Assembly (NCBI RefSeq): GCF_025995175.1 | Contig: NZ_BAPV01000037.1 | Coordinates: 1-50,930 of the forward strand | Direction of reading: 5' to 3' | Origin: Asaia krungthepensis NRIC 0535 | GTDB taxonomy: Bacteria; Pseudomonadota; Alphaproteobacteria; Acetobacterales; Acetobacteraceae | DNA length: 50,930 bases | Shown: one piece after another, positions 1 to 50,930 of the stretch | Position numbering within the stretch: position 1 is the stretch's first letter | Layout: every line of letters starts with the position of its first letter | Made by a program: the position numbers and the translations under genes | Notes under the pieces: generated by a model | The model's database searches: none | The model's input: only the letters and a program-made list of their open reading frames with translations | What the model was told of the DNA's origin: nothing

Positions 1-481
1 GGCGGGTCTGTGCGGCCGTGTGCTGGCGCTGCTCGGTCGAGCCGGCGCCCCCTGCGGCCAGCGTGCGGTAGCGCGCCTCGTCCTGCTGGGCGAAAGTAAG
101 TGCGGCGTCGTCGGACTGCACCGCCGCGCGCGCGGCGAAGATCAGCGCATCCTGCCGCGAAAATTCGGCCTGCAGGTTCACAACGTCCGCCCGCGCGGCG
201 GCAACGTTGCCCTGCGCCACCTTAAGGCCTGCGCGATAGTCGTCATCCTCTATATGGGCCAGCACCTCCCCCTTGCGGACGCGCTCGTTGTCCTGCGCCA
301 TCACGGCATCGACGCGTCCGCCAACCTTGGGAGCGACGACGGAGGAATAGGCCGACACGTAGGCGTCATTCGTCTCGACGTTGACGCCGTCTCCGAGCAC
401 GAGCCGATCGCCGCCCCAGGCCGCCGCTCCTAGCACCACGACGCCGGCTACCAGCAGCAAGACCTTCGTTGTTGCGTTCAT
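1..481 (-). CDS. HlyD/EmrA-family membrane fusion protein, 3' part outside the window
   Basis: This is the periplasmic adaptor of a tripartite efflux pump, expected to link the inner-membrane transporter to an outer-membrane channel. The visible 160 residues begin with a single membrane anchor (residues about 5-24), then a stretch containing NDAYVSAYSSVVAPKVGG, typical of the EmrA/HlyD barrel, and KGEVLAHIEDDDY, a half lipoyl domain. An alanine-rich coiled-coil hairpin follows and runs off the left edge. The ATG at 481 is preceded by GGGAG at a good distance. It lies downstream of the EmrB-like transporter on the same strand, so the two are probably co-transcribed. The substrate cannot be read from sequence. 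Confidence 0.88.
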   Translation of the reverse strand, partial: MNATTKVLLLVAGVVVLGAAAWGGDRLVLGDGVNVETNDAYVSAYSSVVAPKVGGRVDAVMAQDNERVRKGEVLAHIEDDDYRAGLKVAQGNVAAARADVVNLQAEFSRQDALIFAARAAVQSDDAALTFAQQDEARYRTLAAGGAGSTEQRQHTAAQTR

Positions 482-540
482 GAATACTCCCTCTGGCGGC
501 CCCGCTGGCCGCATCGTCTGTCGCGGATTGCGTGGGACCG

Positions 541-702
541 TCAGGTCAGCTTCAGGTAGATCGTCACGACGAGGGCCACGAAGTAGCCCTCGATCCGGTC
601 ACGCAGCGTCCACCTCGGAGCTATCGAGCAGCCCGTATAATCCGATGATAGGATGTTTCGATGCTGCAGTCGGCGCGCATTCCGATACGAACTGGTCTTC
701 AT
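541..702 (-). CDS. possible small membrane protein between the two efflux genes
   Basis: This 53-codon frame fills the gap between the EmrB-like and EmrA-like genes. It starts MKTSSYRNARRLQ, is basic at first, and ends with one hydrophobic segment, GYFVALVVTIYLKLT. Related efflux operons often carry a small membrane protein at this place (DUF1656 type), but I see no clear match to that family. The upstream GAGA is a weak ribosome site. It may be a real small pump partner or a chance frame. Confidence 0.33.
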   Translation of the reverse strand: MKTSSYRNARRLQHRNILSSDYTGCSIAPRWTLRDRIEGYFVALVVTIYLKLT

Positions 703-734
703 ATTAGTCTCACATGACATACTGCCCGCCGCCG

Positions 735-2393
735 TCAGCGAGCAGGAGTGGTGGTGGAGAGCGCGCGGGGTGGATAGACCCGTTGCGGCAGAACCAGATT
801 GAGGGCAAACAGGGCCGCGCAGACGCTGATCATGATCGTGTAGATGTCCGCACAGGCGAGAATGAGCGCCTGCTCCGATACCTCGCCGTGCAGCAGGACG
901 ATCATGTTCCAGTCAAGTCGGGCTGGATCGGCGATGTGCGGCGCCAGAAGCGCATGCGCCGGGTCGCCCCAAGGCTGCAAACCGTTATGGTTGGTGCCGT
1001 AAGTGTCGAGCAGCATGGTGGAATGGAATTGCTCACGCCGGCGCAGCAACGCGGAAATGACGGCCGCCGCAATCGCGTTGGCCAGTCCTTTGGTCATGTT
1101 GAACATACCGGAGATGAACGGCCCGTCGGCCGGGCCCAACCCCATCGTTGCCAGCATCAGGATTGCGATGACCATCATGGGCTCACTGGCCACCTGCAGG
1201 AACTGCATGGCGTAGAAGTTCTCGCGGACCCAGTCGGCATCGATCCAGGTGCCCAGGAAATAAGACAGCCCTTGGATCGCAAGGCCCGCCATCAGCACAT
1301 GACGGCAATCTACCCGGCGGATATTGCACAAGGCCGAGACCAGCGGCAGCGCCAGCACCTGCGGTACCGCCAGGATCAGCATGACCGGCGCGATCTGGAT
1401 CGGGCGATAGCCGCGCACCTCTTCCAGATAGACTGTAGGAATTTCCGCTGTGACCGCGCCCAACACTAGAACCGCCGCTAATGTCAGCAACGCATCTGTC
1501 ACGTTGCGCTGCTTGAGCAATTGGATTCGGAAAAATGGTACCGGATGGAACCATTCATTGACGATGAAGAGAGCGAAAAGAAATCCGCCGCCAAAGAACA
1601 GATGAATAATCAACGGCGAGCGAAACCAATCCAGCCGGTCCCCCTGTTCCAGCGCAATCACCAGCATGCAGATTGAAGGCAAGCCGGTGAGAAGGCCACG
1701 CCAGTCGAACTGACGGAAACGCTCAAGCCGGATCGGGTCCTGCGGGAGGCCCCATGCCACGCATATTATGGAAACGAGACATAGCGGCACGATCTGCCAG
1801 AACAGGAACGGCCAGCCGACATACTCGAACCAGAATCCCGCCAGCGGCGCGCCGCCCAGGTTCGGCCCGAAGGTCGCGGTTAGGGCATAGGCACCCAGGC
1901 CGTAGATCTTGATGTTGGGCGGCAGGAAGCGCAGCGCAACTGTCATCAGCATTGGCGGCAGACAGCCGCATGCCATCCCCTGCACGCAGCGCAGCAGCAA
2001 AAGCGATGTCAGGTTGGGCATGAAAGGGGCGATCATGCCGAGCGTGCCGACTAGCCCCGTCATCGCAATTGTTAGGCGGCGGATGGAGAACGTGACCGAG
2101 CACCATGGCGCGAACGCCATAGCGGCAATGTTGAACGCCTCGAACAGGGCCGTGAACCAGGTTCCCTCGTCGTGCCCCAGATGAAACGCGCCTCTTATAT
2201 CAGCGAGCCCCGCCTCTGTTGTGTGCTCGTTCAAGCCCGCCAGCAGGACCGCCAGCAGCACGCCCGCCAGCCCTGTGGCCAGGCGCGGACCGAACACCGC
2301 AGCCTTAGGGGGCGTTTCGGCACGGATAGGCATGCGGATCAATTCCGTCGCGCCGCCGGCTAACGGCCATGCCATACTATCTGCGTGGTCCAT
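735..2393 (-). CDS. EmrB-like MFS drug transporter (DHA2 family, 14 TMS)
   Basis: This 552-residue protein is a major facilitator transporter that would expel a toxic compound or metabolite by proton antiport. Many hydrophobic segments fill the sequence from FGPRLATGLAGVLLAVLLAG onward. LNEHTTEAGLADIRGAF matches the DHA2 motif in the first helix pair, and the length fits 14 spans. An upstream in-frame ATG at 2489 exists, but ATG 2393 has GAGG ten bases before it and starts nearer the first helix, so it is preferred. The gene is divergent from the LysR regulator at 2620, its likely controller, and sits upstream of the membrane fusion gene. Confidence 0.9.
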   Translation of the reverse strand: MDHADSMAWPLAGGATELIRMPIRAETPPKAAVFGPRLATGLAGVLLAVLLAGLNEHTTEAGLADIRGAFHLGHDEGTWFTALFEAFNIAAMAFAPWCSVTFSIRRLTIAMTGLVGTLGMIAPFMPNLTSLLLLRCVQGMACGCLPPMLMTVALRFLPPNIKIYGLGAYALTATFGPNLGGAPLAGFWFEYVGWPFLFWQIVPLCLVSIICVAWGLPQDPIRLERFRQFDWRGLLTGLPSICMLVIALEQGDRLDWFRSPLIIHLFFGGGFLFALFIVNEWFHPVPFFRIQLLKQRNVTDALLTLAAVLVLGAVTAEIPTVYLEEVRGYRPIQIAPVMLILAVPQVLALPLVSALCNIRRVDCRHVLMAGLAIQGLSYFLGTWIDADWVRENFYAMQFLQVASEPMMVIAILMLATMGLGPADGPFISGMFNMTKGLANAIAAAVISALLRRREQFHSTMLLDTYGTNHNGLQPWGDPAHALLAPHIADPARLDWNMIVLLHGEVSEQALILACADIYTIMISVCAALFALNLVLPQRVYPPRALSTTTPAR

Positions 2394-2619
2394 GGGACAC
2401 CTCGCCGCGGGATCATTGAAGAGTGCTTGTGACTTTGGAGAAACATCCCATCTTTGTGAACACTCAATTATGAAATCGTCGCTAAGCAAATATGGAATAA
2501 GGCGGTATCAGATATCGATTGCGACAGGGCGAAGTGTCTGCCAGCTTGTCCGGAAACAACGCAACAAAGATACAACTTAATTCATCCTATGATCGGATCT
2601 TTAAGCAGGGGAATACTCG

Positions 2620-3561
2620 ATGGGGAACATAACAAGCGGCTACGACCTCAATCTCCTGAAGGCGATGAACGCTTTAGTCGAAGAAGCGAGCGTCACTGGG
2701 GCAGCCGCGAGATTACAGGTGAGTGCCGCAACCATGAGCCGCACGTTGTCGCGTCTGCGCGAGACATTTCGAGATGCCATTCTGGTGCAGTCAGGTCGTC
2801 ATATGGTGCCGACACCACGCGCCCTGCAGATGCAGCCGCGAGTCAATCAGATCCTCGCTGCTATCGGTGACCTCTATCACCCGCGCCGTGAACTAGATTT
2901 CACGGGCTTGGCGCCGATTTTCCGTATCCGGGCCGCTGACGTGGTGATCGGTCCATATGCCGAGGCGCTGCTTCGTGCGTTGCGCGTCGATTGTCCCGCC
3001 ACCACATTGATTTTCACAGCAGAGTCCAGCAGCGACGATAGCGATTTTTTGCGTCAGGAAGGGATAGATCTCTATATTGGAGCCACAGCGTTCCTGCGGC
3101 CTGAGATCATGCGGCGGAATTTGTTCGAGACCCGATTTCGCGGCGTAGTACGGGCTGGCCATCCCCTTCTGTTGGGCGACATCACACCTCAGACCCTGGT
3201 GACTTACGATCACATTGCCGTCTCACGCCGGGGGCGACGACGGGGACCGATCGACGAGATACTCGCGGATCAATATGGCTTGACACGCAACGTCGCTCTT
3301 TTACTCACTTCTTTCTATGCTGCGCTTCAAGGTCTATCGCAGACCGATCTCGTTCTCTCAGTGCCCGATATCGTCATCGACGCCTCACGACTCGATCGTT
3401 TGGGACTTTTCGCTTTTCCATTGCCGATCGAGCTTGATCCCGTAACTATTTTTCAAGCTTGGCATCCTCGGCACGAGAACGACCTGATTCATCAGTGGCT
3501 GCGACGCACTGTGATGCAGGTCATGTGTCGAAGTCACGTTGCGAGAGAGTCAACAGTCTAG
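2620..3561 (+). CDS. LysR-family transcriptional regulator
   Basis: This 313-residue protein has the usual LysR layout. The N-terminal winged helix-turn-helix is YDLNLLKAMNALVEEASVTGAAARLQVSAATMSRTLSRLRETF. The rest is a periplasmic-binding-type effector domain. It resembles the NodD/SyrM-like branch, whose members begin DLNLL and contain FRDAILVQSGRHMVPTPRA. The ATG follows AGGGG at eight bases. It is transcribed away from the efflux operon across a 226-bp gap, the standard arrangement for a LysR activator of its neighbour. The inducer is unknown. Confidence 0.92.
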   Translation: MGNITSGYDLNLLKAMNALVEEASVTGAAARLQVSAATMSRTLSRLRETFRDAILVQSGRHMVPTPRALQMQPRVNQILAAIGDLYHPRRELDFTGLAPIFRIRAADVVIGPYAEALLRALRVDCPATTLIFTAESSSDDSDFLRQEGIDLYIGATAFLRPEIMRRNLFETRFRGVVRAGHPLLLGDITPQTLVTYDHIAVSRRGRRRGPIDEILADQYGLTRNVALLLTSFYAALQGLSQTDLVLSVPDIVIDASRLDRLGLFAFPLPIELDPVTIFQAWHPRHENDLIHQWLRRTVMQVMCRSHVARESTV

Positions 3562-3587
3562 GTAATAAACACGCGAGTGGCGCTGGT

Positions 3588-4361
3588 TTAACGCCCCTGC
3601 TTAGATATCCCAGAAATGTTGCGCTCGGATATAGGTATGTCTGGAACTCTATGGTCAAGACTGAAGGCATCTATCAGCGGATGAAGGATTGCAAGTGCGG
3701 CGTGTGCTGCCTGGATGGGATCACCAGCTTTGATCGCGTGGTAAAGGTCGTCGTGAAGCGATAAACTTGGCTCTGTAACGCCGTGTTCGACCATCGCCGC
3801 GCGCGCAGCATCACGGGCGGTGCCAAGGAAATACCGATAGAGCTCAATCAGGGCTCGATTTCGGCTGGTCTCTGCAATTGCACAGTGAAAGGCCGAATCT
3901 CGCTCAAGAAACATGTCAACACTCTGGCCTTCAACCCAGTGCCCTCGGGCAACGAGCCGTGACTTGATCCGTTTCAGGTCAGTTGTTGTGCGTCGTAGGG
4001 CCGCGAGTCTGGCCGCCTCCACTTCTAACATAGCCCGCAATTCAAAATGCTCACGCAGACTCGACCTACGTAACGTCCGCATCATCACAGCAGGGTCATC
4101 CAGGGAACGCACATAAGTACCGTCCCCCTGCCTGACTTCAAGAATACCTGCGTGGGACAGTACTCGAATAGCTTCGCGCACTGTATTGCGCCCAACCTGT
4201 AGTAGCTCGCTGAGCTCTCCTTCGGTGGGAATTCTCTCACCGAGCTGCCATATTCCTGAGGTTATACGTTGATTCAAGGCGTCAAGGGCGGAGTCCACGA
4301 GAGACTGACGTCGGGTCGAGGTGAGGATAGGCATATGCGGTGCGAGAAAAACCTCAGACAT
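3588..4361 (-). CDS. GntR-family repressor with FCD ligand domain
   Basis: This 257-residue regulator has an N-terminal GntR winged helix: LNQRITSGIWQLGERIPTEG, then LLQVGRNTVREAIRVLSHAG and LEVRQGDGTYV. An all-helical FCD domain follows, with ELRAMLEVEAARLAA and histidines typical of metal-dependent ligand binding. A longer frame exists upstream, but ATG 4361 follows GGAAAG and the extra part would cross the operator. The gene lies downstream of and co-oriented with the malonyltransferase-like operon, and converges on the LysR gene 26 bp away. The palindrome at 4376-4398, just upstream of its start, suggests autorepression and perhaps control of the operon. Confidence 0.9.
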   Translation of the reverse strand: MSEVFLAPHMPILTSTRRQSLVDSALDALNQRITSGIWQLGERIPTEGELSELLQVGRNTVREAIRVLSHAGILEVRQGDGTYVRSLDDPAVMMRTLRRSSLREHFELRAMLEVEAARLAALRRTTTDLKRIKSRLVARGHWVEGQSVDMFLERDSAFHCAIAETSRNRALIELYRYFLGTARDAARAAMVEHGVTEPSLSLHDDLYHAIKAGDPIQAAHAALAILHPLIDAFSLDHRVPDIPISERNISGISKQGR

Positions 4362-4375
4362 TATCTTTCCAATCT

Positions 4376-4398
4376 TTCGTCGGACATTGTCCGACGAA
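4376..4398. promoter_or_regulatory. probable GntR operator palindrome
   Basis: Two perfect 10-bp arms, TTCGTCGGAC and GTCCGACGAA, face each other across a 3-bp centre (ATT). The site lies 15 bp upstream of the GntR start, where a bound repressor would block its promoter or early transcription. The size and symmetry suit a GntR/FCD dimer. That this protein binds here is inference. Confidence 0.7.
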
Positions 4399-4590
4399 GG
4401 TACTAGTCCACAGAATTGACAATTATCCGCCCTCTCTGCCAGACGCAGACGATCTCCGACAGAGGCGTGCAAGCGCTCGCTGCGTCTGAAGCTCCCAGTT
4501 CAAAAAGGTTTCGTTCCGAGATTGAATTTTGGCAGTGGTGACGCCTGCAAAATTATAGGATCTGAGGAGACAGATCGAGGGTGATATCAG

Positions 4591-6102
4591 TCACATCGAT
4601 GAGACCCGTGCATGCAATCGTTGCCATCCCAATCGCTTGGCAAGATGATCAAACATGGGTGTGGTGTCGTTCTCCGCTCCACGCAAGCGCAATCCCAATC
4701 CGATCAGGGCATTCCCGAGCATCAGGATCCGACTGCCTTCAGCGTGACCCTCCGATGAGAACTGGTCGACAAGCCAGGAGAACGCAGAGACACCGCCATA
4801 TGTTGGTCGTGGCTCGAACAGCTTTTCCGCCTCGCCCACCTCGCCCAAGGCGTTAAGATCATAGGCAAACGGATAGGCCCGGCTAATACGGTCGATCGGA
4901 GTGGCATCCATATACGCGAAGCAATCGGCAATGCGGTTGATCGCCCGATCGGAGATCGCATCGAGTTGGCCCGTGACCATCGCGGTCTCAACGATATAGG
5001 CATGTGACAAGCCGTTAAGGAAAAAGTTGGCACCGGGATCTACAACATCGAGAAAACGAACCAGATCGTCGACGATCACTCTCTCTGCGCCGATCTCTTC
5101 TGAAATCTTGCCAAGGTTATGCAAGGCGATGAGGTAATACAATCCTTGATGCATCTTCTCCGCTGGTTCCAGCTCAGCCCATAGCGGCCTTAGCTCGGCC
5201 AGCCGATCATGCCCCATCGTCGCATAGGATGTACGCCCCGAAACCGCGATCGCGTTCAGCATCGTTACACGCGGATAGATCTTGACATAGGCAGGCGAGA
5301 TCGGCTGTGGGAAGCGCAGCGGAAAGTTGATCTCGTCATCTCGATCGACGTACTCCAGCACGTCCTTCATGAAATCGTGACCGTCGTCGAAAATCATCCC
5401 GTCCAGTCCGATCGCAGACAACACCGAAAACAGCATTGAGCAGCCACGCCCCCTGAAAAAGGGGGATGGAACCGTCTGGATCAGGCCTAGTGCCTCGCGG
5501 ATATGATTGCAGCGGCCCGCAGTCAGTTTCTCTTGCAGCCCCACCTGCCCCATTCCGAGAAAGAGCGACGTATAGGCGAACAACTTCTCGTATTCACCGT
5601 GGTTGCCGGCATTCTCGTCCTTGATCTGGTCTGGTTGGATGCGATCGACCAATGCCAGCATCTCCTCGGCAAAATCGTACTCGGCGTTGATCAGCAACGC
5701 GATATCGAGATGCAGTTTGGCAAATGCGTCAAAAAGTATACCACCGCCGACGACAGCGTAATAAGGATTTTTCTCAGACCGGAGCGCATCCGTGAGTTTG
5801 CGGGTCGTCTTTACAAGCCGGTCGCTACTTACTCCGACGCCCGGATTAGACACATCAACTGCGAAATCCGCCAGGAGTAGCGCGAAACGTAGATAGCCCT
5901 CAGGCGCGGGAATTTTGCGAAGCAGGATATCGCGCGCTTGATGAACGAGGGATCCGAGACGCTCATTATAGTCGACGGGATACTGGCCGAGGGAGAGCCC
6001 GCGTACCATCCTGCTCCAGGGCGTGCAGATAACTCGAGATTCGGGAGCCAGAGCCGCCATGCCGAAGCGCGACAATGCGGAATTGGGCGTTGTGACCATC
6101 AT
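4591..6102 (-). CDS. helical protein of unknown function in the malonyltransferase-like operon
   Basis: I do not recognise this 503-residue protein. It is cytoplasmic in appearance, with no signal peptide or membrane span, and reads as a string of helices with repeated aromatic and small-residue patches, such as LHNLGKISEEIGAERVIVDD and NGLSHAYIVETAMVTGQLD. This could be an alpha/alpha toroid as in terpene cyclases or six-hairpin enzymes, but no DDxxD or DxDD motif is visible. ATGATG at 6102 follows GGAGG with ideal spacing. It is the third gene of the operon, 81 bp after the kinase-like gene, suggesting a shared pathway. Confidence 0.75.
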   Translation of the reverse strand: MMVTTPNSALSRFGMAALAPESRVICTPWSRMVRGLSLGQYPVDYNERLGSLVHQARDILLRKIPAPEGYLRFALLLADFAVDVSNPGVGVSSDRLVKTTRKLTDALRSEKNPYYAVVGGGILFDAFAKLHLDIALLINAEYDFAEEMLALVDRIQPDQIKDENAGNHGEYEKLFAYTSLFLGMGQVGLQEKLTAGRCNHIREALGLIQTVPSPFFRGRGCSMLFSVLSAIGLDGMIFDDGHDFMKDVLEYVDRDDEINFPLRFPQPISPAYVKIYPRVTMLNAIAVSGRTSYATMGHDRLAELRPLWAELEPAEKMHQGLYYLIALHNLGKISEEIGAERVIVDDLVRFLDVVDPGANFFLNGLSHAYIVETAMVTGQLDAISDRAINRIADCFAYMDATPIDRISRAYPFAYDLNALGEVGEAEKLFEPRPTYGGVSAFSWLVDQFSSEGHAEGSRILMLGNALIGLGLRLRGAENDTTPMFDHLAKRLGWQRLHARVSSM

Positions 6103-6183
6103 ATATTTCCTCCGAGGAGCCTCAGCGGCCGGCGAGTATGTCCGCCCGAGAACTTGGTCTTAGGTGAGCCGTCAATTCGTTAG

Positions 6184-7563
6184 TTACGCTTCCACCATGT
6201 CTGCTAACGCCGGTTCGGATAGAGACGATCCTCCGTAATCGGGTACGGGGACGCCTAGGAACCTCCGGCGCTTGCCCTCGAGCATTTCGAGTGCCCAGTT
6301 CAACCAGCGGACTCCCTCGCAGAAGATAGCGACCGGGCGCCGCTGCACGAGATACGAGTCGACCAAGCTGCCGTCGAGTTCCATCTGGAAATGGAATGGC
6401 GGCATGGCGGTGAAATGAGCTCCCATCATGAAAACAAACCGGACCAGCCAGTGCGGATCCTCGGCAACAGCGGCGGATTGGGGATTGTCGAGGTCATAGA
6501 GTTTGCGCATCACCGGCGCGAAGTAACGCTCCATCCCCGTAACATCAGGACGTTCGTCGACATCAATGTTGCGCTCGGTCAGATCCTCGACCCTATAGGA
6601 GCGCTCATACGGATTACCCGGTTCATACCGAATTTCGACCTCTGGTGAGCGTCCCTCCCCGACCGAGACTGAAAGATCGAAGCGCTCGTGATGCACTTCG
6701 TCGTAGTGACCGAGCGAATTGTGCCAAGGCTTGTTGTCGTACATCGGGTCGTCGCGCGTCTCAGCGCCTTCGCTGTTGAAACCGATCGCCCGCGGATCGA
6801 GGAACCGCAAATCGATCGAGGCTGCCGTAATCGCGTCTAGCGCGGCCTCGATATCTGCCGCCGGTGCGCTTGCCTCAATCAGCGCCTGAGCACGGACCAA
6901 GGGTGCTACGTCATTGATCTTGATATTTTCGGTATTGGTGTCACCCATGACGAGGGCATGGAAGTGTGGCTCGAGCATGTCGCAATAGGCCTTGTTTCCT
7001 CGCAGGATGCTCAGGATTGTCCGGAAGTTTCGGTAGCGTACCCCGTTGATAATAATGTGGCTCGTATCCAACAGCTTGTCGTTGAAAGTGTCTGGCGCTG
7101 TGCTGCGGCATAGATCAAGGCGGTCCTCGATCTTACGGAAATAGGAGGTCTCCAGGGTATTGCCAGGAGACCTTACACGCCGAAGGCTGTGCACGTCATT
7201 GCGCAGCACAAGAGCGATTTGCTCGTAGATGCGGGCTATAATCGCAGGCGGCGGGCTGCAACGCTCGACATAGCGGCTGACCTCCTCTCCCGGTACGAAA
7301 CTCATCTCATAAATTAGCTCCTTGAAGGTGAGCCGGTCCGTTTCCTTGAGATAATGGGTCGGCACCTGAATCTCGCGCTCAAGGATATCAAACACGTGCG
7401 GAAAGTAGCGCCGTGCCGGGTCCGGCAGGGCCTGTAGGTACTCAGCCTGCCGCTTGGCCTTGGTGAAGGGCGGCAGCATGACGCCGGTCCCCTCTGGATT
7501 CCAGCCGACTGCTATCAGGGCTTCGCTTAGGATCTTTCGAACGATGACATTTTCATGCTGCAT
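6184..7563 (-). CDS. kinase-fold (aminoglycoside phosphotransferase-like) protein
   Basis: This 459-residue protein carries the marks of the APH/protein-kinase fold in its second half. HALVMGDTNTENIKI matches the catalytic loop, with the aspartate of GD and the asparagine of ENI in place. IDLRFLDPRA follows where the metal-binding DxD/DFG region is expected. The histidine usual before the catalytic aspartate is replaced. It would phosphorylate a small molecule or a pathway intermediate; the substrate is unknown. Its start overlaps the end of the upstream gene by 11 bases (ATGCAGCATGA) and has GGAGG six bases ahead, so the two are translationally coupled. Confidence 0.75.
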   Translation of the reverse strand: MQHENVIVRKILSEALIAVGWNPEGTGVMLPPFTKAKRQAEYLQALPDPARRYFPHVFDILEREIQVPTHYLKETDRLTFKELIYEMSFVPGEEVSRYVERCSPPPAIIARIYEQIALVLRNDVHSLRRVRSPGNTLETSYFRKIEDRLDLCRSTAPDTFNDKLLDTSHIIINGVRYRNFRTILSILRGNKAYCDMLEPHFHALVMGDTNTENIKINDVAPLVRAQALIEASAPAADIEAALDAITAASIDLRFLDPRAIGFNSEGAETRDDPMYDNKPWHNSLGHYDEVHHERFDLSVSVGEGRSPEVEIRYEPGNPYERSYRVEDLTERNIDVDERPDVTGMERYFAPVMRKLYDLDNPQSAAVAEDPHWLVRFVFMMGAHFTAMPPFHFQMELDGSLVDSYLVQRRPVAIFCEGVRWLNWALEMLEGKRRRFLGVPVPDYGGSSLSEPALADMVEA

Positions 7564-10009
7564 GGTGGTCCTCCGCGGTGACGAACATGGTCATGGATTC
7601 ACTACCGCCCTTTCCAAAACCCAAGACGCGCTCACCAAGTTTGACGTAGGAAAAAACCGTACTGCTAAGAATCTTCCGGCCGCGCGCGAAATGCAGAACA
7701 CGCTGGTTGTCGCTGGTAAGGGACGAGACACATCCGTGTTCCAAAGATTCAAGGGATGCATTATGGCTGCGTTGAGCAATCTGCTCCGCCGAAGACACGA
7801 CGGTTACCGCGCTGCCATAAGGCGCCGTGTCGAATATTCCCTCGCCGGGATCCGCGCCCAGGCAAACAATCTGGACATCGCCGTTGAGACGAAGCGAACA
7901 GCGCCGTTGTTCAGCAAGGGGCAGTTCGAACAGGCCCCGCGTAGCGGACGCGATATCCTTGGCCGCCGTCATCGGTACGCCAGCCGCCGAGACAAGCGGG
8001 GCCGAAGCTTCCCGAAGCCGCCCTAGAACGTTATTATGTCCGGTATTGAGCGCTGCGTCCACCAGGGTGGCGCCACCCAAGTAATTAGAATACAGCGTCA
8101 CGGCGTCTTTGGGATCCAGCGCATCCGCGGCACAGAGCGCTACGCACCATCCCAATACGTCGCAGCTCGCGAAATAATAGTCGTGTGAAAGGAAAATCGC
8201 CGGACGTTCCGCTCGCAAAAGGATCAACAGTGCGAGCTGATGAAGGATCTGAAACGTCGCAACCACCTGCGGGGATATCACCGCGGCCCGACCCGGCCCC
8301 GCCCCATCTTCAATGACGTCAAACGACAGCGCGGAGGTGAACCTTTCATAGAGCGCTGCGACCTCTTTGTGATGTTCAGCCATACGTCGGGCACTGCGGA
8401 TCAAGTCAAGCACTGGAGCGTTGTCTAGACGGCTAAAATGGAAGACCAGCGCTTCCGGCGTCCAGCGACTGGCGGAACACCGGGCCGTCACCGACCCATC
8501 CGGCTTGAGGACCTTAATCTCCGTGGTCACCCGCCCCAGCGTATGGCTGTCACCCACGACACTTTTCTTCGCTTGCACCTGAAGCGCAAGTTCGCCACCC
8601 GCAAGGTCGAGATCGTCGCGCGCGGCGGAGGTGTGTTGGTAGATTTCTAAAAACCGTCGCAGAGAGGGCGATAAAGAACTCGGGGCAGTCACTTGAAAGT
8701 CAGCAATCATACGTGTGAATTCCCGGAGCATGAATTCTCGGACCACGGGATAGCGTGTTGGCACGCCGAACATTCGCCTCAACACGGCCAAATCACCGTC
8801 CTGGAGATGTGTCCTCCCATCAGTATCCCGCGCTGTCACGCAGCCAACCTGCTGCAGCAGCGTTGCGGCCGCCACGAGGGCGTCCGTATCCTCCTGTCCG
8901 CCGGCATAGGCGATCGCCGGCAGAGTGAGGCCGTTATCGACCAGAAGCTGGACCGATTTGCGGCCCTGCCCTAGTTCCAGCACGATATTGCCGCCGACAT
9001 GCTCGCAATTGTCGGCGGTCCAGCGCGATTCCATGACGCAATCGATGATAGATAAAATAGCATCGCGCACGTCTGCAGCCTGATGGACGATGCGATTGGT
9101 ATGATTGCAGATCAGCGGCGTGTGCGCATTCCGGAACCGTATGTCTTCGCTGTCCATCATTCGAGCGAATGCTTCCCGGACCGGCGCCATGCGCGCGGCA
9201 TGGGCCATGAAGCGCGTCGGCTCTTTTAACTCTGTCACCGCGACGTCCGCGAAGTTGCGCATGAAGAGCCCGAAGCTTTCCCTTGCACCCGTCCGAACAT
9301 AGACATTCGCTTGATTCGCGGCGTAGGTTTTGTGCAGTTCCACGTCGGACACGTCATAGATATCGCCGATCCCCACCAGGACGCGACTCACCGCGTCCGG
9401 ATGACCCGTCAGCGCCATAACATGGGCGGGTTGAAGCACAAGAGGTTCCGTGACGCCAACAGCGGCCAGCATTTCGGCGACACGCACCTGCAAGGCCGAC
9501 CGCGATGACACGCCCTCAGCGCCGACGAGGATGAACGGGGCCAGCGCATGGGCAAGTTTGGTGCCGTCGGCCAGTGACAAGGCGCCCGCGGCGACTGCTG
9601 CAGTGATAATGCCAAAGCTTTCGCCAGTGAACGACACAAAATGGATGTCCGTCCCGTTTCGCCGCACGACATCGACGAGATAGCGGTGCAAGGCGATCCC
9701 GTGAACCAACAGCGCGGCACCCAGGAATGCCTGTCGCTCTATCCGATCATCTGGAATATTCGAATCCCGCAAGACGAGGCACTCAGGATCACAGCCCAAA
9801 GCTGCCCCTGCTTCCGAGAAGACTTGCCGAACAACAGGCACGCCACACTCGAACAAATCACGTTCGAGTTCGCGATACGCCGCGCGACTGCCTAGTCCGG
9901 GGAAGAAACCGACTGGCCTCACCGCGGTGAGGCCAAGCGCAGGCGTCTGCTCAACTGAGTGGCCTTCAATAGTGGTTTCACGGTCTTCATTTTTCGGACT
10001 GCTGCTCAT
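7553..10009 (-). CDS. malonyltransferase-like protein with a second, degenerate acyltransferase-like half
   Basis: This 818-residue protein starts like a FabD/trans-acting acyltransferase. FFPGLGSRAAY replaces the usual FPGQGSQ, the nucleophile elbow is GESFG, and MAHAARMAPVREAF holds the position of the active-site histidine loop. The second half (about residue 400 on) has LHQLALLILLRAERPAIFLS, then HDYYFASCDVLGW where GHSxG should lie, followed by CAADALDPKDAV. This looks like another acyltransferase-type fold without the serine. I infer an acyl-carrier or CoA-dependent acyl transfer step. ATG 10009 is preferred over GTG 10015 because GAGG is nine bases upstream of it. It is first in a three-gene operon. 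Confidence 0.78.
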   Translation of the reverse strand: MSSSPKNEDRETTIEGHSVEQTPALGLTAVRPVGFFPGLGSRAAYRELERDLFECGVPVVRQVFSEAGAALGCDPECLVLRDSNIPDDRIERQAFLGAALLVHGIALHRYLVDVVRRNGTDIHFVSFTGESFGIITAAVAAGALSLADGTKLAHALAPFILVGAEGVSSRSALQVRVAEMLAAVGVTEPLVLQPAHVMALTGHPDAVSRVLVGIGDIYDVSDVELHKTYAANQANVYVRTGARESFGLFMRNFADVAVTELKEPTRFMAHAARMAPVREAFARMMDSEDIRFRNAHTPLICNHTNRIVHQAADVRDAILSIIDCVMESRWTADNCEHVGGNIVLELGQGRKSVQLLVDNGLTLPAIAYAGGQEDTDALVAAATLLQQVGCVTARDTDGRTHLQDGDLAVLRRMFGVPTRYPVVREFMLREFTRMIADFQVTAPSSLSPSLRRFLEIYQHTSAARDDLDLAGGELALQVQAKKSVVGDSHTLGRVTTEIKVLKPDGSVTARCSASRWTPEALVFHFSRLDNAPVLDLIRSARRMAEHHKEVAALYERFTSALSFDVIEDGAGPGRAAVISPQVVATFQILHQLALLILLRAERPAIFLSHDYYFASCDVLGWCVALCAADALDPKDAVTLYSNYLGGATLVDAALNTGHNNVLGRLREASAPLVSAAGVPMTAAKDIASATRGLFELPLAEQRRCSLRLNGDVQIVCLGADPGEGIFDTAPYGSAVTVVSSAEQIAQRSHNASLESLEHGCVSSLTSDNQRVLHFARGRKILSSTVFSYVKLGERVLGFGKGGSESMTMFVTAEDHHAA

Positions 10010-11024
10010 TGGCACTAACCTCTTCGGAAAACAGTCTTTTGATATCGGTGCGTCCGACGGTGTTCTTCGCGTTCACTGCAATGGGCGGGTGATGAACTGA
10101 GCCCTCATTCCCAAGGCTCTGACTAGAGTGACGCAAATCAGATCTGAACGGATGGAGCCGTCGGCGACGCCCATTCTTGCAATTCATCCCATGTTTGAGT
10201 CAACGACTTATTTGGTCGTTCGCTTCATAAGCTGATTTTGATTATGGAAGTATTGGCCTGGTAGGAAGGATACTCGAACCTTCTTGCAAGGCGAGCGGGC
10301 TACAGACATGCTGCACGGCTAGGGAACGCTTGCGTCCGATCAAAACAACTGTCTCGCAGGAAATCTATCCCGCTCCTTCGTGACGAACGAGGGTTTGACG
10401 CGGCGTCATGGTCGACGGCGCAGGCTACCCTCAATCAGGCAACCTTGGACGTCGTCAAAAACAAGGCCAAAGTTACGATCTAAAATCTCTCCAATGCAAC
10501 GATTATCATCAGCGAGAGCTTGATATCCGTCTGATCCGCTTGGTAGGAAATTAATGCAGAGGCGGATCAGATTATGTTCGCCCGATCGGTATGTTCATAG
10601 CTCTGAACGGAAGCAGGCATTTTGGCCGGAGATGTGCTAGTCAGCCATTTATTAAGCCGTCTCCCGACAACCAGTACGTTGCAAGGCGAAGCCCCCGGCA
10701 CGCCAAAAAAACGCTATGGGCCGACAAACCACCATGGGTGTTCAAACGAGTATTGAACGGCGCAGCAATGGTTGTTGTCTTCGCTTCGAATGATTGGTTG
10801 GTCCTACTCACGCGTGACATCCGCATCCCTTCACGGTCACGTACGTCCGCCACATACAGCACTCGACTATTGCAGTATGAGGTCAACCCATCTGTTCGGA
10901 CAGTGTTGTGGTCCTGCTATGCGATCTATGGATACGGTCGTTTGGCCCGTTTCGTTGCTGCTGACGTATCATGACCCTTCTCATCGGGCATTCCTCCAGC
11001 CTGCGGTTGCTCTCGTTTTCGCTG
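10010..11024. other. gene-poor stretch
   Basis: No convincing gene is seen. The short frames lack ribosome sites and family features. The right part (10.6-11.0 kb) borders a transposase remnant and is probably insertion-sequence debris. The promoter of the malonyltransferase-like operon should lie at its left end. One inverted repeat (10530-10571) is listed separately. Confidence 0.6.
10530..10571. repeat. inverted repeat in intergenic DNA
   Basis: Perfect 10-bp arms TCTGATCCGC (10530-10539) and GCGGATCAGA (10562-10571) are separated by an AT-rich 22-bp spacer. It could be a regulator site or a decayed transposon end. No neighbouring start makes its role clear. Confidence 0.45.
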
Positions 11025-11185
11025 ATGCACGTTTCTGAACCGAGGTGTCGTAAATTGTGAGCCCGTGTCCGTATCGAAGATCTTCGGTGCGTCGTAGCGG
11101 ATCAGAGACTTCCAGTGCGTCTCAATGCGAAATTCGTCAGCCATTGTGTGCGAAAGTCGCCAGTACACCACCATGCGGGTTGCCT
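11025..11185 (-). pseudogene. IS3-family transposase fragment
   Basis: Within a longer minus-strand frame, the stretch RMVVYWRLSHTMADEF, then IRYDAPKIFDTDTGSQFTTPRF, matches the retroviral-integrase core of IS3 OrfB (standard form: EIFNTDQGSQFT). Only about 50 residues survive, and no terminal repeats are seen. It is a decayed fragment, not a gene. Confidence 0.75.
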
Positions 11186-11398
11186 GGGTATGATCGCCAT
11201 TAGGCAAAGAGATCCCTTTTGCGTCGAGATACAGGCAATATCCCAGCGCCACACCTAGTCCATCTGGTTGATCTCCATATTCCGCGATGGATATGGAGAC
11301 GTCCGATGCGCAGAATGGGGTACAGGCGCACTCGACTACTGGTAGATCTTTTTTCCGCCTGTCCGCGCCAGGAGACGACGTGCTTACTTGCGTTGAGC

Positions 11399-12244
11399 TC
11401 AAATGTAGCTGGCTACTTCGGCAGTATCCGTTTGGGACGCACCGAGATCCTCATTGGGATCTCCAGGCTGCACCAGATGGATCCGCACACCTGTCTCATC
11501 ACCACCAAGACCGGGCTTGAGCACTTGCTGGCCGTCGTAGTGGCCGCCATTTTGAGTGCGATACGGGATCGGCGTGTCGGTGAAGAGATTTTCCATCCGG
11601 ACCTTGAAGGCGGCGGCGACTTCGAGCCAACGCTCTTTCGACATGCGGTCACTTTGATAAACCGGGAAGGGCTCCATGACCGCCATACCCGGATAAAAGA
11701 GCTGCCCATGCTGAATGGGCCACAGGATCTCATCCAGACGGCCATTCACGCCGCGTTCACTATAGTGCGGCTCGCGACCCCCGATGTTGACGACAACCAT
11801 CGCCCGCCGCCCGGCTAGCGTCCCTTCGCCGAAGCGGTCACCCCAGCGCTCTCCACCGTGCTGACCGACACCGTAGGCGAAGCCAAGCGCATAGACGCGC
11901 TCGACCCAGCCTTTCAGGATCGCTGGCGCGCTGTACCACCACAGCGGGAAGGTGAGGATAACCGCATCCGCCCACAGTAGCTTCTGTTGCTCGGCCACGA
12001 CGTCAGCGGGCTGCGTGCCCGTTGCAAAGGCGTTACCCGATTCAGATGCATAATGCAGCCTGTCGGCGTTCTTACGCGTTGGGAAATCAGCTGCGTCGGC
12101 GACAGCCTTCCAGTGCATGGCATACAGGTCAGAAACCTCGACCTGATGGCCCTGCGCGGTCAAGGTCTCAACAGCCAGATTCTTCAAGGAACTCGTGAGC
12201 GACTGGGCTTCGGAATGGGCATGGACAATCAGAACGTTGCTCAT
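11399..12244 (-). CDS. flavodoxin-fold NAD(P)H-dependent quinone oxidoreductase
   Basis: This 281-residue protein belongs to the NQO1/KefF/MdaB-type flavoproteins that reduce quinones or related electrophiles with NAD(P)H. MSNVLIVHAHSEAQSLTSSL opens the flavodoxin fold. ADAVILTFPLWWYSAPAILK is the flavin-binding segment, followed by GWVERVYALGFAYG. The end is extended compared with smaller family members. A longer frame to 12652 exists, but ATG 12244 follows AGGA and starts the fold exactly. It is divergent from the LysR gene at 12357, probably its redox- or quinone-responsive activator. Confidence 0.9.
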   Translation of the reverse strand: MSNVLIVHAHSEAQSLTSSLKNLAVETLTAQGHQVEVSDLYAMHWKAVADAADFPTRKNADRLHYASESGNAFATGTQPADVVAEQQKLLWADAVILTFPLWWYSAPAILKGWVERVYALGFAYGVGQHGGERWGDRFGEGTLAGRRAMVVVNIGGREPHYSERGVNGRLDEILWPIQHGQLFYPGMAVMEPFPVYQSDRMSKERWLEVAAAFKVRMENLFTDTPIPYRTQNGGHYDGQQVLKPGLGGDETGVRIHLVQPGDPNEDLGASQTDTAEVASYI

Positions 12245-12356
12245 ACGGCGATCCTGAACAAGAAGTGGAAGAGGCGGCTTTCGACCGTTCGCCTCGAATC
12301 TATGAGCCTGCTCGGCATTCTTGAAATCAAATATTCTATGTGCTGGTATCCACGGC

Positions 12357-13259
12357 ATGGATACGAGCCGGCTCGACTTTAATCTGCTTGTTACTCTCGA
12401 CACGCTGCTGGCCGAGAGAAATGTCACCCGTGCTGCTCGGCGATTGAATATGAGCCAGCCCGCACTGTCGACGCGCTTGGCACGCTTACGCGACATCTTC
12501 GACGATCCGCTGCTAATTCCGACGCAACGCGGGATGGTGCCGACACAGAATGCGCTGGAATTACAGCCGCGTTTACACGTGGCACTCGAAGCCGTCCGCC
12601 AAGTCGTGGCAACAGACTCTGCATTTGATCCATCCCGCGCAAAGGGCACCATCCGTATTGCAGCCAGCGATTACACGCAAAGCGCTTTGCTCCTGCCACT
12701 GGTCCATATCTTACGGCGCGAAGCGCCTGGTCTTCGTATTGCGTGGCTTAACCTCGACCTCACGGCCCTGCACAGCCAGATGGAGCGCGGAGTGGTTGAT
12801 CTCGCCATAGACCGCCCGCAAGTGGTGCCAGGGCAGTTGCGGATGCGTGCGTTTTGTCGTGAAGAATATGTTCTAATCGCGCGAAACGGGCACCCTCATA
12901 TCAAAGGCACTATCGATCTCGACCTGTTTTGCTGTCTTGATCACATCATCGTATCACCCGACGGGGGGGGCTTCGCCGGACCCACCGATACTGTTCTCGA
13001 AGCTATGGGCCGCTCACGACGTGTTGTGCTCTCCACCCCGGGCTTCCTTATCGTTCCCCGGATCGTCGTGAACTCTGATATGATCGCAGTCGTGCCAGCG
13101 CGAATTGTCCGTGAGGAAAGAGGGCGGCTGCAGGTTCTCAATCCGCCGATCGGTGTGCCAGGTTTCGAACTAGCGTTGCTTTGGCATGACCGAACTACGA
13201 CGCATCCGGTGCAGCGATGGGTGAGAGAGCGATTAGGCCTGCTCGTTGAAAACATCTAG
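12357..13259 (+). CDS. LysR-family transcriptional regulator
   Basis: This is a LysR regulator of about 300 residues. The DNA-binding domain is LDFNLLVTLDTLLAERNVTRAARRLNMSQPALSTRLARLRDIFDDP, followed by LIPTQRGMVPTQNA and a substrate-binding-like domain. It is of the same branch as the regulator at 2620. An in-frame ATG lies 36 bases upstream; the ATG at 12357 (MDTSRLDFNLL) fits the family better, though its ribosome site is weak. Divergence from the oxidoreductase across 112 bp implies it controls that gene. Confidence 0.9.
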   Translation: MDTSRLDFNLLVTLDTLLAERNVTRAARRLNMSQPALSTRLARLRDIFDDPLLIPTQRGMVPTQNALELQPRLHVALEAVRQVVATDSAFDPSRAKGTIRIAASDYTQSALLLPLVHILRREAPGLRIAWLNLDLTALHSQMERGVVDLAIDRPQVVPGQLRMRAFCREEYVLIARNGHPHIKGTIDLDLFCCLDHIIVSPDGGGFAGPTDTVLEAMGRSRRVVLSTPGFLIVPRIVVNSDMIAVVPARIVREERGRLQVLNPPIGVPGFELALLWHDRTTTHPVQRWVRERLGLLVENI

Positions 13260-13344
13260 GCAAGAGTGTTCTAACTCTTGAGCGACACCGGTAGCAGCTC
13301 GATTTGAAACGGTCGCTATGCCATCTTCTCCCCGGGCTATCTAG

Positions 13345-13415
13345 GGCCTGTTTGACTCAGGACCCATTGAATTTTGTAAGTAATTTTGATTCAGGCTGTG
13401 CAAGGAGACTGAAGA
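13345..13415 (+). mobile_element. left-end remnant of an IS5-family element
   Basis: GGACCCATTGA and TTTGATTCAGGCT, with GACTGAAG at the end, match the left end of the intact IS5-family element at 27388. The remnant stops exactly where the IS3 element begins, before the transposase start, so the rest has been lost. Confidence 0.65.
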
Positions 13416-13547
13416 GGTGCTGTCACATTAACTGCGGCGTGATAGAACTCCGTGATGAGCGCGACTTCTGTGAACTACAAACGGCACCGCTTTCCACGTG
13501 AATGTGACCGTTTTGAAGTAGAGTCCGATCGAGAAGGATACGGACGA

Positions 13548-13868
13548 ATGAAGCGCAGTCGATTTTTGGAAGAGCAGATCATAGGCATTCTGAAGGAGCG
13601 GAAAGCGGGTCAGAAGGTTGCGGATCTGTGCCGTAAGCATGGCATCAGCGATGCGACGTTTTACAAATGGAAGACCCGTTACGGCGGGCTTGAGGTTTCC
13701 GAGGCAAAACGGCGCAGGACGCTGGAGGATGAGAATGGTCGCCTCAAGCGGTTGCTGGCGGATGCCATGCTGGACAACACGACGCTGAAGGAAATCGTAG
13801 AAGAAAAGTGGCGACACCTGCCGACAAACGGCAGGCGCTCCGACACATCCGGGAAGGTTTCGCCCTGA
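13548..13868 (+). CDS. IS3-family transposase OrfA
   Basis: This 106-residue protein is the helix-turn-helix half of an IS3 transposase. MKRSRFLEEQIIGILKERKA is the IS407-group signature, followed by VADLCRKHGISDATFYKWK and a leucine-zipper segment LEDENGRLKRLLADAMLDN. The ATG follows GGATACGGACGA. OrfB overlaps its end in the -1 frame near an A-rich GAAGAAAAG, where frameshifting would fuse the two in an active element. Confidence 0.88.
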   Translation: MKRSRFLEEQIIGILKERKAGQKVADLCRKHGISDATFYKWKTRYGGLEVSEAKRRRTLEDENGRLKRLLADAMLDNTTLKEIVEEKWRHLPTNGRRSDTSGKVSP

Positions 13869-14748
13869 GCGAGCGACGTGCGTGCGGACTGGTGGGCGTG
13901 GCTCGCCGCGTTTTTCGCTATGCCTCTACGCGGCCTGAAGATGCGGACCTGCGCCGACTTCTGCGCGAACTGGCGGCCGAGCGTGGCCGGTTTGGCTATC
14001 GCCGGCTGGGTTATCTTCTGGCGCGGGATGGCCTTGCTCGCAACCTCAAGAAACTGTTGTGGATCTATCGGGAAGAAGGCCTGAAAGTCAGTGCAAGAGG
14101 CGGTCGGAAACGGGCACCGGGGACGCGGGTGTCGATGACGCTTCCACAGGCCACCGGTCAGCGCTGGAACCTGGATTTTGTTACAGATGCTCTGATCTGC
14201 GGTCGTCGGTTCCGCATTCCGGCTTTCATCGATGATTTCAGCCGGGAATGCCTCTGTCTGGGGCCGATACGTCCTTGTCCGGTGGACGGGTCGCGCGGGA
14301 ATTGGCTGTGCTGATCAAGCGTCATGGCAAACCCCTCATGATTGTCAGCGACAACGGGACGGAGTTCACGTCACATGCCATTCTGAAATTGACCGAGACG
14401 ACAGGGATCGAATGGCACTACATAGCGCTTGGAAAGCCTCAAGAGAACGGCTTCGTCGAAAGCGTCAACGGCAGGTTACGGGACGAATGCCTCAACGAAA
14501 CCCTGTTCACATTGCTGGCACACGCCCGGGAGGTTCTTGCTGCCTGGCAGCACGACTACAACACCGTGCGCCCACACTCGCAGCTCGGTGGCAAGACGCC
14601 CGATCAGATCGCCGGGCAACGCTCCTGGGGGCATGCCCCAGAAGCGTTGCCATCACATCACAATCAGCCCATAAAAGCAGGGAACTCTCCTTTTGAGCAG
14701 ATACAAAAGAGGAGTACGTCAAGTTCTATCACGTCGCAGTTAACGTGA
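13808..14748 (+). pseudogene. IS3-family transposase OrfB, frameshifted
   Basis: The integrase core is split between two frames. The first ends [17 protein letters not shown], losing homology after ECLCL. The second resumes [17 protein letters not shown] and continues through [12 protein letters not shown] and the [19 protein letters not shown] box. A single-base loss around 14260 (one T missing from an expected CTGGTGGCC) explains this. The DDE residues are all present but in two frames, so this copy is probably inactive by itself. Confidence 0.85.
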
Positions 14749-14755
14749 CAGCACC

Positions 14756-15060
14756 GACTAGACGGCTGGGCTGGGGGTGGCTCCGTGACGGGTTCGGCCG
14801 ACAGAAAACAGACTTCCGACGGGGCTGGCACGGCTCGCCGACGTCGACGGAACCAGGTGCGCCACTGAAAAAGATGCTGCCGCGCGACGTCATGCCGCTG
14901 GGCTACGTCGGCCACACTCGCCCCGTCAATCCCGACCTCTGCCAGGATCTGTAGCTTCTGTTCGTCCGTCCAGCGGCGTCGTCGCCCGAAACCAACCAGG
15001 ATCTCCGCCCGCATCGTCATCACCCGCAAGAGCAACTTCAGTATTGACGTCAATAACGAC
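14756..15060 (-). pseudogene. IS66-family accessory protein (TnpA/OrfA) fragment
   Basis: MTMRAEILVGFGRRRRWTDE starts at 15020, then QKLQILAEVGIDGASVADVA and RQHLFQWRTWFRRRRRAVPA. This is the first gene of an IS66 element. It is nearly identical to the copy at 22846 but is cut by the IS3 element at 14755, so its 3' end and the rest of the IS are absent. Confidence 0.85.
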
Positions 15061-15074
15061 CAACTCATACCAAC

Positions 15075-15232
15075 TCCGCCAGCATCTAGGTGACTTTGTC
15101 GCAGCCTACAATTTCGCCTGCCGGCTGAAAACGCTTCGGGGTCTCACGCCCTACGAATTCATTTGCCAGTAATGGCAACACGAGCCATTAAGGTCCACGC
15201 AAAATCCGCACCATCAAACCCCTGGACCAAGC
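15075..15232 (+). pseudogene. C-terminal end of an IS481-family transposase with its right terminus
   Basis: The reading GDFVAAYNFACRLKTLRG then LTPYEFICQ and a stop is the typical IS481 transposase C-terminus. About 60 bp later, CAAACCCCTGGACCAAGCAT followed by CTAG matches the end of the IS481 N-terminal fragment at 24449. The rest of the element is missing here. Confidence 0.75.
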
Positions 15233-15297
15233 ATCTAGGCAGGCTTCGAGAAACTCGCCATCTCTCGAGCATTCTATTGACTAGGCGAGAACCATCA

Positions 15298-15966
15298 TCA
15301 CTGGTTTGCAAATATTTTTTTTTCAGCTTTCTGGTCCCACCGTATCTGCAACGGCGTAACGCCACGGTATGCGCCAACGTGAATATGGGGTGCTCTCGCA
15401 AAGCCGTTATTACCGTCAAGAGCTACGATCTGGCCTGCGGTGACTTGATCGCCGACTTTGACACGAATATCTGTGACATGCGCATACACAACGACGACAT
15501 CATCAGGCCGCTTAAAGGCAATAAAACTAGGCAAGGCAGGCTGCATATTCCCCGGTGTATTTGTTAGTGGATTGCTATATATCCCAACCACCTTACCGGT
15601 TATTGGGGAGAGTACGGGAGCATGCCACCCGTACCAATCTGGATTCTGCTTTCCATCAGATTTAAAAAGCCTAAAATATCCTGAATCTTCATCAGCAAAC
15701 CCGCCTAAAACCAAACAGTCCGTGCCCAGAGCATCTCCCAGCTCTGTTACCTCGCCCTCAGGATGATCTGCGCAAATGAAGCGGCGATTGAACAACGGAG
15801 AGATCATGACTGATTCGATAGCTGCTCCTGGAGCAAGAATTGCTTTTCCAAGTAAGTTGGGGGCACCAGGGAACTTAGGAACGGGCATTGCGGCCGCGGT
15901 CACTGCCATCACGAGACTCGTGATATAAATCAGCGATGACAGCCTCAAGTAACAGTACAATCTCAT
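15298..15966 (-). CDS. exported M23 (LytM)-like metallopeptidase domain protein
   Basis: This 222-residue protein has an N-terminal signal peptide ending near AVTAAAMP and a C-terminal LytM-type domain. VVYAHVTDIRVKVGDQVTAG then IVALDGNNGFARAPHIHVG give the Y-x-H and H-x-H motifs. The first motif is altered: YGWHAPVLSPITGKV has the histidine, but the zinc-binding aspartate is not where expected. It may be an inactive LytM scaffold or a divergent peptidase acting on peptidoglycan or a peptide product. It lies just left of the RiPP-like genes on the same strand, but 298 bp separate it from the formyltransferase, so co-transcription is unsure. Confidence 0.75.
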   Translation of the reverse strand: MRLYCYLRLSSLIYITSLVMAVTAAAMPVPKFPGAPNLLGKAILAPGAAIESVMISPLFNRRFICADHPEGEVTELGDALGTDCLVLGGFADEDSGYFRLFKSDGKQNPDWYGWHAPVLSPITGKVVGIYSNPLTNTPGNMQPALPSFIAFKRPDDVVVVYAHVTDIRVKVGDQVTAGQIVALDGNNGFARAPHIHVGAYRGVTPLQIRWDQKAEKKIFANQ

Positions 15967-16111
15967 ATCCTCATCACCTTATAAAGAGTTATGATCCTGC
16001 CCCGAGCTTAGCAACGTATTCAAGTTAGGGTAAGCGCGTTACAGCGGGAAGCGGCCGCATTCGACATTGGCGGGACGATCGCCCGACGAGGCATATCAGG
16101 ACGCACTGACG

Positions 16112-16145
16112 CCACTGGGTTCGGGATTAGCCCCGAACCCAGTGG
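16112..16145. terminator. strong hairpin downstream of the formyltransferase gene
   Basis: A perfect 14-bp stem, CCACTGGGTTCGGG with CCCGAACCCAGTGG, closes a 6-base loop (ATTAGC). It lies 120 bp past the stop of the minus-strand RiPP operon. No T-run follows on either strand, so it may instead block exonucleases or form a DNA cruciform. Confidence 0.55.
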
Positions 16146-16264
16146 CCAACAGCAACGCCGTCAAACAGGCGGCATAAAAACTACCAGCTACAGCTTCTCG
16201 GGTCCGCGAAACTGTCCGAACGGATGGGTCCTCCTCTCACGAATCAGATCAAGGTGGATCGCCT

Positions 16265-17029
16265 TTAGGGGATTAGGCGCTGGGGTTCGAAGACACATTT
16301 ATATACGACTATCAAACCGTCTCGAAGGGCGATAGAGATGGTGCTCTCGTTCTCGCCGATAATCACGCCGTGGGCAACACTATGATCAAACCGACTGAAT
16401 AGGAGAAAATCCAAGAAGATTTTTCTCTCACCTATATGCAGATAAGTAGTACCCCTTCCAAATGCACGAGCGTATCTTTCTATTTCTATTCCTGACCATG
16501 AAATATCGATGAAGCGGGGTGTTTCGGTGATAGGAGTACTTATTTCGGATTGCGGTGTAGAGAAATTCCAATAATACTCTGGATCTGCGAGAACCTTCTC
16601 GAGAAGGTCTGACACCGTTATTAAGCATTTTGCAAGATAGGTGTCTTGCGTTTCATATGCGTCTTTTATGATTTTTTTTTGGATCAGAATGTCGCCTGAG
16701 TCGAATAAACTGGTCGCTTTGTGGATTGTGACGCCACCCATAGCGCACGGGTTGTAGAGTAGGTTCGGTATCGGCCATCTCCCCCGCCCTTCGGGAAGAA
16801 GGGTAGGATGGATGTTGAGGACTATGATCACTCCCGCATATTCAGGAATCTTATACTTATACCAGAAAGAAATAATGATAATACCTGACGCTAACAAGTT
16901 CTCCTGGGATAATATGGTATCAGGCGGAGGAGATGTGGGCGGCACATGCAAGCGCACTCTGCAATCCGATCTGCACAGCACTTCCTCGATGGAGTTGGGA
17001 AGCCAGCCGAAATATACGATATCACGCAT
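16265..17029 (-). CDS. formyltransferase-family enzyme (Fmt/PurN fold)
   Basis: This 254-residue enzyme has the formyltransferase fold. LNIHPTLLPEGRGRWPIPNL carries the catalytic Asn72 and His74, and GGVTIHKATSLFDSGDIL carries the aspartate (Asp110). These enzymes move a formyl group from 10-formyltetrahydrofolate to an amine. It is smaller than methionyl-tRNA formyltransferase and lacks a clear full C-terminal barrel, so a housekeeping role is unlikely. Its ATG abuts the stop of the radical SAM gene (TGAATG), implying coupled translation. It probably modifies the peptide or a precursor unit; that is inference. Confidence 0.85.
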   Translation of the reverse strand: MRDIVYFGWLPNSIEEVLCRSDCRVRLHVPPTSPPPDTILSQENLLASGIIIISFWYKYKIPEYAGVIIVLNIHPTLLPEGRGRWPIPNLLYNPCAMGGVTIHKATSLFDSGDILIQKKIIKDAYETQDTYLAKCLITVSDLLEKVLADPEYYWNFSTPQSEISTPITETPRFIDISWSGIEIERYARAFGRGTTYLHIGERKIFLDFLLFSRFDHSVAHGVIIGENESTISIALRDGLIVVYKCVFEPQRLIP

Positions 17030-18142
17030 TCACTGTAGAGCATTCAAGATGTGGGGAATGAACCTCTTGTAGACGCCACAATGTACGGAAGGATTATTAT
17101 ACCTATTTTCCTTATTATACCTTTCCTCCGCCACCCCACCACCACACAGTGAGAATATATCGCAATGAGCACATCTCTCTACGTCTTTAGTAGCCGTGAT
17201 TCTAGAATGATCCACTAGATAATCATGGATTTCCCAAATGCTTTTTTTTCCATCGACCCTTGTACTAATCCATTCATTAGGTGCAACAGATTTTAAAACA
17301 TCGGAAAGCCCTATGCCGCCGCTGCTATCCATGGAAATAGCAAAATGCTCGACAGGGTCCGCAATGCTGCCTTCGATCTCCCGAAGAGCGCGCCCCATGA
17401 TGCGTTGAAAATTTGATACCTTCGCGCGAGTGGCTCTGTTGAAAGTCGACCAAGCGCCGAAAGCGCCGATGAGATAATTAGTGAGACCACGATCACGCTC
17501 ACTGGTCGACGATCCAGAGAGACCATCTGGCAAAATAAAGGTGACCGTTTTGAATCCCACGCTCACGAGATGATTGTACACGATTGCGCCGTCGAACTCA
17601 GCGTTGACAACAGCAATGGCTGAAGGGGGCAGACACCTTCCCTGGCGTGCCGCAAGGATCATTTTCTGCGTTCCGGCCAAGACCTCTTCATAGGTCCCAT
17701 TCTGCTTCTTATCTACACGGTACATATCATGATAAGCAGCGGGGCCGTCCATCGAGATAGCTACGGCAATATTGTATCTGCCAAATATAGATATCCAAAG
17801 ATCATTGATCAGAACGGCATTGGTTGTAAGACTGATTTGATACTTCTTTTTTGTGAGCGTGCGGCTCACTAACTCGCATAACTCAGACAGTGGAGCCTCT
17901 TTATAAAGGAGAGGTTCCCCGCCGTGAAGAATGACGGTGACCCAATCTAAGTCTTCAGCGGAATTACACAACTCGAGCAAAGACTCCAAATCGTTTAGCG
18001 CTTCACCCTTAAGTGTTGCGGGTCTATCTTTCCATGTAGTGTTTTCCATCTTATAGTAATAACAATAGGTACAGTCTATATTGCACCTTTCTGAAATCTT
18101 TATACCTATTTCTAAGACCTTCTGTTTCGGAAGAAGAACCAT
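17030..18142 (-). CDS. radical SAM/SPASM peptide maturase
   Basis: This 370-residue enzyme carries the radical SAM cluster motif CNIDCTYCY (Cys20, Cys24, Cys27) and HGGEPLLY. Its C-terminal SPASM-type motif, RCAHCDIFSLCGGGVAEERY then CGVYKR, should hold auxiliary iron-sulfur clusters. Such enzymes install crosslinks or other carbon-centred changes in ribosomal peptides. ATG 18142 has GGGGA nine bases before it; a TTG at 18163 would start inside the attenuator hairpin and is rejected. It follows the 58-residue precursor gene by 65 bp, with a hairpin between. The pair, plus the oxygenases across the divergent promoter, defines a RiPP-like locus. Confidence 0.9.
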   Translation of the reverse strand: MVLLPKQKVLEIGIKISERCNIDCTYCYYYKMENTTWKDRPATLKGEALNDLESLLELCNSAEDLDWVTVILHGGEPLLYKEAPLSELCELVSRTLTKKKYQISLTTNAVLINDLWISIFGRYNIAVAISMDGPAAYHDMYRVDKKQNGTYEEVLAGTQKMILAARQGRCLPPSAIAVVNAEFDGAIVYNHLVSVGFKTVTFILPDGLSGSSTSERDRGLTNYLIGAFGAWSTFNRATRAKVSNFQRIMGRALREIEGSIADPVEHFAISMDSSGGIGLSDVLKSVAPNEWISTRVDGKKSIWEIHDYLVDHSRITATKDVERCAHCDIFSLCGGGVAEERYNKENRYNNPSVHCGVYKRFIPHILNALQ

Positions 18143-18154
18143 TTTTCGTATCCC

Positions 18155-18197
18155 CAAAAACAAGAGTGCAGGCTACAAGATTTCGTACCTGCACTCT
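18155..18197 (-). terminator. attenuator hairpin between precursor and maturase genes
   Basis: On the minus strand, AGAGTGCAGG (18197-18188) pairs perfectly with CCTGCACTCT (18172-18163), followed by TGTTTTT. This is a Rho-independent type terminator placed after the small precursor gene. Partial read-through would make much more precursor than enzyme, a common feature of RiPP operons. Confidence 0.78.
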
Positions 18198-18207
18198 CTA
18201 GGTCAAA

Positions 18208-18384
18208 TCAGAATGGGCAAGACCATCTTCCCCAGACATTCCTCGTTCCTGCTGGCTTGTCGTCGATCAGTTCTTCGATCAAGCGCGCTTTAAGCTTGGA
18301 TTGCTTAGTTTCTGGTAGGCAGCTCGTGTGAGCCGAGAGCGTTTCTTGTCTAACTGACTGGATGGTAGGTTCGAGGATATTCAT
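18208..18384 (-). CDS. putative RiPP precursor peptide
   Basis: This 58-residue peptide begins MNILEPTIQSVRQETLSAH and has a charged helical leader (KLKARLIEELIDDKPAGT). It ends in an aromatic core, NVWGRWSCPF, with Trp51, Trp54, Cys56 and C-terminal Phe58. The ATG follows AGGGG at good spacing, and it is directly upstream of the radical SAM gene. Size, leader/core split, core composition and context all fit a ribosomal peptide precursor. Trp residues in such cores are usual sites of SPASM-enzyme crosslinks. No double-glycine cleavage site is obvious; PAG/T at 44-47 is a possible cut. I do not recognise the family. Confidence 0.8.
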   Translation of the reverse strand: MNILEPTIQSVRQETLSAHTSCLPETKQSKLKARLIEELIDDKPAGTRNVWGRWSCPF

Positions 18385-18532
18385 TTCGCTACCCCTATGA
18401 TCAAAATGACGTTACGGCAAAAACTGCCTCATAAACGTTACTTTTTCATAAAAGTTATTGCAATGAGAATCTTGAGAAGTAATTTTAGAGATAAGTGAGA
18501 TTTTGCGAAGCTCACTGCAAGGGAGGTGAATT
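18385..18532. promoter_or_regulatory. divergent promoter region of the RiPP-like locus
   Basis: This 148-bp AT-rich gap separates the minus-strand precursor operon from the plus-strand di-iron gene. It contains the direct repeat ACGTTAC at 18409-18415 and 18435-18441 (26-bp period), followed by a related AAGTTAT. Direct repeats of this kind suit OmpR-type regulators, and one such gene lies at 26229. The link is inference. Confidence 0.5.
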
Positions 18533-19246
18533 GTGCTCGATAATCTGGTAATTGCTGTGAGCAATATGTCGCTATCGGAGGATTTCACAAACGCTCTTCG
18601 TGAAATCAGCGAGAGGGGATTCGCCCCATCCGGTCCAGTGCGCACGGCGTTGGCCCAAGAGATTGTAATTAATCCTGCGCTGCGATCTCATAAATTCCGT
18701 CGACATGCAGTCGCCGAAAAGGCAAATGCTTGGACGCTGGGCCAGATTGGGTCGTTGCTCAAGCCAGGGGAACTGCGGACTAAAATGCACGATCATGCAG
18801 CGGATGAGTATAAGCATTTCCAAATCTTCGAGGCCCTAAGCGAGATAAACGAGTATCCATCGACGCATGACTTCGATTTTCTACTGGAAAAAGAAAAGTC
18901 CTTTGTAGCTTCTTTTGATGGCGATATAGTTGGGTTTATTTGCGACACCTTAGCAGCCGAGGTTCGGACTTACTTCTCACTTAGCGCCTATGTAGAGCCG
19001 CTGCGCTTTCTAGAAACGCAAGTGCAAAGAAAATATAACAAAGCGTTAACCAAGGTCTTAGACGATGAGGCTCGACATATAAGATATACCGCGCATTATA
19101 TCGACAAGTGGTTCCGGGACGGACTTGAATTATTGCCCCAATTACAACAATCATTCGAGGTATATAACTCTTCCGATTGGTCTGATGTGAGGGATACAGC
19201 CGAATTCATTATCAGTCATAAAGATAGAAATATTGCTTCGGAGTAA
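18533..19246 (+). CDS. ferritin-like di-iron protein
   Basis: This 237-residue all-helical protein has the full ferritin-like ligand set: Glu62 (AEKANAW), Glu92-x-x-His95 (DEYKHFQIF), Glu143 (AAEVRTYF) and Glu179-x-x-His182 (DEARHIRY). It should bind two irons and activate oxygen, as in related oxidases and oxygenases. The GTG start is favoured by an ideal GGGAGGTGA just upstream. It opens a plus-strand operon with the 2-oxoglutarate oxygenase (7 bp apart) and is divergent from the RiPP precursor. A tailoring role on the peptide is inferred from context only. Confidence 0.85.
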   Translation: MLDNLVIAVSNMSLSEDFTNALREISERGFAPSGPVRTALAQEIVINPALRSHKFRRHAVAEKANAWTLGQIGSLLKPGELRTKMHDHAADEYKHFQIFEALSEINEYPSTHDFDFLLEKEKSFVASFDGDIVGFICDTLAAEVRTYFSLSAYVEPLRFLETQVQRKYNKALTKVLDDEARHIRYTAHYIDKWFRDGLELLPQLQQSFEVYNSSDWSDVRDTAEFIISHKDRNIASE

Positions 19247-19253
19247 TATCGAT

Positions 19254-19877
19254 ATGGGCACATATTCATATCCAGACTATAATCTTTTGGTGTCAGACGA
19301 CTTACTGTCGGAATCGGAGAGCGAAACTCTGTTTTACTCCGTTGCAAACTCGGAGGCGAACTTCCATCCTGGGCAATTCACAGATGGCACAGAGCAATTT
19401 GTCGATACCGCGCAGCAGTTATCAAGTGTGTACAGAAACGCACCGATCGTGTCTGAGATTTTAGTCCCACAAATAGCGAAGAATACTAAAGCCTATTTTT
19501 CGGGATTAAAAATGGAACCTGAAGATTTTTCCAAAATTTGGTACGAGCATAAAATAAATAGCTATGGGGATAAAAGTTTTCTCAAGCCCCATTCTGACTG
19601 TAGTGATCACCATATGAACGCGAGACTTATATCAGTTGTGCACCTCGTTGGGCATAGAGTTAGAAAATTCAGTGGAGGAGATTTCATTATCTACTCTCCC
19701 ATTGCGAAAAAAAAGATAAGTATACCATTCGAATCTGGAATAACCCTTATATTCCCAAGTAAGATACTGCATTCAGTAACGGAAGTTAACATGAAATCTC
19801 AAATTTTCGCAGATAGACGAATCTCCGTTACAACTTGGATTAGAAATGACTCTTACTTGGTTAATCCAGCAATGTAA
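19254..19877 (+). CDS. 2-oxoglutarate/Fe(II)-dependent oxygenase
   Basis: This 207-residue protein shows the double-stranded beta-helix iron site: His113-x-Asp115 in FLKPHSDCSD, distal His173 in SKILHSVTEV, and Arg188 or Arg189 in DRRISVTTWI to bind 2-oxoglutarate. GGDFIIYSP and SGITLIFPS are typical of the prolyl-4-hydroxylase-like group. It would hydroxylate a peptide or other substrate. ATG 19254 is preferred to an upstream in-frame TTG that overlaps the previous gene, and GGAG lies ten bases ahead of it. It is co-oriented and closely spaced with the di-iron gene, so both are likely tailoring enzymes. Confidence 0.87.
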   Translation: MGTYSYPDYNLLVSDDLLSESESETLFYSVANSEANFHPGQFTDGTEQFVDTAQQLSSVYRNAPIVSEILVPQIAKNTKAYFSGLKMEPEDFSKIWYEHKINSYGDKSFLKPHSDCSDHHMNARLISVVHLVGHRVRKFSGGDFIIYSPIAKKKISIPFESGITLIFPSKILHSVTEVNMKSQIFADRRISVTTWIRNDSYLVNPAM

Positions 19878-19947
19878 GAGTTGTCGTCAAACAAAGGTGT
19901 TAACTGGATCAGATACCAAAAGCCACCCTCACATTTGTGGAGCGGTA

Positions 19948-20316
19948 ATGCGATATAGTAATAATATTATTCCACTTTTCGTTCTGATCACTGTATCTTC
20001 ATCATTTGCTGATCCAGTACATAATACCCGAAACCACGACAAAAAAAAGTGGATTGATCTAGGTACGGACAAAATTGAAAGCTACCGCGTTACTGGCAAG
20101 CGAAACCAGCCACCACTAGGCTACCTAGATACCCCTTCTGTTGAGATTACTCATGGCCCTGACCCAGATGATACATCGGCAGAGCGTAAAGATCCGATCA
20201 CCGGAACTGACCTCACTAAATTTGGGTCCGCTTATATGGATAGCAATCCAGTGAAGACCGGAAAGCCAGGGGACGCTACTGGAAACGTTGCGTCACGGGA
20301 CAACTTCTCCCATTGA
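19948..20316 (+). CDS. small exported protein downstream of the oxygenases
   Basis: This 122-residue protein has a signal peptide (MRYSNNIIPLFVLITVSSS) with probable cleavage after SFA. The mature part is hydrophilic, rich in Asp, Gly, Pro and Thr, and has no cysteine or known domain. The ATG follows GGAG at five bases. It follows the 2-oxoglutarate oxygenase by 70 bp on the same strand, so it may be a periplasmic immunity, carrier or binding partner for the product. I do not recognise the family. Confidence 0.65.
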   Translation: MRYSNNIIPLFVLITVSSSFADPVHNTRNHDKKKWIDLGTDKIESYRVTGKRNQPPLGYLDTPSVEITHGPDPDDTSAERKDPITGTDLTKFGSAYMDSNPVKTGKPGDATGNVASRDNFSH

Positions 20317-20483
20317 CACTATCGCCTCCAAATACCGGCTTTATAAGGCACAGTTGAAATCTAATTGTTTCTTGTCTGACGGACCGTGTGGCTTAGGCCA
20401 GAACCATTAACGTCTGCACGGAACTAGTAAACAGTCAAACGACACGATATTAAATATTTGTTATACTGATGGGCTTTGGTTGT

Positions 20484-21664
20484 AATACCAACTCCTGTTT
20501 GTCAGAATCCATGAGCCCATTGTCGCAGTCCGAGGGACATGATGCGCCTTGGCTGGTTGATGAGTTGGTTCCTTGCATGGCAGCAGATATCGACGATGTC
20601 GTCGTATGTGCGAAAGATCCTGTTTGACAGCCAGGTGTTGCGCATGAACTGCCAGACGTTCTCCACTGGATTGAGCTCGGGCGATCGTGGCGGAAGCGGC
20701 AGGATGGTGATATTGGGGGGAGCGGAAAGTTTCGGGCTGGTGTGCCACGCGGCCTGATCGACGATGAGGTCGGCATGGGCGCCCGGTGCCACTGCCTGGG
20801 AGATTTCGTCGAGATGTCGGTTCATGGCGTGGACGTTGCACCAGGGAAGAACAAGAGCTGCTCCTTTGCCCAGGGCCGAGCAGATCGCGCTGAAAATCCA
20901 GACCGAACGGGTGCGCTGATCGGTAGGCATGCGTGGGCGGGTGCCGCGCCTTGCCCAGCGTCGCGTCAGCCTGATCTTCTGGCCGACCCGTGCCTCGTCA
21001 CCTCACCAGAGCTCAATGACCTTGCCAGGGTGCCGTGCCCGGATTGCGGCCATGACGGCAGGAAAGTCTTTTTAAAAATGTCCTGCGTTTCGGGGGCCTG
21101 GGCGTGATGCCGGGGACGTCCAGTCAGAAGGCGGAAATCGAGGCCCCGGATGATCTCACTCAGCCGGCTGCGCGAAAGAGAAACCCCAAATTCCTCGTAA
21201 AGCCATTGCCCCAGATCCGCCTGTCGCCAGCGTACCACCCCATGAACGGCGGCGATCGGGCCATCCTCGATCCGGCGCATCAAGGCCTCAAGAATGGGCG
21301 GCGTCAGCCGCGGCGCGACACCCCCGCCATGATGATCCCGTACACCCTCTGGACCCTCAGCATTATACCGTACCACCCAATCCCGCACGATCTGCCGGTC
21401 CGTCCCAGCCAACCGGGCCGCGTCCCCTCGTGAAGCGCCGTCATAGATCGCCGCTAACGCTAGAAGACGTCTTGCCTGTCCCGCGTGCCTGGTCGCACGA
21501 GACAGCGCACGTAGGCCCGCCGCATCATAATCCTCACGCAGCGCCAATGCCCTACCCATTCAAATGCCTCCCAACCAGTGCAGCATCCTGTGAATCACAG
21601 CGCGTTCCAAAACGATAGCGTCAGGAAATCACATATGAGGCAGGGCCAGTCAGAATTGGTATTA
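20484..21664 (-). mobile_element. IS630-family element, inactivated
   Basis: Ends read TAATACCAACTCC at the left and, inward from the right, TAATACCAATTCTGAC, flanked by TA as expected for IS630. It is inserted just left of an IS110 transposase fragment. Confidence 0.75.
20502..21559 (-). pseudogene. IS630-family transposase, broken
   Basis: The N-terminal helix-turn-helix part (RHAGQARRLLALAAIYDG, RLAGTDRQIVRDWVVRYN) reads until FKKTF, then loses frame at a TTTTTAAAAAGAC run. The expected FPAVMAAIRARHPGKVIELW continues in the next frame but meets TGA where WFGDEARVGQK should continue. The C-terminal catalytic part (LIVDQAAWHTS, LPPRSPELNPVENVWQ) is intact in that frame. One frameshift and one nonsense codon therefore disable it. 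Confidence 0.85.
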
Positions 21665-21669
21665 GTCTC

Positions 21670-22238
21670 TCAACCCAGTGCGCGTGACGGTCTTTGAGGG
21701 CGGTGTTTCGAATATAGTCGAGGAAGCGCAGCAGCGCTGCGATCGTCTGGATGCCATGCTGGTGGAGGCGATGCCCCACTGGTCACTCGCGCCCCTGGTG
21801 CAGGCGCTGCAGGCCCTGCGCGGTGTTGGGCTCGTGGTGGCGGCGACCCTGGCCGCAGAAATCGGCGACCTCGGGCGCTTCGATACCCCAAAGGAGCTAA
21901 TGGGCTGGCTCGGTTTGGTCCCATCCGAGGCGTCCAGCGGCACCCGCACCCGTCGCGGCGCGATCACGAAGACCGGTAACCGTGAGGCGCGGGCGATGCT
22001 GGTGGAAGCGGCCTGGTCATATCGTCTGCCAGCTCGCGAAGAGCGGCGCTACCGGGCCCGTATCGAAGGCCTGCCGGAGGATATCAGGGCCATCGCCTGG
22101 AAGGCGCAGGTCCGTCTGTGTCAGCGCTATCGGTCGCTGGCCTCGACCGGAAAAGCCCTGCCGAAAGTAATCACGGCGATCGCCCGAGAGCTGGTCGGGT
22201 TCATCTGGGACATCGGGCGCCGCATGCAGCCTGCCTGA
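21670..22238 (+). pseudogene. IS110-family transposase, C-terminal part
   Basis: The sequence contains LQALRGVGLVVAATLAAEIG then DLGRFDTPKELMGWLGLVPS and TRRGAITKTGNREARAMLVE, which is the transposase_20 domain of IS110 elements. The N-terminal DEDD domain is absent. The fragment begins at the edge of the IS630 element, and no matching N-terminal piece lies on the other side, so a deletion accompanied or followed that insertion. Confidence 0.85.
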
Positions 22239-22780
22239 CGCAGAGTCCCGCGTTCGGTCATTGGACCTGACGGGCGTGCCGCGAAGACCAGGCAAGGTGG
22301 GTAACCCTCGGCGTACGGTGGGGCAGGCTTCGGCCGACGCCCGTGCTTAGAGAGAGGAAGGCCCACGATGGAAATGGGAAATGCGGTGACCAATCCGCGG
22401 ATGAGAGCATGATCAATCGTCGTCGAACGGCTCGCGGCACACCCGTCAGGTCTATCATCAGTTTTTGGTCACATCAGACGCCAGGCTGGTGTAGGCTTCC
22501 TGCAGCTACATTCCCCAAATGACGGTCATGAGAGCGTATATCTGTGCCCGTTTTATGTATCACCCCCTTTAAGCGTGTTCGGGAGGGCACACTATAGGTG
22601 AGCGATCAACGCAGCGTTCGTCCTGGCCCAGCCGCCCGTTCCCCGAAACCGTGCCGCTTGCGTTCGATCCCGCGATCGTTCGGTAATTGCCTTTGTTACA
22701 GTTCTCACGAAGGCTCTGTTGCAAAATCTTGGATCAGTAGCCCAAAGGTGACCGGCCGCTCGGTGCCGCCTTCTGAGGTA
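22239..22780. other. insertion-sequence remnants
   Basis: No gene is supported. The left part is probably the IS110 downstream end. GGCTCTGTTGCAAA at about 22711 matches the terminal repeat of IS6-family elements, but no IS6 transposase follows. The stretch ends at the upstream flank of the IS66 copy. Confidence 0.5.
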
Positions 22781-22845
22781 TGTCGCTTGCGGATAGGTTG
22801 ACGTTGTTATTGGCGTCAATACTGAAGTTGCTCTTGCGGGTGATG

Positions 22846-24138
22846 ACGATGCGGGCGGAGATCCTGGCGGGTGTCGGGCGACGCCGCCGCTGGACGGACG
22901 AACAGAAGCTGCAGATTCTGGCGGAGGTCGGGATTGACGGGGCAAGTATGGCCGACGGGGCCCGGCGGCATGACGTCGCGCGGCAGCATCTTTTCCAGTG
23001 GTGCATCTGATTCCGTCGACGTCGGCGAGCCGTGCCAGCCCCGTCGGAAGTCTGTTTTTTGCCGGCCGAACCCGTCACGGAGCCACCCCTAGCCGAGCCG
23101 TCTCGCCTCGAGACCGCCATGGCAGCGCCGGACCTTTCCGATGATCCCGTGGCCTTACTGGACATCGATGCGATGCCGGAGACGAAACCCCAACGCGGCA
23201 AGCTGTGTGTGTCCGACAGCGTATCCCGCGAGCGCATCGTGCTCGACCCCGGAGAAACCGGTGCCGAATGTGGTGGCCAACTCCGCCTGGTGGGCGAGGA
23301 TGTCGCCGAGATCCTCGAACTGGTCACGGCCCGACTCAAGGTGATCGAAACGGCGCGGCAGATCGGCAAGAAGCGTGGCGTAAAGGAAGGGCGGATCTGG
23401 ACCTATGTGCGCGATCCGCGACCCTGGGGCGGATCCGATCGACCGGTCATTGCCTACTGGTTCTCGCGCGATCGGCGCGGGATCAACCCGCAGACCCATC
23501 TGGCGAAATTCCCCGGCATTTTGCAGGCTGACGTCTATGGCGAGTTCCGGGCGTTTTACTAGCCCGATGCCAGCGGCGTCGCCCGCGTGCGCGAAGCCGC
23601 GCTCTGGGCCTATTTGCGGCGGGACTTCCACGATGTCTGGCAGGGCAGCGGCTCGGCCCTGGCCAAAGAAGCACTTGACCGGATCGGGGCGCTCTACGAC
23701 GTCGAGCGCGCTATCAACGGCAAGTCACCCGAACAACGCCTTGCGATCCGGAACGCCGAGAGCCGATCGCGTGTTGTGGCGTTCCAGGCTTGGTGCGAGA
23801 GGCAGCTCGCGCGGATCCCCGCCAAGGGCGTGCTGGCCAGGGCCATTCGCTACGCCCTCAATCGCTGGGCCGTCTTTACGCTGTTCCTCGAGGATGGACG
23901 GGTCGCGATCGACAACAACGCCGCCGAACGCGCCGTGCGCCCGGTCTGCATCGGCCTGAAGAACTACCTGTTCACCAGCTCGGACGCCGGCGCCATGACC
24001 CTGATCGAAAGCGCCAAGCTCGCTGGTCTGAATCCCCAAGACTATCGCGCCGACATGATCGCTTGCATCAATGAGAACAGGATCAACCGCCTCGACGAAC
24101 TCCTGCCCTGGAACTGGCAACCGCTCGCTGCCGCTTAG
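22846..24138 (+). pseudogene. IS66-family element, fused and internally deleted coding remnant
   Basis: One frame runs from the accessory gene start (MTMRAEILAGVGRRRRWTDE) into the large transposase C-terminus. It has two in-frame stops: TGA at about 23008 (tryptophan in the copy at 14756) and TAG at 23560 (glutamate expected after AFY). Between them, most of the transposase N-terminus is missing. EGRIWTYVRDPRPWGG, DNNAAERAVRPVCIGLKNYL and the C-terminus remain. It cannot encode an active enzyme. Confidence 0.85.
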
Positions 24139-24174
24139 AAGCACGCCGCCTGAACACCGCGGCCCCGAGCGGTC

Positions 24175-24449
24175 GGTTACGCTTCTTCTTCGATCGACAG
24201 CATCGATGAAGATACAGAGCGCGGTCCCGTTGGGCGATCCAAAACGTCCGACCGCTTCCTCCACTTTGCGACCGTCTTCTGATTGATGCCGTAACGCTGG
24301 GCCAGAGCCCTCAGGCTCTCTTGACTATGTTGTATCGCTCGACGGATTGCCGCTGTCGTCGTGGCGCTCCCGTGGTGTATCTAGCCCATAATGCCTCCTT
24401 CCATTCGAATGAAAAGATTTCACCTTCAAACCCCGGGACCAAACATCTA
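24175..24449 (-). pseudogene. N-terminal end of an IS481-family transposase with its left terminus
   Basis: Read on the minus strand, SRESLRALAQRYGINQKTVA, KWRKRSDVLDRPTGP and LSIEEE match the IS481 helix-turn-helix start, with a frame break between MGLDTP and SRESL. The outer end, CTAGATGTTTGGTCC, mirrors the end at 15232. It is cut on the left where the IS66 remnant begins. Confidence 0.75.
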
Positions 24450-24534
24450 GAGCGTTTTCTGTCCTGATTGAATCGCTGGGGATTCCTACAATGGTGGTGA
24501 TCTGATCCAAGATCACGGCCGGGATGGAGGCCGG

Positions 24535-24930
24535 TTGTGGAGGTCATCACGCACATTGACTCTGGATCTCCGCGAACGTGTTGTCGCGGTCGTTTCGAAT
24601 GGTTTGTCGCGTCGTCAGGCAGCTGAACGGTTTGGCGTCAGCCCGGCAAGTGCGGTTTTCTGGTGCGCTCTTGCCGCCACGACCGGCAGTCCTGCTGCCA
24701 GCCACCGCGGCGGGGATCGTCTGTCTCACCGGATTGAGGCGCAGGCGGAACGTATTCATGCGCTGATCGCACAGAGGGACGATCTGACCCTGTCTGAAAT
24801 CCGCGCCCGACTGGCCGAGGACGGCCATCACTTCGCAATTGGCACGCTGTGGCGTTTCTCCGCGCTTCATAAGATCACATGGAAAAAAAGACCGTTCACG
24901 CGGCGGAGCAGGATCGCGCCGATATCCTGA
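24535..24930 (+). CDS. IS630-family transposase, first frame
   Basis: This frame gives the N-terminal helix-turn-helix: LDLRERVVAVVSNGLSRRQA, AERFGVSPASAVFWCAL, and a second DNA-binding segment ending FAIGTLWRFSALHKITWKKR. Its start would be TTG at 24535, which is uncertain. The ATGGAAAAAAAG run near 24880 is a slippery site from which the catalytic frame can be entered. Confidence 0.8.
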   Translation: MWRSSRTLTLDLRERVVAVVSNGLSRRQAAERFGVSPASAVFWCALAATTGSPAASHRGGDRLSHRIEAQAERIHALIAQRDDLTLSEIRARLAEDGHHFAIGTLWRFSALHKITWKKRPFTRRSRIAPIS

Positions 24931-25490
24931 CACGACGACAGGATTGGTTCGATGTCCAGCCCGATCTCGATCCGGAACGGCTGGTCTTCATTGATGAGAC
25001 CTGGGCTTCCACCAATATGGCGCGCCGTTATGGGCGGTGTCTGCGCGGCCAGAGGCTGCGTTCTGCCGTGCCACATGGTCACTGGAAAACGACGACATTC
25101 GTTGCGGGGTTACGGCTGACCGGCATCGTAGCGCTCATAGTGCTGGATGGTCCGATCAATGGCCGCAGCTTCCAGACCTATGTCGATCGCGTGCTGGCAC
25201 CCGATCTGCGATTAGGCAACATTGTCATCATGGACAATCTCGGCTCTCATAAAGGCCCTGGCGTTCAGGCCGCGATCGAAGCAGCAGGTGCCACCGTGCG
25301 CTATCTCCCGCCCTACAGCCCGGACTTCAATCGAATTGAGAAGGCCTTCTCCGAACTCAAAGCCCATCTCCGTAAAGCCGCAGAACGCACTTGCGACGCC
25401 CTGTGGGACAGGATCGGCACGCTGATCGATCTGTTCACTCCAGCAGAATGCGCAAACTTCTTCACCACCGCTGGGTATGAGCCAGATTGA
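24879..25490 (+). CDS. IS630-family transposase, catalytic frame
   Basis: This frame carries the DDE domain: LVFIDETWAST with the first aspartate, VIMDNLGSHKGPGV with the second, and YLPPYSPDFNRIEKAFSELK with the glutamate. It overlaps the first frame at a run of seven A residues, consistent with programmed frameshifting to make one 300-residue transposase. No disabling change is visible. Confidence 0.85.
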   Translation: MEKKTVHAAEQDRADILTRRQDWFDVQPDLDPERLVFIDETWASTNMARRYGRCLRGQRLRSAVPHGHWKTTTFVAGLRLTGIVALIVLDGPINGRSFQTYVDRVLAPDLRLGNIVIMDNLGSHKGPGVQAAIEAAGATVRYLPPYSPDFNRIEKAFSELKAHLRKAAERTCDALWDRIGTLIDLFTPAECANFFTTAGYEPD

Positions 25491-25503
25491 AAGGAAAACG
25501 CTC

Positions 25504-26059
25504 TAGGCCGACTTGTGATGATAGATGGTCGCTGCAGCGGTCTGCGCATGAGCAGCTACACTCGTCACGATGGGGCAGAGTATGATCGCTGCGCTCAACA
25601 GCAATCAACCTCGTCTCTGAAAATCAATGGCGTCCATTAAAATATCATTGAGGGAACTTGATCGGGCATGACTGCGGTTTCTATCATTTCATTGCAATAG
25701 CATTACCGTATTTTGCACAGTGTTCGACCTGACAATGCGCTTATATGTTACACAACAGCAACACGGTCCGCAGCTGACGGCCTCTGTGATATTATCCTGT
25801 TACTTCAGCCCATTTTCGAAAACAGTCATCCGCTCTAAACTTTTGGTGCCGATCTGGCGCCTTCGGGGCAGCAAAACGGCACCCCGCTTCAATCGCCGAT
25901 TCAATCAATCAAACAAACACCTGCCGATTTTCTCGGCGCAAGTAGTCGTATAGTTTCTCGTAAATAACGGACTCTCCGAGATTATTCTTACAATTGCGTG
26001 GAATAATGTGTTTATGTAAATAAAGTATATTGTCTTCTTCAGAATCCGTTGATGCATAA
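25504..26059. other. gene-free AT-rich stretch
   Basis: No gene, RNA or insertion-sequence end is recognised. The base composition is similar to the AT-rich island at 15.3-20.3 kb, so this may be island DNA displaced by the insertion-sequence block between them. Confidence 0.5.
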
Positions 26060-26211
26060 GAGCCTGTTCGGAAAGTCCCCTGATGATGGCCCCTGGTAGC
26101 TGCACCGAGCAATTGACGGTCACGAAACAGCGGAAATCAGGGCATTTGCGCAAAAGCTAAATGGGCCACCCGACCATTTGTCGGGCTCAGAGGCAGTTTC
26201 CAAACAGGCTC
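26060..26211. mobile_element. 152-bp MITE-like element with TAA target duplication
   Basis: Inverted ends GAGCCTGTTCGGAAA and (inward from the right) GAGCCTGTTTGGAAA enclose 152 bp with no full coding region. The flanks are TAA at 26057-26059 and 26212-26214. Ends of this type and a 3-bp TNA duplication fit a non-autonomous relative of IS5/IS427-type elements. Confidence 0.72.
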
Positions 26212-26228
26212 TAAGAGATAGTCTAATA

Positions 26229-26930
26229 TCAATCCGTAATCGCAACTAACCTCGCCCCTTTTCTGATAATATACCCAGATCCCCTGACGGACTCTATGAT
26301 CTGCTCTCTCATTGTACTCCTAAGTTTTGTACGTAGTCGGCCGATCAACACGTTGAGTGAATGGTAATTTGTGTTATTTCCGGTAATATTTTGAGATAGT
26401 AGCTCATCTCGGGTTATGCACCGATCGCGATGCCTCACTAGTAAGCTGAGAAGAGTAATCTCAGCAACTGTTAGACCTATACTGTCTCCGCCAGGGCCGT
26501 GTATAATCCTCCTCCTATAATCAATAGATAATACTTCATTTGTATCATCTGTAATATCACCAATGTAGGTCCGATCCATGAGACGAAATATGTTCATGCA
26601 TTTGGCGACAAGATGATTCCGACAGGTCACACTGTCGATGTAATCCAATGCCCCCGCCCTAATGTACTTTGTCGACAATCTCACAGTACAGTTCTTAGAA
26701 AGAATTATTACCGGCCACTCGGTTGAGCAAATAAAATCCAATATATTTCTTGTCGAGCCGGGAGTATCGCCATCAATTATCGAGACAACTTTCGTTCCCC
26801 CCGAGGCCTGCATTGTCAGATCAGGTAAAAAATGGTTAGCTATGAGAGATATCGAGGACGAACGCATGTTTCTCCGCAACAGATCAATTATTTCGTCACA
26901 AACGTTGTATGTGTTTATAACCTTGGGCAT
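26229..26930 (-). CDS. OmpR-type winged-helix regulator with degenerate receiver domain
   Basis: This 233-residue protein ends in a transcriptional-regulatory winged helix: LTVAEITLLSLLVRHRDRCI, TRDELLSQNI, SLNVLIGRLRTKLR and IIESVRGSGYIIRKG. The N-terminal part resembles a receiver (SIIDGDTPG, PVIILS, AGALDYIDSV), but the conserved lysine-proline is missing, so phosphorylation control is doubtful. The gene is AT-rich like the RiPP-like island and has no partner kinase. It may be the displaced regulator of that locus, separated by the insertion-sequence block. The ribosome site is weak. Confidence 0.8.
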   Translation of the reverse strand: MPKVINTYNVCDEIIDLLRRNMRSSSISLIANHFLPDLTMQASGGTKVVSIIDGDTPGSTRNILDFICSTEWPVIILSKNCTVRLSTKYIRAGALDYIDSVTCRNHLVAKCMNIFRLMDRTYIGDITDDTNEVLSIDYRRRIIHGPGGDSIGLTVAEITLLSLLVRHRDRCITRDELLSQNITGNNTNYHSLNVLIGRLRTKLRSTMREQIIESVRGSGYIIRKGARLVAITD

Positions 26931-27387
26931 TAAAATATTCTTCAGTAACTTGCTTTATTTCGCAATATTCAACGATTATTAAACAAATAATTTATAACTC
27001 ATACGATTCAAAAATCCTGTCGCAAATACCCGAATATACCCAGATACCGAAAATGGGTAACGATACATCACTTCCGTCCTCCCAGCGCAGGCAGACAAGA
27101 ACAATGTTCGGAGAGGTCTACATCGAAAGAACCTCTTAGGTAAAAAGTGTGCGACGGACGATGTCTATCGCGTCCATAGAAAGCACGATTGTGCCCAAAA
27201 ACACCCGGTCCGCTACCTTTGGAAGCGGCGCTGAGGCTTGTGCTCCTTGGTGCAGGACACATTGGTCTAGTTGTGGAAATCCCATACTGGCGCTGTAAGA
27301 AGCCTAAAGATAAATCATCATTTTTCGCTGACGGACGAACAGATGGAGAGTCTACGGCCGTTCTCTCCTGAGAGCCATGACAAACTT
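26931..27387. other. intergenic stretch with an IS5 remnant
   Basis: The left 130 bp is very AT-rich and should hold the promoter of the winged-helix gene. At 27320-27380, LTDEQMESLRPFSPESHDK matches the start of the IS5-family transposase just downstream (LTDEQRARLEPSFPRSHG). This marks a tandem, decayed relative. Nothing else is recognised. Confidence 0.55.
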
Positions 27388-28219
27388 AAGCTCGGGACCC
27401 ATTGATTTGAGTGGGCAAATTTGATTCAGGCTCCTTGAGGGGACTGAAGATGAGCGACCTGTATTGGCTGACGGACGAGCAGAGGGCGCGTCTGGAGCCG
27501 TCTTTCCCGAGGAGCCATGGCAGACCGCGTGTTGATGACCGGCGTGTACTGAGAAGGATCATCTTCGTGAACCGCAACGGCCTGCGCTGGCGGGATGCTC
27601 CGCGAGAGTATGGCTCGCACAAAACGCTCTATAATCGTTGGAAACGTTGGGGCGCCATGGGGATCTTTGCCCGGATGATGGATGGTCTGGCGGCCGGCAG
27701 ATTGGATCACCAGACGATCATGATGGACGCGGCCTACCTGAAGGCGCACCGCACGGCTTCCAGCCTACAGATAAAAAAAGGGGGCCCAGGCCGCCTGATC
27801 GGGCGGACCAAAGGCGGCATGAACACGAAACTGCATGCGGTGACAGACAGGAATGGCCGCCCGATCAGGTTCTTAATGACGGTAGGCCAAATCAGCGATT
27901 ACACCGGGGCCGCTGCCCTGCTGGACGATTTGCCCGCTGCAAAGTGGCTTCTGGCTGATCGTGGTTATGATGCCGACTGGTTCAGGAACGGGCTGGAGGA
28001 AAAAGGGATCAGACCCTGCATTCCAGGCCGGAGATCCCGCACGACGCCCGTGAGCTACGACAAACGCAAATACCGGCGCCGCAATCGTATCGAGATCATG
28101 TTCGGCCGGCTCAAAGACTGGAGGCGCGTCGCCACATGCGACAACAGATGCCTGGCCGTCTTTTTCTCAGCCATCTGCCTCGCCGCTACCGTCATGTTCT
28201 GGCTTTGAGTCCTGAGCCT
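27388..28219 (+). mobile_element. IS5-family insertion sequence (IS1031/IS427-like)
   Basis: An intact transposase lies between imperfect ends, AGCTCGGGACCCA at the left and, inward from the right, GGCTCAGGACTCA. The exact target duplication is not clear. A left-end remnant of a close relative is found at 13345. Confidence 0.75.
27450..28208 (+). CDS. IS5-family transposase
   Basis: This 252-residue DDE transposase appears complete. MSDLYWLTDEQRARLEPSFP opens the DUF4096 N-terminal part. IMMDAAYLKAHRTA gives the first aspartate, WLLADRGYDADWFR the second, and RRNRIEIMFGRLKDWRRVAT the Y/R-E region. The ATG at 27450 follows GAGGGGACTGAAG. Confidence 0.9.
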   Translation: MSDLYWLTDEQRARLEPSFPRSHGRPRVDDRRVLRRIIFVNRNGLRWRDAPREYGSHKTLYNRWKRWGAMGIFARMMDGLAAGRLDHQTIMMDAAYLKAHRTASSLQIKKGGPGRLIGRTKGGMNTKLHAVTDRNGRPIRFLMTVGQISDYTGAAALLDDLPAAKWLLADRGYDADWFRNGLEEKGIRPCIPGRRSRTTPVSYDKRKYRRRNRIEIMFGRLKDWRRVATCDNRCLAVFFSAICLAATVMFWL

Positions 28220-28454
28220 GGGTTCGAGGGGGATGTTTATAGAGTTGTCGCGAAAATATACTGGATAACCCATATCCCTCGCCGCAGGGTCGGACTGATG
28301 ATGGTATCGAGGACTTTTATACGGTGAGCATGTGGCGAAGTGAGTACTACCCTACCTTCCGATACAACCCGTATAGTCGCTACAACGGTGTTCCCGCTGC
28401 CAAATGTACATGGTAAGTCGACTGGGAAAGAAGGTTTGACTGGGCGATGCATCG

Positions 28455-29891
28455 ATGATTGATGAGGTAAGGCTGTTTGGGAGCCGATCGGCGGGCCGCC
28501 AAGCCGTTTTCGATCGCCTAAATGGCGCAGCGGTTGGTCTCATCGGGGACGCAGAGCTGCGCAACGCGACCGCGATCTTATGCGAGGCAGTGTTCACCCC
28601 TCCCCTTCCAGTGATCCTGGCCGGCGGCCAATTGCCGAATGGCGATTTTGCTGCCGACACACCGATTGCGGAGCCGGCTGAAACGAGCGCTCAGGCTCTT
28701 GCAGCGCTACAAAGGCTGGTCGGCGCTCTCCCCAAACAGCACAAGCTAACCCTGTGTCTTGAGGTGGAGAGCGGTGTACCTCGCTTCGTTGGGGCGCTGG
28801 GGGACGCAGGCGGCGCGAGGCCAGGTAAGGTGCTCGCCGAGTTACCCCCCTGCCCTATTGGCCAACCGCCCGCCGCTGTCTCGGCGTGGTTCTCGCACGT
28901 CTCTTCCATCGTCTTGCCTGAGCATGATGGTACCCTGCAGACGGCCCGGGATGCGGCCGAGGTGTTCAACCAGTTAGCTAAGTCAGGCAACACGCTGCGC
29001 ACTTATCGTTCGGCGGTGCGTGGGTGGTGCCGTTGGGCGAGCGACCACAACCTCCCTGCCCTACCCGCACGCAGTGATGACGTTGCTGCCTATCTCTCTG
29101 ATATGGCCCTGCGTGCGCGCAAGGTGTCCACGATTGATATCCACCGTGCGGCCCTGCGCTATCTGCATCACTTGGCGCAGATCGCCATTCCTACCAGCCA
29201 TCCCCTGGTCTCAGGGGCTCTTGCAGGTATTCGGCGCAATGCAATCAATCCGCAGCCAGAGCAGAAAACGGCTCTTACCTGGGAGTCATTGACGGAGGCA
29301 GTTGACGCGATACCCGGTCTGGATCCGACCTCTCGCAGAGACCGGGCCATCCTACTTTTGGGTTTTGCCGGAGCGTTTCGCCGTTCCGAGCTGTCAGGGT
29401 TGCTTGTGTCCGACCTGACATTTTCCGAGGATGGCTTGATCGTTCGTCTACGGCATTCGAAGGGCGACAAGGCGCGGAAAGGCGAGCTGATCGGCATCCC
29501 CTCCGGTATAACCCGTCACTGCCCTATCCTCGCGCTTACCGCCTGGTTCCGTGTTGCGGGTATCAAAGAGGGGCCAGTGTTTCGCAGGGTCTGGCTACCT
29601 GCCCAGGTCAATGCCGGCATGCCCTCCCCTGCCCTGCCTAAGATCGGCGAGGACGCGCTTTCCGACCGAGCGATTGCGGACATCATTCGCAAGCGATGCT
29701 TCGCAGCCGGTCTGGAAGGTGATTTTTCAGGTCACAGCCTGCGGCGCGGTGCGATCAACACCGGTGCCCAGGATGGATACGACCTGCTCGAGCTCAAGCG
29801 TTTCTCGCGGCACAAGAGCCTCCAGGTTGTCGAGACCTATATTGACGAGGCGAATGTGAAAGCACGTAATCCGGGCCGGAGCAGGTTCTGA
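28455..29891 (+). CDS. tyrosine recombinase (phage-integrase family)
   Basis: This 478-residue protein has a long unusual N-terminal extension, then a SAM-like core-binding domain (SGNTLRTYRSAVRGWCRWAS, VAAYLSDMALRARKVSTIDI) and the catalytic domain. GFAGAFRRSELSGL holds the first arginine, FSGHSLRRGAINTG the H-x-x-R, and FSRHKSLQVVETYI the second histidine and tyrosine. It could resolve plasmid multimers or move an element. The gene ends 6 bp before a par-flanking palindrome and converges on parB. Confidence 0.92.
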   Translation: MIDEVRLFGSRSAGRQAVFDRLNGAAVGLIGDAELRNATAILCEAVFTPPLPVILAGGQLPNGDFAADTPIAEPAETSAQALAALQRLVGALPKQHKLTLCLEVESGVPRFVGALGDAGGARPGKVLAELPPCPIGQPPAAVSAWFSHVSSIVLPEHDGTLQTARDAAEVFNQLAKSGNTLRTYRSAVRGWCRWASDHNLPALPARSDDVAAYLSDMALRARKVSTIDIHRAALRYLHHLAQIAIPTSHPLVSGALAGIRRNAINPQPEQKTALTWESLTEAVDAIPGLDPTSRRDRAILLLGFAGAFRRSELSGLLVSDLTFSEDGLIVRLRHSKGDKARKGELIGIPSGITRHCPILALTAWFRVAGIKEGPVFRRVWLPAQVNAGMPSPALPKIGEDALSDRAIADIIRKRCFAAGLEGDFSGHSLRRGAINTGAQDGYDLLELKRFSRHKSLQVVETYIDEANVKARNPGRSRF

Positions 29892-29897
29892 GCGGCC

Positions 29898-29915
29898 TGA
29901 TGCAACGTTGCATCA
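29898..29915. promoter_or_regulatory. par-flanking palindrome, copy 1 (probable parS)
   Basis: TGATGCAACGTTGCATCA is a perfect 18-bp palindrome. It overlaps the parB stop codon and sits between convergent int and parB. The same 18 bp recurs at 31921 on the other side of parAB, as expected for ParB-binding centromere sites. Confidence 0.7.
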
Positions 29916-30773
29916 TCCTCGGGATCTCAGAATGGCTTGCAGATCAGAAATCACCTGCTTTAACGTTCCGCAATCAGCTTCACTGAGATTGGCAGTCTCT
30001 TTGCGGATCTGGTCTACCAGCTTTGGGAACCTTTCAACCGGGCTGCCCTTTGAGCTAACGGGCTTTTTAGCCTTCTGGTCATCTGCATGCGTCGAATGTG
30101 GTGTGTTGAGCGCGGCTACAGTTAAGTCTCCGCTCAATGCCCGATCCATCAAATTTTTTCGACGATCGGGGGCCTTTTCACGAGCGATGCCGACTAGAAC
30201 GTTCATCGGAACTCCGGCTCGACCTGCATCGTCGAGGAATTCGGCAGGGAGTGATAGTATCTGCAGACAACGACTGATGCGGGCCTGATCCATCCCCATC
30301 TCTGTTGCCGCTTGTCGCTGAGTCCACCCATTGTGTTCAATGAGGTTGGCGAGCGCTTGCGCTTCCTCCGCCGGTTGGAGGTCGACACGCAAGAGGTTCT
30401 CCACCAGCGCGGCGGAGCGCGCATCGCCCGTGTGCGGGATAGCAAGTATGCTGGTCCAGCCGGCTTCTTGCGCGGCGCGCCAACGTCTTTCCCCTGCGAC
30501 GATGATCCAGTGCGTTCGATCGCTGGGATCCTCGCGTACGAGTATTGGTTGTAATTGCCCGTATGCCTTCAAGGAAGACGCAAGTTCAGATATTTGACTT
30601 GGGTCGATGTGACGTCTTGGTTGATCGGGGTCAGGCGCGACCTCGCCTATTTGTACCTCAAAGCTGTGTTTGAATTTTCCTTCGCCAAGGAATGGTGCGT
30701 CTATTTTCGCCATAGTCTCTGCATGATTCCGCGAGAAGATCGATTGCGGTCGTTCCTTGAATGGACGTTTCAT
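29913..30773 (-). CDS. parB: ParB-family partition protein
   Basis: This 286-residue protein has the ParB/Srx CTP-binding fold, with DPDQPRRHID, YGQLQPILVR and VAGERRWRAAQEAG. ENLLRVDLQPAEEAQALA follows, then a helix-turn-helix (WTQRQAATEMGMDQARISRC). It should load on the flanking palindromes and stimulate ParA. Its start overlaps the parA stop (TAATG), so the two are coupled. The C-terminal dimerisation part is ordinary. Confidence 0.93.
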   Translation of the reverse strand: MKRPFKERPQSIFSRNHAETMAKIDAPFLGEGKFKHSFEVQIGEVAPDPDQPRRHIDPSQISELASSLKAYGQLQPILVREDPSDRTHWIIVAGERRWRAAQEAGWTSILAIPHTGDARSAALVENLLRVDLQPAEEAQALANLIEHNGWTQRQAATEMGMDQARISRCLQILSLPAEFLDDAGRAGVPMNVLVGIAREKAPDRRKNLMDRALSGDLTVAALNTPHSTHADDQKAKKPVSSKGSPVERFPKLVDQIRKETANLSEADCGTLKQVISDLQAILRSRG

Positions 30774-31801
30774 TAAACTTCCTCCTCATTGTTAGCAGCC
30801 GCAGAAGCGTCTGTTGCGGAAACGAAGTCGCGGCGCCCTGCTATCGCTTCGGCGAGGCGCAGATAGACCCGAACTGCATTTGAGCGAGGACTAACCTCTA
30901 CTGGTATCCTAGATGCCCATGCCGCATTGCTAAATGACGTGCTAGCTGGCACGGGCTCTAACACCGGCGCCCTCGTTCCCATGACGTTGATCAAGTGCTC
31001 TACGATACCGACATCGACGTACTGGCTTTGCGAATACTGTGTTGGAATGATGCCGCCCAATTTTAGGCGAGGATTGCTCCTGCGATGAACTTTCGCGATC
31101 GTATCGAGGATAAGGTTCACGCCCATCACATCATAGGGCTCCGTGCGGACGGGAACGAACACGGTATTGGATGCGGCAAGTGCCATCCATGTGAGGAAGC
31201 CGAGATGCGGCGGTGAGTCGACAATTATAAACTCATAAGAGTCGGCGACTGTCGCCAAGGCATCTTTTAGCAGCCCTTCTGTTCCAGGTTCGCGACGAAT
31301 ATCCACTTCGGCTAGATCGATATGGCTCGGGCAAAAATCGATAGGGAGATTAATATCTGTCCCTTCAATCGTTCCTTTTTTCACGATGCAGTCGATGAGA
31401 GAAGCATCCTTGAGCAAAGCGTGCGCCAAAGTCGCCCCTCGGCGGTAGAGGTCGACAATATGCATGCCTAATAGAGCAGAAGTCGCACTCGCTTGTGGGT
31501 CAACATCGACGAGTAGAACGCGATAACCCATTTTACCTAGCGCCACAGCAATATTCAGCGCACTGGTGGTTTTGCCGACCCCACCTTTTTGATTGGCGAA
31601 AGTTATAACTGTGGTTTGTCGCTTCTCGTTGTTAGCAAGCTGCCGCATCTCGTCCATGATTTCGGGAGGAATAGGCTGTTTGCCGTTCTCCCAGCGCGAG
31701 ATGGTATGCCGATCGTAGCTTCGTCCTAGACGGAGGTTCAACGTCTCTTTGAGTTGGCTCTGCGAAAAGCCAAGCTTTTCCCTCATCTCTTTGAACGACA
31801 T
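30773..31801 (-). CDS. parA: ParA partition ATPase with N-terminal helix-turn-helix
   Basis: This 342-residue protein joins an XRE-type DNA-binding segment ([31 protein letters not shown]) to a deviant Walker ATPase, with [34 protein letters not shown] and [14 protein letters not shown]. An N-terminal DNA-binding domain is typical of ParA proteins that also repress their own promoter. The palindrome at 31921 lies 120 bp upstream of the start and may serve in that control as well as in segregation. GGGGA precedes the ATG. Confidence 0.93.
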
Positions 31802-31920
31802 CGACTATGGTCCCCGTTTGGTGACTGTTGACGATCAACACTCAACCATCAACATATACGAAGCACATAGAGATGGCGACGTCAAACCCTTTCCGAAGAG
31901 GCGGTTTCATAGAAACTGCG

Positions 31921-31938
31921 TGATGCAACGTTGCATCA
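31921..31938. promoter_or_regulatory. par-flanking palindrome, copy 2 (probable parS or operator)
   Basis: This is an exact second copy of TGATGCAACGTTGCATCA, 120 bp upstream of parA. The remainder of 31802-32034 shows no gene. Confidence 0.7.
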
Positions 31939-32034
31939 CGACTTCATTGAGCATGTGCGGGTCTGTTTATTGGGCCGCGTACAGTGGTGTCGGAGTGAGG
32001 TGAAGCTGACAGAGGGGAGATGAGAGGAGAGAGG

Positions 32035-32165
32035 CGGACCAGAACCCGCCGTCATGGCTAAGCCGTGGCGCCTCGCCATGCTCACGACCTGCGGTCGCTC
32101 CGCGTGGCTGCGGTGCCGGCGCGCGAGCGCACCGGGCTTAACCCTGCCGCCGGGTCCTGGTGCCG
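32035..32165 (+). repeat. structured element S1
   Basis: This is the first of nine foldable elements in the backbone. Outer helix: CGGACCAGAACCCG with CGGGTCCTGGTGCCG. Second helix: GGCTAAGCC with GGCTTAACC (one C-A mismatch). Inner arm: GCCATGC (32075) with GCGTGGC (32102), capped by CGACC-TGC-GGTCG. A purine-rich GAGGAGAGAGG precedes it. It lies ahead of the large methylase/helicase gene. Confidence 0.7.
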
Positions 32166-32279
32166 GAGATGGAGAAGGGAGAGAGAAAAGAAAATCTCGA
32201 TCCCGGATCCTCTCCAATCACCGCATCCTCCCGCGTCAAAGAGCGCAGGTGAGGTCCGGTCCTGCACGGATGCCAGCCG

Positions 32280-35200
32280 ATGTCGAACGCCGATTTCCAA
32301 CTCAGCCTGTTTGGCGATACCGCCCTTGATGGCAATGCGAACCTCTTCTGGGGTGAACTGGAAGGCGAAGAGGGCGACGCACCGGGCGCGCTGCGGCCTG
32401 CGGTCGAACCCCTTGCCATTCCTCAGAGTGATTTCCGTCTCGCCGGTCTGCGTGGTCTGGCCCAGGGCTGGAAGGCGCGTGCGCGTGACAACATCGAGGC
32501 GATCAAGCTGGTCGCGACCCTCGAGCGCGAGGCCCGAAGCGCGACGAGCGAAGAGCAGGCGCAGCTGAGCCGCTTCACAGGCTTCGGGGCAGGGGATCTG
32601 GCGAATGCGCTTTTCCCCCGCGCCGATGAAGCCTATCGCGCGGGCTGGGAAAAGCTGGGTGCCGATCTCGAGGCCTGCACCACCGAGGCGGAGCGCAGCG
32701 CCCTCGCACGCTCGACCCAGTATGCCCACTACACCCCTGAAACGGTCGTCCATGCCATGTGGGACTTCATGATGGCGCGTGGCTTTGCAGGCGGGTCCGT
32801 CTTGGAGCCGGGTTGCGGGACAGGCCTGTTCGTCGCGTCGCGCCCCGAGAAGCTCGAGGGAAAGATCGCCTTCACCGGCATCGAGATGGACCCGCTCACG
32901 GCGCGCATTGCCGCGAAGCTCTATCCGAAACAGTGGATCCGTGCAGAGGACTTCACCCGTGCGAAGCTGAGCACGGGCTACGATCTGGCGATCGGCAATC
33001 CGCCGTTCTCGAACCGTACCGTGAGCCAGACTGAGCCGCGTGACCTCAAGGGGCTGTCGCTCCATGACTGGTTCCTGGCCCGCTCGATCAATGCCCTGCG
33101 CCCCAATGGGATCGCGGCCTTTGTGATCTCGCGCCACACCCTCGACAAGACCGATGCCCGTGCGCGCACGCTCATTCACGAGGAAGCCGAATTCCTGGGT
33201 GCCGTGCGCCTGCCGGCCAGCACCATGCGCGCCGATGCCGGCACGGATGTGGTCGTGGATATCGTGCTCTTCCGCAAGCGCGAGATCGGCGAGATGCCCG
33301 GTGACGAGACCTGGCTGTCCTGCGTCGATATCGAGGGCACGAACATGGGGGAGGGGGCCCTGCGCATCAATGCGTGGATGGAAGCGCACCCCGAACAGGT
33401 CCTTGGCTTTCATGGCTGGGCCAGCACGGCCTTTGGTATGGATTATACCTGCGTTGCCCGCGACGGGCAGGATCTGGCTGACGCACTCCCCGAAGCCCTC
33501 GGCCGCATTGCACCTGCACTGCGTTTCCCGCCCGTGGCCGATAGTCGCATCGTGCGCCCTGCAAAGGAGACGCGTGAGGAGGGCGGCGACCTGCGTGAAG
33601 GCAGCTACTTCATGGAAGGCGGCATCCTGCATCAGATCGTCGAAGGGCAGGGGAGGGTGGTCGCCATTCGCAAGGGCGAGCAGAAGGAAGGCATCTTCCA
33701 GAAGCACGCGCGTATCATCGAGGCGATGATTCCCGTGCGCGATGCGACCCGCGCCGTGCTGCGGGCGCAGTTCGAGAACAAGCCGTTTGCCGGTCTGCAG
33801 GCGAGCCTCAAGCGTGCCTGGCTGAACTTCACGCGCCAGTTCGGCCCGATCAACCACACGAAGACGACAACCCGCGTCAACGCCGTGACCGGCGCCGAGA
33901 GCGAGACCCAGCGTCGCCCGAACCTGCAGACCTTTCTCGACGATCCCGATGTCTGGCTCGTGTCCTCGATCGAGCGTTATGACGAGGAGACGGATACGGC
34001 CGAGCCGGGGCCGCTCTTTACCGATCGCGTCATTCAGGCGCCGTCCGAACCCGAGATCCATTCCGTCCATGACGCCTTGGCCGTGTGCCTGCACGAGGCC
34101 GGACGCGTCGAGCTGCCGATCGTGGCTGAGTTGATGGGGCAGAGCGAAGAAGCCGTGACGGCCGAGCTGGGCAACAGCATCTTCCTCGAGCCAAGCCGCT
34201 CGAGCAATGGCCGCCCGGTATGGGTGACGTCTGACGAGTATCTTTCCGGTGCCGTGCGCACCAAGCTCGCCGAGGCGCGCGAAGCCGCTGCGCGCGATGC
34301 ACGCTACGCGCGCAACGTCTCAGCCCTCGAGGCCGTGCAGCCCGAGGATCTGCGTCCGAGCGACATTACCGCCCGTCTGGGTGCGCCGTGGGTTCCCGTC
34401 GAGGTCGTGACGGCTTTCGTGTCCGAGGTGATCGGGGTGGAAGCCCGGATCTACCACACCGCTGCCGTGGCCTGCTGGTCGATCGACAAGCAGGCCTTTG
34501 CCGGTCGCGCCGAGGCGACCTCGGTCTGGGGAACCGAGCGCCGTCATGCCGGAGAGCTGCTCGAGGACGCCCTCACACAGGCAAGCCCGAAGATCTTCGA
34601 CACCTATAAGGAGGACGGGGTCGAAAAGCGCGTGCTCAACGCCAAGGAGACCGAGGCCGCCAAGGAGAAGCTCCGGGCGATCCGCAATGCGTTCCAGGAC
34701 TGGGTTTGGCAGGATAGCGAGCGCGCCGACCGCCTCGTGCGCCTGTATAACGAGACCTATAACAATCTCGTCCCGCGCCGCTTCGACGGAAGCCACCTGC
34801 GCCTGCCGGGGGCCAGCTCGGCCATCATGCTGCGCGACCACCAGAAGCGCGTCATCTGGCGCATCATCGCCTCGGGGCGCACCTACATGGCGCATGCCGT
34901 GGGTGCCGGAAAGACCTTCTCCATGTGCGCGGCCGTGATGGAGCAAAAGCGCCTAGGTCTCATCTCCAAGGCGATGATCGTCGTGCCGGGGCACTGCCTG
35001 GCGCAGATGGCTCGCGAGTTCCTGATGCTCTACCCGACCGCGAATATCATGGTCGCCGACGAGACGAACTTCGTGAAGGCCAAACGTCAGAGCTTCATCG
35101 CGCGTGCTGCGACGGGGAACTGGGACGCCATCATCATCACGCATGATGCCTTCAAGTTCATCCCGGTCGAGAGCAGTTTCGAGCGCGAGATGATCGAGGA

Positions 35201-37343
35201 CCAGATCGCGTCCTACGAGGCCATCCTCGATAATGTCGATGCTGACGACCGCCTCTCACGCAAGCGCATCGAACGTATGAAGGAGGGGATGCAGGAGCGT
35301 CTCGAGAGCCTGCAGGGCAGCAAGGACGATCTGGTGCATCTTGGTGAGATCGGCATCGATCAGATCATGGTCGACGAGGCCCAACAGTTCCGCAAGCTCT
35401 CTTTCGCGACGAACCAGTCCGACCTGAAGGGCGTGGACCCGAATGGCAGCCAGCGTGCCTGGGATCTGTTCGTGAAAACCCGCTATCTCGCCCGTAGTAA
35501 TTCCGGTCGCGAGCTTATCCTCGCATCGGGCTCACCGATCACGAACACGATTGGAGAGTTGTTCACCGTCCAGCGCTTCATGGCATTTGAGGATCTGCGC
35601 GCACGCGATCTCCATGAGTTCGACGCCTGGGCTGCGAATTTCGGCGAGACGCGCACCGAGCTCGAGCTGCAGCCGAGCGGGCTCTACAAGCCCGTCACGC
35701 GTTTCACCGAATTCGTCAACGTCGCTGATCTTATGGCCATGTATCGCCATTTCGCCGATGTGGTCCAGCAGGACGACCTGCGCCGCTACGTCAAACTGCC
35801 CGCGATCAAGGGCGGACACCGTGAGATCGTCGTCACGCCCGCCAATGACGACTTCAAGGCCTATCAGCGTACGCTCGCGTACCGGATCAAGGCGATCGAG
35901 GAGCGGGAAGGCAAGCCCCAGAAGGGCGACGATATTCTGCTCTCGGTCATCAATGATGCCCGACACGCCGCGATCGACCCGCGTCTTGTGGGCTGGGGCG
36001 CCAAAGAGTCCAGCAAGCTCGACGATCTGATCGCTCGCGTCCATCGCATCTGGGTCGAGACGAGCGAGAACACCTATCGCGATCTACAGACAGGGGAGAC
36101 CGCGCCGCTTTCAGGCGCCGTGCAGATGATCTTTTCCGATCTCGGCACGGAAGCCGCGTTCGAGAAACGTGGGTTCTCGGCCTATCTGCATATCCGTGAC
36201 GAGCTGACCCGTCTCGGCGTGCCCGCCGATCAGATCGCGTTCATGCAGCATTACAAGAAGGCGGCTGCAAAGCTGCGCCTGTTTGGCGATCTAAACGCAG
36301 GGCGCAAGCGCATCCTGATTGGCAGCACCGCCACCATGGGAACGGGCGTCAACGCCCAGGTCCGTCTGAAGGCTCTGCACCATCTCGATGTGCCCTGGCT
36401 CGTTTCTGACATCATCCAGCGCGGGGGCCGTATCGAGCGACAAGGCAACCAGCATGCCGAAATCGAGATCTACGCCTATGCGCAGGAAGGCTCGGTCGAT
36501 GCGACCAACTGGCAGCTTCTCGAGCGCAAGCTGCGCTTCATCGCGCTCGCCATGTCAGGCGATCGCTCGATCCGTCGGATCGAGGACATCAACGATGAGG
36601 GCAATCAGTTCGCTATGGCCAAAGCGCTCGCCTCTGGCGATATGCGCCTGATGCAGAAAGCCGGACTGGAAGCCGATCTCGCGCGTCTCGAGCGTCTTGC
36701 AGCCGCGCATTACGATGACCAGTTCGCTGTCCGTCGTTCGATCCAGACTGGCGAGCGTGAGCTGGCGTCGCTCGAACGTCGGATCCCGGCCCTGGAGGCC
36801 GATCTCGCGCAGCGGGTGGAGACGCGCGGCGAGGCCTTTTCCTTCGAGGGACCGCGTGGCGTTCTGGCCGAGCGCGAGAAAGCCGGGGCATGGCTTTTGT
36901 CCCAGGCGCGCAGGGTGGAGAAGAACCGCGAGGTAGGCTCGTGGCGTCTCGGCCGTATCGGTGGTTTCGAGATCCTGCTCGAAGCAGCACAGACGCGGTT
37001 TCTTGATGATGGAACGCCGAAGATCGAGGCAGGCCTTGCGATCGCGTTCACGTCCACCCCGTCCGAAGTGTCGTTTGATCGCGACACCAAACCGCTTGGC
37101 CTGATTTCGAAAATCGAGCACCGGCTCGGCCGCATCGAGACAGAGCTGATGGAAACCCGCAAGGCGCGTGACGAGATCACCGCCCGTCTGCCTGCCTATC
37201 GCGCGCGGCTTGGCACGCCGTTCCGCGACCAGGCAGTGCTCGATGAGAAGAAGCGCGCTCTCGCAGAACTTGAGGCCGATCTGGCGTCCGACGCCGAGGC
37301 CGATGCCGCATCGGAAGTGGGTGAAACCCCGATAGCCGCGTGA
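32280..37343 (+). CDS. large N6-adenine methylase plus SNF2-like helicase protein
   Basis: This 1687-residue cytoplasmic protein combines two enzyme modules. Near residues 172-245 is an N6 methyltransferase (SVLEPGCGTGLFVASRP and AIGNPPFSNR). From about residue 855 is a helicase: IMLRDHQKRVIWRIIASGRT, MAHAVGAGKTFSM (Walker A), MVDEAQQFRKLS (Walker B), and QRGGRIERQGNQ in the second lobe. A coiled-coil tail follows. Such plasmid and phage proteins resemble the DarB-type anti-restriction group. I infer protection or modification of incoming DNA. ATG 32280 has only a weak ribosome site. It is the first backbone gene after S1. Confidence 0.88.
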   Translation: MSNADFQLSLFGDTALDGNANLFWGELEGEEGDAPGALRPAVEPLAIPQSDFRLAGLRGLAQGWKARARDNIEAIKLVATLEREARSATSEEQAQLSRFTGFGAGDLANALFPRADEAYRAGWEKLGADLEACTTEAERSALARSTQYAHYTPETVVHAMWDFMMARGFAGGSVLEPGCGTGLFVASRPEKLEGKIAFTGIEMDPLTARIAAKLYPKQWIRAEDFTRAKLSTGYDLAIGNPPFSNRTVSQTEPRDLKGLSLHDWFLARSINALRPNGIAAFVISRHTLDKTDARARTLIHEEAEFLGAVRLPASTMRADAGTDVVVDIVLFRKREIGEMPGDETWLSCVDIEGTNMGEGALRINAWMEAHPEQVLGFHGWASTAFGMDYTCVARDGQDLADALPEALGRIAPALRFPPVADSRIVRPAKETREEGGDLREGSYFMEGGILHQIVEGQGRVVAIRKGEQKEGIFQKHARIIEAMIPVRDATRAVLRAQFENKPFAGLQASLKRAWLNFTRQFGPINHTKTTTRVNAVTGAESETQRRPNLQTFLDDPDVWLVSSIERYDEETDTAEPGPLFTDRVIQAPSEPEIHSVHDALAVCLHEAGRVELPIVAELMGQSEEAVTAELGNSIFLEPSRSSNGRPVWVTSDEYLSGAVRTKLAEAREAAARDARYARNVSALEAVQPEDLRPSDITARLGAPWVPVEVVTAFVSEVIGVEARIYHTAAVACWSIDKQAFAGRAEATSVWGTERRHAGELLEDALTQASPKIFDTYKEDGVEKRVLNAKETEAAKEKLRAIRNAFQDWVWQDSERADRLVRLYNETYNNLVPRRFDGSHLRLPGASSAIMLRDHQKRVIWRIIASGRTYMAHAVGAGKTFSMCAAVMEQKRLGLISKAMIVVPGHCLAQMAREFLMLYPTANIMVADETNFVKAKRQSFIARAATGNWDAIIITHDAFKFIPVESSFEREMIEDQIASYEAILDNVDADDRLSRKRIERMKEGMQERLESLQGSKDDLVHLGEIGIDQIMVDEAQQFRKLSFATNQSDLKGVDPNGSQRAWDLFVKTRYLARSNSGRELILASGSPITNTIGELFTVQRFMAFEDLRARDLHEFDAWAANFGETRTELELQPSGLYKPVTRFTEFVNVADLMAMYRHFADVVQQDDLRRYVKLPAIKGGHREIVVTPANDDFKAYQRTLAYRIKAIEEREGKPQKGDDILLSVINDARHAAIDPRLVGWGAKESSKLDDLIARVHRIWVETSENTYRDLQTGETAPLSGAVQMIFSDLGTEAAFEKRGFSAYLHIRDELTRLGVPADQIAFMQHYKKAAAKLRLFGDLNAGRKRILIGSTATMGTGVNAQVRLKALHHLDVPWLVSDIIQRGGRIERQGNQHAEIEIYAYAQEGSVDATNWQLLERKLRFIALAMSGDRSIRRIEDINDEGNQFAMAKALASGDMRLMQKAGLEADLARLERLAAAHYDDQFAVRRSIQTGERELASLERRIPALEADLAQRVETRGEAFSFEGPRGVLAEREKAGAWLLSQARRVEKNREVGSWRLGRIGGFEILLEAAQTRFLDDGTPKIEAGLAIAFTSTPSEVSFDRDTKPLGLISKIEHRLGRIETELMETRKARDEITARLPAYRARLGTPFRDQAVLDEKKRALAELEADLASDAEADAASEVGETPIAA

Positions 37344-37358
37344 GGGAAGGAGAGGGGC

Positions 37359-37478
37359 GGTAGCTGACGGGATCTGCCCGCCTCAATCGGTGGGTCCTCC
37401 CCATGCTCGCAAGCTGCGCGTGGGTCCGGTCCCGGCGCTCGCGCGCCGCGACTGACCCGGTCCGACCCGCCAGCTACC
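37359..37478 (+). repeat. structured element S2
   Basis: This is the clearest copy. Outer helix GGTAGCTGACGGG with CCCGCCAGCTACC (one A-C mismatch). P2 TCAATCG (37383) with CGACTGA (37449). P3 CCCATGC (37400) with GCGTGGG (37418). P4 CGGCGC-TCGC-GCGCCG (37433-37448). It ends 55 bp before the next start. Confidence 0.85.
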
Positions 37479-37533
37479 GGAAGGGATAAGCGCAAAGAAT
37501 ATCAAGGTGCGCGAGACAACCCCGGAGACCTCC

Positions 37534-37920
37534 ATGACGACTGCCCTTACCAAAGCCGAACTCGCCCGGTTCTACGGCACCTCGAAATATTATCGGTATA
37601 CATTCGGTCTGGTTCTCACAGACGGCGCTGCATTTCTGGTCAAAAACGGGGCAGGCTGGCTTGTCGATGTGATCGCATCTGCACGCCTCGATCCGAAAGT
37701 TCGGCGAGAGCCATTCGAAGCATGGTCTTTGCAGGTCGATCTCAAGACGAACGCTGCCGTCGTCACATGCACGGACGGAGGCAAGGAAGGGCGGGAGCCG
37801 GTAACACTCTTTGCGCAGGACATTCCCTATACGGATTTTCCGCTCGAGAGCCTCGAACTCTATGCGATCAGCGACGAGGGCCTAGGGGCCAAGGTCGTCA
37901 TGCTGACCTCTGAATACTGA
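37534..37920 (+). CDS. small plasmid protein (DUF6876-like)
   Basis: This 128-residue protein begins MTTALTKAELARFYGTSKYY and contains LTDGAAFLVKNGAGWLVDVI then LDPKVRREPFEAW. This pattern resembles the DUF6876 family of plasmid proteins (tentative). It has no signal or membrane span. GGAG lies before the ATG. It is the first gene after S2 and opens a three-gene run. Function unknown. Confidence 0.78.
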   Translation: MTTALTKAELARFYGTSKYYRYTFGLVLTDGAAFLVKNGAGWLVDVIASARLDPKVRREPFEAWSLQVDLKTNAAVVTCTDGGKEGREPVTLFAQDIPYTDFPLESLELYAISDEGLGAKVVMLTSEY

Positions 37921-37932
37921 GGGAGGCCGGCT

Positions 37933-38574
37933 ATGTCTTATCGCATCGTCTATGATCAGGTGGCTGTGAAATTCACGGCCGCCCAGCTCGCCATTTCTTG
38001 CCCGACCGAACACGGGAGGGATGACTATTTCATGCTCTTCGAACTGGGGGGCGATAACAATATGTATGACTGCGATACCGGCGCGCGTACCCGCTCCTGG
38101 GATCTGATTGGCGCGGATTGCGAGTGGGTCGTCATGCGCAAGGTCGTCGAATACGCGGCCTCTTGTGAAGGTGGCGGGATGCGCTTTTCCAATGCTCGCA
38201 GCACGCAGGCAGAGACCTATATCCGCAAGAACCGCTCAACCCTCGAGCGAGCCCTTACACGGGATGGCTTCGGCGAGACCGGCATCGGAGTTTCCGCGTC
38301 GATCAGGGTGACACGGACGAAGCTCCGTTCGTGGCAGAGGGAGCGTCTCGCAAAGCTCGAGGCATTGATGACGCCGCAGGGAGATAGTGATTACGCCTTA
38401 TGGGAGCTGAGCCCCCTGCGAGATCCGCTGCATGCTGCGCTTTTCTTCGCGTTCCACACGCTCGATGAACGCGCCATTTACAGCAAGGCGACGGTTCGCG
38501 GCCCGTCGAAGGGGAGGGAGCCCGTGCTCAAGCTGGTCTCGCCAAATGCCTCCGCCGCTAGGGAGGCCGCGTAA
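37933..38574 (+). CDS. hypothetical backbone protein
   Basis: This 213-residue soluble protein is not recognised. It begins MSYRIVYDQVAVKFTAAQLA, with NNMYDCDTGARTRSWDLIGA in the middle, and ends in a basic tail. The ATG follows GGGAGG. It lies 12 bp after the DUF6876-like gene, and its stop overlaps the next start (TAATG), so the three genes are one translation unit under S2. Confidence 0.75.
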   Translation: MSYRIVYDQVAVKFTAAQLAISCPTEHGRDDYFMLFELGGDNNMYDCDTGARTRSWDLIGADCEWVVMRKVVEYAASCEGGGMRFSNARSTQAETYIRKNRSTLERALTRDGFGETGIGVSASIRVTRTKLRSWQRERLAKLEALMTPQGDSDYALWELSPLRDPLHAALFFAFHTLDERAIYSKATVRGPSKGREPVLKLVSPNASAAREAA

Positions 38575-38876
38575 TGCCCCGATACACCGTCAAGATCGGC
38601 TTCTGGCTCCGAGCCTATGACAGCGCGGAGATAGAGGCCGATAGCCCCGGCGAAATCATCGAACGGGCCAAGGCTGCCGCACGCGAGATGATGGAACAGA
38701 CCGGTCAACCGGAACATATCGAAGTCACCGATCGTCGCGAGGGAATCATCTGCTGGATTGACGGGAGCGACGTCCCGGTCGGCGATGATCCAGTCGCCGA
38801 AGACGTCGAATTCGATGACGACCGCATCAACCCGGAACCGGCAGAGGCCCCCGCCGAGGTGGTCTCAACAGAATGA
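38574..38876 (+). CDS. hypothetical acidic backbone protein
   Basis: This 100-residue protein starts MPRYTVKIGFWLRAYDSAEI, has a helical middle, and ends in a very acidic tail (DVEFDDDRINPEPAEAPAE). The acidic tail might mimic DNA, as in some anti-defence proteins; that is only a suggestion. It is coupled to the gene before it through TAATG and is followed by S3. Confidence 0.72.
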   Translation: MPRYTVKIGFWLRAYDSAEIEADSPGEIIERAKAAAREMMEQTGQPEHIEVTDRREGIICWIDGSDVPVGDDPVAEDVEFDDDRINPEPAEAPAEVVSTE

Positions 38877-38890
38877 GGGAGGAGAGGGGC

Positions 38891-39010
38891 GGTAGCTGAC
38901 GGGATCGGTCCGCATCAAGCGGTGGGTCCTCCCCATGCTCGCAGGCTGCGCGTGGGTCCGGTCCCGGCGCTTACGCGCCGCGCCTGACCCGGCCCGACCC
39001 GCGAACTACC
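38891..39010 (+). repeat. structured element S3
   Basis: Same layout as S2. P2 is TCAAGCG (38915) with CGCCTGA (38981), a T-A to G-C change relative to S2. P4 is CGGCGC-TTAC-GCGCCG (38965-38980). The outer helix GGTAGCTGACGGG with CCCGCGAACTACC is weaker. It precedes ardC by 51 bp. Confidence 0.82.
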
Positions 39011-39061
39011 GGAGAGGTCAAGCTCAGAGAAAGAGCGCACACCAAATCCGGAGCCTCTCCC

Positions 39062-39715
39062 ATGACCGACCGTACCCGCGCCGACCTTCACCAGGAAACG
39101 ACCGACCGTATCATCACTGAACTCGAAAAAGGCTATGCGCCTTGGGTTCAGCCGTGGACCAACACCATGACGTCAGGGTCCTTGCCGCGTAATGCGACGA
39201 CGGAAAGCCGCTATAGCGGGATCAACGTCATCCTGCTCTGGATCGCCGGGCAAACAGGCGGTTTTAGCGCACAGCGTTGGCTGACCTACAGGCAGGCTGA
39301 GAAACTGGGTGGAAATGTACGCAAGGGCGAGAAAGGCACGACAGTCTTCTATGCCAATCGCTTTGTGCCCAAGAGCCAGGTCGAGCGCGACGATCCAAAG
39401 ACGATCGCGTTTCTCAAGCGCTACACTGTTTTCAACATCGAGCAATGCGAGGGCCTGCCTGAAAGCGCATGCGAGCTCCCGGCTCATACGCCACTGGCCG
39501 AGCGTCACGAGGCTGCCGAGGCCGTGATTGCAGCCACCAAAGCGCATATCCGCTTTGGCGGAAACAAGGCTTTCTACTCGCCCGTTCTGGACTACATCGC
39601 TCTTCCACAGCGTGAGGCTTTCGCCGACAGGCCCGGTCCGCCTCAATCGGTGGGTCCTCCCCATGCTCGCAAGCTGCGCGTGGGTCCGGTCCCGGCGCTT
39701 CTGCGCCGCGACTGA
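39062..39715 (+). pseudogene. ardC: ArdC-type anti-restriction protein, truncated by an S element
   Basis: The N-terminal single-strand-DNA-binding domain is complete: TTDRIITELEKGYAPWVQPW, YSGINVILLWIAGQ, WLTYRQAEKLGGNVRKGEKG. The frame then reaches SPVLDYIALPQREAF and runs straight into element S4, ending in read-through residues. The zinc metallopeptidase half with HExxH, present in full-length ArdC, is absent. The 217-residue product might still bind single-stranded DNA, but the gene is best viewed as truncated. The ATG lies 51 bp after S3. Confidence 0.82.
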
Positions 39716-39730
39716 CCCGGACCGCCCCTG
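39628..39730 (+). repeat. structured element S4 (overlaps the ardC end)
   Basis: P2 (TCAATCG/CGACTGA), P3 (CCCATGC/GCGTGGG) and P4 (CGGCGC-TTCT-GCGCCG) match S2. The outer helix differs: CAGGCCCGGTCCG with CGGACCGCCCCTG, 11 of 13 paired. Its 5' arm lies inside the ardC frame. Confidence 0.8.
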
Positions 39731-39766
39731 ACGACTAGCCGGGAAGTCGTAAAGGAAGAAGAAATC

Positions 39767-41455
39767 ATGCCAGACCTGACGACGCATCACGTTATCACAC
39801 ACGCACATCTGTTCTGCGGCCTCGGCGGGGGAGCAAAGGGCTTCAACGCAGCCAAGGCCCGACACGGCGCCCTGACAGCGTCATTCGAATGTCTCGGCGG
39901 GATCGATGTGGATCCTGCAGCGATCCGCGACTTTGAACGCCTGTCAGGCGTCAAGGGCACCGTCCTAGACCTGTTCGATCATGGTCAGTATCGGGATTTC
40001 CATGGCGCAGACCCTGCGCCCGACTGGTCCGAAGCAACCACGGCCGACATTCATCGCGCGTTCAATAACCGCAAGCCGCACATTCTTTTCCTGTCTGCAC
40101 CCTGCAAGGGATTTTCCGGTCTCTTGTCAGAAACCATGAGCCGGACAGGGCGGTATCAGGCGCTCAACCGCCTGACGCTTCGCGGTATATGGCTTGCTCT
40201 GGAAGCGTACAAAGAGGATCCGGTCGAATTCATTCTCTTCGAAAATGTGCCGCGCATCGCGACCCGAGGCAGGCACCTGCTCGATCAGATCGTGGCGCTT
40301 CTTGGGAGCTATGGGTACGCTGTCGCCGAGACGACGCATGACTGCGGCGCATTGGGCGGGCTGTCGCAATCGCGCAAGCGTTTTCTCCTCGTCGCGCGGC
40401 ATGCCGCCAAGGTGCGGCCGTTCCTCTGGGAACCACCCAAACGCGCAATCGGCGGCGTGGGCGATGTACTGGGGCGTATGCGCCTGCCGGGTGATCCACT
40501 GGCAGGACCGATGCACCGCGTGCCTCGTCTCCAGTGGCAGACCTGGGCCAGACTTGCTTTTATCGAAGCTGGAAAGGACTGGCGCTCCTTGCAACGGCTT
40601 GCTGTGGAAAACGGCGTTCTGCGCGACTACCTTCTGGTATCGGAACAGAACTGGCGTGGTGGCCCTCTCGGCGTTGTCCCCTGGAGTGATGCTGTTGGCG
40701 TGGTCGCAGGGCGCTCGAATGCGACGAATGGACGGTTCAATGTAGCCGACCCTCGGATCGATGGTCACGAGCGCTCAGTCCAGCATGGTATCCGGCGCTG
40801 GGAAGAGCCAGCTCCCGTCGTCACGGGAAAAATGCTTGTTGGAGGCGGTCCGCATGCAGTTGCTGACCCGCGCGACCTCGCCGGTTCCGCACTGGCGAAT
40901 GAATACAGGATCGTCCCCTGGACAGGGGATGAAGGTGTGCTCGGCGAGCCGAGAGGTTCAGGACAGCGCATCGCCGATCCGCGACCGAACCTGTCGCGCG
41001 AAAAGGGAGATCCCTATCTCACCGCGGGCCATTATGGGGTGGTTTCATGGGATGACGCGACCGGCGCCGTGAGCGCCGCTGCTGGCCATGATAACGGCCG
41101 CTGGGCTGTGGCTGATCCTCGTGAGACGCTGCCCTGCGCGACCGAGAAGCTCGTTGCGGTTATCCGCGCCCTCGACGGTACCTGGCATCGCCCCTTCACG
41201 ACAGCCGAGCTGGCGGCACTGCAGTCGCTCTACGATCCTGAGGAGCAGGCCGAGCTTGACGGTCTGAATGACTCTGCCTGGCGTGAGCGGATCGGCAATG
41301 CAGTCCCGCCCGATGCGGCGCGTGCGATTGCGGAAACCATGGGCCGTACGCTGCTGGCCGCATGGAATGGCGAGACATTCATGCTCGGTGTCGAACCCAT
41401 CTGGGTGCGTCCGATCGCGGTCGCCGCAAGCGTCGATGTGCCCCTCCCAGCGTGA
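39767..41455 (+). CDS. DNA cytosine-5 methyltransferase
   Basis: This 562-residue enzyme has the C5-methyltransferase motifs in order: HLFCGLGGGAKGFNAA (AdoMet site), GIDVDP, SAPCKGFSGLL with catalytic Cys113, ENVPRI near 159, QSRKRFLLVA, and C-terminal RIGNAVPPDAARAIAE. A long central region (about 230-480) with repeated DPR segments is probably the target-recognition part. No restriction enzyme gene is adjacent, so it is likely a lone plasmid methylase that masks the DNA from host restriction. The ATG follows AAGGAAGAAG and lies 36 bp after S4. Confidence 0.9.
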   Translation: MPDLTTHHVITHAHLFCGLGGGAKGFNAAKARHGALTASFECLGGIDVDPAAIRDFERLSGVKGTVLDLFDHGQYRDFHGADPAPDWSEATTADIHRAFNNRKPHILFLSAPCKGFSGLLSETMSRTGRYQALNRLTLRGIWLALEAYKEDPVEFILFENVPRIATRGRHLLDQIVALLGSYGYAVAETTHDCGALGGLSQSRKRFLLVARHAAKVRPFLWEPPKRAIGGVGDVLGRMRLPGDPLAGPMHRVPRLQWQTWARLAFIEAGKDWRSLQRLAVENGVLRDYLLVSEQNWRGGPLGVVPWSDAVGVVAGRSNATNGRFNVADPRIDGHERSVQHGIRRWEEPAPVVTGKMLVGGGPHAVADPRDLAGSALANEYRIVPWTGDEGVLGEPRGSGQRIADPRPNLSREKGDPYLTAGHYGVVSWDDATGAVSAAAGHDNGRWAVADPRETLPCATEKLVAVIRALDGTWHRPFTTAELAALQSLYDPEEQAELDGLNDSAWRERIGNAVPPDAARAIAETMGRTLLAAWNGETFMLGVEPIWVRPIAVAASVDVPLPA

Positions 41456-41467
41456 GCCGTTGACCCG

Positions 41468-41490
41468 CCCGTCCGAGGTTCTCGGACGGG
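41468..41490 (+). terminator. hairpin after the methyltransferase gene
   Basis: CCCGTCCGAG and CTCGGACGGG form a perfect 10-bp stem with a GTT loop, 12 bp past the stop. No T-run follows, so intrinsic termination is uncertain. Confidence 0.6.
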
Positions 41491-41504
41491 GAAAGGAGAA
41501 AGGG

Positions 41505-41624
41505 GGTAGGTGACGGGATCGGCCCGCATCAAGCGGTGGGTCCTCCCCATGCTCGCAAGCTGCGCGTGGGTCCGGTCCCGGCGCTAACGCGCCGCGCCTG
41601 ACCCGGTCCGACCCGCCACCTACC
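41505..41624 (+). repeat. structured element S5
   Basis: The outer helix is GGTAGGTGACGGG with CCCGCCACCTACC: both arms differ from S2 at the paired position (C-G to G-C). P2 TCAAGCG/CGCCTGA. P4 CGGCGC-TAAC-GCGCCG. It ends 53 bp before the next start. Confidence 0.85.
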
Positions 41625-41677
41625 GGAACGGTCAAGCGCAGAGATTAGAGCGCGAGACAAAAGCCGGAGACAGGACA

Positions 41678-42169
41678 ATGTCCGAACAGATCGCACCCCA
41701 GATGGAACGCCCTTCAGTGATAGGGCCTGATTACATGGAGCAGTTGAAGCGCCGCCAGGCATTGCGTCAGAAGGCGCTGCGACAGAACCTCGAGCTTGTC
41801 TGGGATGCGATGCAGGCCGGTGCCGGTACGCGGCTCAGAGTGAACTATGACTGCCAGTACGCCGGGATTGATGCCCCTACGGTCAGCTTCGAGGGGACAT
41901 CAGATAGCGTGCCATTGCCTGAAGCAATTCGCCTGCCTACAGCGGTCGATGCCATGGGCCTTCCCGCTCAGCTCGCTCCGATTTTCCCAGACACGCTGTC
42001 TGATGTTGCATGGCTTTGCGTGCAGATCGTCCTCGGTCGGTCCAAGCCAGGATGGAACGACGGGGCAGGCGGCTTCGGCGAAGCGGTTTTCGACCTTGCC
42101 ACACGCGATCTCTCCGTCTCGCACACCCAGCGCATCGTCGAGCACGAGGCCTACACCTTCCAGGCCTGA
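41678..42169 (+). CDS. small plasmid protein (possibly DUF6878)
   Basis: This 163-residue protein has a helical start (LKRRQALRQKALRQNLELVW), a central ligand-like domain, and ends GGFGEAVFDLATRDLSVSHT then RIVEHEAYTFQA. That end resembles the DUF6878 plasmid family; the match is tentative. It is the first gene after S5. The TnpB element lies just downstream and probably separates it from the next backbone genes, which would otherwise be in the same run. Confidence 0.75.
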   Translation: MSEQIAPQMERPSVIGPDYMEQLKRRQALRQKALRQNLELVWDAMQAGAGTRLRVNYDCQYAGIDAPTVSFEGTSDSVPLPEAIRLPTAVDAMGLPAQLAPIFPDTLSDVAWLCVQIVLGRSKPGWNDGAGGFGEAVFDLATRDLSVSHTQRIVEHEAYTFQA

Positions 42170-42229
42170 CGCCCCCAAAAACCTACAAATGAAACCGCTC
42201 CTGCGCGCAGCGCAGGAGATGAGGAGACT

Positions 42230-42400
42230 TAACATCTTCCTCGCCCTGAAGGGCGAGGATTTCTCCGGTCAGACCGGATGTAGTTTTCGCTTCGACGCCC
42301 CAGTTACCTGTGGCTCCACGACAGGAGTGTTCCCCCTGTGAAGAATATTGAGGGCGGCATTGTGATCGGCATTGGCATGGAAGCCGCATGTAGTGCAGAC
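42230..42400 (-). ncRNA. probable omega RNA at the tnpB 3' end
   Basis: In TnpB systems the guide RNA overlaps the tnpB 3' end and the right end of the element. Here two hairpins, TCCGGT-CAG-ACCGGA (42264-42278) and the 9-bp CCTCGCCCT stem, sit at that place. The guide would come from the flanking DNA below about 42230. Position and role are inferred from the family. Confidence 0.45.
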
Positions 42401-43453
42401 GAAGGACGCTTGGTTCTTGCGGCTTCGACTGTCCACGGCTCCGCAGCACGAACACGTCTGCGAGGTAAAGCGCGGGTCCACCTTCACGACACGATGGGCT
42501 TTGTAAAAGAGCAGCGTTTCGATCTGGTGCCAGCCCACGTTGAGAATAGCGCGGTTGAGCCCGCGCTTCTGTGCGACGTTGCTGCCGGGGTTCTCCAGGG
42601 TTCCGGCGGCACTGGCGGTCATGTCTCTGGTGCGCAGTCGCTCGATAATCGCAGTTCCGTGGTTCCGGCAGATGGCGGTTGTAGTCTCGTGCGCCCAGTG
42701 CTTGCGGATACGGGCGGCCTTTGCTTTGAGTGCTGCAACGCGCTTGCGGGCAAAGGTGTGACGGTTCGAACCCCGTTTGCGGCGTGCGAGGACGCGTTGT
42801 GCCCTACGTGCCTGTCTCTCGATGACGTCGAGCCGTTCCGGCAGCACGTACGCCGTGCCATCGGAGAGCATGAGCGGCACGGACACGCCCCGATCAATGC
42901 CAACCGCGCCCTCGGTCGCAAAGTCGCGGATGTCGCAGTCCTTGCAACCAAAGCCGATCTGCCAGCCGAGGGCCGTGAGGCTGACGGTTGCTTCCGTCAG
43001 TTTACCCGTCAGGTTCCGCGTCATGCGGAACTTGACCCAGCCTATCTTCGGCAGACGGACACGGCCCCAGCGGCTGTTCAGGCGCTCAACGGTTATCTCA
43101 CGACCGTTGAAGGTGAAGGTATCGTTCACGCCTTTCTTCTTCGGTTGCGGATAGCCGCCGAGACCCTTGAAGAAACGGCGGTAAGCATTGTCCAGCGCCT
43201 TGAGCGCGTATTGCTGGCAGGTCTGGCTGACAGCCCGGATAAAGTCTACCTCGCGACGGAGCGCCGTCAGTTCCCGCGCCTGCGTCACGTAGTTCAGGTT
43301 GTCGCCGGTTCTGGCCTGATAGTTCCGCCAGTGTTCGCGGCGCTGTTCAAGAGCAAGATTCCACACAAGACGGCAGACGCCCGCGGATTGAAGGAAGGCT
43401 TCTTCCTGCAAGGCGTTGGGCTTGAGCCTGTATGTGAAGCCACGAAACGACAT
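42269..43453 (-). CDS. tnpB: TnpB RNA-guided nuclease
   Basis: This 394-residue protein has all TnpB marks: an N-terminal helix-turn-helix-like region (FRGFTYRLKPNALQEEAF), a split RuvC domain with Asp187 (VGIDRGVS), Glu271 (IIERLRTRD) and Asp363 (NADHNAALNI), and a zinc ribbon (C334-x2-C337, C353-x2-C356). The active residues are intact, so it may cut DNA under an omega RNA guide. It lies opposite to the backbone genes and interrupts their run. Confidence 0.92.
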   Translation of the reverse strand: MSFRGFTYRLKPNALQEEAFLQSAGVCRLVWNLALEQRREHWRNYQARTGDNLNYVTQARELTALRREVDFIRAVSQTCQQYALKALDNAYRRFFKGLGGYPQPKKKGVNDTFTFNGREITVERLNSRWGRVRLPKIGWVKFRMTRNLTGKLTEATVSLTALGWQIGFGCKDCDIRDFATEGAVGIDRGVSVPLMLSDGTAYVLPERLDVIERQARRAQRVLARRKRGSNRHTFARKRVAALKAKAARIRKHWAHETTTAICRNHGTAIIERLRTRDMTASAAGTLENPGSNVAQKRGLNRAILNVGWHQIETLLFYKAHRVVKVDPRFTSQTCSCCGAVDSRSRKNQASFVCTTCGFHANADHNAALNILHRGNTPVVEPQVTGASKRKLHPV

Positions 43454-43544
43454 GCAATTAGCTTGGTATGGAAAGCCGGGTCAGTAAAGAGCTGAGCCGC
43501 TTTCCTCCCCGGCCTGAACGCCGGGGTTTCCAGCGGAGTTTAGG

Positions 43545-43991
43545 ATGATAGATCGCGCACGAAGCGAGCTGAATGATGCCATCATAAACTTTGTGACGAG
43601 CGAACGTGAACGATGCGCCGACCTCGGTTTGTACTGTGAATGGACACGTGCGCTCGAGCCCACAATCACCACCTGCTATCCCGGCTCGCCTGCCGCAGTG
43701 GCAGACCCTTGCGCCTTGGAATCGAAATGCAATGCCCTGCCATGGCAGCTTGCCGATGATCCTGCGACCTATGGTGCGCAGGCAGGCCATTGGATTGTTG
43801 TGGATGGATCTCTGGATCAGGAGATCGAGGAGGACATCTACCCGACCGAGGCCGAGGCACAGGCGGCAGCAGACAGGATCAACGCAGCAGATCCGCTGAC
43901 CGAACAATATCACCACTGGTTCGTGCTTCACCTGCCCGAAAGCTGGGATATCGCCGCGCTTGTGTCCAAAATTGCGCAGGAGGCGGCGTGA
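43545..43991 (+). CDS. hypothetical backbone protein
   Basis: This 148-residue soluble protein begins MIDRARSELNDAIINFVTSE and includes PTEAEAQAAADRINAADP, a pattern seen in small plasmid proteins with a ligand-fold repeat. It is not recognised. It starts just right of the TnpB element and overlaps the next gene (TGATG), so those two are coupled. Its promoter may have been displaced by the TnpB insertion. Confidence 0.72.
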   Translation: MIDRARSELNDAIINFVTSERERCADLGLYCEWTRALEPTITTCYPGSPAAVADPCALESKCNALPWQLADDPATYGAQAGHWIVVDGSLDQEIEEDIYPTEAEAQAAADRINAADPLTEQYHHWFVLHLPESWDIAALVSKIAQEAA

Positions 43992-44296
43992 TGGGCAATC
44001 GCAGCCATGATATTTTCGTGGCGATCGGCAGCGCGGCCGATATCGAGCGCCTGCGTACGCAATTGATGGTCGAGGTGGCGCCAGCCGTCGTACCTTCGGG
44101 CCTGTGGGAACTGGATTTCGACCAGCTCGGCGCCGATGACGGCCCCACCTATTTTCTGGGTGACCGCATCAGCGCAGAGTTCCCTGAGATTGCATTGTCC
44201 TGTCATTACCATCCCGAAGGATCGAACTGGGCGTTGCAAGGCGTCGCAGAGTGGCATGCAGGTAAGCGTTGGCGCGAGATCATAGTGCCGACCTAG
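43991..44296 (+). CDS. hypothetical backbone protein
   Basis: This 101-residue protein starts MGNRSHDIFVAIGSAADIER and ends EWHAGKRWREIIVPT. No domain is recognised. ATG 43991 shares a base with the stop of the preceding gene; the longer upstream frame is a shadow. It is followed by S6. Confidence 0.7.
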   Translation: MGNRSHDIFVAIGSAADIERLRTQLMVEVAPAVVPSGLWELDFDQLGADDGPTYFLGDRISAEFPEIALSCHYHPEGSNWALQGVAEWHAGKRWREIIVPT

Positions 44297-44345
44297 GCGT
44301 CCCGTCGTCTCGAATGCATCCATAGAACGCCGCACACAGGAGAGA

Positions 44346-44491
44346 GGGGGAAACCAGAACGGCGCAGCCGGCGCAATCGGTGGGTCGGCATCGCGTCCTC
44401 GCCATGCTCGCAAGCTGCGCGTGGCTGCGGGTCGATGCCGATCCCGACGCATGAGCGCCGCGATTGCCCCGGCTACGCCGTCCCGGTCCCC
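44346..44491 (+). repeat. structured element S6 (longest copy)
   Basis: Three helices are stacked with single mismatches: ACGGCG with CGCCGT, AGCCGG with CCGGCT, and GCAATCG (44373) with CGATTGC (44461). An extra arm TCGGCATCG with CGATGCCGA (44433) carries P3, here GCCATGC with GCGTGGC. It precedes ssb by about 110 bp. Confidence 0.85.
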
Positions 44492-44600
44492 GGGAAGCAT
44501 CAAGAGAGAAATATGATCCCGAACAGGCAGAGCAACTGCTTCGACTGTGCGCCAGGTGGCCGGGACGATCCTCTCTTCATGCAGTCACGGAGATCCCCTC

Positions 44601-45074
44601 ATGTCAGGAAGCGTCAACAAGGTCATTCTCGTAGGCAATCTCGGTCGCGACCCGGAAGTCCGTCACGCCCAATCTGGCGCGAAGATCGTCAATCTGACGG
44701 TTGCCACGAGCGAAGGCTGGAATGACCGTAATTCGGGCGAGCGCAAGGAGCGCACCGAGTGGCATCGCGTCGTGATCTTCAACGAACGCCTTGCCGATGT
44801 GGCCGAGCGCTTCCTGCGCAAGGGCCGCAAGGTCTACGTCGAGGGGCAGCTTCAGACCCGCAAATGGACCGATCAGTCCGGCCAGGACCGCTACACCTCA
44901 GAGATCGTTCTCGACCGCTTCCGTGGCGAGCTCACCCTGCTCGATAACGCGCAGAGCTACAGTGATGAGAGCCGCTACGGCCTTGATGATCGTCCCTCCC
45001 GTGATGCGCCGCCGCGTCAGCCGCAAGGTGGCGGCAACTCCAGCTCAGATCTGGACGACGAGGTCCCGTTCTAA
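44601..45074 (+). CDS. ssb: single-stranded DNA-binding protein
   Basis: This 157-residue SSB has the OB fold ([80 protein letters not shown]). It has a flexible Gly/Pro/Gln linker and the conserved acidic tail DLDDEVPF that recruits partner proteins. Plasmid SSBs act on the incoming strand during conjugation and can damp the SOS response. ATG 44601 follows GGAG. It is the first gene after S6. Confidence 0.96.
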
Positions 45075-45092
45075 GGCCCAGTCTGAAGCGCA

Positions 45093-45115
45093 GGGGCACC
45101 CAACACGCGTGCCCC
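45093..45115 (+). terminator. hairpin after ssb
   Basis: GGGGCAC and GTGCCCC form a 7-bp stem around a 9-base loop, 18 bp past the ssb stop. No T-run follows. Confidence 0.5.
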
Positions 45116-45137
45116 ACCAACAAAGCAGAGAGGGCTA

Positions 45138-45216
45138 CGGGACGTCGCTTTTCGCATCAAGGGAAGGCTGCGCCCGACGCTAGCGCGTCGCCCTTGACCC
45201 GAAAACCGACGCCCCG
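45138..45216 (+). repeat. structured element S7 (minimal copy)
   Basis: Outer helix CGGGACGTCG with CGACGCCCCG (one A-C mismatch). P2 TCAAGGG (45157) with CCCTTGA (45191). One apical hairpin GACGC-TAGC-GCGTC. The P3 arm is missing. It ends 33 bp before the zinc-ribbon gene. Confidence 0.78.
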
Positions 45217-45248
45217 TCGCGCGGGAGGCAATCAAGAGGAGATTGTCG

Positions 45249-45632
45249 ATGACCTACGACCTGTTTTCCAGAAAAAATCCGACTTTCAGCACGCCGGTTC
45301 GCTGGTCCTGCACGTCCGAAAGCGTCACTTGCCGCCGTTGCCATCACGAATGGGATGACGGTGATCCGGCCTATCGCTTCGCCTGTCCCGACTGCAATGC
45401 CACGCCCGGAAATCCCTGCCAGCGCAGCGCGGGCGGCAATGAGCGCGTCTGCCCCGGCCGCGATCGCGTAGCCCAGGCCGCAAAGCTCCTCGGTCCCTGC
45501 GAGGGGCTGAGCTGGGACGGTCGTCACGACAAACCGCTGCCACTGAGAGCCAGCCGCACCAACCCTGCATGGCAACTGGTCCGTACCGGATCGCCAGTCG
45601 CCCGCTCCTTCAACGAACGTTACCCCTCCTAA
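45249..45632 (+). CDS. zinc-ribbon plasmid protein
   Basis: This 127-residue protein has a cysteine-rich middle: CTSESVTCRRCHHEW, then CPDCNATPGNPC with C-x2-C and a further Cys, likely a zinc ribbon that binds nucleic acid. The rest is unstructured. ATG 45249 follows AAGAGGAG. It is the first gene after S7 and is paired with the small gene at 45644. Function unknown. Confidence 0.75.
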   Translation: MTYDLFSRKNPTFSTPVRWSCTSESVTCRRCHHEWDDGDPAYRFACPDCNATPGNPCQRSAGGNERVCPGRDRVAQAAKLLGPCEGLSWDGRHDKPLPLRASRTNPAWQLVRTGSPVARSFNERYPS

Positions 45633-45643
45633 GGAGACGCAGG

Positions 45644-45892
45644 ATGAGCTTCGAATTTCTCGCCAATCACGACTACGCCCTTGAGGCAGGGCGGGTGCGC
45701 ACCGACTGTGCATGGGTGCTCAGCGACCGTGACGTCTGGTACCCCAATCCTCTTTATGTCGGATTGCGCGTTCCCCACCCGGAAGACGACAGCGCTCATG
45801 ACTATGTCAGCGAGCACGGCATCGATGCATGGCGCGATCTTACGGCTCCAAAAACGGTAACGCCGCTTGAGGAGTGGGAGATCCCATACTGA
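45644..45892 (+). CDS. hypothetical small backbone protein
   Basis: This 82-residue protein begins MSFEFLANHDYALEAGRVRT and ends TPLEEWEIPY, with many tryptophan, tyrosine and acidic residues. It is not recognised. AAGGAGACGCAGG precedes the ATG, the same leader as at 46484. It lies 11 bp after the zinc-ribbon gene. Confidence 0.68.
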   Translation: MSFEFLANHDYALEAGRVRTDCAWVLSDRDVWYPNPLYVGLRVPHPEDDSAHDYVSEHGIDAWRDLTAPKTVTPLEEWEIPY

Positions 45893-46235
45893 CGCAACTG
45901 AACATTTGGGCCGCCTGATGAGCCGGGCATAGGCGAAACGGGCCAGAGGGCACACCTCTGCACCGTCGCGGCCCCATATCTCGTAGCCGGGTCAGATGCC
46001 GCGGGGCCGTGGTGTCGCGCCCATTGTCAGAGGAGAGTCCTCCGTGATCGTTTTGATTGTGGTGGACAGGAAATGGCTCTCGAAATCTCTTCGTAAAACG
46101 AAGAAAGCCCTTCAGGCGGTTACAGCCGCTCTGAAGAGCCTTTTCGAGTAGCATTTTCACACCGATCGAGGGGCTATCTTTTCCCGAGGTACCCCTCGAT
46201 CACCTCCGATGATGGTCAATCCGGATACGATTTTC
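45893..46235. other. intergenic stretch with a foldable region and a small frame
   Basis: At 45940-46022, GGGC...GCACACC faces GGTGTCGCGCCC and an inner CGGCCCC faces GGGGCCG. This may be a diverged relative of the S elements ahead of the small frame at 46044. Another hairpin, CTTCAG...CTGAAG (46109-46135), precedes a CCTTTTC. ATCGAGGGG and CCCCTCGAT form a third stem at about 46163-46200. Confidence 0.45.
46044..46151 (+). CDS. possible small basic amphipathic peptide
   Basis: A 35-codon frame starts GTG with GGAG eight bases upstream. The peptide has a hydrophobic start (MIVLIVVDRKWLSKSLRK) and a basic amphipathic rest (TKKALQAVTAALKSLFE). Size and character recall type I toxins or membrane-active peptides. 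It is short and has no homologue that I know of, so it may be chance. It is followed by a hairpin and T-rich DNA. Confidence 0.35.
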   Translation: MIVLIVVDRKWLSKSLRKTKKALQAVTAALKSLFE

Positions 46236-46275
46236 AAGGGCGATGTCTCTACGCAGAGGCATCGCCCTTTTCTTT
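46236..46275 (+). terminator. Rho-independent terminator
   Basis: AAGGGCGATG and CATCGCCCTT form a 10-bp stem with inner CTCT/AGAG pairing, followed by TTCTTT. It ends the ssb-to-46151 run before S8. Confidence 0.78.
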
Positions 46276-46337
46276 GCCCTCTTCACATCCACCCTCCCTC
46301 ATCACGGCGCAACCCACGAGACAATGAGGAGAGAGGG

Positions 46338-46448
46338 GCTGACACAAACGCCAGTCCGCCGCCAGGGCGTCGCCATGCTCGCAAGCTGCGCGTGGCTCCG
46401 TGAACGGCGCGCGCGCCGCCCTGGCCCCGGCCAGTCGTTCGCGTCAGC
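46338..46448 (+). repeat. structured element S8
   Basis: Outer helix GCTGACACAAACG with CGTTCGCGTCAGC (two A-C mismatches). Inner helix GCCAGGGCG (46361) with CGCCCTGGC (46417), perfect. P3 GCCATGC (46372) with GCGTGGC (46390). It precedes the LPD29-like gene by 35 bp. Confidence 0.8.
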
Positions 46449-46483
46449 GGGAGGGCATCCAGCAGAAATAAAGGAGACGCAGG

Positions 46484-47164
46484 ATGTCAGACACAGCACA
46501 TACCCTCGAAGTGGGCACGATGGTTTCAACACCCCTCTACGACAGAGGGCGTGGCTATATCACGGCGATCCATGGGGAACAGATGCCACAAACAGTCAAG
46601 CGCATCGGTGGCATCATGGGCACCGGAGGCAACGCGCACTTCGATATCATCTTCGAAATCGGCGCTCGTTCAGTACGGCTACCGGAGTGCATCATTCATG
46701 GCCCGCAGTGGAAAATATACCCCAAGGACGCGGGGTTCGCCGAAGGATGGCGTCTTGCCGAGCTCGAGAAACTTGCATCGGATCTCGAGGCTGCGCAGCT
46801 CGCGCAGGAACGCGAGGAAGAGGCGGCGTTCGCACGTGCGGTCGAGGCCCTGAAAGCCGACCCGGCTTACGCCGATCTGGAACAGGGTGACGCTCGCGAC
46901 GGAGCACTCGCGGCGAAGAACATCCGCAAACTTCTCAAGGCTGCGTTCAAGACAACGAAATTCAGCGTTCGCAAGTCGGATTACGGCAGCATTTACGTTC
47001 GCTGGAGCGACGGTCCGTCTGAAGATCAGGTGTCTGAGATCACCGGCCGCTTCAAGACCGGCACATTCGATCACTACAGCGACTGCGCCAGGCAGGAAGA
47101 CACGCCATGGAGCAAGTCGTTCGGCGGTGCCGAGTATGTCTTCACCTCCCGATCCGAAGCCTGA
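46484..47164 (+). CDS. LPD29-like domain protein
   Basis: This 226-residue protein has a small beta-rich start (HTLEVGTMVSTPLYDRGRGY), a charged helical middle, and a C-terminal part, KNIRKLLKAAFKTTKFSVRK then SIYVRWSDGPSEDQVSEI. That part resembles the large polyvalent protein domain LPD29 found in mobile elements. It is probably a conjugation- or defence-linked accessory; the role is unknown. AAGGAGACGCAGG precedes the ATG. It is followed by a strong terminator. Confidence 0.8.
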   Translation: MSDTAHTLEVGTMVSTPLYDRGRGYITAIHGEQMPQTVKRIGGIMGTGGNAHFDIIFEIGARSVRLPECIIHGPQWKIYPKDAGFAEGWRLAELEKLASDLEAAQLAQEREEEAAFARAVEALKADPAYADLEQGDARDGALAAKNIRKLLKAAFKTTKFSVRKSDYGSIYVRWSDGPSEDQVSEITGRFKTGTFDHYSDCARQEDTPWSKSFGGAEYVFTSRSEA

Positions 47165-47180
47165 TCCTTTCCATTCCCTC

Positions 47181-47205
47181 AAGCCGCCGCAAGGCGGCTT
47201 TTTCG
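47181..47205 (+). terminator. Rho-independent terminator
   Basis: AAGCCGCC-GCAA-GGCGGCTT is a perfect stem with a GCAA tetraloop, followed by TTTCG. It lies 16 bp after the LPD29-like gene stop. Confidence 0.88.
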
Positions 47206-47222
47206 TATTCAGGAGACACACG

Positions 47223-47849
47223 ATGACCCGTTTCCAGTTGGTCGCGTCCCCCGCCGCACGCGTTCAGAAATCCGACGAGTATTCGATCGAGCCCACCCCC
47301 GGGATTTTTGCGGACCTCTCCCATGAGGCAGACGTCACGAACGCGGACTCCCTTGCGAACGCGATGAACAGTTTCGGCCAGCTGATCCGTCAGCGCTCAC
47401 GCGAACTGTCCTTTCTCGTTTGCGCCGAGATCGCTCCAGGCGCGCGCAAGCCGCGCTGGTACGCCCGCTGCGCACGAAACGGCGGACTGCGCGACGAGGC
47501 GTTCTTGTTCACGATCATGCTCGATGCGACGATCGAGGACGGAACGCCCCCCGTGCGCATGTGGGGGGCAAAAGCGGCGCCATTCCAGCTCAGCGATCGC
47601 GCTCCTGTCTGGACGGACGCTGAGCCCGACGAGTTCACGCCTCATGCTCACGGGCATCTCGGCTATTATGGCTGGCTGCGAATGATCAATGCCCGTGTTC
47701 AGTTGCTCACAAACTCGCGCTGCTCCTTGTTCGACCGTACCGACGCGTCAATCATGACCAGGCGATATAAGGACCGTCACCACCCCTTCGTCGTGGCGAC
47801 CGAGCTTATGAGCGCTGGTTACTGCGTCCCGCATAGCGGAACGGAGTAA
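47223..47849 (+). CDS. hypothetical backbone protein
   Basis: This 208-residue soluble protein begins MTRFQLVASPAARVQKSDEY and contains SRELSFLVCAEIAPGARKPR and FTPHAHGHLGYYGWLRMINA. It is not recognised. It starts 18 bp after the terminator, with AGGAGACACACG ahead of the ATG, and is followed by three closely spaced genes. This run has no S element in front of it, unlike most others. Confidence 0.72.
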   Translation: MTRFQLVASPAARVQKSDEYSIEPTPGIFADLSHEADVTNADSLANAMNSFGQLIRQRSRELSFLVCAEIAPGARKPRWYARCARNGGLRDEAFLFTIMLDATIEDGTPPVRMWGAKAAPFQLSDRAPVWTDAEPDEFTPHAHGHLGYYGWLRMINARVQLLTNSRCSLFDRTDASIMTRRYKDRHHPFVVATELMSAGYCVPHSGTE

Positions 47850-47854
47850 GAGCC

Positions 47855-48256
47855 ATGCCTCGCTTCGATGTAAAAATTGTCGAACGCCTCATCATGATAG
47901 ATGAGGCGACCCTCTCGATAGAGGCCTGCAACGCAGAAACGGCAGCACGCATCGTGCTGTCGGGTGTTTCTGACGATACCAGTGGCGGCGTCCGTTCCGT
48001 CATCCTGCCTGATGGATCAACTGCCTCCCTCGACCCCGATACGGTCGAGGATACGGATATCCTTGCCGAGGTCCGCGCATCCGGCAGCGAAGACCTGATC
48101 CTGACCTGTGGTGCCTCTGATTTCCTTCGGACGGATCGCGACATGCGTCGGGATCTGGATGGAATCCTTGCGCGCGCAATTTTGGACACACGTCACCCCG
48201 AGAGCCACGACGCGGCTCGGCGCTTGCGCGTCTGGCTAAAGGAGCATGACGCATGA
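47855..48256 (+). CDS. hypothetical backbone protein
   Basis: This 133-residue protein begins MPRFDVKIVERLIMIDEATL, close in style to the start of the 38574 gene (MPRYTVKIGFWL). It may share a small beta-alpha fold with that protein. It has no known domain. Its end overlaps the next start (ATGA). Confidence 0.7.
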   Translation: MPRFDVKIVERLIMIDEATLSIEACNAETAARIVLSGVSDDTSGGVRSVILPDGSTASLDPDTVEDTDILAEVRASGSEDLILTCGASDFLRTDRDMRRDLDGILARAILDTRHPESHDAARRLRVWLKEHDA

Positions 48257-48543
48257 GCGTTCGTAAGTTCCTCGATCTCAGCACGGGACATCTCTCGCAG
48301 CACGACCGCGAGCAGCTCACAGCAATGCTGACCGAACAGCCACCCTACGCATCAAGCAGCTCGATGACGGGTGAAAGGGGATGGCTGATCTACGTATCGA
48401 CCGACCCGGATCCTGCGCATTGGAGTGAGATCCCAGCGCTCGTCGCAATCCTCGCCCGCGCCCGTGAGCTGGACTGCGATTACGTCCTGCTCGATGCGGA
48501 CGGCCCGGTCGATGAGACCCTTCCATTCTTGGATGAGGACTGA
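48253..48543 (+). CDS. DUF5983-like protein
   Basis: This 96-residue protein begins with LDLSTGHLSQHDREQLTAML and ends DCDYVLLDADGPVDETLPFL. Both are characteristic of DUF5983, a small family on plasmids and other mobile elements. The function is unknown. It is coupled to the upstream gene by a 4-base overlap. Confidence 0.8.
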   Translation: MSVRKFLDLSTGHLSQHDREQLTAMLTEQPPYASSSSMTGERGWLIYVSTDPDPAHWSEIPALVAILARARELDCDYVLLDADGPVDETLPFLDED

Positions 48544-48548
48544 CTGCA

Positions 48549-49139
48549 ATGCCCAACCACTACACAAAATTCTCTACTCTTCTGCCGCTATGCAGCGCTA
48601 AAGCGGGCATTCTGGCCCTTGAATTGCTCGAAGCAATGCGCGCGGAAGGTGCTGACGGGGCCTTTGAGTCGGACTCTGTAGGCTTTGAAGCCGAGGCGAA
48701 CGAGCCTCCTGATTCCGAGCTCCAGCATCTGTGGATTCACCATGATGAACGTGGGTCGATCGAGGACGTGCTGACCTTCGTGTACGCCTGCTGCGAGAAG
48801 AAGCTCACCCTGCCGGTTCGCTGGAGTCTGATCTGGACTGGTGATTGCAGCAAGCCATGCCTTGATGCGTATTGCGGCGGTGCAATCGTGCTGGACCTTG
48901 CAACGGGCAAGGAAATCGCCTCGCTCAGTCTTACAAACTGGGCGCACCAGATCGAGCACTCCACCCATCAGGTGTTCGATGTCGATCGCGAGGCTGCCGC
49001 TCAGGCCCATGACTGCGTCATGCAGAACCAGCATGGCGAGGCCACATCAGAGACACCCGCCATGCTCCCCATCCGCACCGCTCTCGCGGCGGCGGCGTTT
49101 GGGCAAACCGTCACTATCAGTGGCGTCGGCCCCGACTGA
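48549..49139 (+). CDS. hypothetical backbone protein
   Basis: This 196-residue protein begins MPNHYTKFSTLLPLCSAKAG and includes LQHLWIHHDERGSIEDVLTF and SLIWTGDCSKPCLDAYCGGA. Similar small proteins occur beside DUF5983 genes on plasmids, but I give it no family name. It lies 5 bp after the DUF5983-like gene and is followed by S9. Confidence 0.73.
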   Translation: MPNHYTKFSTLLPLCSAKAGILALELLEAMRAEGADGAFESDSVGFEAEANEPPDSELQHLWIHHDERGSIEDVLTFVYACCEKKLTLPVRWSLIWTGDCSKPCLDAYCGGAIVLDLATGKEIASLSLTNWAHQIEHSTHQVFDVDREAAAQAHDCVMQNQHGEATSETPAMLPIRTALAAAAFGQTVTISGVGPD

Positions 49140-49217
49140 TCCTCCCCAATGCCGTCCGCCCTAAGAGGCCAGTGGACCGCTGGGGAGGTGCCGAAGAAAA
49201 CGAGAGAAGAGGAGAGG

Positions 49218-49331
49218 GACCGCTCTCATGGCGCGCACAGCCCTACAAGGGGTTGTCGCTCCGCTCCCGACGCGCCGTGCCGGCGCATCCCCCTTTCCGG
49301 GCTGCACGCCCCATGAGCTGCGGATCGGGTC
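49218..49331 (+). repeat. structured element S9 (divergent copy)
   Basis: CTCATGG (49225) pairs with CCATGAG (49311), and the next GCGCGCACAGCCC pairs mostly with GGGCTGCACGC (16 of 19 positions over the whole helix). The centre is GC-rich, with CCGGCGC. The purine-rich GAAGAGGAGAGGG lead is present. Confidence 0.65.
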
Positions 49332-49433
49332 AAGAGGAGAATAGACAGATAGTCGGCTCCGTCCTGACCACCCAGGCGGGCCATGAGATGCTGCGCGCCG
49401 GGTGTTCCGATCCATCCCGAAAAGGAACCCGTC

Positions 49434-49607
49434 ATGACGAAAGAAACCAAGCAGGCCCTGATCACCAACATGCGCGAGCTGGCGGCCATGTCGCTCTATG
49501 TCACGGGCTTCGTGACGCTGGTTCTGACCGTCACATGCGGCCCGAGCCTCTTGGCCGGAGATGATGCCAGGCCTGTTCACCACACGACGCTTCTTGCGCG
49601 TCGCTGA
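49434..49607 (+). CDS. small single-span membrane protein
   Basis: This 57-residue protein begins MTKETKQALITNMRELAAMS and has one hydrophobic segment, LYVTGFVTLVLTVTC. AAGGAACCC precedes the ATG. It is the first gene after S9. Possible roles include entry exclusion or a small toxin; neither can be shown. Confidence 0.6.
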   Translation: MTKETKQALITNMRELAAMSLYVTGFVTLVLTVTCGPSLLAGDDARPVHHTTLLARR

Positions 49608-49881
49608 TCCGACAATGCCGGACGCAATTTCCCGCCCCCTGATCTCGGTCATCGAGGAGGCACTCGGCTACGAAGCCGAGGCCTTCGGAGAGGATCATCC
49701 CGTAGAGGGCGCCGACCTCGTCGAGTGGTTCGCCCAGTGGCGCTTGCGCGCCCAGGCGGCTGTCGCCGCCGCAATCGGGAATAAGACTTCACTCTGGAAT
49801 GCCGTGCCATACGGTGAAAGGATCTCGCCATGCGGACCGCTCTTCATACAGCCAAAGGTTACGCCCCATCCGCCGACATGA
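49561..49881 (+). CDS. hypothetical backbone protein, start uncertain
   Basis: This frame overlaps the membrane protein before it. The conserved-looking part is ISRPLISVIEEALGYEAEAF then DLVEWFAQWRLRAQAAVAAA, which reads as a real helical protein. The start may be 49561 or ATG 49615 (MPDAIS); neither has a clear ribosome site. Not recognised. Confidence 0.5.
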   Translation: MMPGLFTTRRFLRVADPTMPDAISRPLISVIEEALGYEAEAFGEDHPVEGADLVEWFAQWRLRAQAAVAAAIGNKTSLWNAVPYGERISPCGPLFIQPKVTPHPPT

Positions 49882-50060
49882 AAGCCGCGGCGCTTTGCGC
49901 GTATTTCGGAAACCCACGTCGAACCCTGGCGGAAGCCGCCTTCCTCAGGGACGCCTCTGAAGAGGACGCCCTTCTCGCATCACGTAGCGCAAGCTGGCGC
50001 CGTGAAGCCACTTGCGCCTTGCGCTCAGCCCGACGCCTTCTTCTGGAAGGTGAGGATTGA
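49830..50060 (+). CDS. hypothetical small helical protein
   Basis: This 76-residue frame starts with AAAGGATCTCGCC before the ATG. It reads MRTALHTAKGYAPSADMKAA then a basic, arginine-rich helical rest. It overlaps the preceding frame by 52 bp and the opposing gene at its end, so one of these may be wrong. Confidence 0.5.
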   Translation: MRTALHTAKGYAPSADMKAAALCAYFGNPRRTLAEAAFLRDASEEDALLASRSASWRREATCALRSARRLLLEGED

Positions 50061-50504
50061 TGCGCTCGGACGCACATTCTCTTCATCCAGGCAAAGCGTC
50101 TCCCAGGCCGCGATCAATCGTTTGCATGTCTGCCAGGCACGATAGCGGGCGCTGAATGCGGCCCTGTGATCCTGAGGATTTCGGGTCTGCTCAGCACGCC
50201 ACGTCATATCATGCACACGCGTGATGCTTCGCTGCATGGTGACGCGAGCGGGAGCAAACCAGATTTCGCGTTTGCTCGCCTCCTCGCCTGCATCGGCGGG
50301 CAAGACGATCTGGCGACGCATCTTCATACCGATTGCGATGCCCTGCTCACGCAAGGCGTTCAGATCGGGTGCCGGCAGTCCATAATGCAGGCACTCATCG
50401 GCCATGCTGGTATTTGCGGGGAGCTGCGCCAGCAGGTGATCGAAGGTGGGCGCAGCACAGCGTTCGGCCGGAAACCGAAGAAGCCTTGCACTTGCCTGTG
50501 TCAT
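50025..50504 (-). CDS. hypothetical protein on the opposite strand
   Basis: This 159-residue protein begins MTQASARLLRFPAERCAAPT, has an Arg/Trp-rich helical middle (SITRVHDMTWRAEQTRN, FSARYRAWQTCKRLIAAWET), and no known domain. ATG 50504 follows GAGGAAA. It is one of the few minus-strand genes of the backbone and is divergent from the nuclease gene at 50567, suggesting a shared promoter region or a regulator. Confidence 0.62.
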   Translation of the reverse strand: MTQASARLLRFPAERCAAPTFDHLLAQLPANTSMADECLHYGLPAPDLNALREQGIAIGMKMRRQIVLPADAGEEASKREIWFAPARVTMQRSITRVHDMTWRAEQTRNPQDHRAAFSARYRAWQTCKRLIAAWETLCLDEENVRPSASILTFQKKASG

Positions 50505-50566
50505 GGAATTTCCTCGCATGAGGAAAGATAAGCGCCGCTCCGAGAATAAAGTAAAGGGATTTCAGT

Positions 50567-50930
50567 ATGTTGCGCGATTTTCTCAGCGCCTCCGCCGTCT
50601 TTGCGACCTTAGCCCTGCCTCTGACCATGGCTCATGCCCAGACCCGCCCCTGCGACGACCTTTCTGTCGGCCATACGCCGCCGGCATTGCTTGCGCAGTC
50701 AGTCCGGCCGATCACGACAATCGTCTGTCGCCGGGTCTATATCGCTATGCAGTCGCTTGACGCGCGTATTCCCCTCTGGTCGGCCGAGCACCTCACAGAC
50801 GAGGCGCTCGACAGTGCGGAAAGCCTTGGACGCGTCACGAAATTCTTCCATCCGGAAACAGGGCTGCCTTATGGCCAGCGCGCAGAACTGGCGGATTACC
50901 GTGGCTCTGGCCTCGATCGCGGCCATCTCA
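50567..50930 (+). CDS. exported DNA/RNA non-specific endonuclease (NUC1 family), 5' part
   Basis: The visible 121 residues start with a signal peptide (MLRDFLSASAVFATLALPLT, cleavage after AHA). The end reads RAELADYRGSGLDRGHL, which contains the DRGH motif with the catalytic histidine of the Serratia-nuclease family. It should act in the periplasm on DNA or RNA. Such nucleases occur on conjugative plasmids. AAAGGG precedes the ATG. The gene runs off the right edge. Confidence 0.88.
   Translation, partial: MLRDFLSASAVFATLALPLTMAHAQTRPCDDLSVGHTPPALLAQSVRPITTIVCRRVYIAMQSLDARIPLWSAEHLTDEALDSAESLGRVTKFFHPETGLPYGQRAELADYRGSGLDRGHL

What the first reader, a model, noticed from the sequence alone, without database searches (positions are those of the whole stretch)
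32035..49331. Nine-copy family of foldable intergenic elements with compensatory changes
Elements S1-S9 sit between backbone genes, mostly 35-110 bp before a start. Core copies share an outer helix, a P2 helix and two arms. Paired positions change together. P2 is TCAATCG/CGACTGA (S2, S4), TCAAGCG/CGCCTGA (S3, S5), GCAATCG/CGATTGC (S6) and TCAAGGG/CCCTTGA (S7). P3 is CCCATGC/GCGTGGG (S2-S5) but GCCATGC/GCGTGGC (S1, S6, S8). The outer helix is GGTAGCTG/CAGCTACC (S2) but GGTAGGTG/CACCTACC (S5). P4 keeps CGGCGC/GCGCCG with four different tetraloops. This is covariation, so the fold is under selection. I know of no described family matching it.
Basis: seen in the sequence. Interest (0 to 1): 0.95.

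Follow-up and report, generated by a model that had tools for sequence, protein, structure and literature searches.

The report
Plasmid hairpins folding as transferred DNA
A plasmid of acetic-acid-type bacteria carries hairpins in front of its early-transfer genes, and their imperfect pairs show that the DNA strand complementary to the gene message, very probably the strand sent to the new host, is the one that folds, so they look like a new family of switches for turning genes on from single-stranded DNA.

Summary
The nine elements are real. A covariance model finds seven (S1-S6, S8); S7 is borderline and S9 is missed, but both are hairpins beyond shuffling. All lie about 27-117 nt before a co-oriented start. 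Covariation is strong (127 two-sided cells against 39 in shuffles) and no Rfam family matches. The family is widespread: 64 of 299 genomes of the window's family, plus other alphaproteobacteria.

The implied plus-strand RNA reading is probably wrong. In 61 chosen copies (window, annotated plasmids, multi-copy contigs) the MINUS strand folds better as DNA 58 to 2; plus-sense A-C (minus G-T) outnumber G-T 71 to 22; other mismatches are pyrimidine-pyrimidine in plus (purine-purine in minus) 99 to 18. Random stretches of the same loci show no such bias in energy or mismatches and little in wobbles.

The elements precede ArdC, SSB, methyltransferase and similar genes, are co-oriented (45 of 46 neighbour pairs), and point at a MOBF relaxase on 21 of 22 contigs with one nearby, as in F's leading region. 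The minus strand would be the transferred strand and the genes' template.

Best reading: a new family of single-stranded-DNA promoters or priming sites, Frpo-like in position and polarity, unrelated in sequence, without a recognisable -10 box. Function is untested.

The parts
32035..32166 (-). S1 hairpin (folds as minus strand), before the 1687-aa helicase/methyltransferase-like gene (start 32280)
   Evidence: R1 66.0 bits; arm score 0/300 shuffles; DNA MFE minus -46.9, plus -38.1
37358..37479 (-). S2 hairpin, before the DUF6876 gene (start 37507)
   Evidence: R1 73.4 bits; minus -42.0, plus -35.9; Pfam
38890..39011 (-). S3 hairpin, before the ArdC gene (39062)
   Evidence: R1 74.2 bits; 6/300 shuffles; Pfam ArdcN
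39623..39735 (-). S4 hairpin, overlapping the 3' end of ardC, before the C5-methyltransferase gene (39767)
   Evidence: R1 75.2 bits; arms weakest of the nine, 23/300 shuffles; Pfam
41505..41624 (-). S5 hairpin, before the DUF6878 gene (41678)
   Evidence: R1 76.6 bits; 0/300; Pfam
44347..44491 (-). S6 hairpin, before ssb (ATG near 44601 by reading; ORF listed from 44547)
   Evidence: R1 39.3 bits; 0/300, minus -58.2, plus -50.3; SSB
45134..45220 (-). S7 hairpin, P3 arm lost, before a small ORF (ATG at 45249)
   Evidence: R1 17.1 bits, E 0.052; 0/300
46338..46448 (-). S8 hairpin, before the ORF starting 46484
   Evidence: R1 39.5 bits; 0/300
49225..49317 (-). S9 degenerate hairpin, before a small ORF (ATG at 49434, about 58 aa by reading)
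   Evidence: not found by R1; arm score 0/300 shuffles
32280..37343 (+). large helicase / methyltransferase-like protein
   Evidence: ResIII 2.2e-5; SNF2 and Eco57I below the curated cut-offs
39062..39715 (+). ArdC-like anti-restriction protein
   Evidence: ArdcN 2.3e-40
44547..45074 (+). single-strand binding protein
   Evidence: SSB 2e-35

Best explanation
The elements are single-stranded-DNA control sites of a conjugative leading region. During transfer the T-strand enters the recipient 5' end first. Here it would be the minus strand, which is also the template of the plus-strand leading genes. Each element then folds into a long, interrupted hairpin (outer stem, P2, and in most a P3 arm and a P4 hairpin, with recurrent internal loops TSCTC/TSCGSK in plus sense). 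The hairpin gives host RNA polymerase a double-stranded landing site just upstream of one anti-restriction, SSB or methyltransferase gene, so that gene is transcribed (and perhaps complementary-strand synthesis primed) before the plasmid becomes double-stranded; conversion to duplex dissolves the hairpin and shuts it off. Shown here: a covarying hairpin family; folding of the minus strand; position before co-oriented leading-type genes; polarity towards the relaxase. Inferred: that the minus strand is the T-strand (no nic mapped), that a polymerase uses the hairpin, and the on/off logic, which is taken from plasmid F.
For: Strand of folding, in 61 chosen copies (8 from the window): DNA minimum energy lower for minus in 58, plus in 2, with 20-nt flanks (mean -5.4 kcal/mol); A-C in plus (= G-T in minus) 71 against G-T 22, p 3.5e-7; by sequence cluster 21 against 3 with 5 ties; pyrimidine-pyrimidine mismatches 99 against 18 purine-purine, clusters 22 against 3 with 4 ties. 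Wobble and mismatch counts use the 38 of 61 copies whose arms passed the filter. Control: 596 random stretches of the same loci in the same orientation give minus lower 306, plus lower 278; chance arms A-C 311, G-T 252, pyrimidine 154, purine 170. Repeated in 57 pattern-found members ('other' class, 34 scored for mismatches; a few come from the same contigs as the 61): A-C 40, G-T 18; pyrimidine 79, purine 16; minus lower 45, plus lower 10. All nine window elements: minus lower. Polarity: 45 of 46 neighbouring listed copies within 30 kb co-oriented; a MOBF relaxase within 45 kb lies ahead and co-oriented on 21 of 22 contigs. Gene context: 53 downstream ORFs give ArdC 10, SSB 5, Helicase_C 5, C5-methylase 3, DUF6878 3, ParB_N 2. 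In 11 annotated plasmid loci 19 of 22 model hits at E <= 0.01 have a co-oriented CDS start within 320 nt (counted by eye). F's leading region has the same gene kinds and polarity, and its region upstream of ssb folds into one long hairpin. Frpo biology: PMC9849209 and PMC11541004 (passages).
Against: No -10 consensus at spacings 8-39 nt from the conserved TTG in the 5' arm's complement (52 of 61 copies), nor in the 3' arm's base profile, whereas Frpo is reported to rebuild both -35 and -10 boxes. The T-strand is inferred, not mapped; the window's own MOBF relaxase lies on another contig. F's own hairpin, a single case, shows no clear asymmetry by my test (A-C 4, G-T 2; pyrimidine 3, purine 4), and its two strands fold about equally well (-63.7 and -62.3). 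Type B copies show no clear strand preference, and some pattern-found copies precede chromosomal-type genes; a Shinella plasmid has an inverted pair, one copy with no gene ahead. Two of the 61 (L213) lie on a 3.6-Mb contig, and several other source contigs show no relaxase. For MobA_MobL relaxases only 3 of 6 same-contig cases fit, 1 is co-oriented but behind, 2 are opposite (by eye). In an earlier wider set of 123 elements (58 scored) wobble asymmetry was not significant (49 against 40); in 135 model-aligned copies P2 favours minus (A-C 24, G-T 8) but the apex goes the other way (11 against 23) and P4 is even. The invariant P3 T-G is a wobble in plus and A-C in minus: with RNA parameters the core favours plus, 111 against 11 in the 123, and in the 61 without flanks 41 against 18.
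Confidence: 0.6

Rival explanations
1. Structured RNA in the 5' leader of each mRNA (riboswitch, attenuator or translation control).
For: Sits about 27-117 nt before starts in transcript orientation; strong covariation; RNA folding of the core favours plus (111 of 122; 41 of 59); the invariant T-G pair would be a G-U.
Against: Outer-stem irregularities favour minus (control 111); one-sided G-U changes rare, 6 against 127, versus 11 against 45 in a TPP riboswitch control; the TPP control folds better as plus by DNA and RNA parameters (27 and 23 of 28); no Rfam match; the same element precedes unrelated genes.
Confidence: 0.12
2. Single-strand initiation (priming) sites: the T-strand hairpins recruit a primase, primosome or polymerase to start the complementary strand, with little role in gene expression.
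For: Same minus-strand and leading-region evidence; Frpo itself is described as both promoter and primer site (title of Masai and Arai 1997, seen in the reference list); no -10 box.
Against: Nine copies in 17 kb, each close before a gene start, is more than priming needs.
Confidence: 0.15
3. A REP- or MITE-like dispersed hairpin that inserts into single-stranded DNA in one orientation and is otherwise passive.
For: Type B and other copies exist before chromosomal-type genes; insertion into a transferred single strand could give uniform orientation; a sub-family has a duplicated tail.
Against: Compensatory change over very diverged copies, spacing to gene starts, leading-gene context; no clear other copy in the 3.5-Mb genome; REPs are described as 20-40 bp (start of the abstract of PMC3733652 in the listing), these are about 87-145 nt.
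Confidence: 0.07
4. Antisense RNA from the minus strand, with the hairpin as its functional fold.
For: Minus-strand folding would fit; RNA parameters with 20-nt flanks also favour minus, 46 against 15.
Against: No reason for the fixed polarity towards the relaxase. I did not look for minus-strand promoters.
Confidence: 0.06

Closest known systems
Frpo1/Frpo2 of plasmid F and the ssi sequences of ColIb-P9 (single-stranded DNA promoters)
   Same: Long interrupted hairpins in the leading region, before ssb and other leading genes whose template is the transferred strand; more than one copy per plasmid.
   Different: No similarity to model R1 in F 45-68 kb (best 12.5 bits, E 0.35); no -10 box found; GC-rich, with a conserved P3 arm and a repeated internal-loop module; nine on this plasmid; hosts mostly alphaproteobacteria.
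Candidate Frpo elements of Samuel et al. 2024 (PMC11541004, passages seen)
   Same: Leading-region, upstream of anti-defence genes.
   Different: Those were found by BLAST to Frpo/ssi or by -35/-10/UP consensus; the word alphaproteobacteria does not occur in the main text.
Rfam families, including plasmid-gene motifs such as DUF3085 (recalled name)
   Same: Covarying intergenic structure near plasmid genes.
   Different: No family of 4227 matches at the elements in the window, L010, L012 or seven further loci; the hits listed are chance-level or lie elsewhere (suhB in L012).
REP/BIME palindromes
   Same: Dispersed extragenic hairpins.
   Different: Longer, confined to one contig here, tied to gene starts.

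Membership tests
Frpo/ssi single-stranded DNA promoters | Located in the leading region, genes pointing towards oriT | tested here: met
   21 of 22 contigs with a MOBF relaxase within 45 kb; gene families. oriT itself not mapped, so this is by relaxase position; MobA_MobL cases fit only 3 of 6.
Frpo/ssi single-stranded DNA promoters | The strand that is template for the genes (T-strand) forms the hairpin | tested here: met
   Minus strand favoured by energy, wobble and mismatch (control 111). That this strand is the one transferred is inferred.
Frpo/ssi single-stranded DNA promoters | -35 and -10 boxes rebuilt in the stem | tested here: not met
   TTG conserved in the P2 3' arm (85/100/96% of 56 rows, partly by how rows were anchored); no -10 at spacers 8-39.
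Frpo/ssi single-stranded DNA promoters | Sequence or model similarity to Frpo | tested here: not met
   R1 against F 45-68 kb: best E 0.35. Other known Frpo/ssi sequences not compared.
Frpo/ssi single-stranded DNA promoters | RNA polymerase starts transcription on the single-stranded form | not testable with these tools
   needs bench work
cis-acting leader RNA | Plus strand folds; G-U pairs tolerated over A-C | tested here: not met
   Outer stems A-C 71, G-T 22 in plus sense; TPP control the other way. The conserved core alone favours plus.
Known Rfam family | Match at gathering score | tested here: not met
   none at the element positions in the 10 sources scanned
REP elements | 20-40 bp palindromes, many per genome | tested here: not met
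   about 87-145 nt; one contig only

The most novel reading that the evidence does not exclude
A separately evolved class of single-stranded-DNA gene switches in alphaproteobacterial plasmids, recognised through folded DNA shape (a repeated internal-loop module and G-A, G-G and G-T pairs in the transferred strand) rather than through -35/-10 boxes, with a switch before most leading genes or operons.
Probability: 0.4. Interest if true: 0.9.

Novelty: new variant of a known kind. Interest (0 to 1): 0.8.

Why it matters
Single-stranded promoters are experimentally known from F and ColIb-type plasmids of enterobacteria (passages). A covarying family of well over a hundred distinct copies (135), unrelated in sequence, would show that the strategy arose or persists in another class of bacteria, give a search model for leading regions and anti-defence genes there, and let the question 'which features of the fold does the polymerase read' be asked by comparison. 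The mismatch-asymmetry test, which tells which strand of a hairpin is under selection, could be used on other orphan hairpin families.

Tried and rejected
Rejected: a double-stranded operator (KorB-like), because pairing rather than sequence is kept in P2, P4 and the apex; a small leader peptide from the conserved ATG CTC, because the apical insert length is not held to multiples of three; phage origin (no phage match for S2; 7 viral-contig stretches with the core pattern).

Led nowhere: the sigma70-like -10 search; the wobble test on the whole mixed family (not significant, before sub-types were split); crude ORF calling over the mixed family, 53 of 115 with a co-oriented ORF against 26 of 115 divergent, and in the 61-copy set 53 of 61 against 37 of 61 (ORF calls in GC-rich DNA are noisy); class and phylum samples, where besides the own genome 1 of 384 and 1 of 397 genomes matched at E 1e-6 with only 11 candidates scored per genome, so lower bounds; literature searches for earlier reports, none of whose listings, nor the passages seen, describes this family.

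Selection to keep in mind: the 61-copy set is the 38 R1 hits (regions I picked for multiple copies or high scores), 8 window copies and 15 hits from annotated plasmids; I left out L014 (1), L016 (3, near copies of L010), L141 (2) and L143 (1). Wobble and mismatch counts use the 38 of 61 whose arms aligned over 12 or more columns at 80% Watson-Crick. The wobble counts of random chance arms lean slightly to A-C (311 against 252). The counts rest on the 150 listed rows (more were not listed). Of 49 same-contig element-TrwC pairs, 31 fit directly; 9 are co-oriented and fit only if the contig is circular (G281:C2, G022:C2, G022:C3), 4 are discordant and far (G135:C2 two, G249:C10, G022:C2), 1 discordant and near (G179:C13), 4 lie on one 3.6-Mb contig (G153:C18). 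The names of L097-L133 were not shown, so taxonomy of the pattern hits rests on the 80 listed. The left 31 kb of the window was not studied.

Full report
CHECKING THE OBSERVATION. From 28 diverse copies (4 window, the rest Acetobacter, Roseomonas and pattern hits) I built alignment A2 and covariance model R1. On the structure P2 / junction stem / P3 / apex / P4, 91.7% of cells pair, 127 cells are changed on both sides against 38.9 in shuffles, and sliding the partners destroys the signal. R1 finds S1-S6 and S8 in the window; S7 is borderline and S9 is missed. S7 has lost P3 and S9 keeps only a hairpin, yet no shuffle of 300 pairs its arms as well; S4 is the weakest hairpin, with 23 of 300 shuffles as good. 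In the rest of the 3.5-Mb genome there is one hit at E <= 1, on contig C12, at E 0.91.

HOW WIDESPREAD. blastn finds 11 plasmid records with S2 and 52 with the element of L044, a Brucella-named contig. R1 matches 64 of 299 genomes of the window's family at E 1e-4. Class and phylum samples give one further genome each, both of the same class, with few candidates scored. No Rfam family matches the elements.

WHICH STRAND FOLDS. A hairpin has the same Watson-Crick pairs on both strands, so only imperfect pairs tell them apart. I aligned the two outer arms with a score that treats all transitions alike. In 61 chosen copies (38 scored), A-C in plus (= G-T in minus) outnumbers G-T in plus 71 to 22, in 21 of 24 untied sequence clusters. 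Other mismatches are pyrimidine-pyrimidine in plus, hence G-A, G-G and A-A in minus, 99 to 18. DNA energies favour minus 58 to 2 with 20-nt flanks, 47 to 13 without, and in all nine window elements. Random stretches of the same loci do not: energies 306 to 278, mismatches 154 to 170, wobbles 311 to 252. The class 'other' repeats the bias (40:18, 79:16, 45:10); the tail sub-family shares the mismatch bias (41:11) but not the wobble bias (26 A-C, 35 G-T); the type B class shows neither clearly; F's own hairpin, one case, is even. A TPP riboswitch control from the same bacterial family behaves as a plus-strand RNA should. Against this: the conserved core alone, with its invariant plus-strand T-G, folds better as plus RNA, and wobbles in the apex lean to plus. 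One caution: strand-biased deamination of transferred DNA could add A-C in plus without selection, but it would not explain the transversion-type mismatches.

WHERE THEY SIT. Genes after the elements are leading-region genes: of 53 ORFs scanned, ArdC 10, SSB 5, Helicase_C 5, C5-methylase 3, DUF6878 3, ParB_N 2, BrnT 1 and others. In a more mixed set of 51 ORFs the same kinds appear (ArdC 3, SSB 3, ArdA 2, C5-methylase 2) beside chromosomal-type genes. Neighbouring copies are co-oriented in 45 of 46 pairs; a MOBF relaxase within 45 kb lies ahead and co-oriented on 21 of 22 contigs. MobA_MobL relaxases give a mixed picture, 3 of 6. Plasmid F shows the same layout: methylase, antirestriction, SSB and ParB-like genes pointing towards traM (oriT beside it is recalled), with a long hairpin before ssb. 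By the rule that relaxase genes enter last (PMC11541004, passage), the T-strand over this region is the minus strand of the elements and the template of the genes.

MECHANISM. Taken together, the simplest reading is a single-stranded-DNA promoter or start site of the Frpo kind: in F such hairpins drive early, transient leading-gene expression and their deletion abolishes it (PMC9849209, passages). Membership in Frpo itself fails on two tested features: similarity and a -10 box. The conserved TTG in the P2 arm may act as a -35 contact; in several copies, S2 among them, the outer stem ends about where a -10 would begin, so a template already single-stranded there might need no -10; other copies have longer stems. 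That last point is inference.

ANATOMY WORTH KEEPING. The same internal-loop module, 5'-TSCTC...TSCGSK-3' in plus sense, recurs in one element: TCCTC/TCCGGK at the base of P3, TGCTC/TGCGCG at its tip, and TGCTC/TGCGCG again in the outer stem of many non-window members (read by eye). In the minus strand it reads as a GSA/GA loop. Its recurrence suggests a recognised three-dimensional motif.

Noticed in passing
L014, L021, L022, L044, L048, L052, L128 and others (37 pattern matches among 118 elements; at least the window and L057 ones look like chance): A sub-family has a conserved tail TCGGGACGA-x ... TCGAACAA-x in which a variable, roughly 7-nt purine-rich x is duplicated some 25-70 nt apart and changes together between elements; unexplained (operator pair, cleavage or target repeat?).
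   Followed up: partly
L019, L034, L067, L070 and similar loci: A 'type B' sub-family (CCCG-TCCTC / TCCGGG-CGGG junction, no P4), seen in Acuticoccus and one alphaproteobacterial MAG, shows no clear strand preference; several pattern-found members precede chromosomal-type genes. May be a domesticated or mobile offshoot.
   Followed up: partly
L141:12012-12100 and 16721-16809: Shinella 25-kb plasmid with two copies of equal score in inverted orientation around the partition and toxin-antitoxin genes, each placed close after a gene end.
   Followed up: no
window 14760-15060 and 22803-23103: 301-nt inverted repeat, 93% complementary, 7.7 kb apart; likely ends or copies of an insertion element.
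   Followed up: no
window 42180-43495: Two tight hairpins beside a 394-aa minus-strand ORF whose end resembles a TnpB zinc-finger tail (motif recalled; that ORF was not scanned); possible IS200/IS605-type insertion among the leading genes.
   Followed up: no
window 28455-29891: Tyrosine recombinase gene just before the leading region; Acetobacter relatives also carry one upstream of repA.
   Followed up: no
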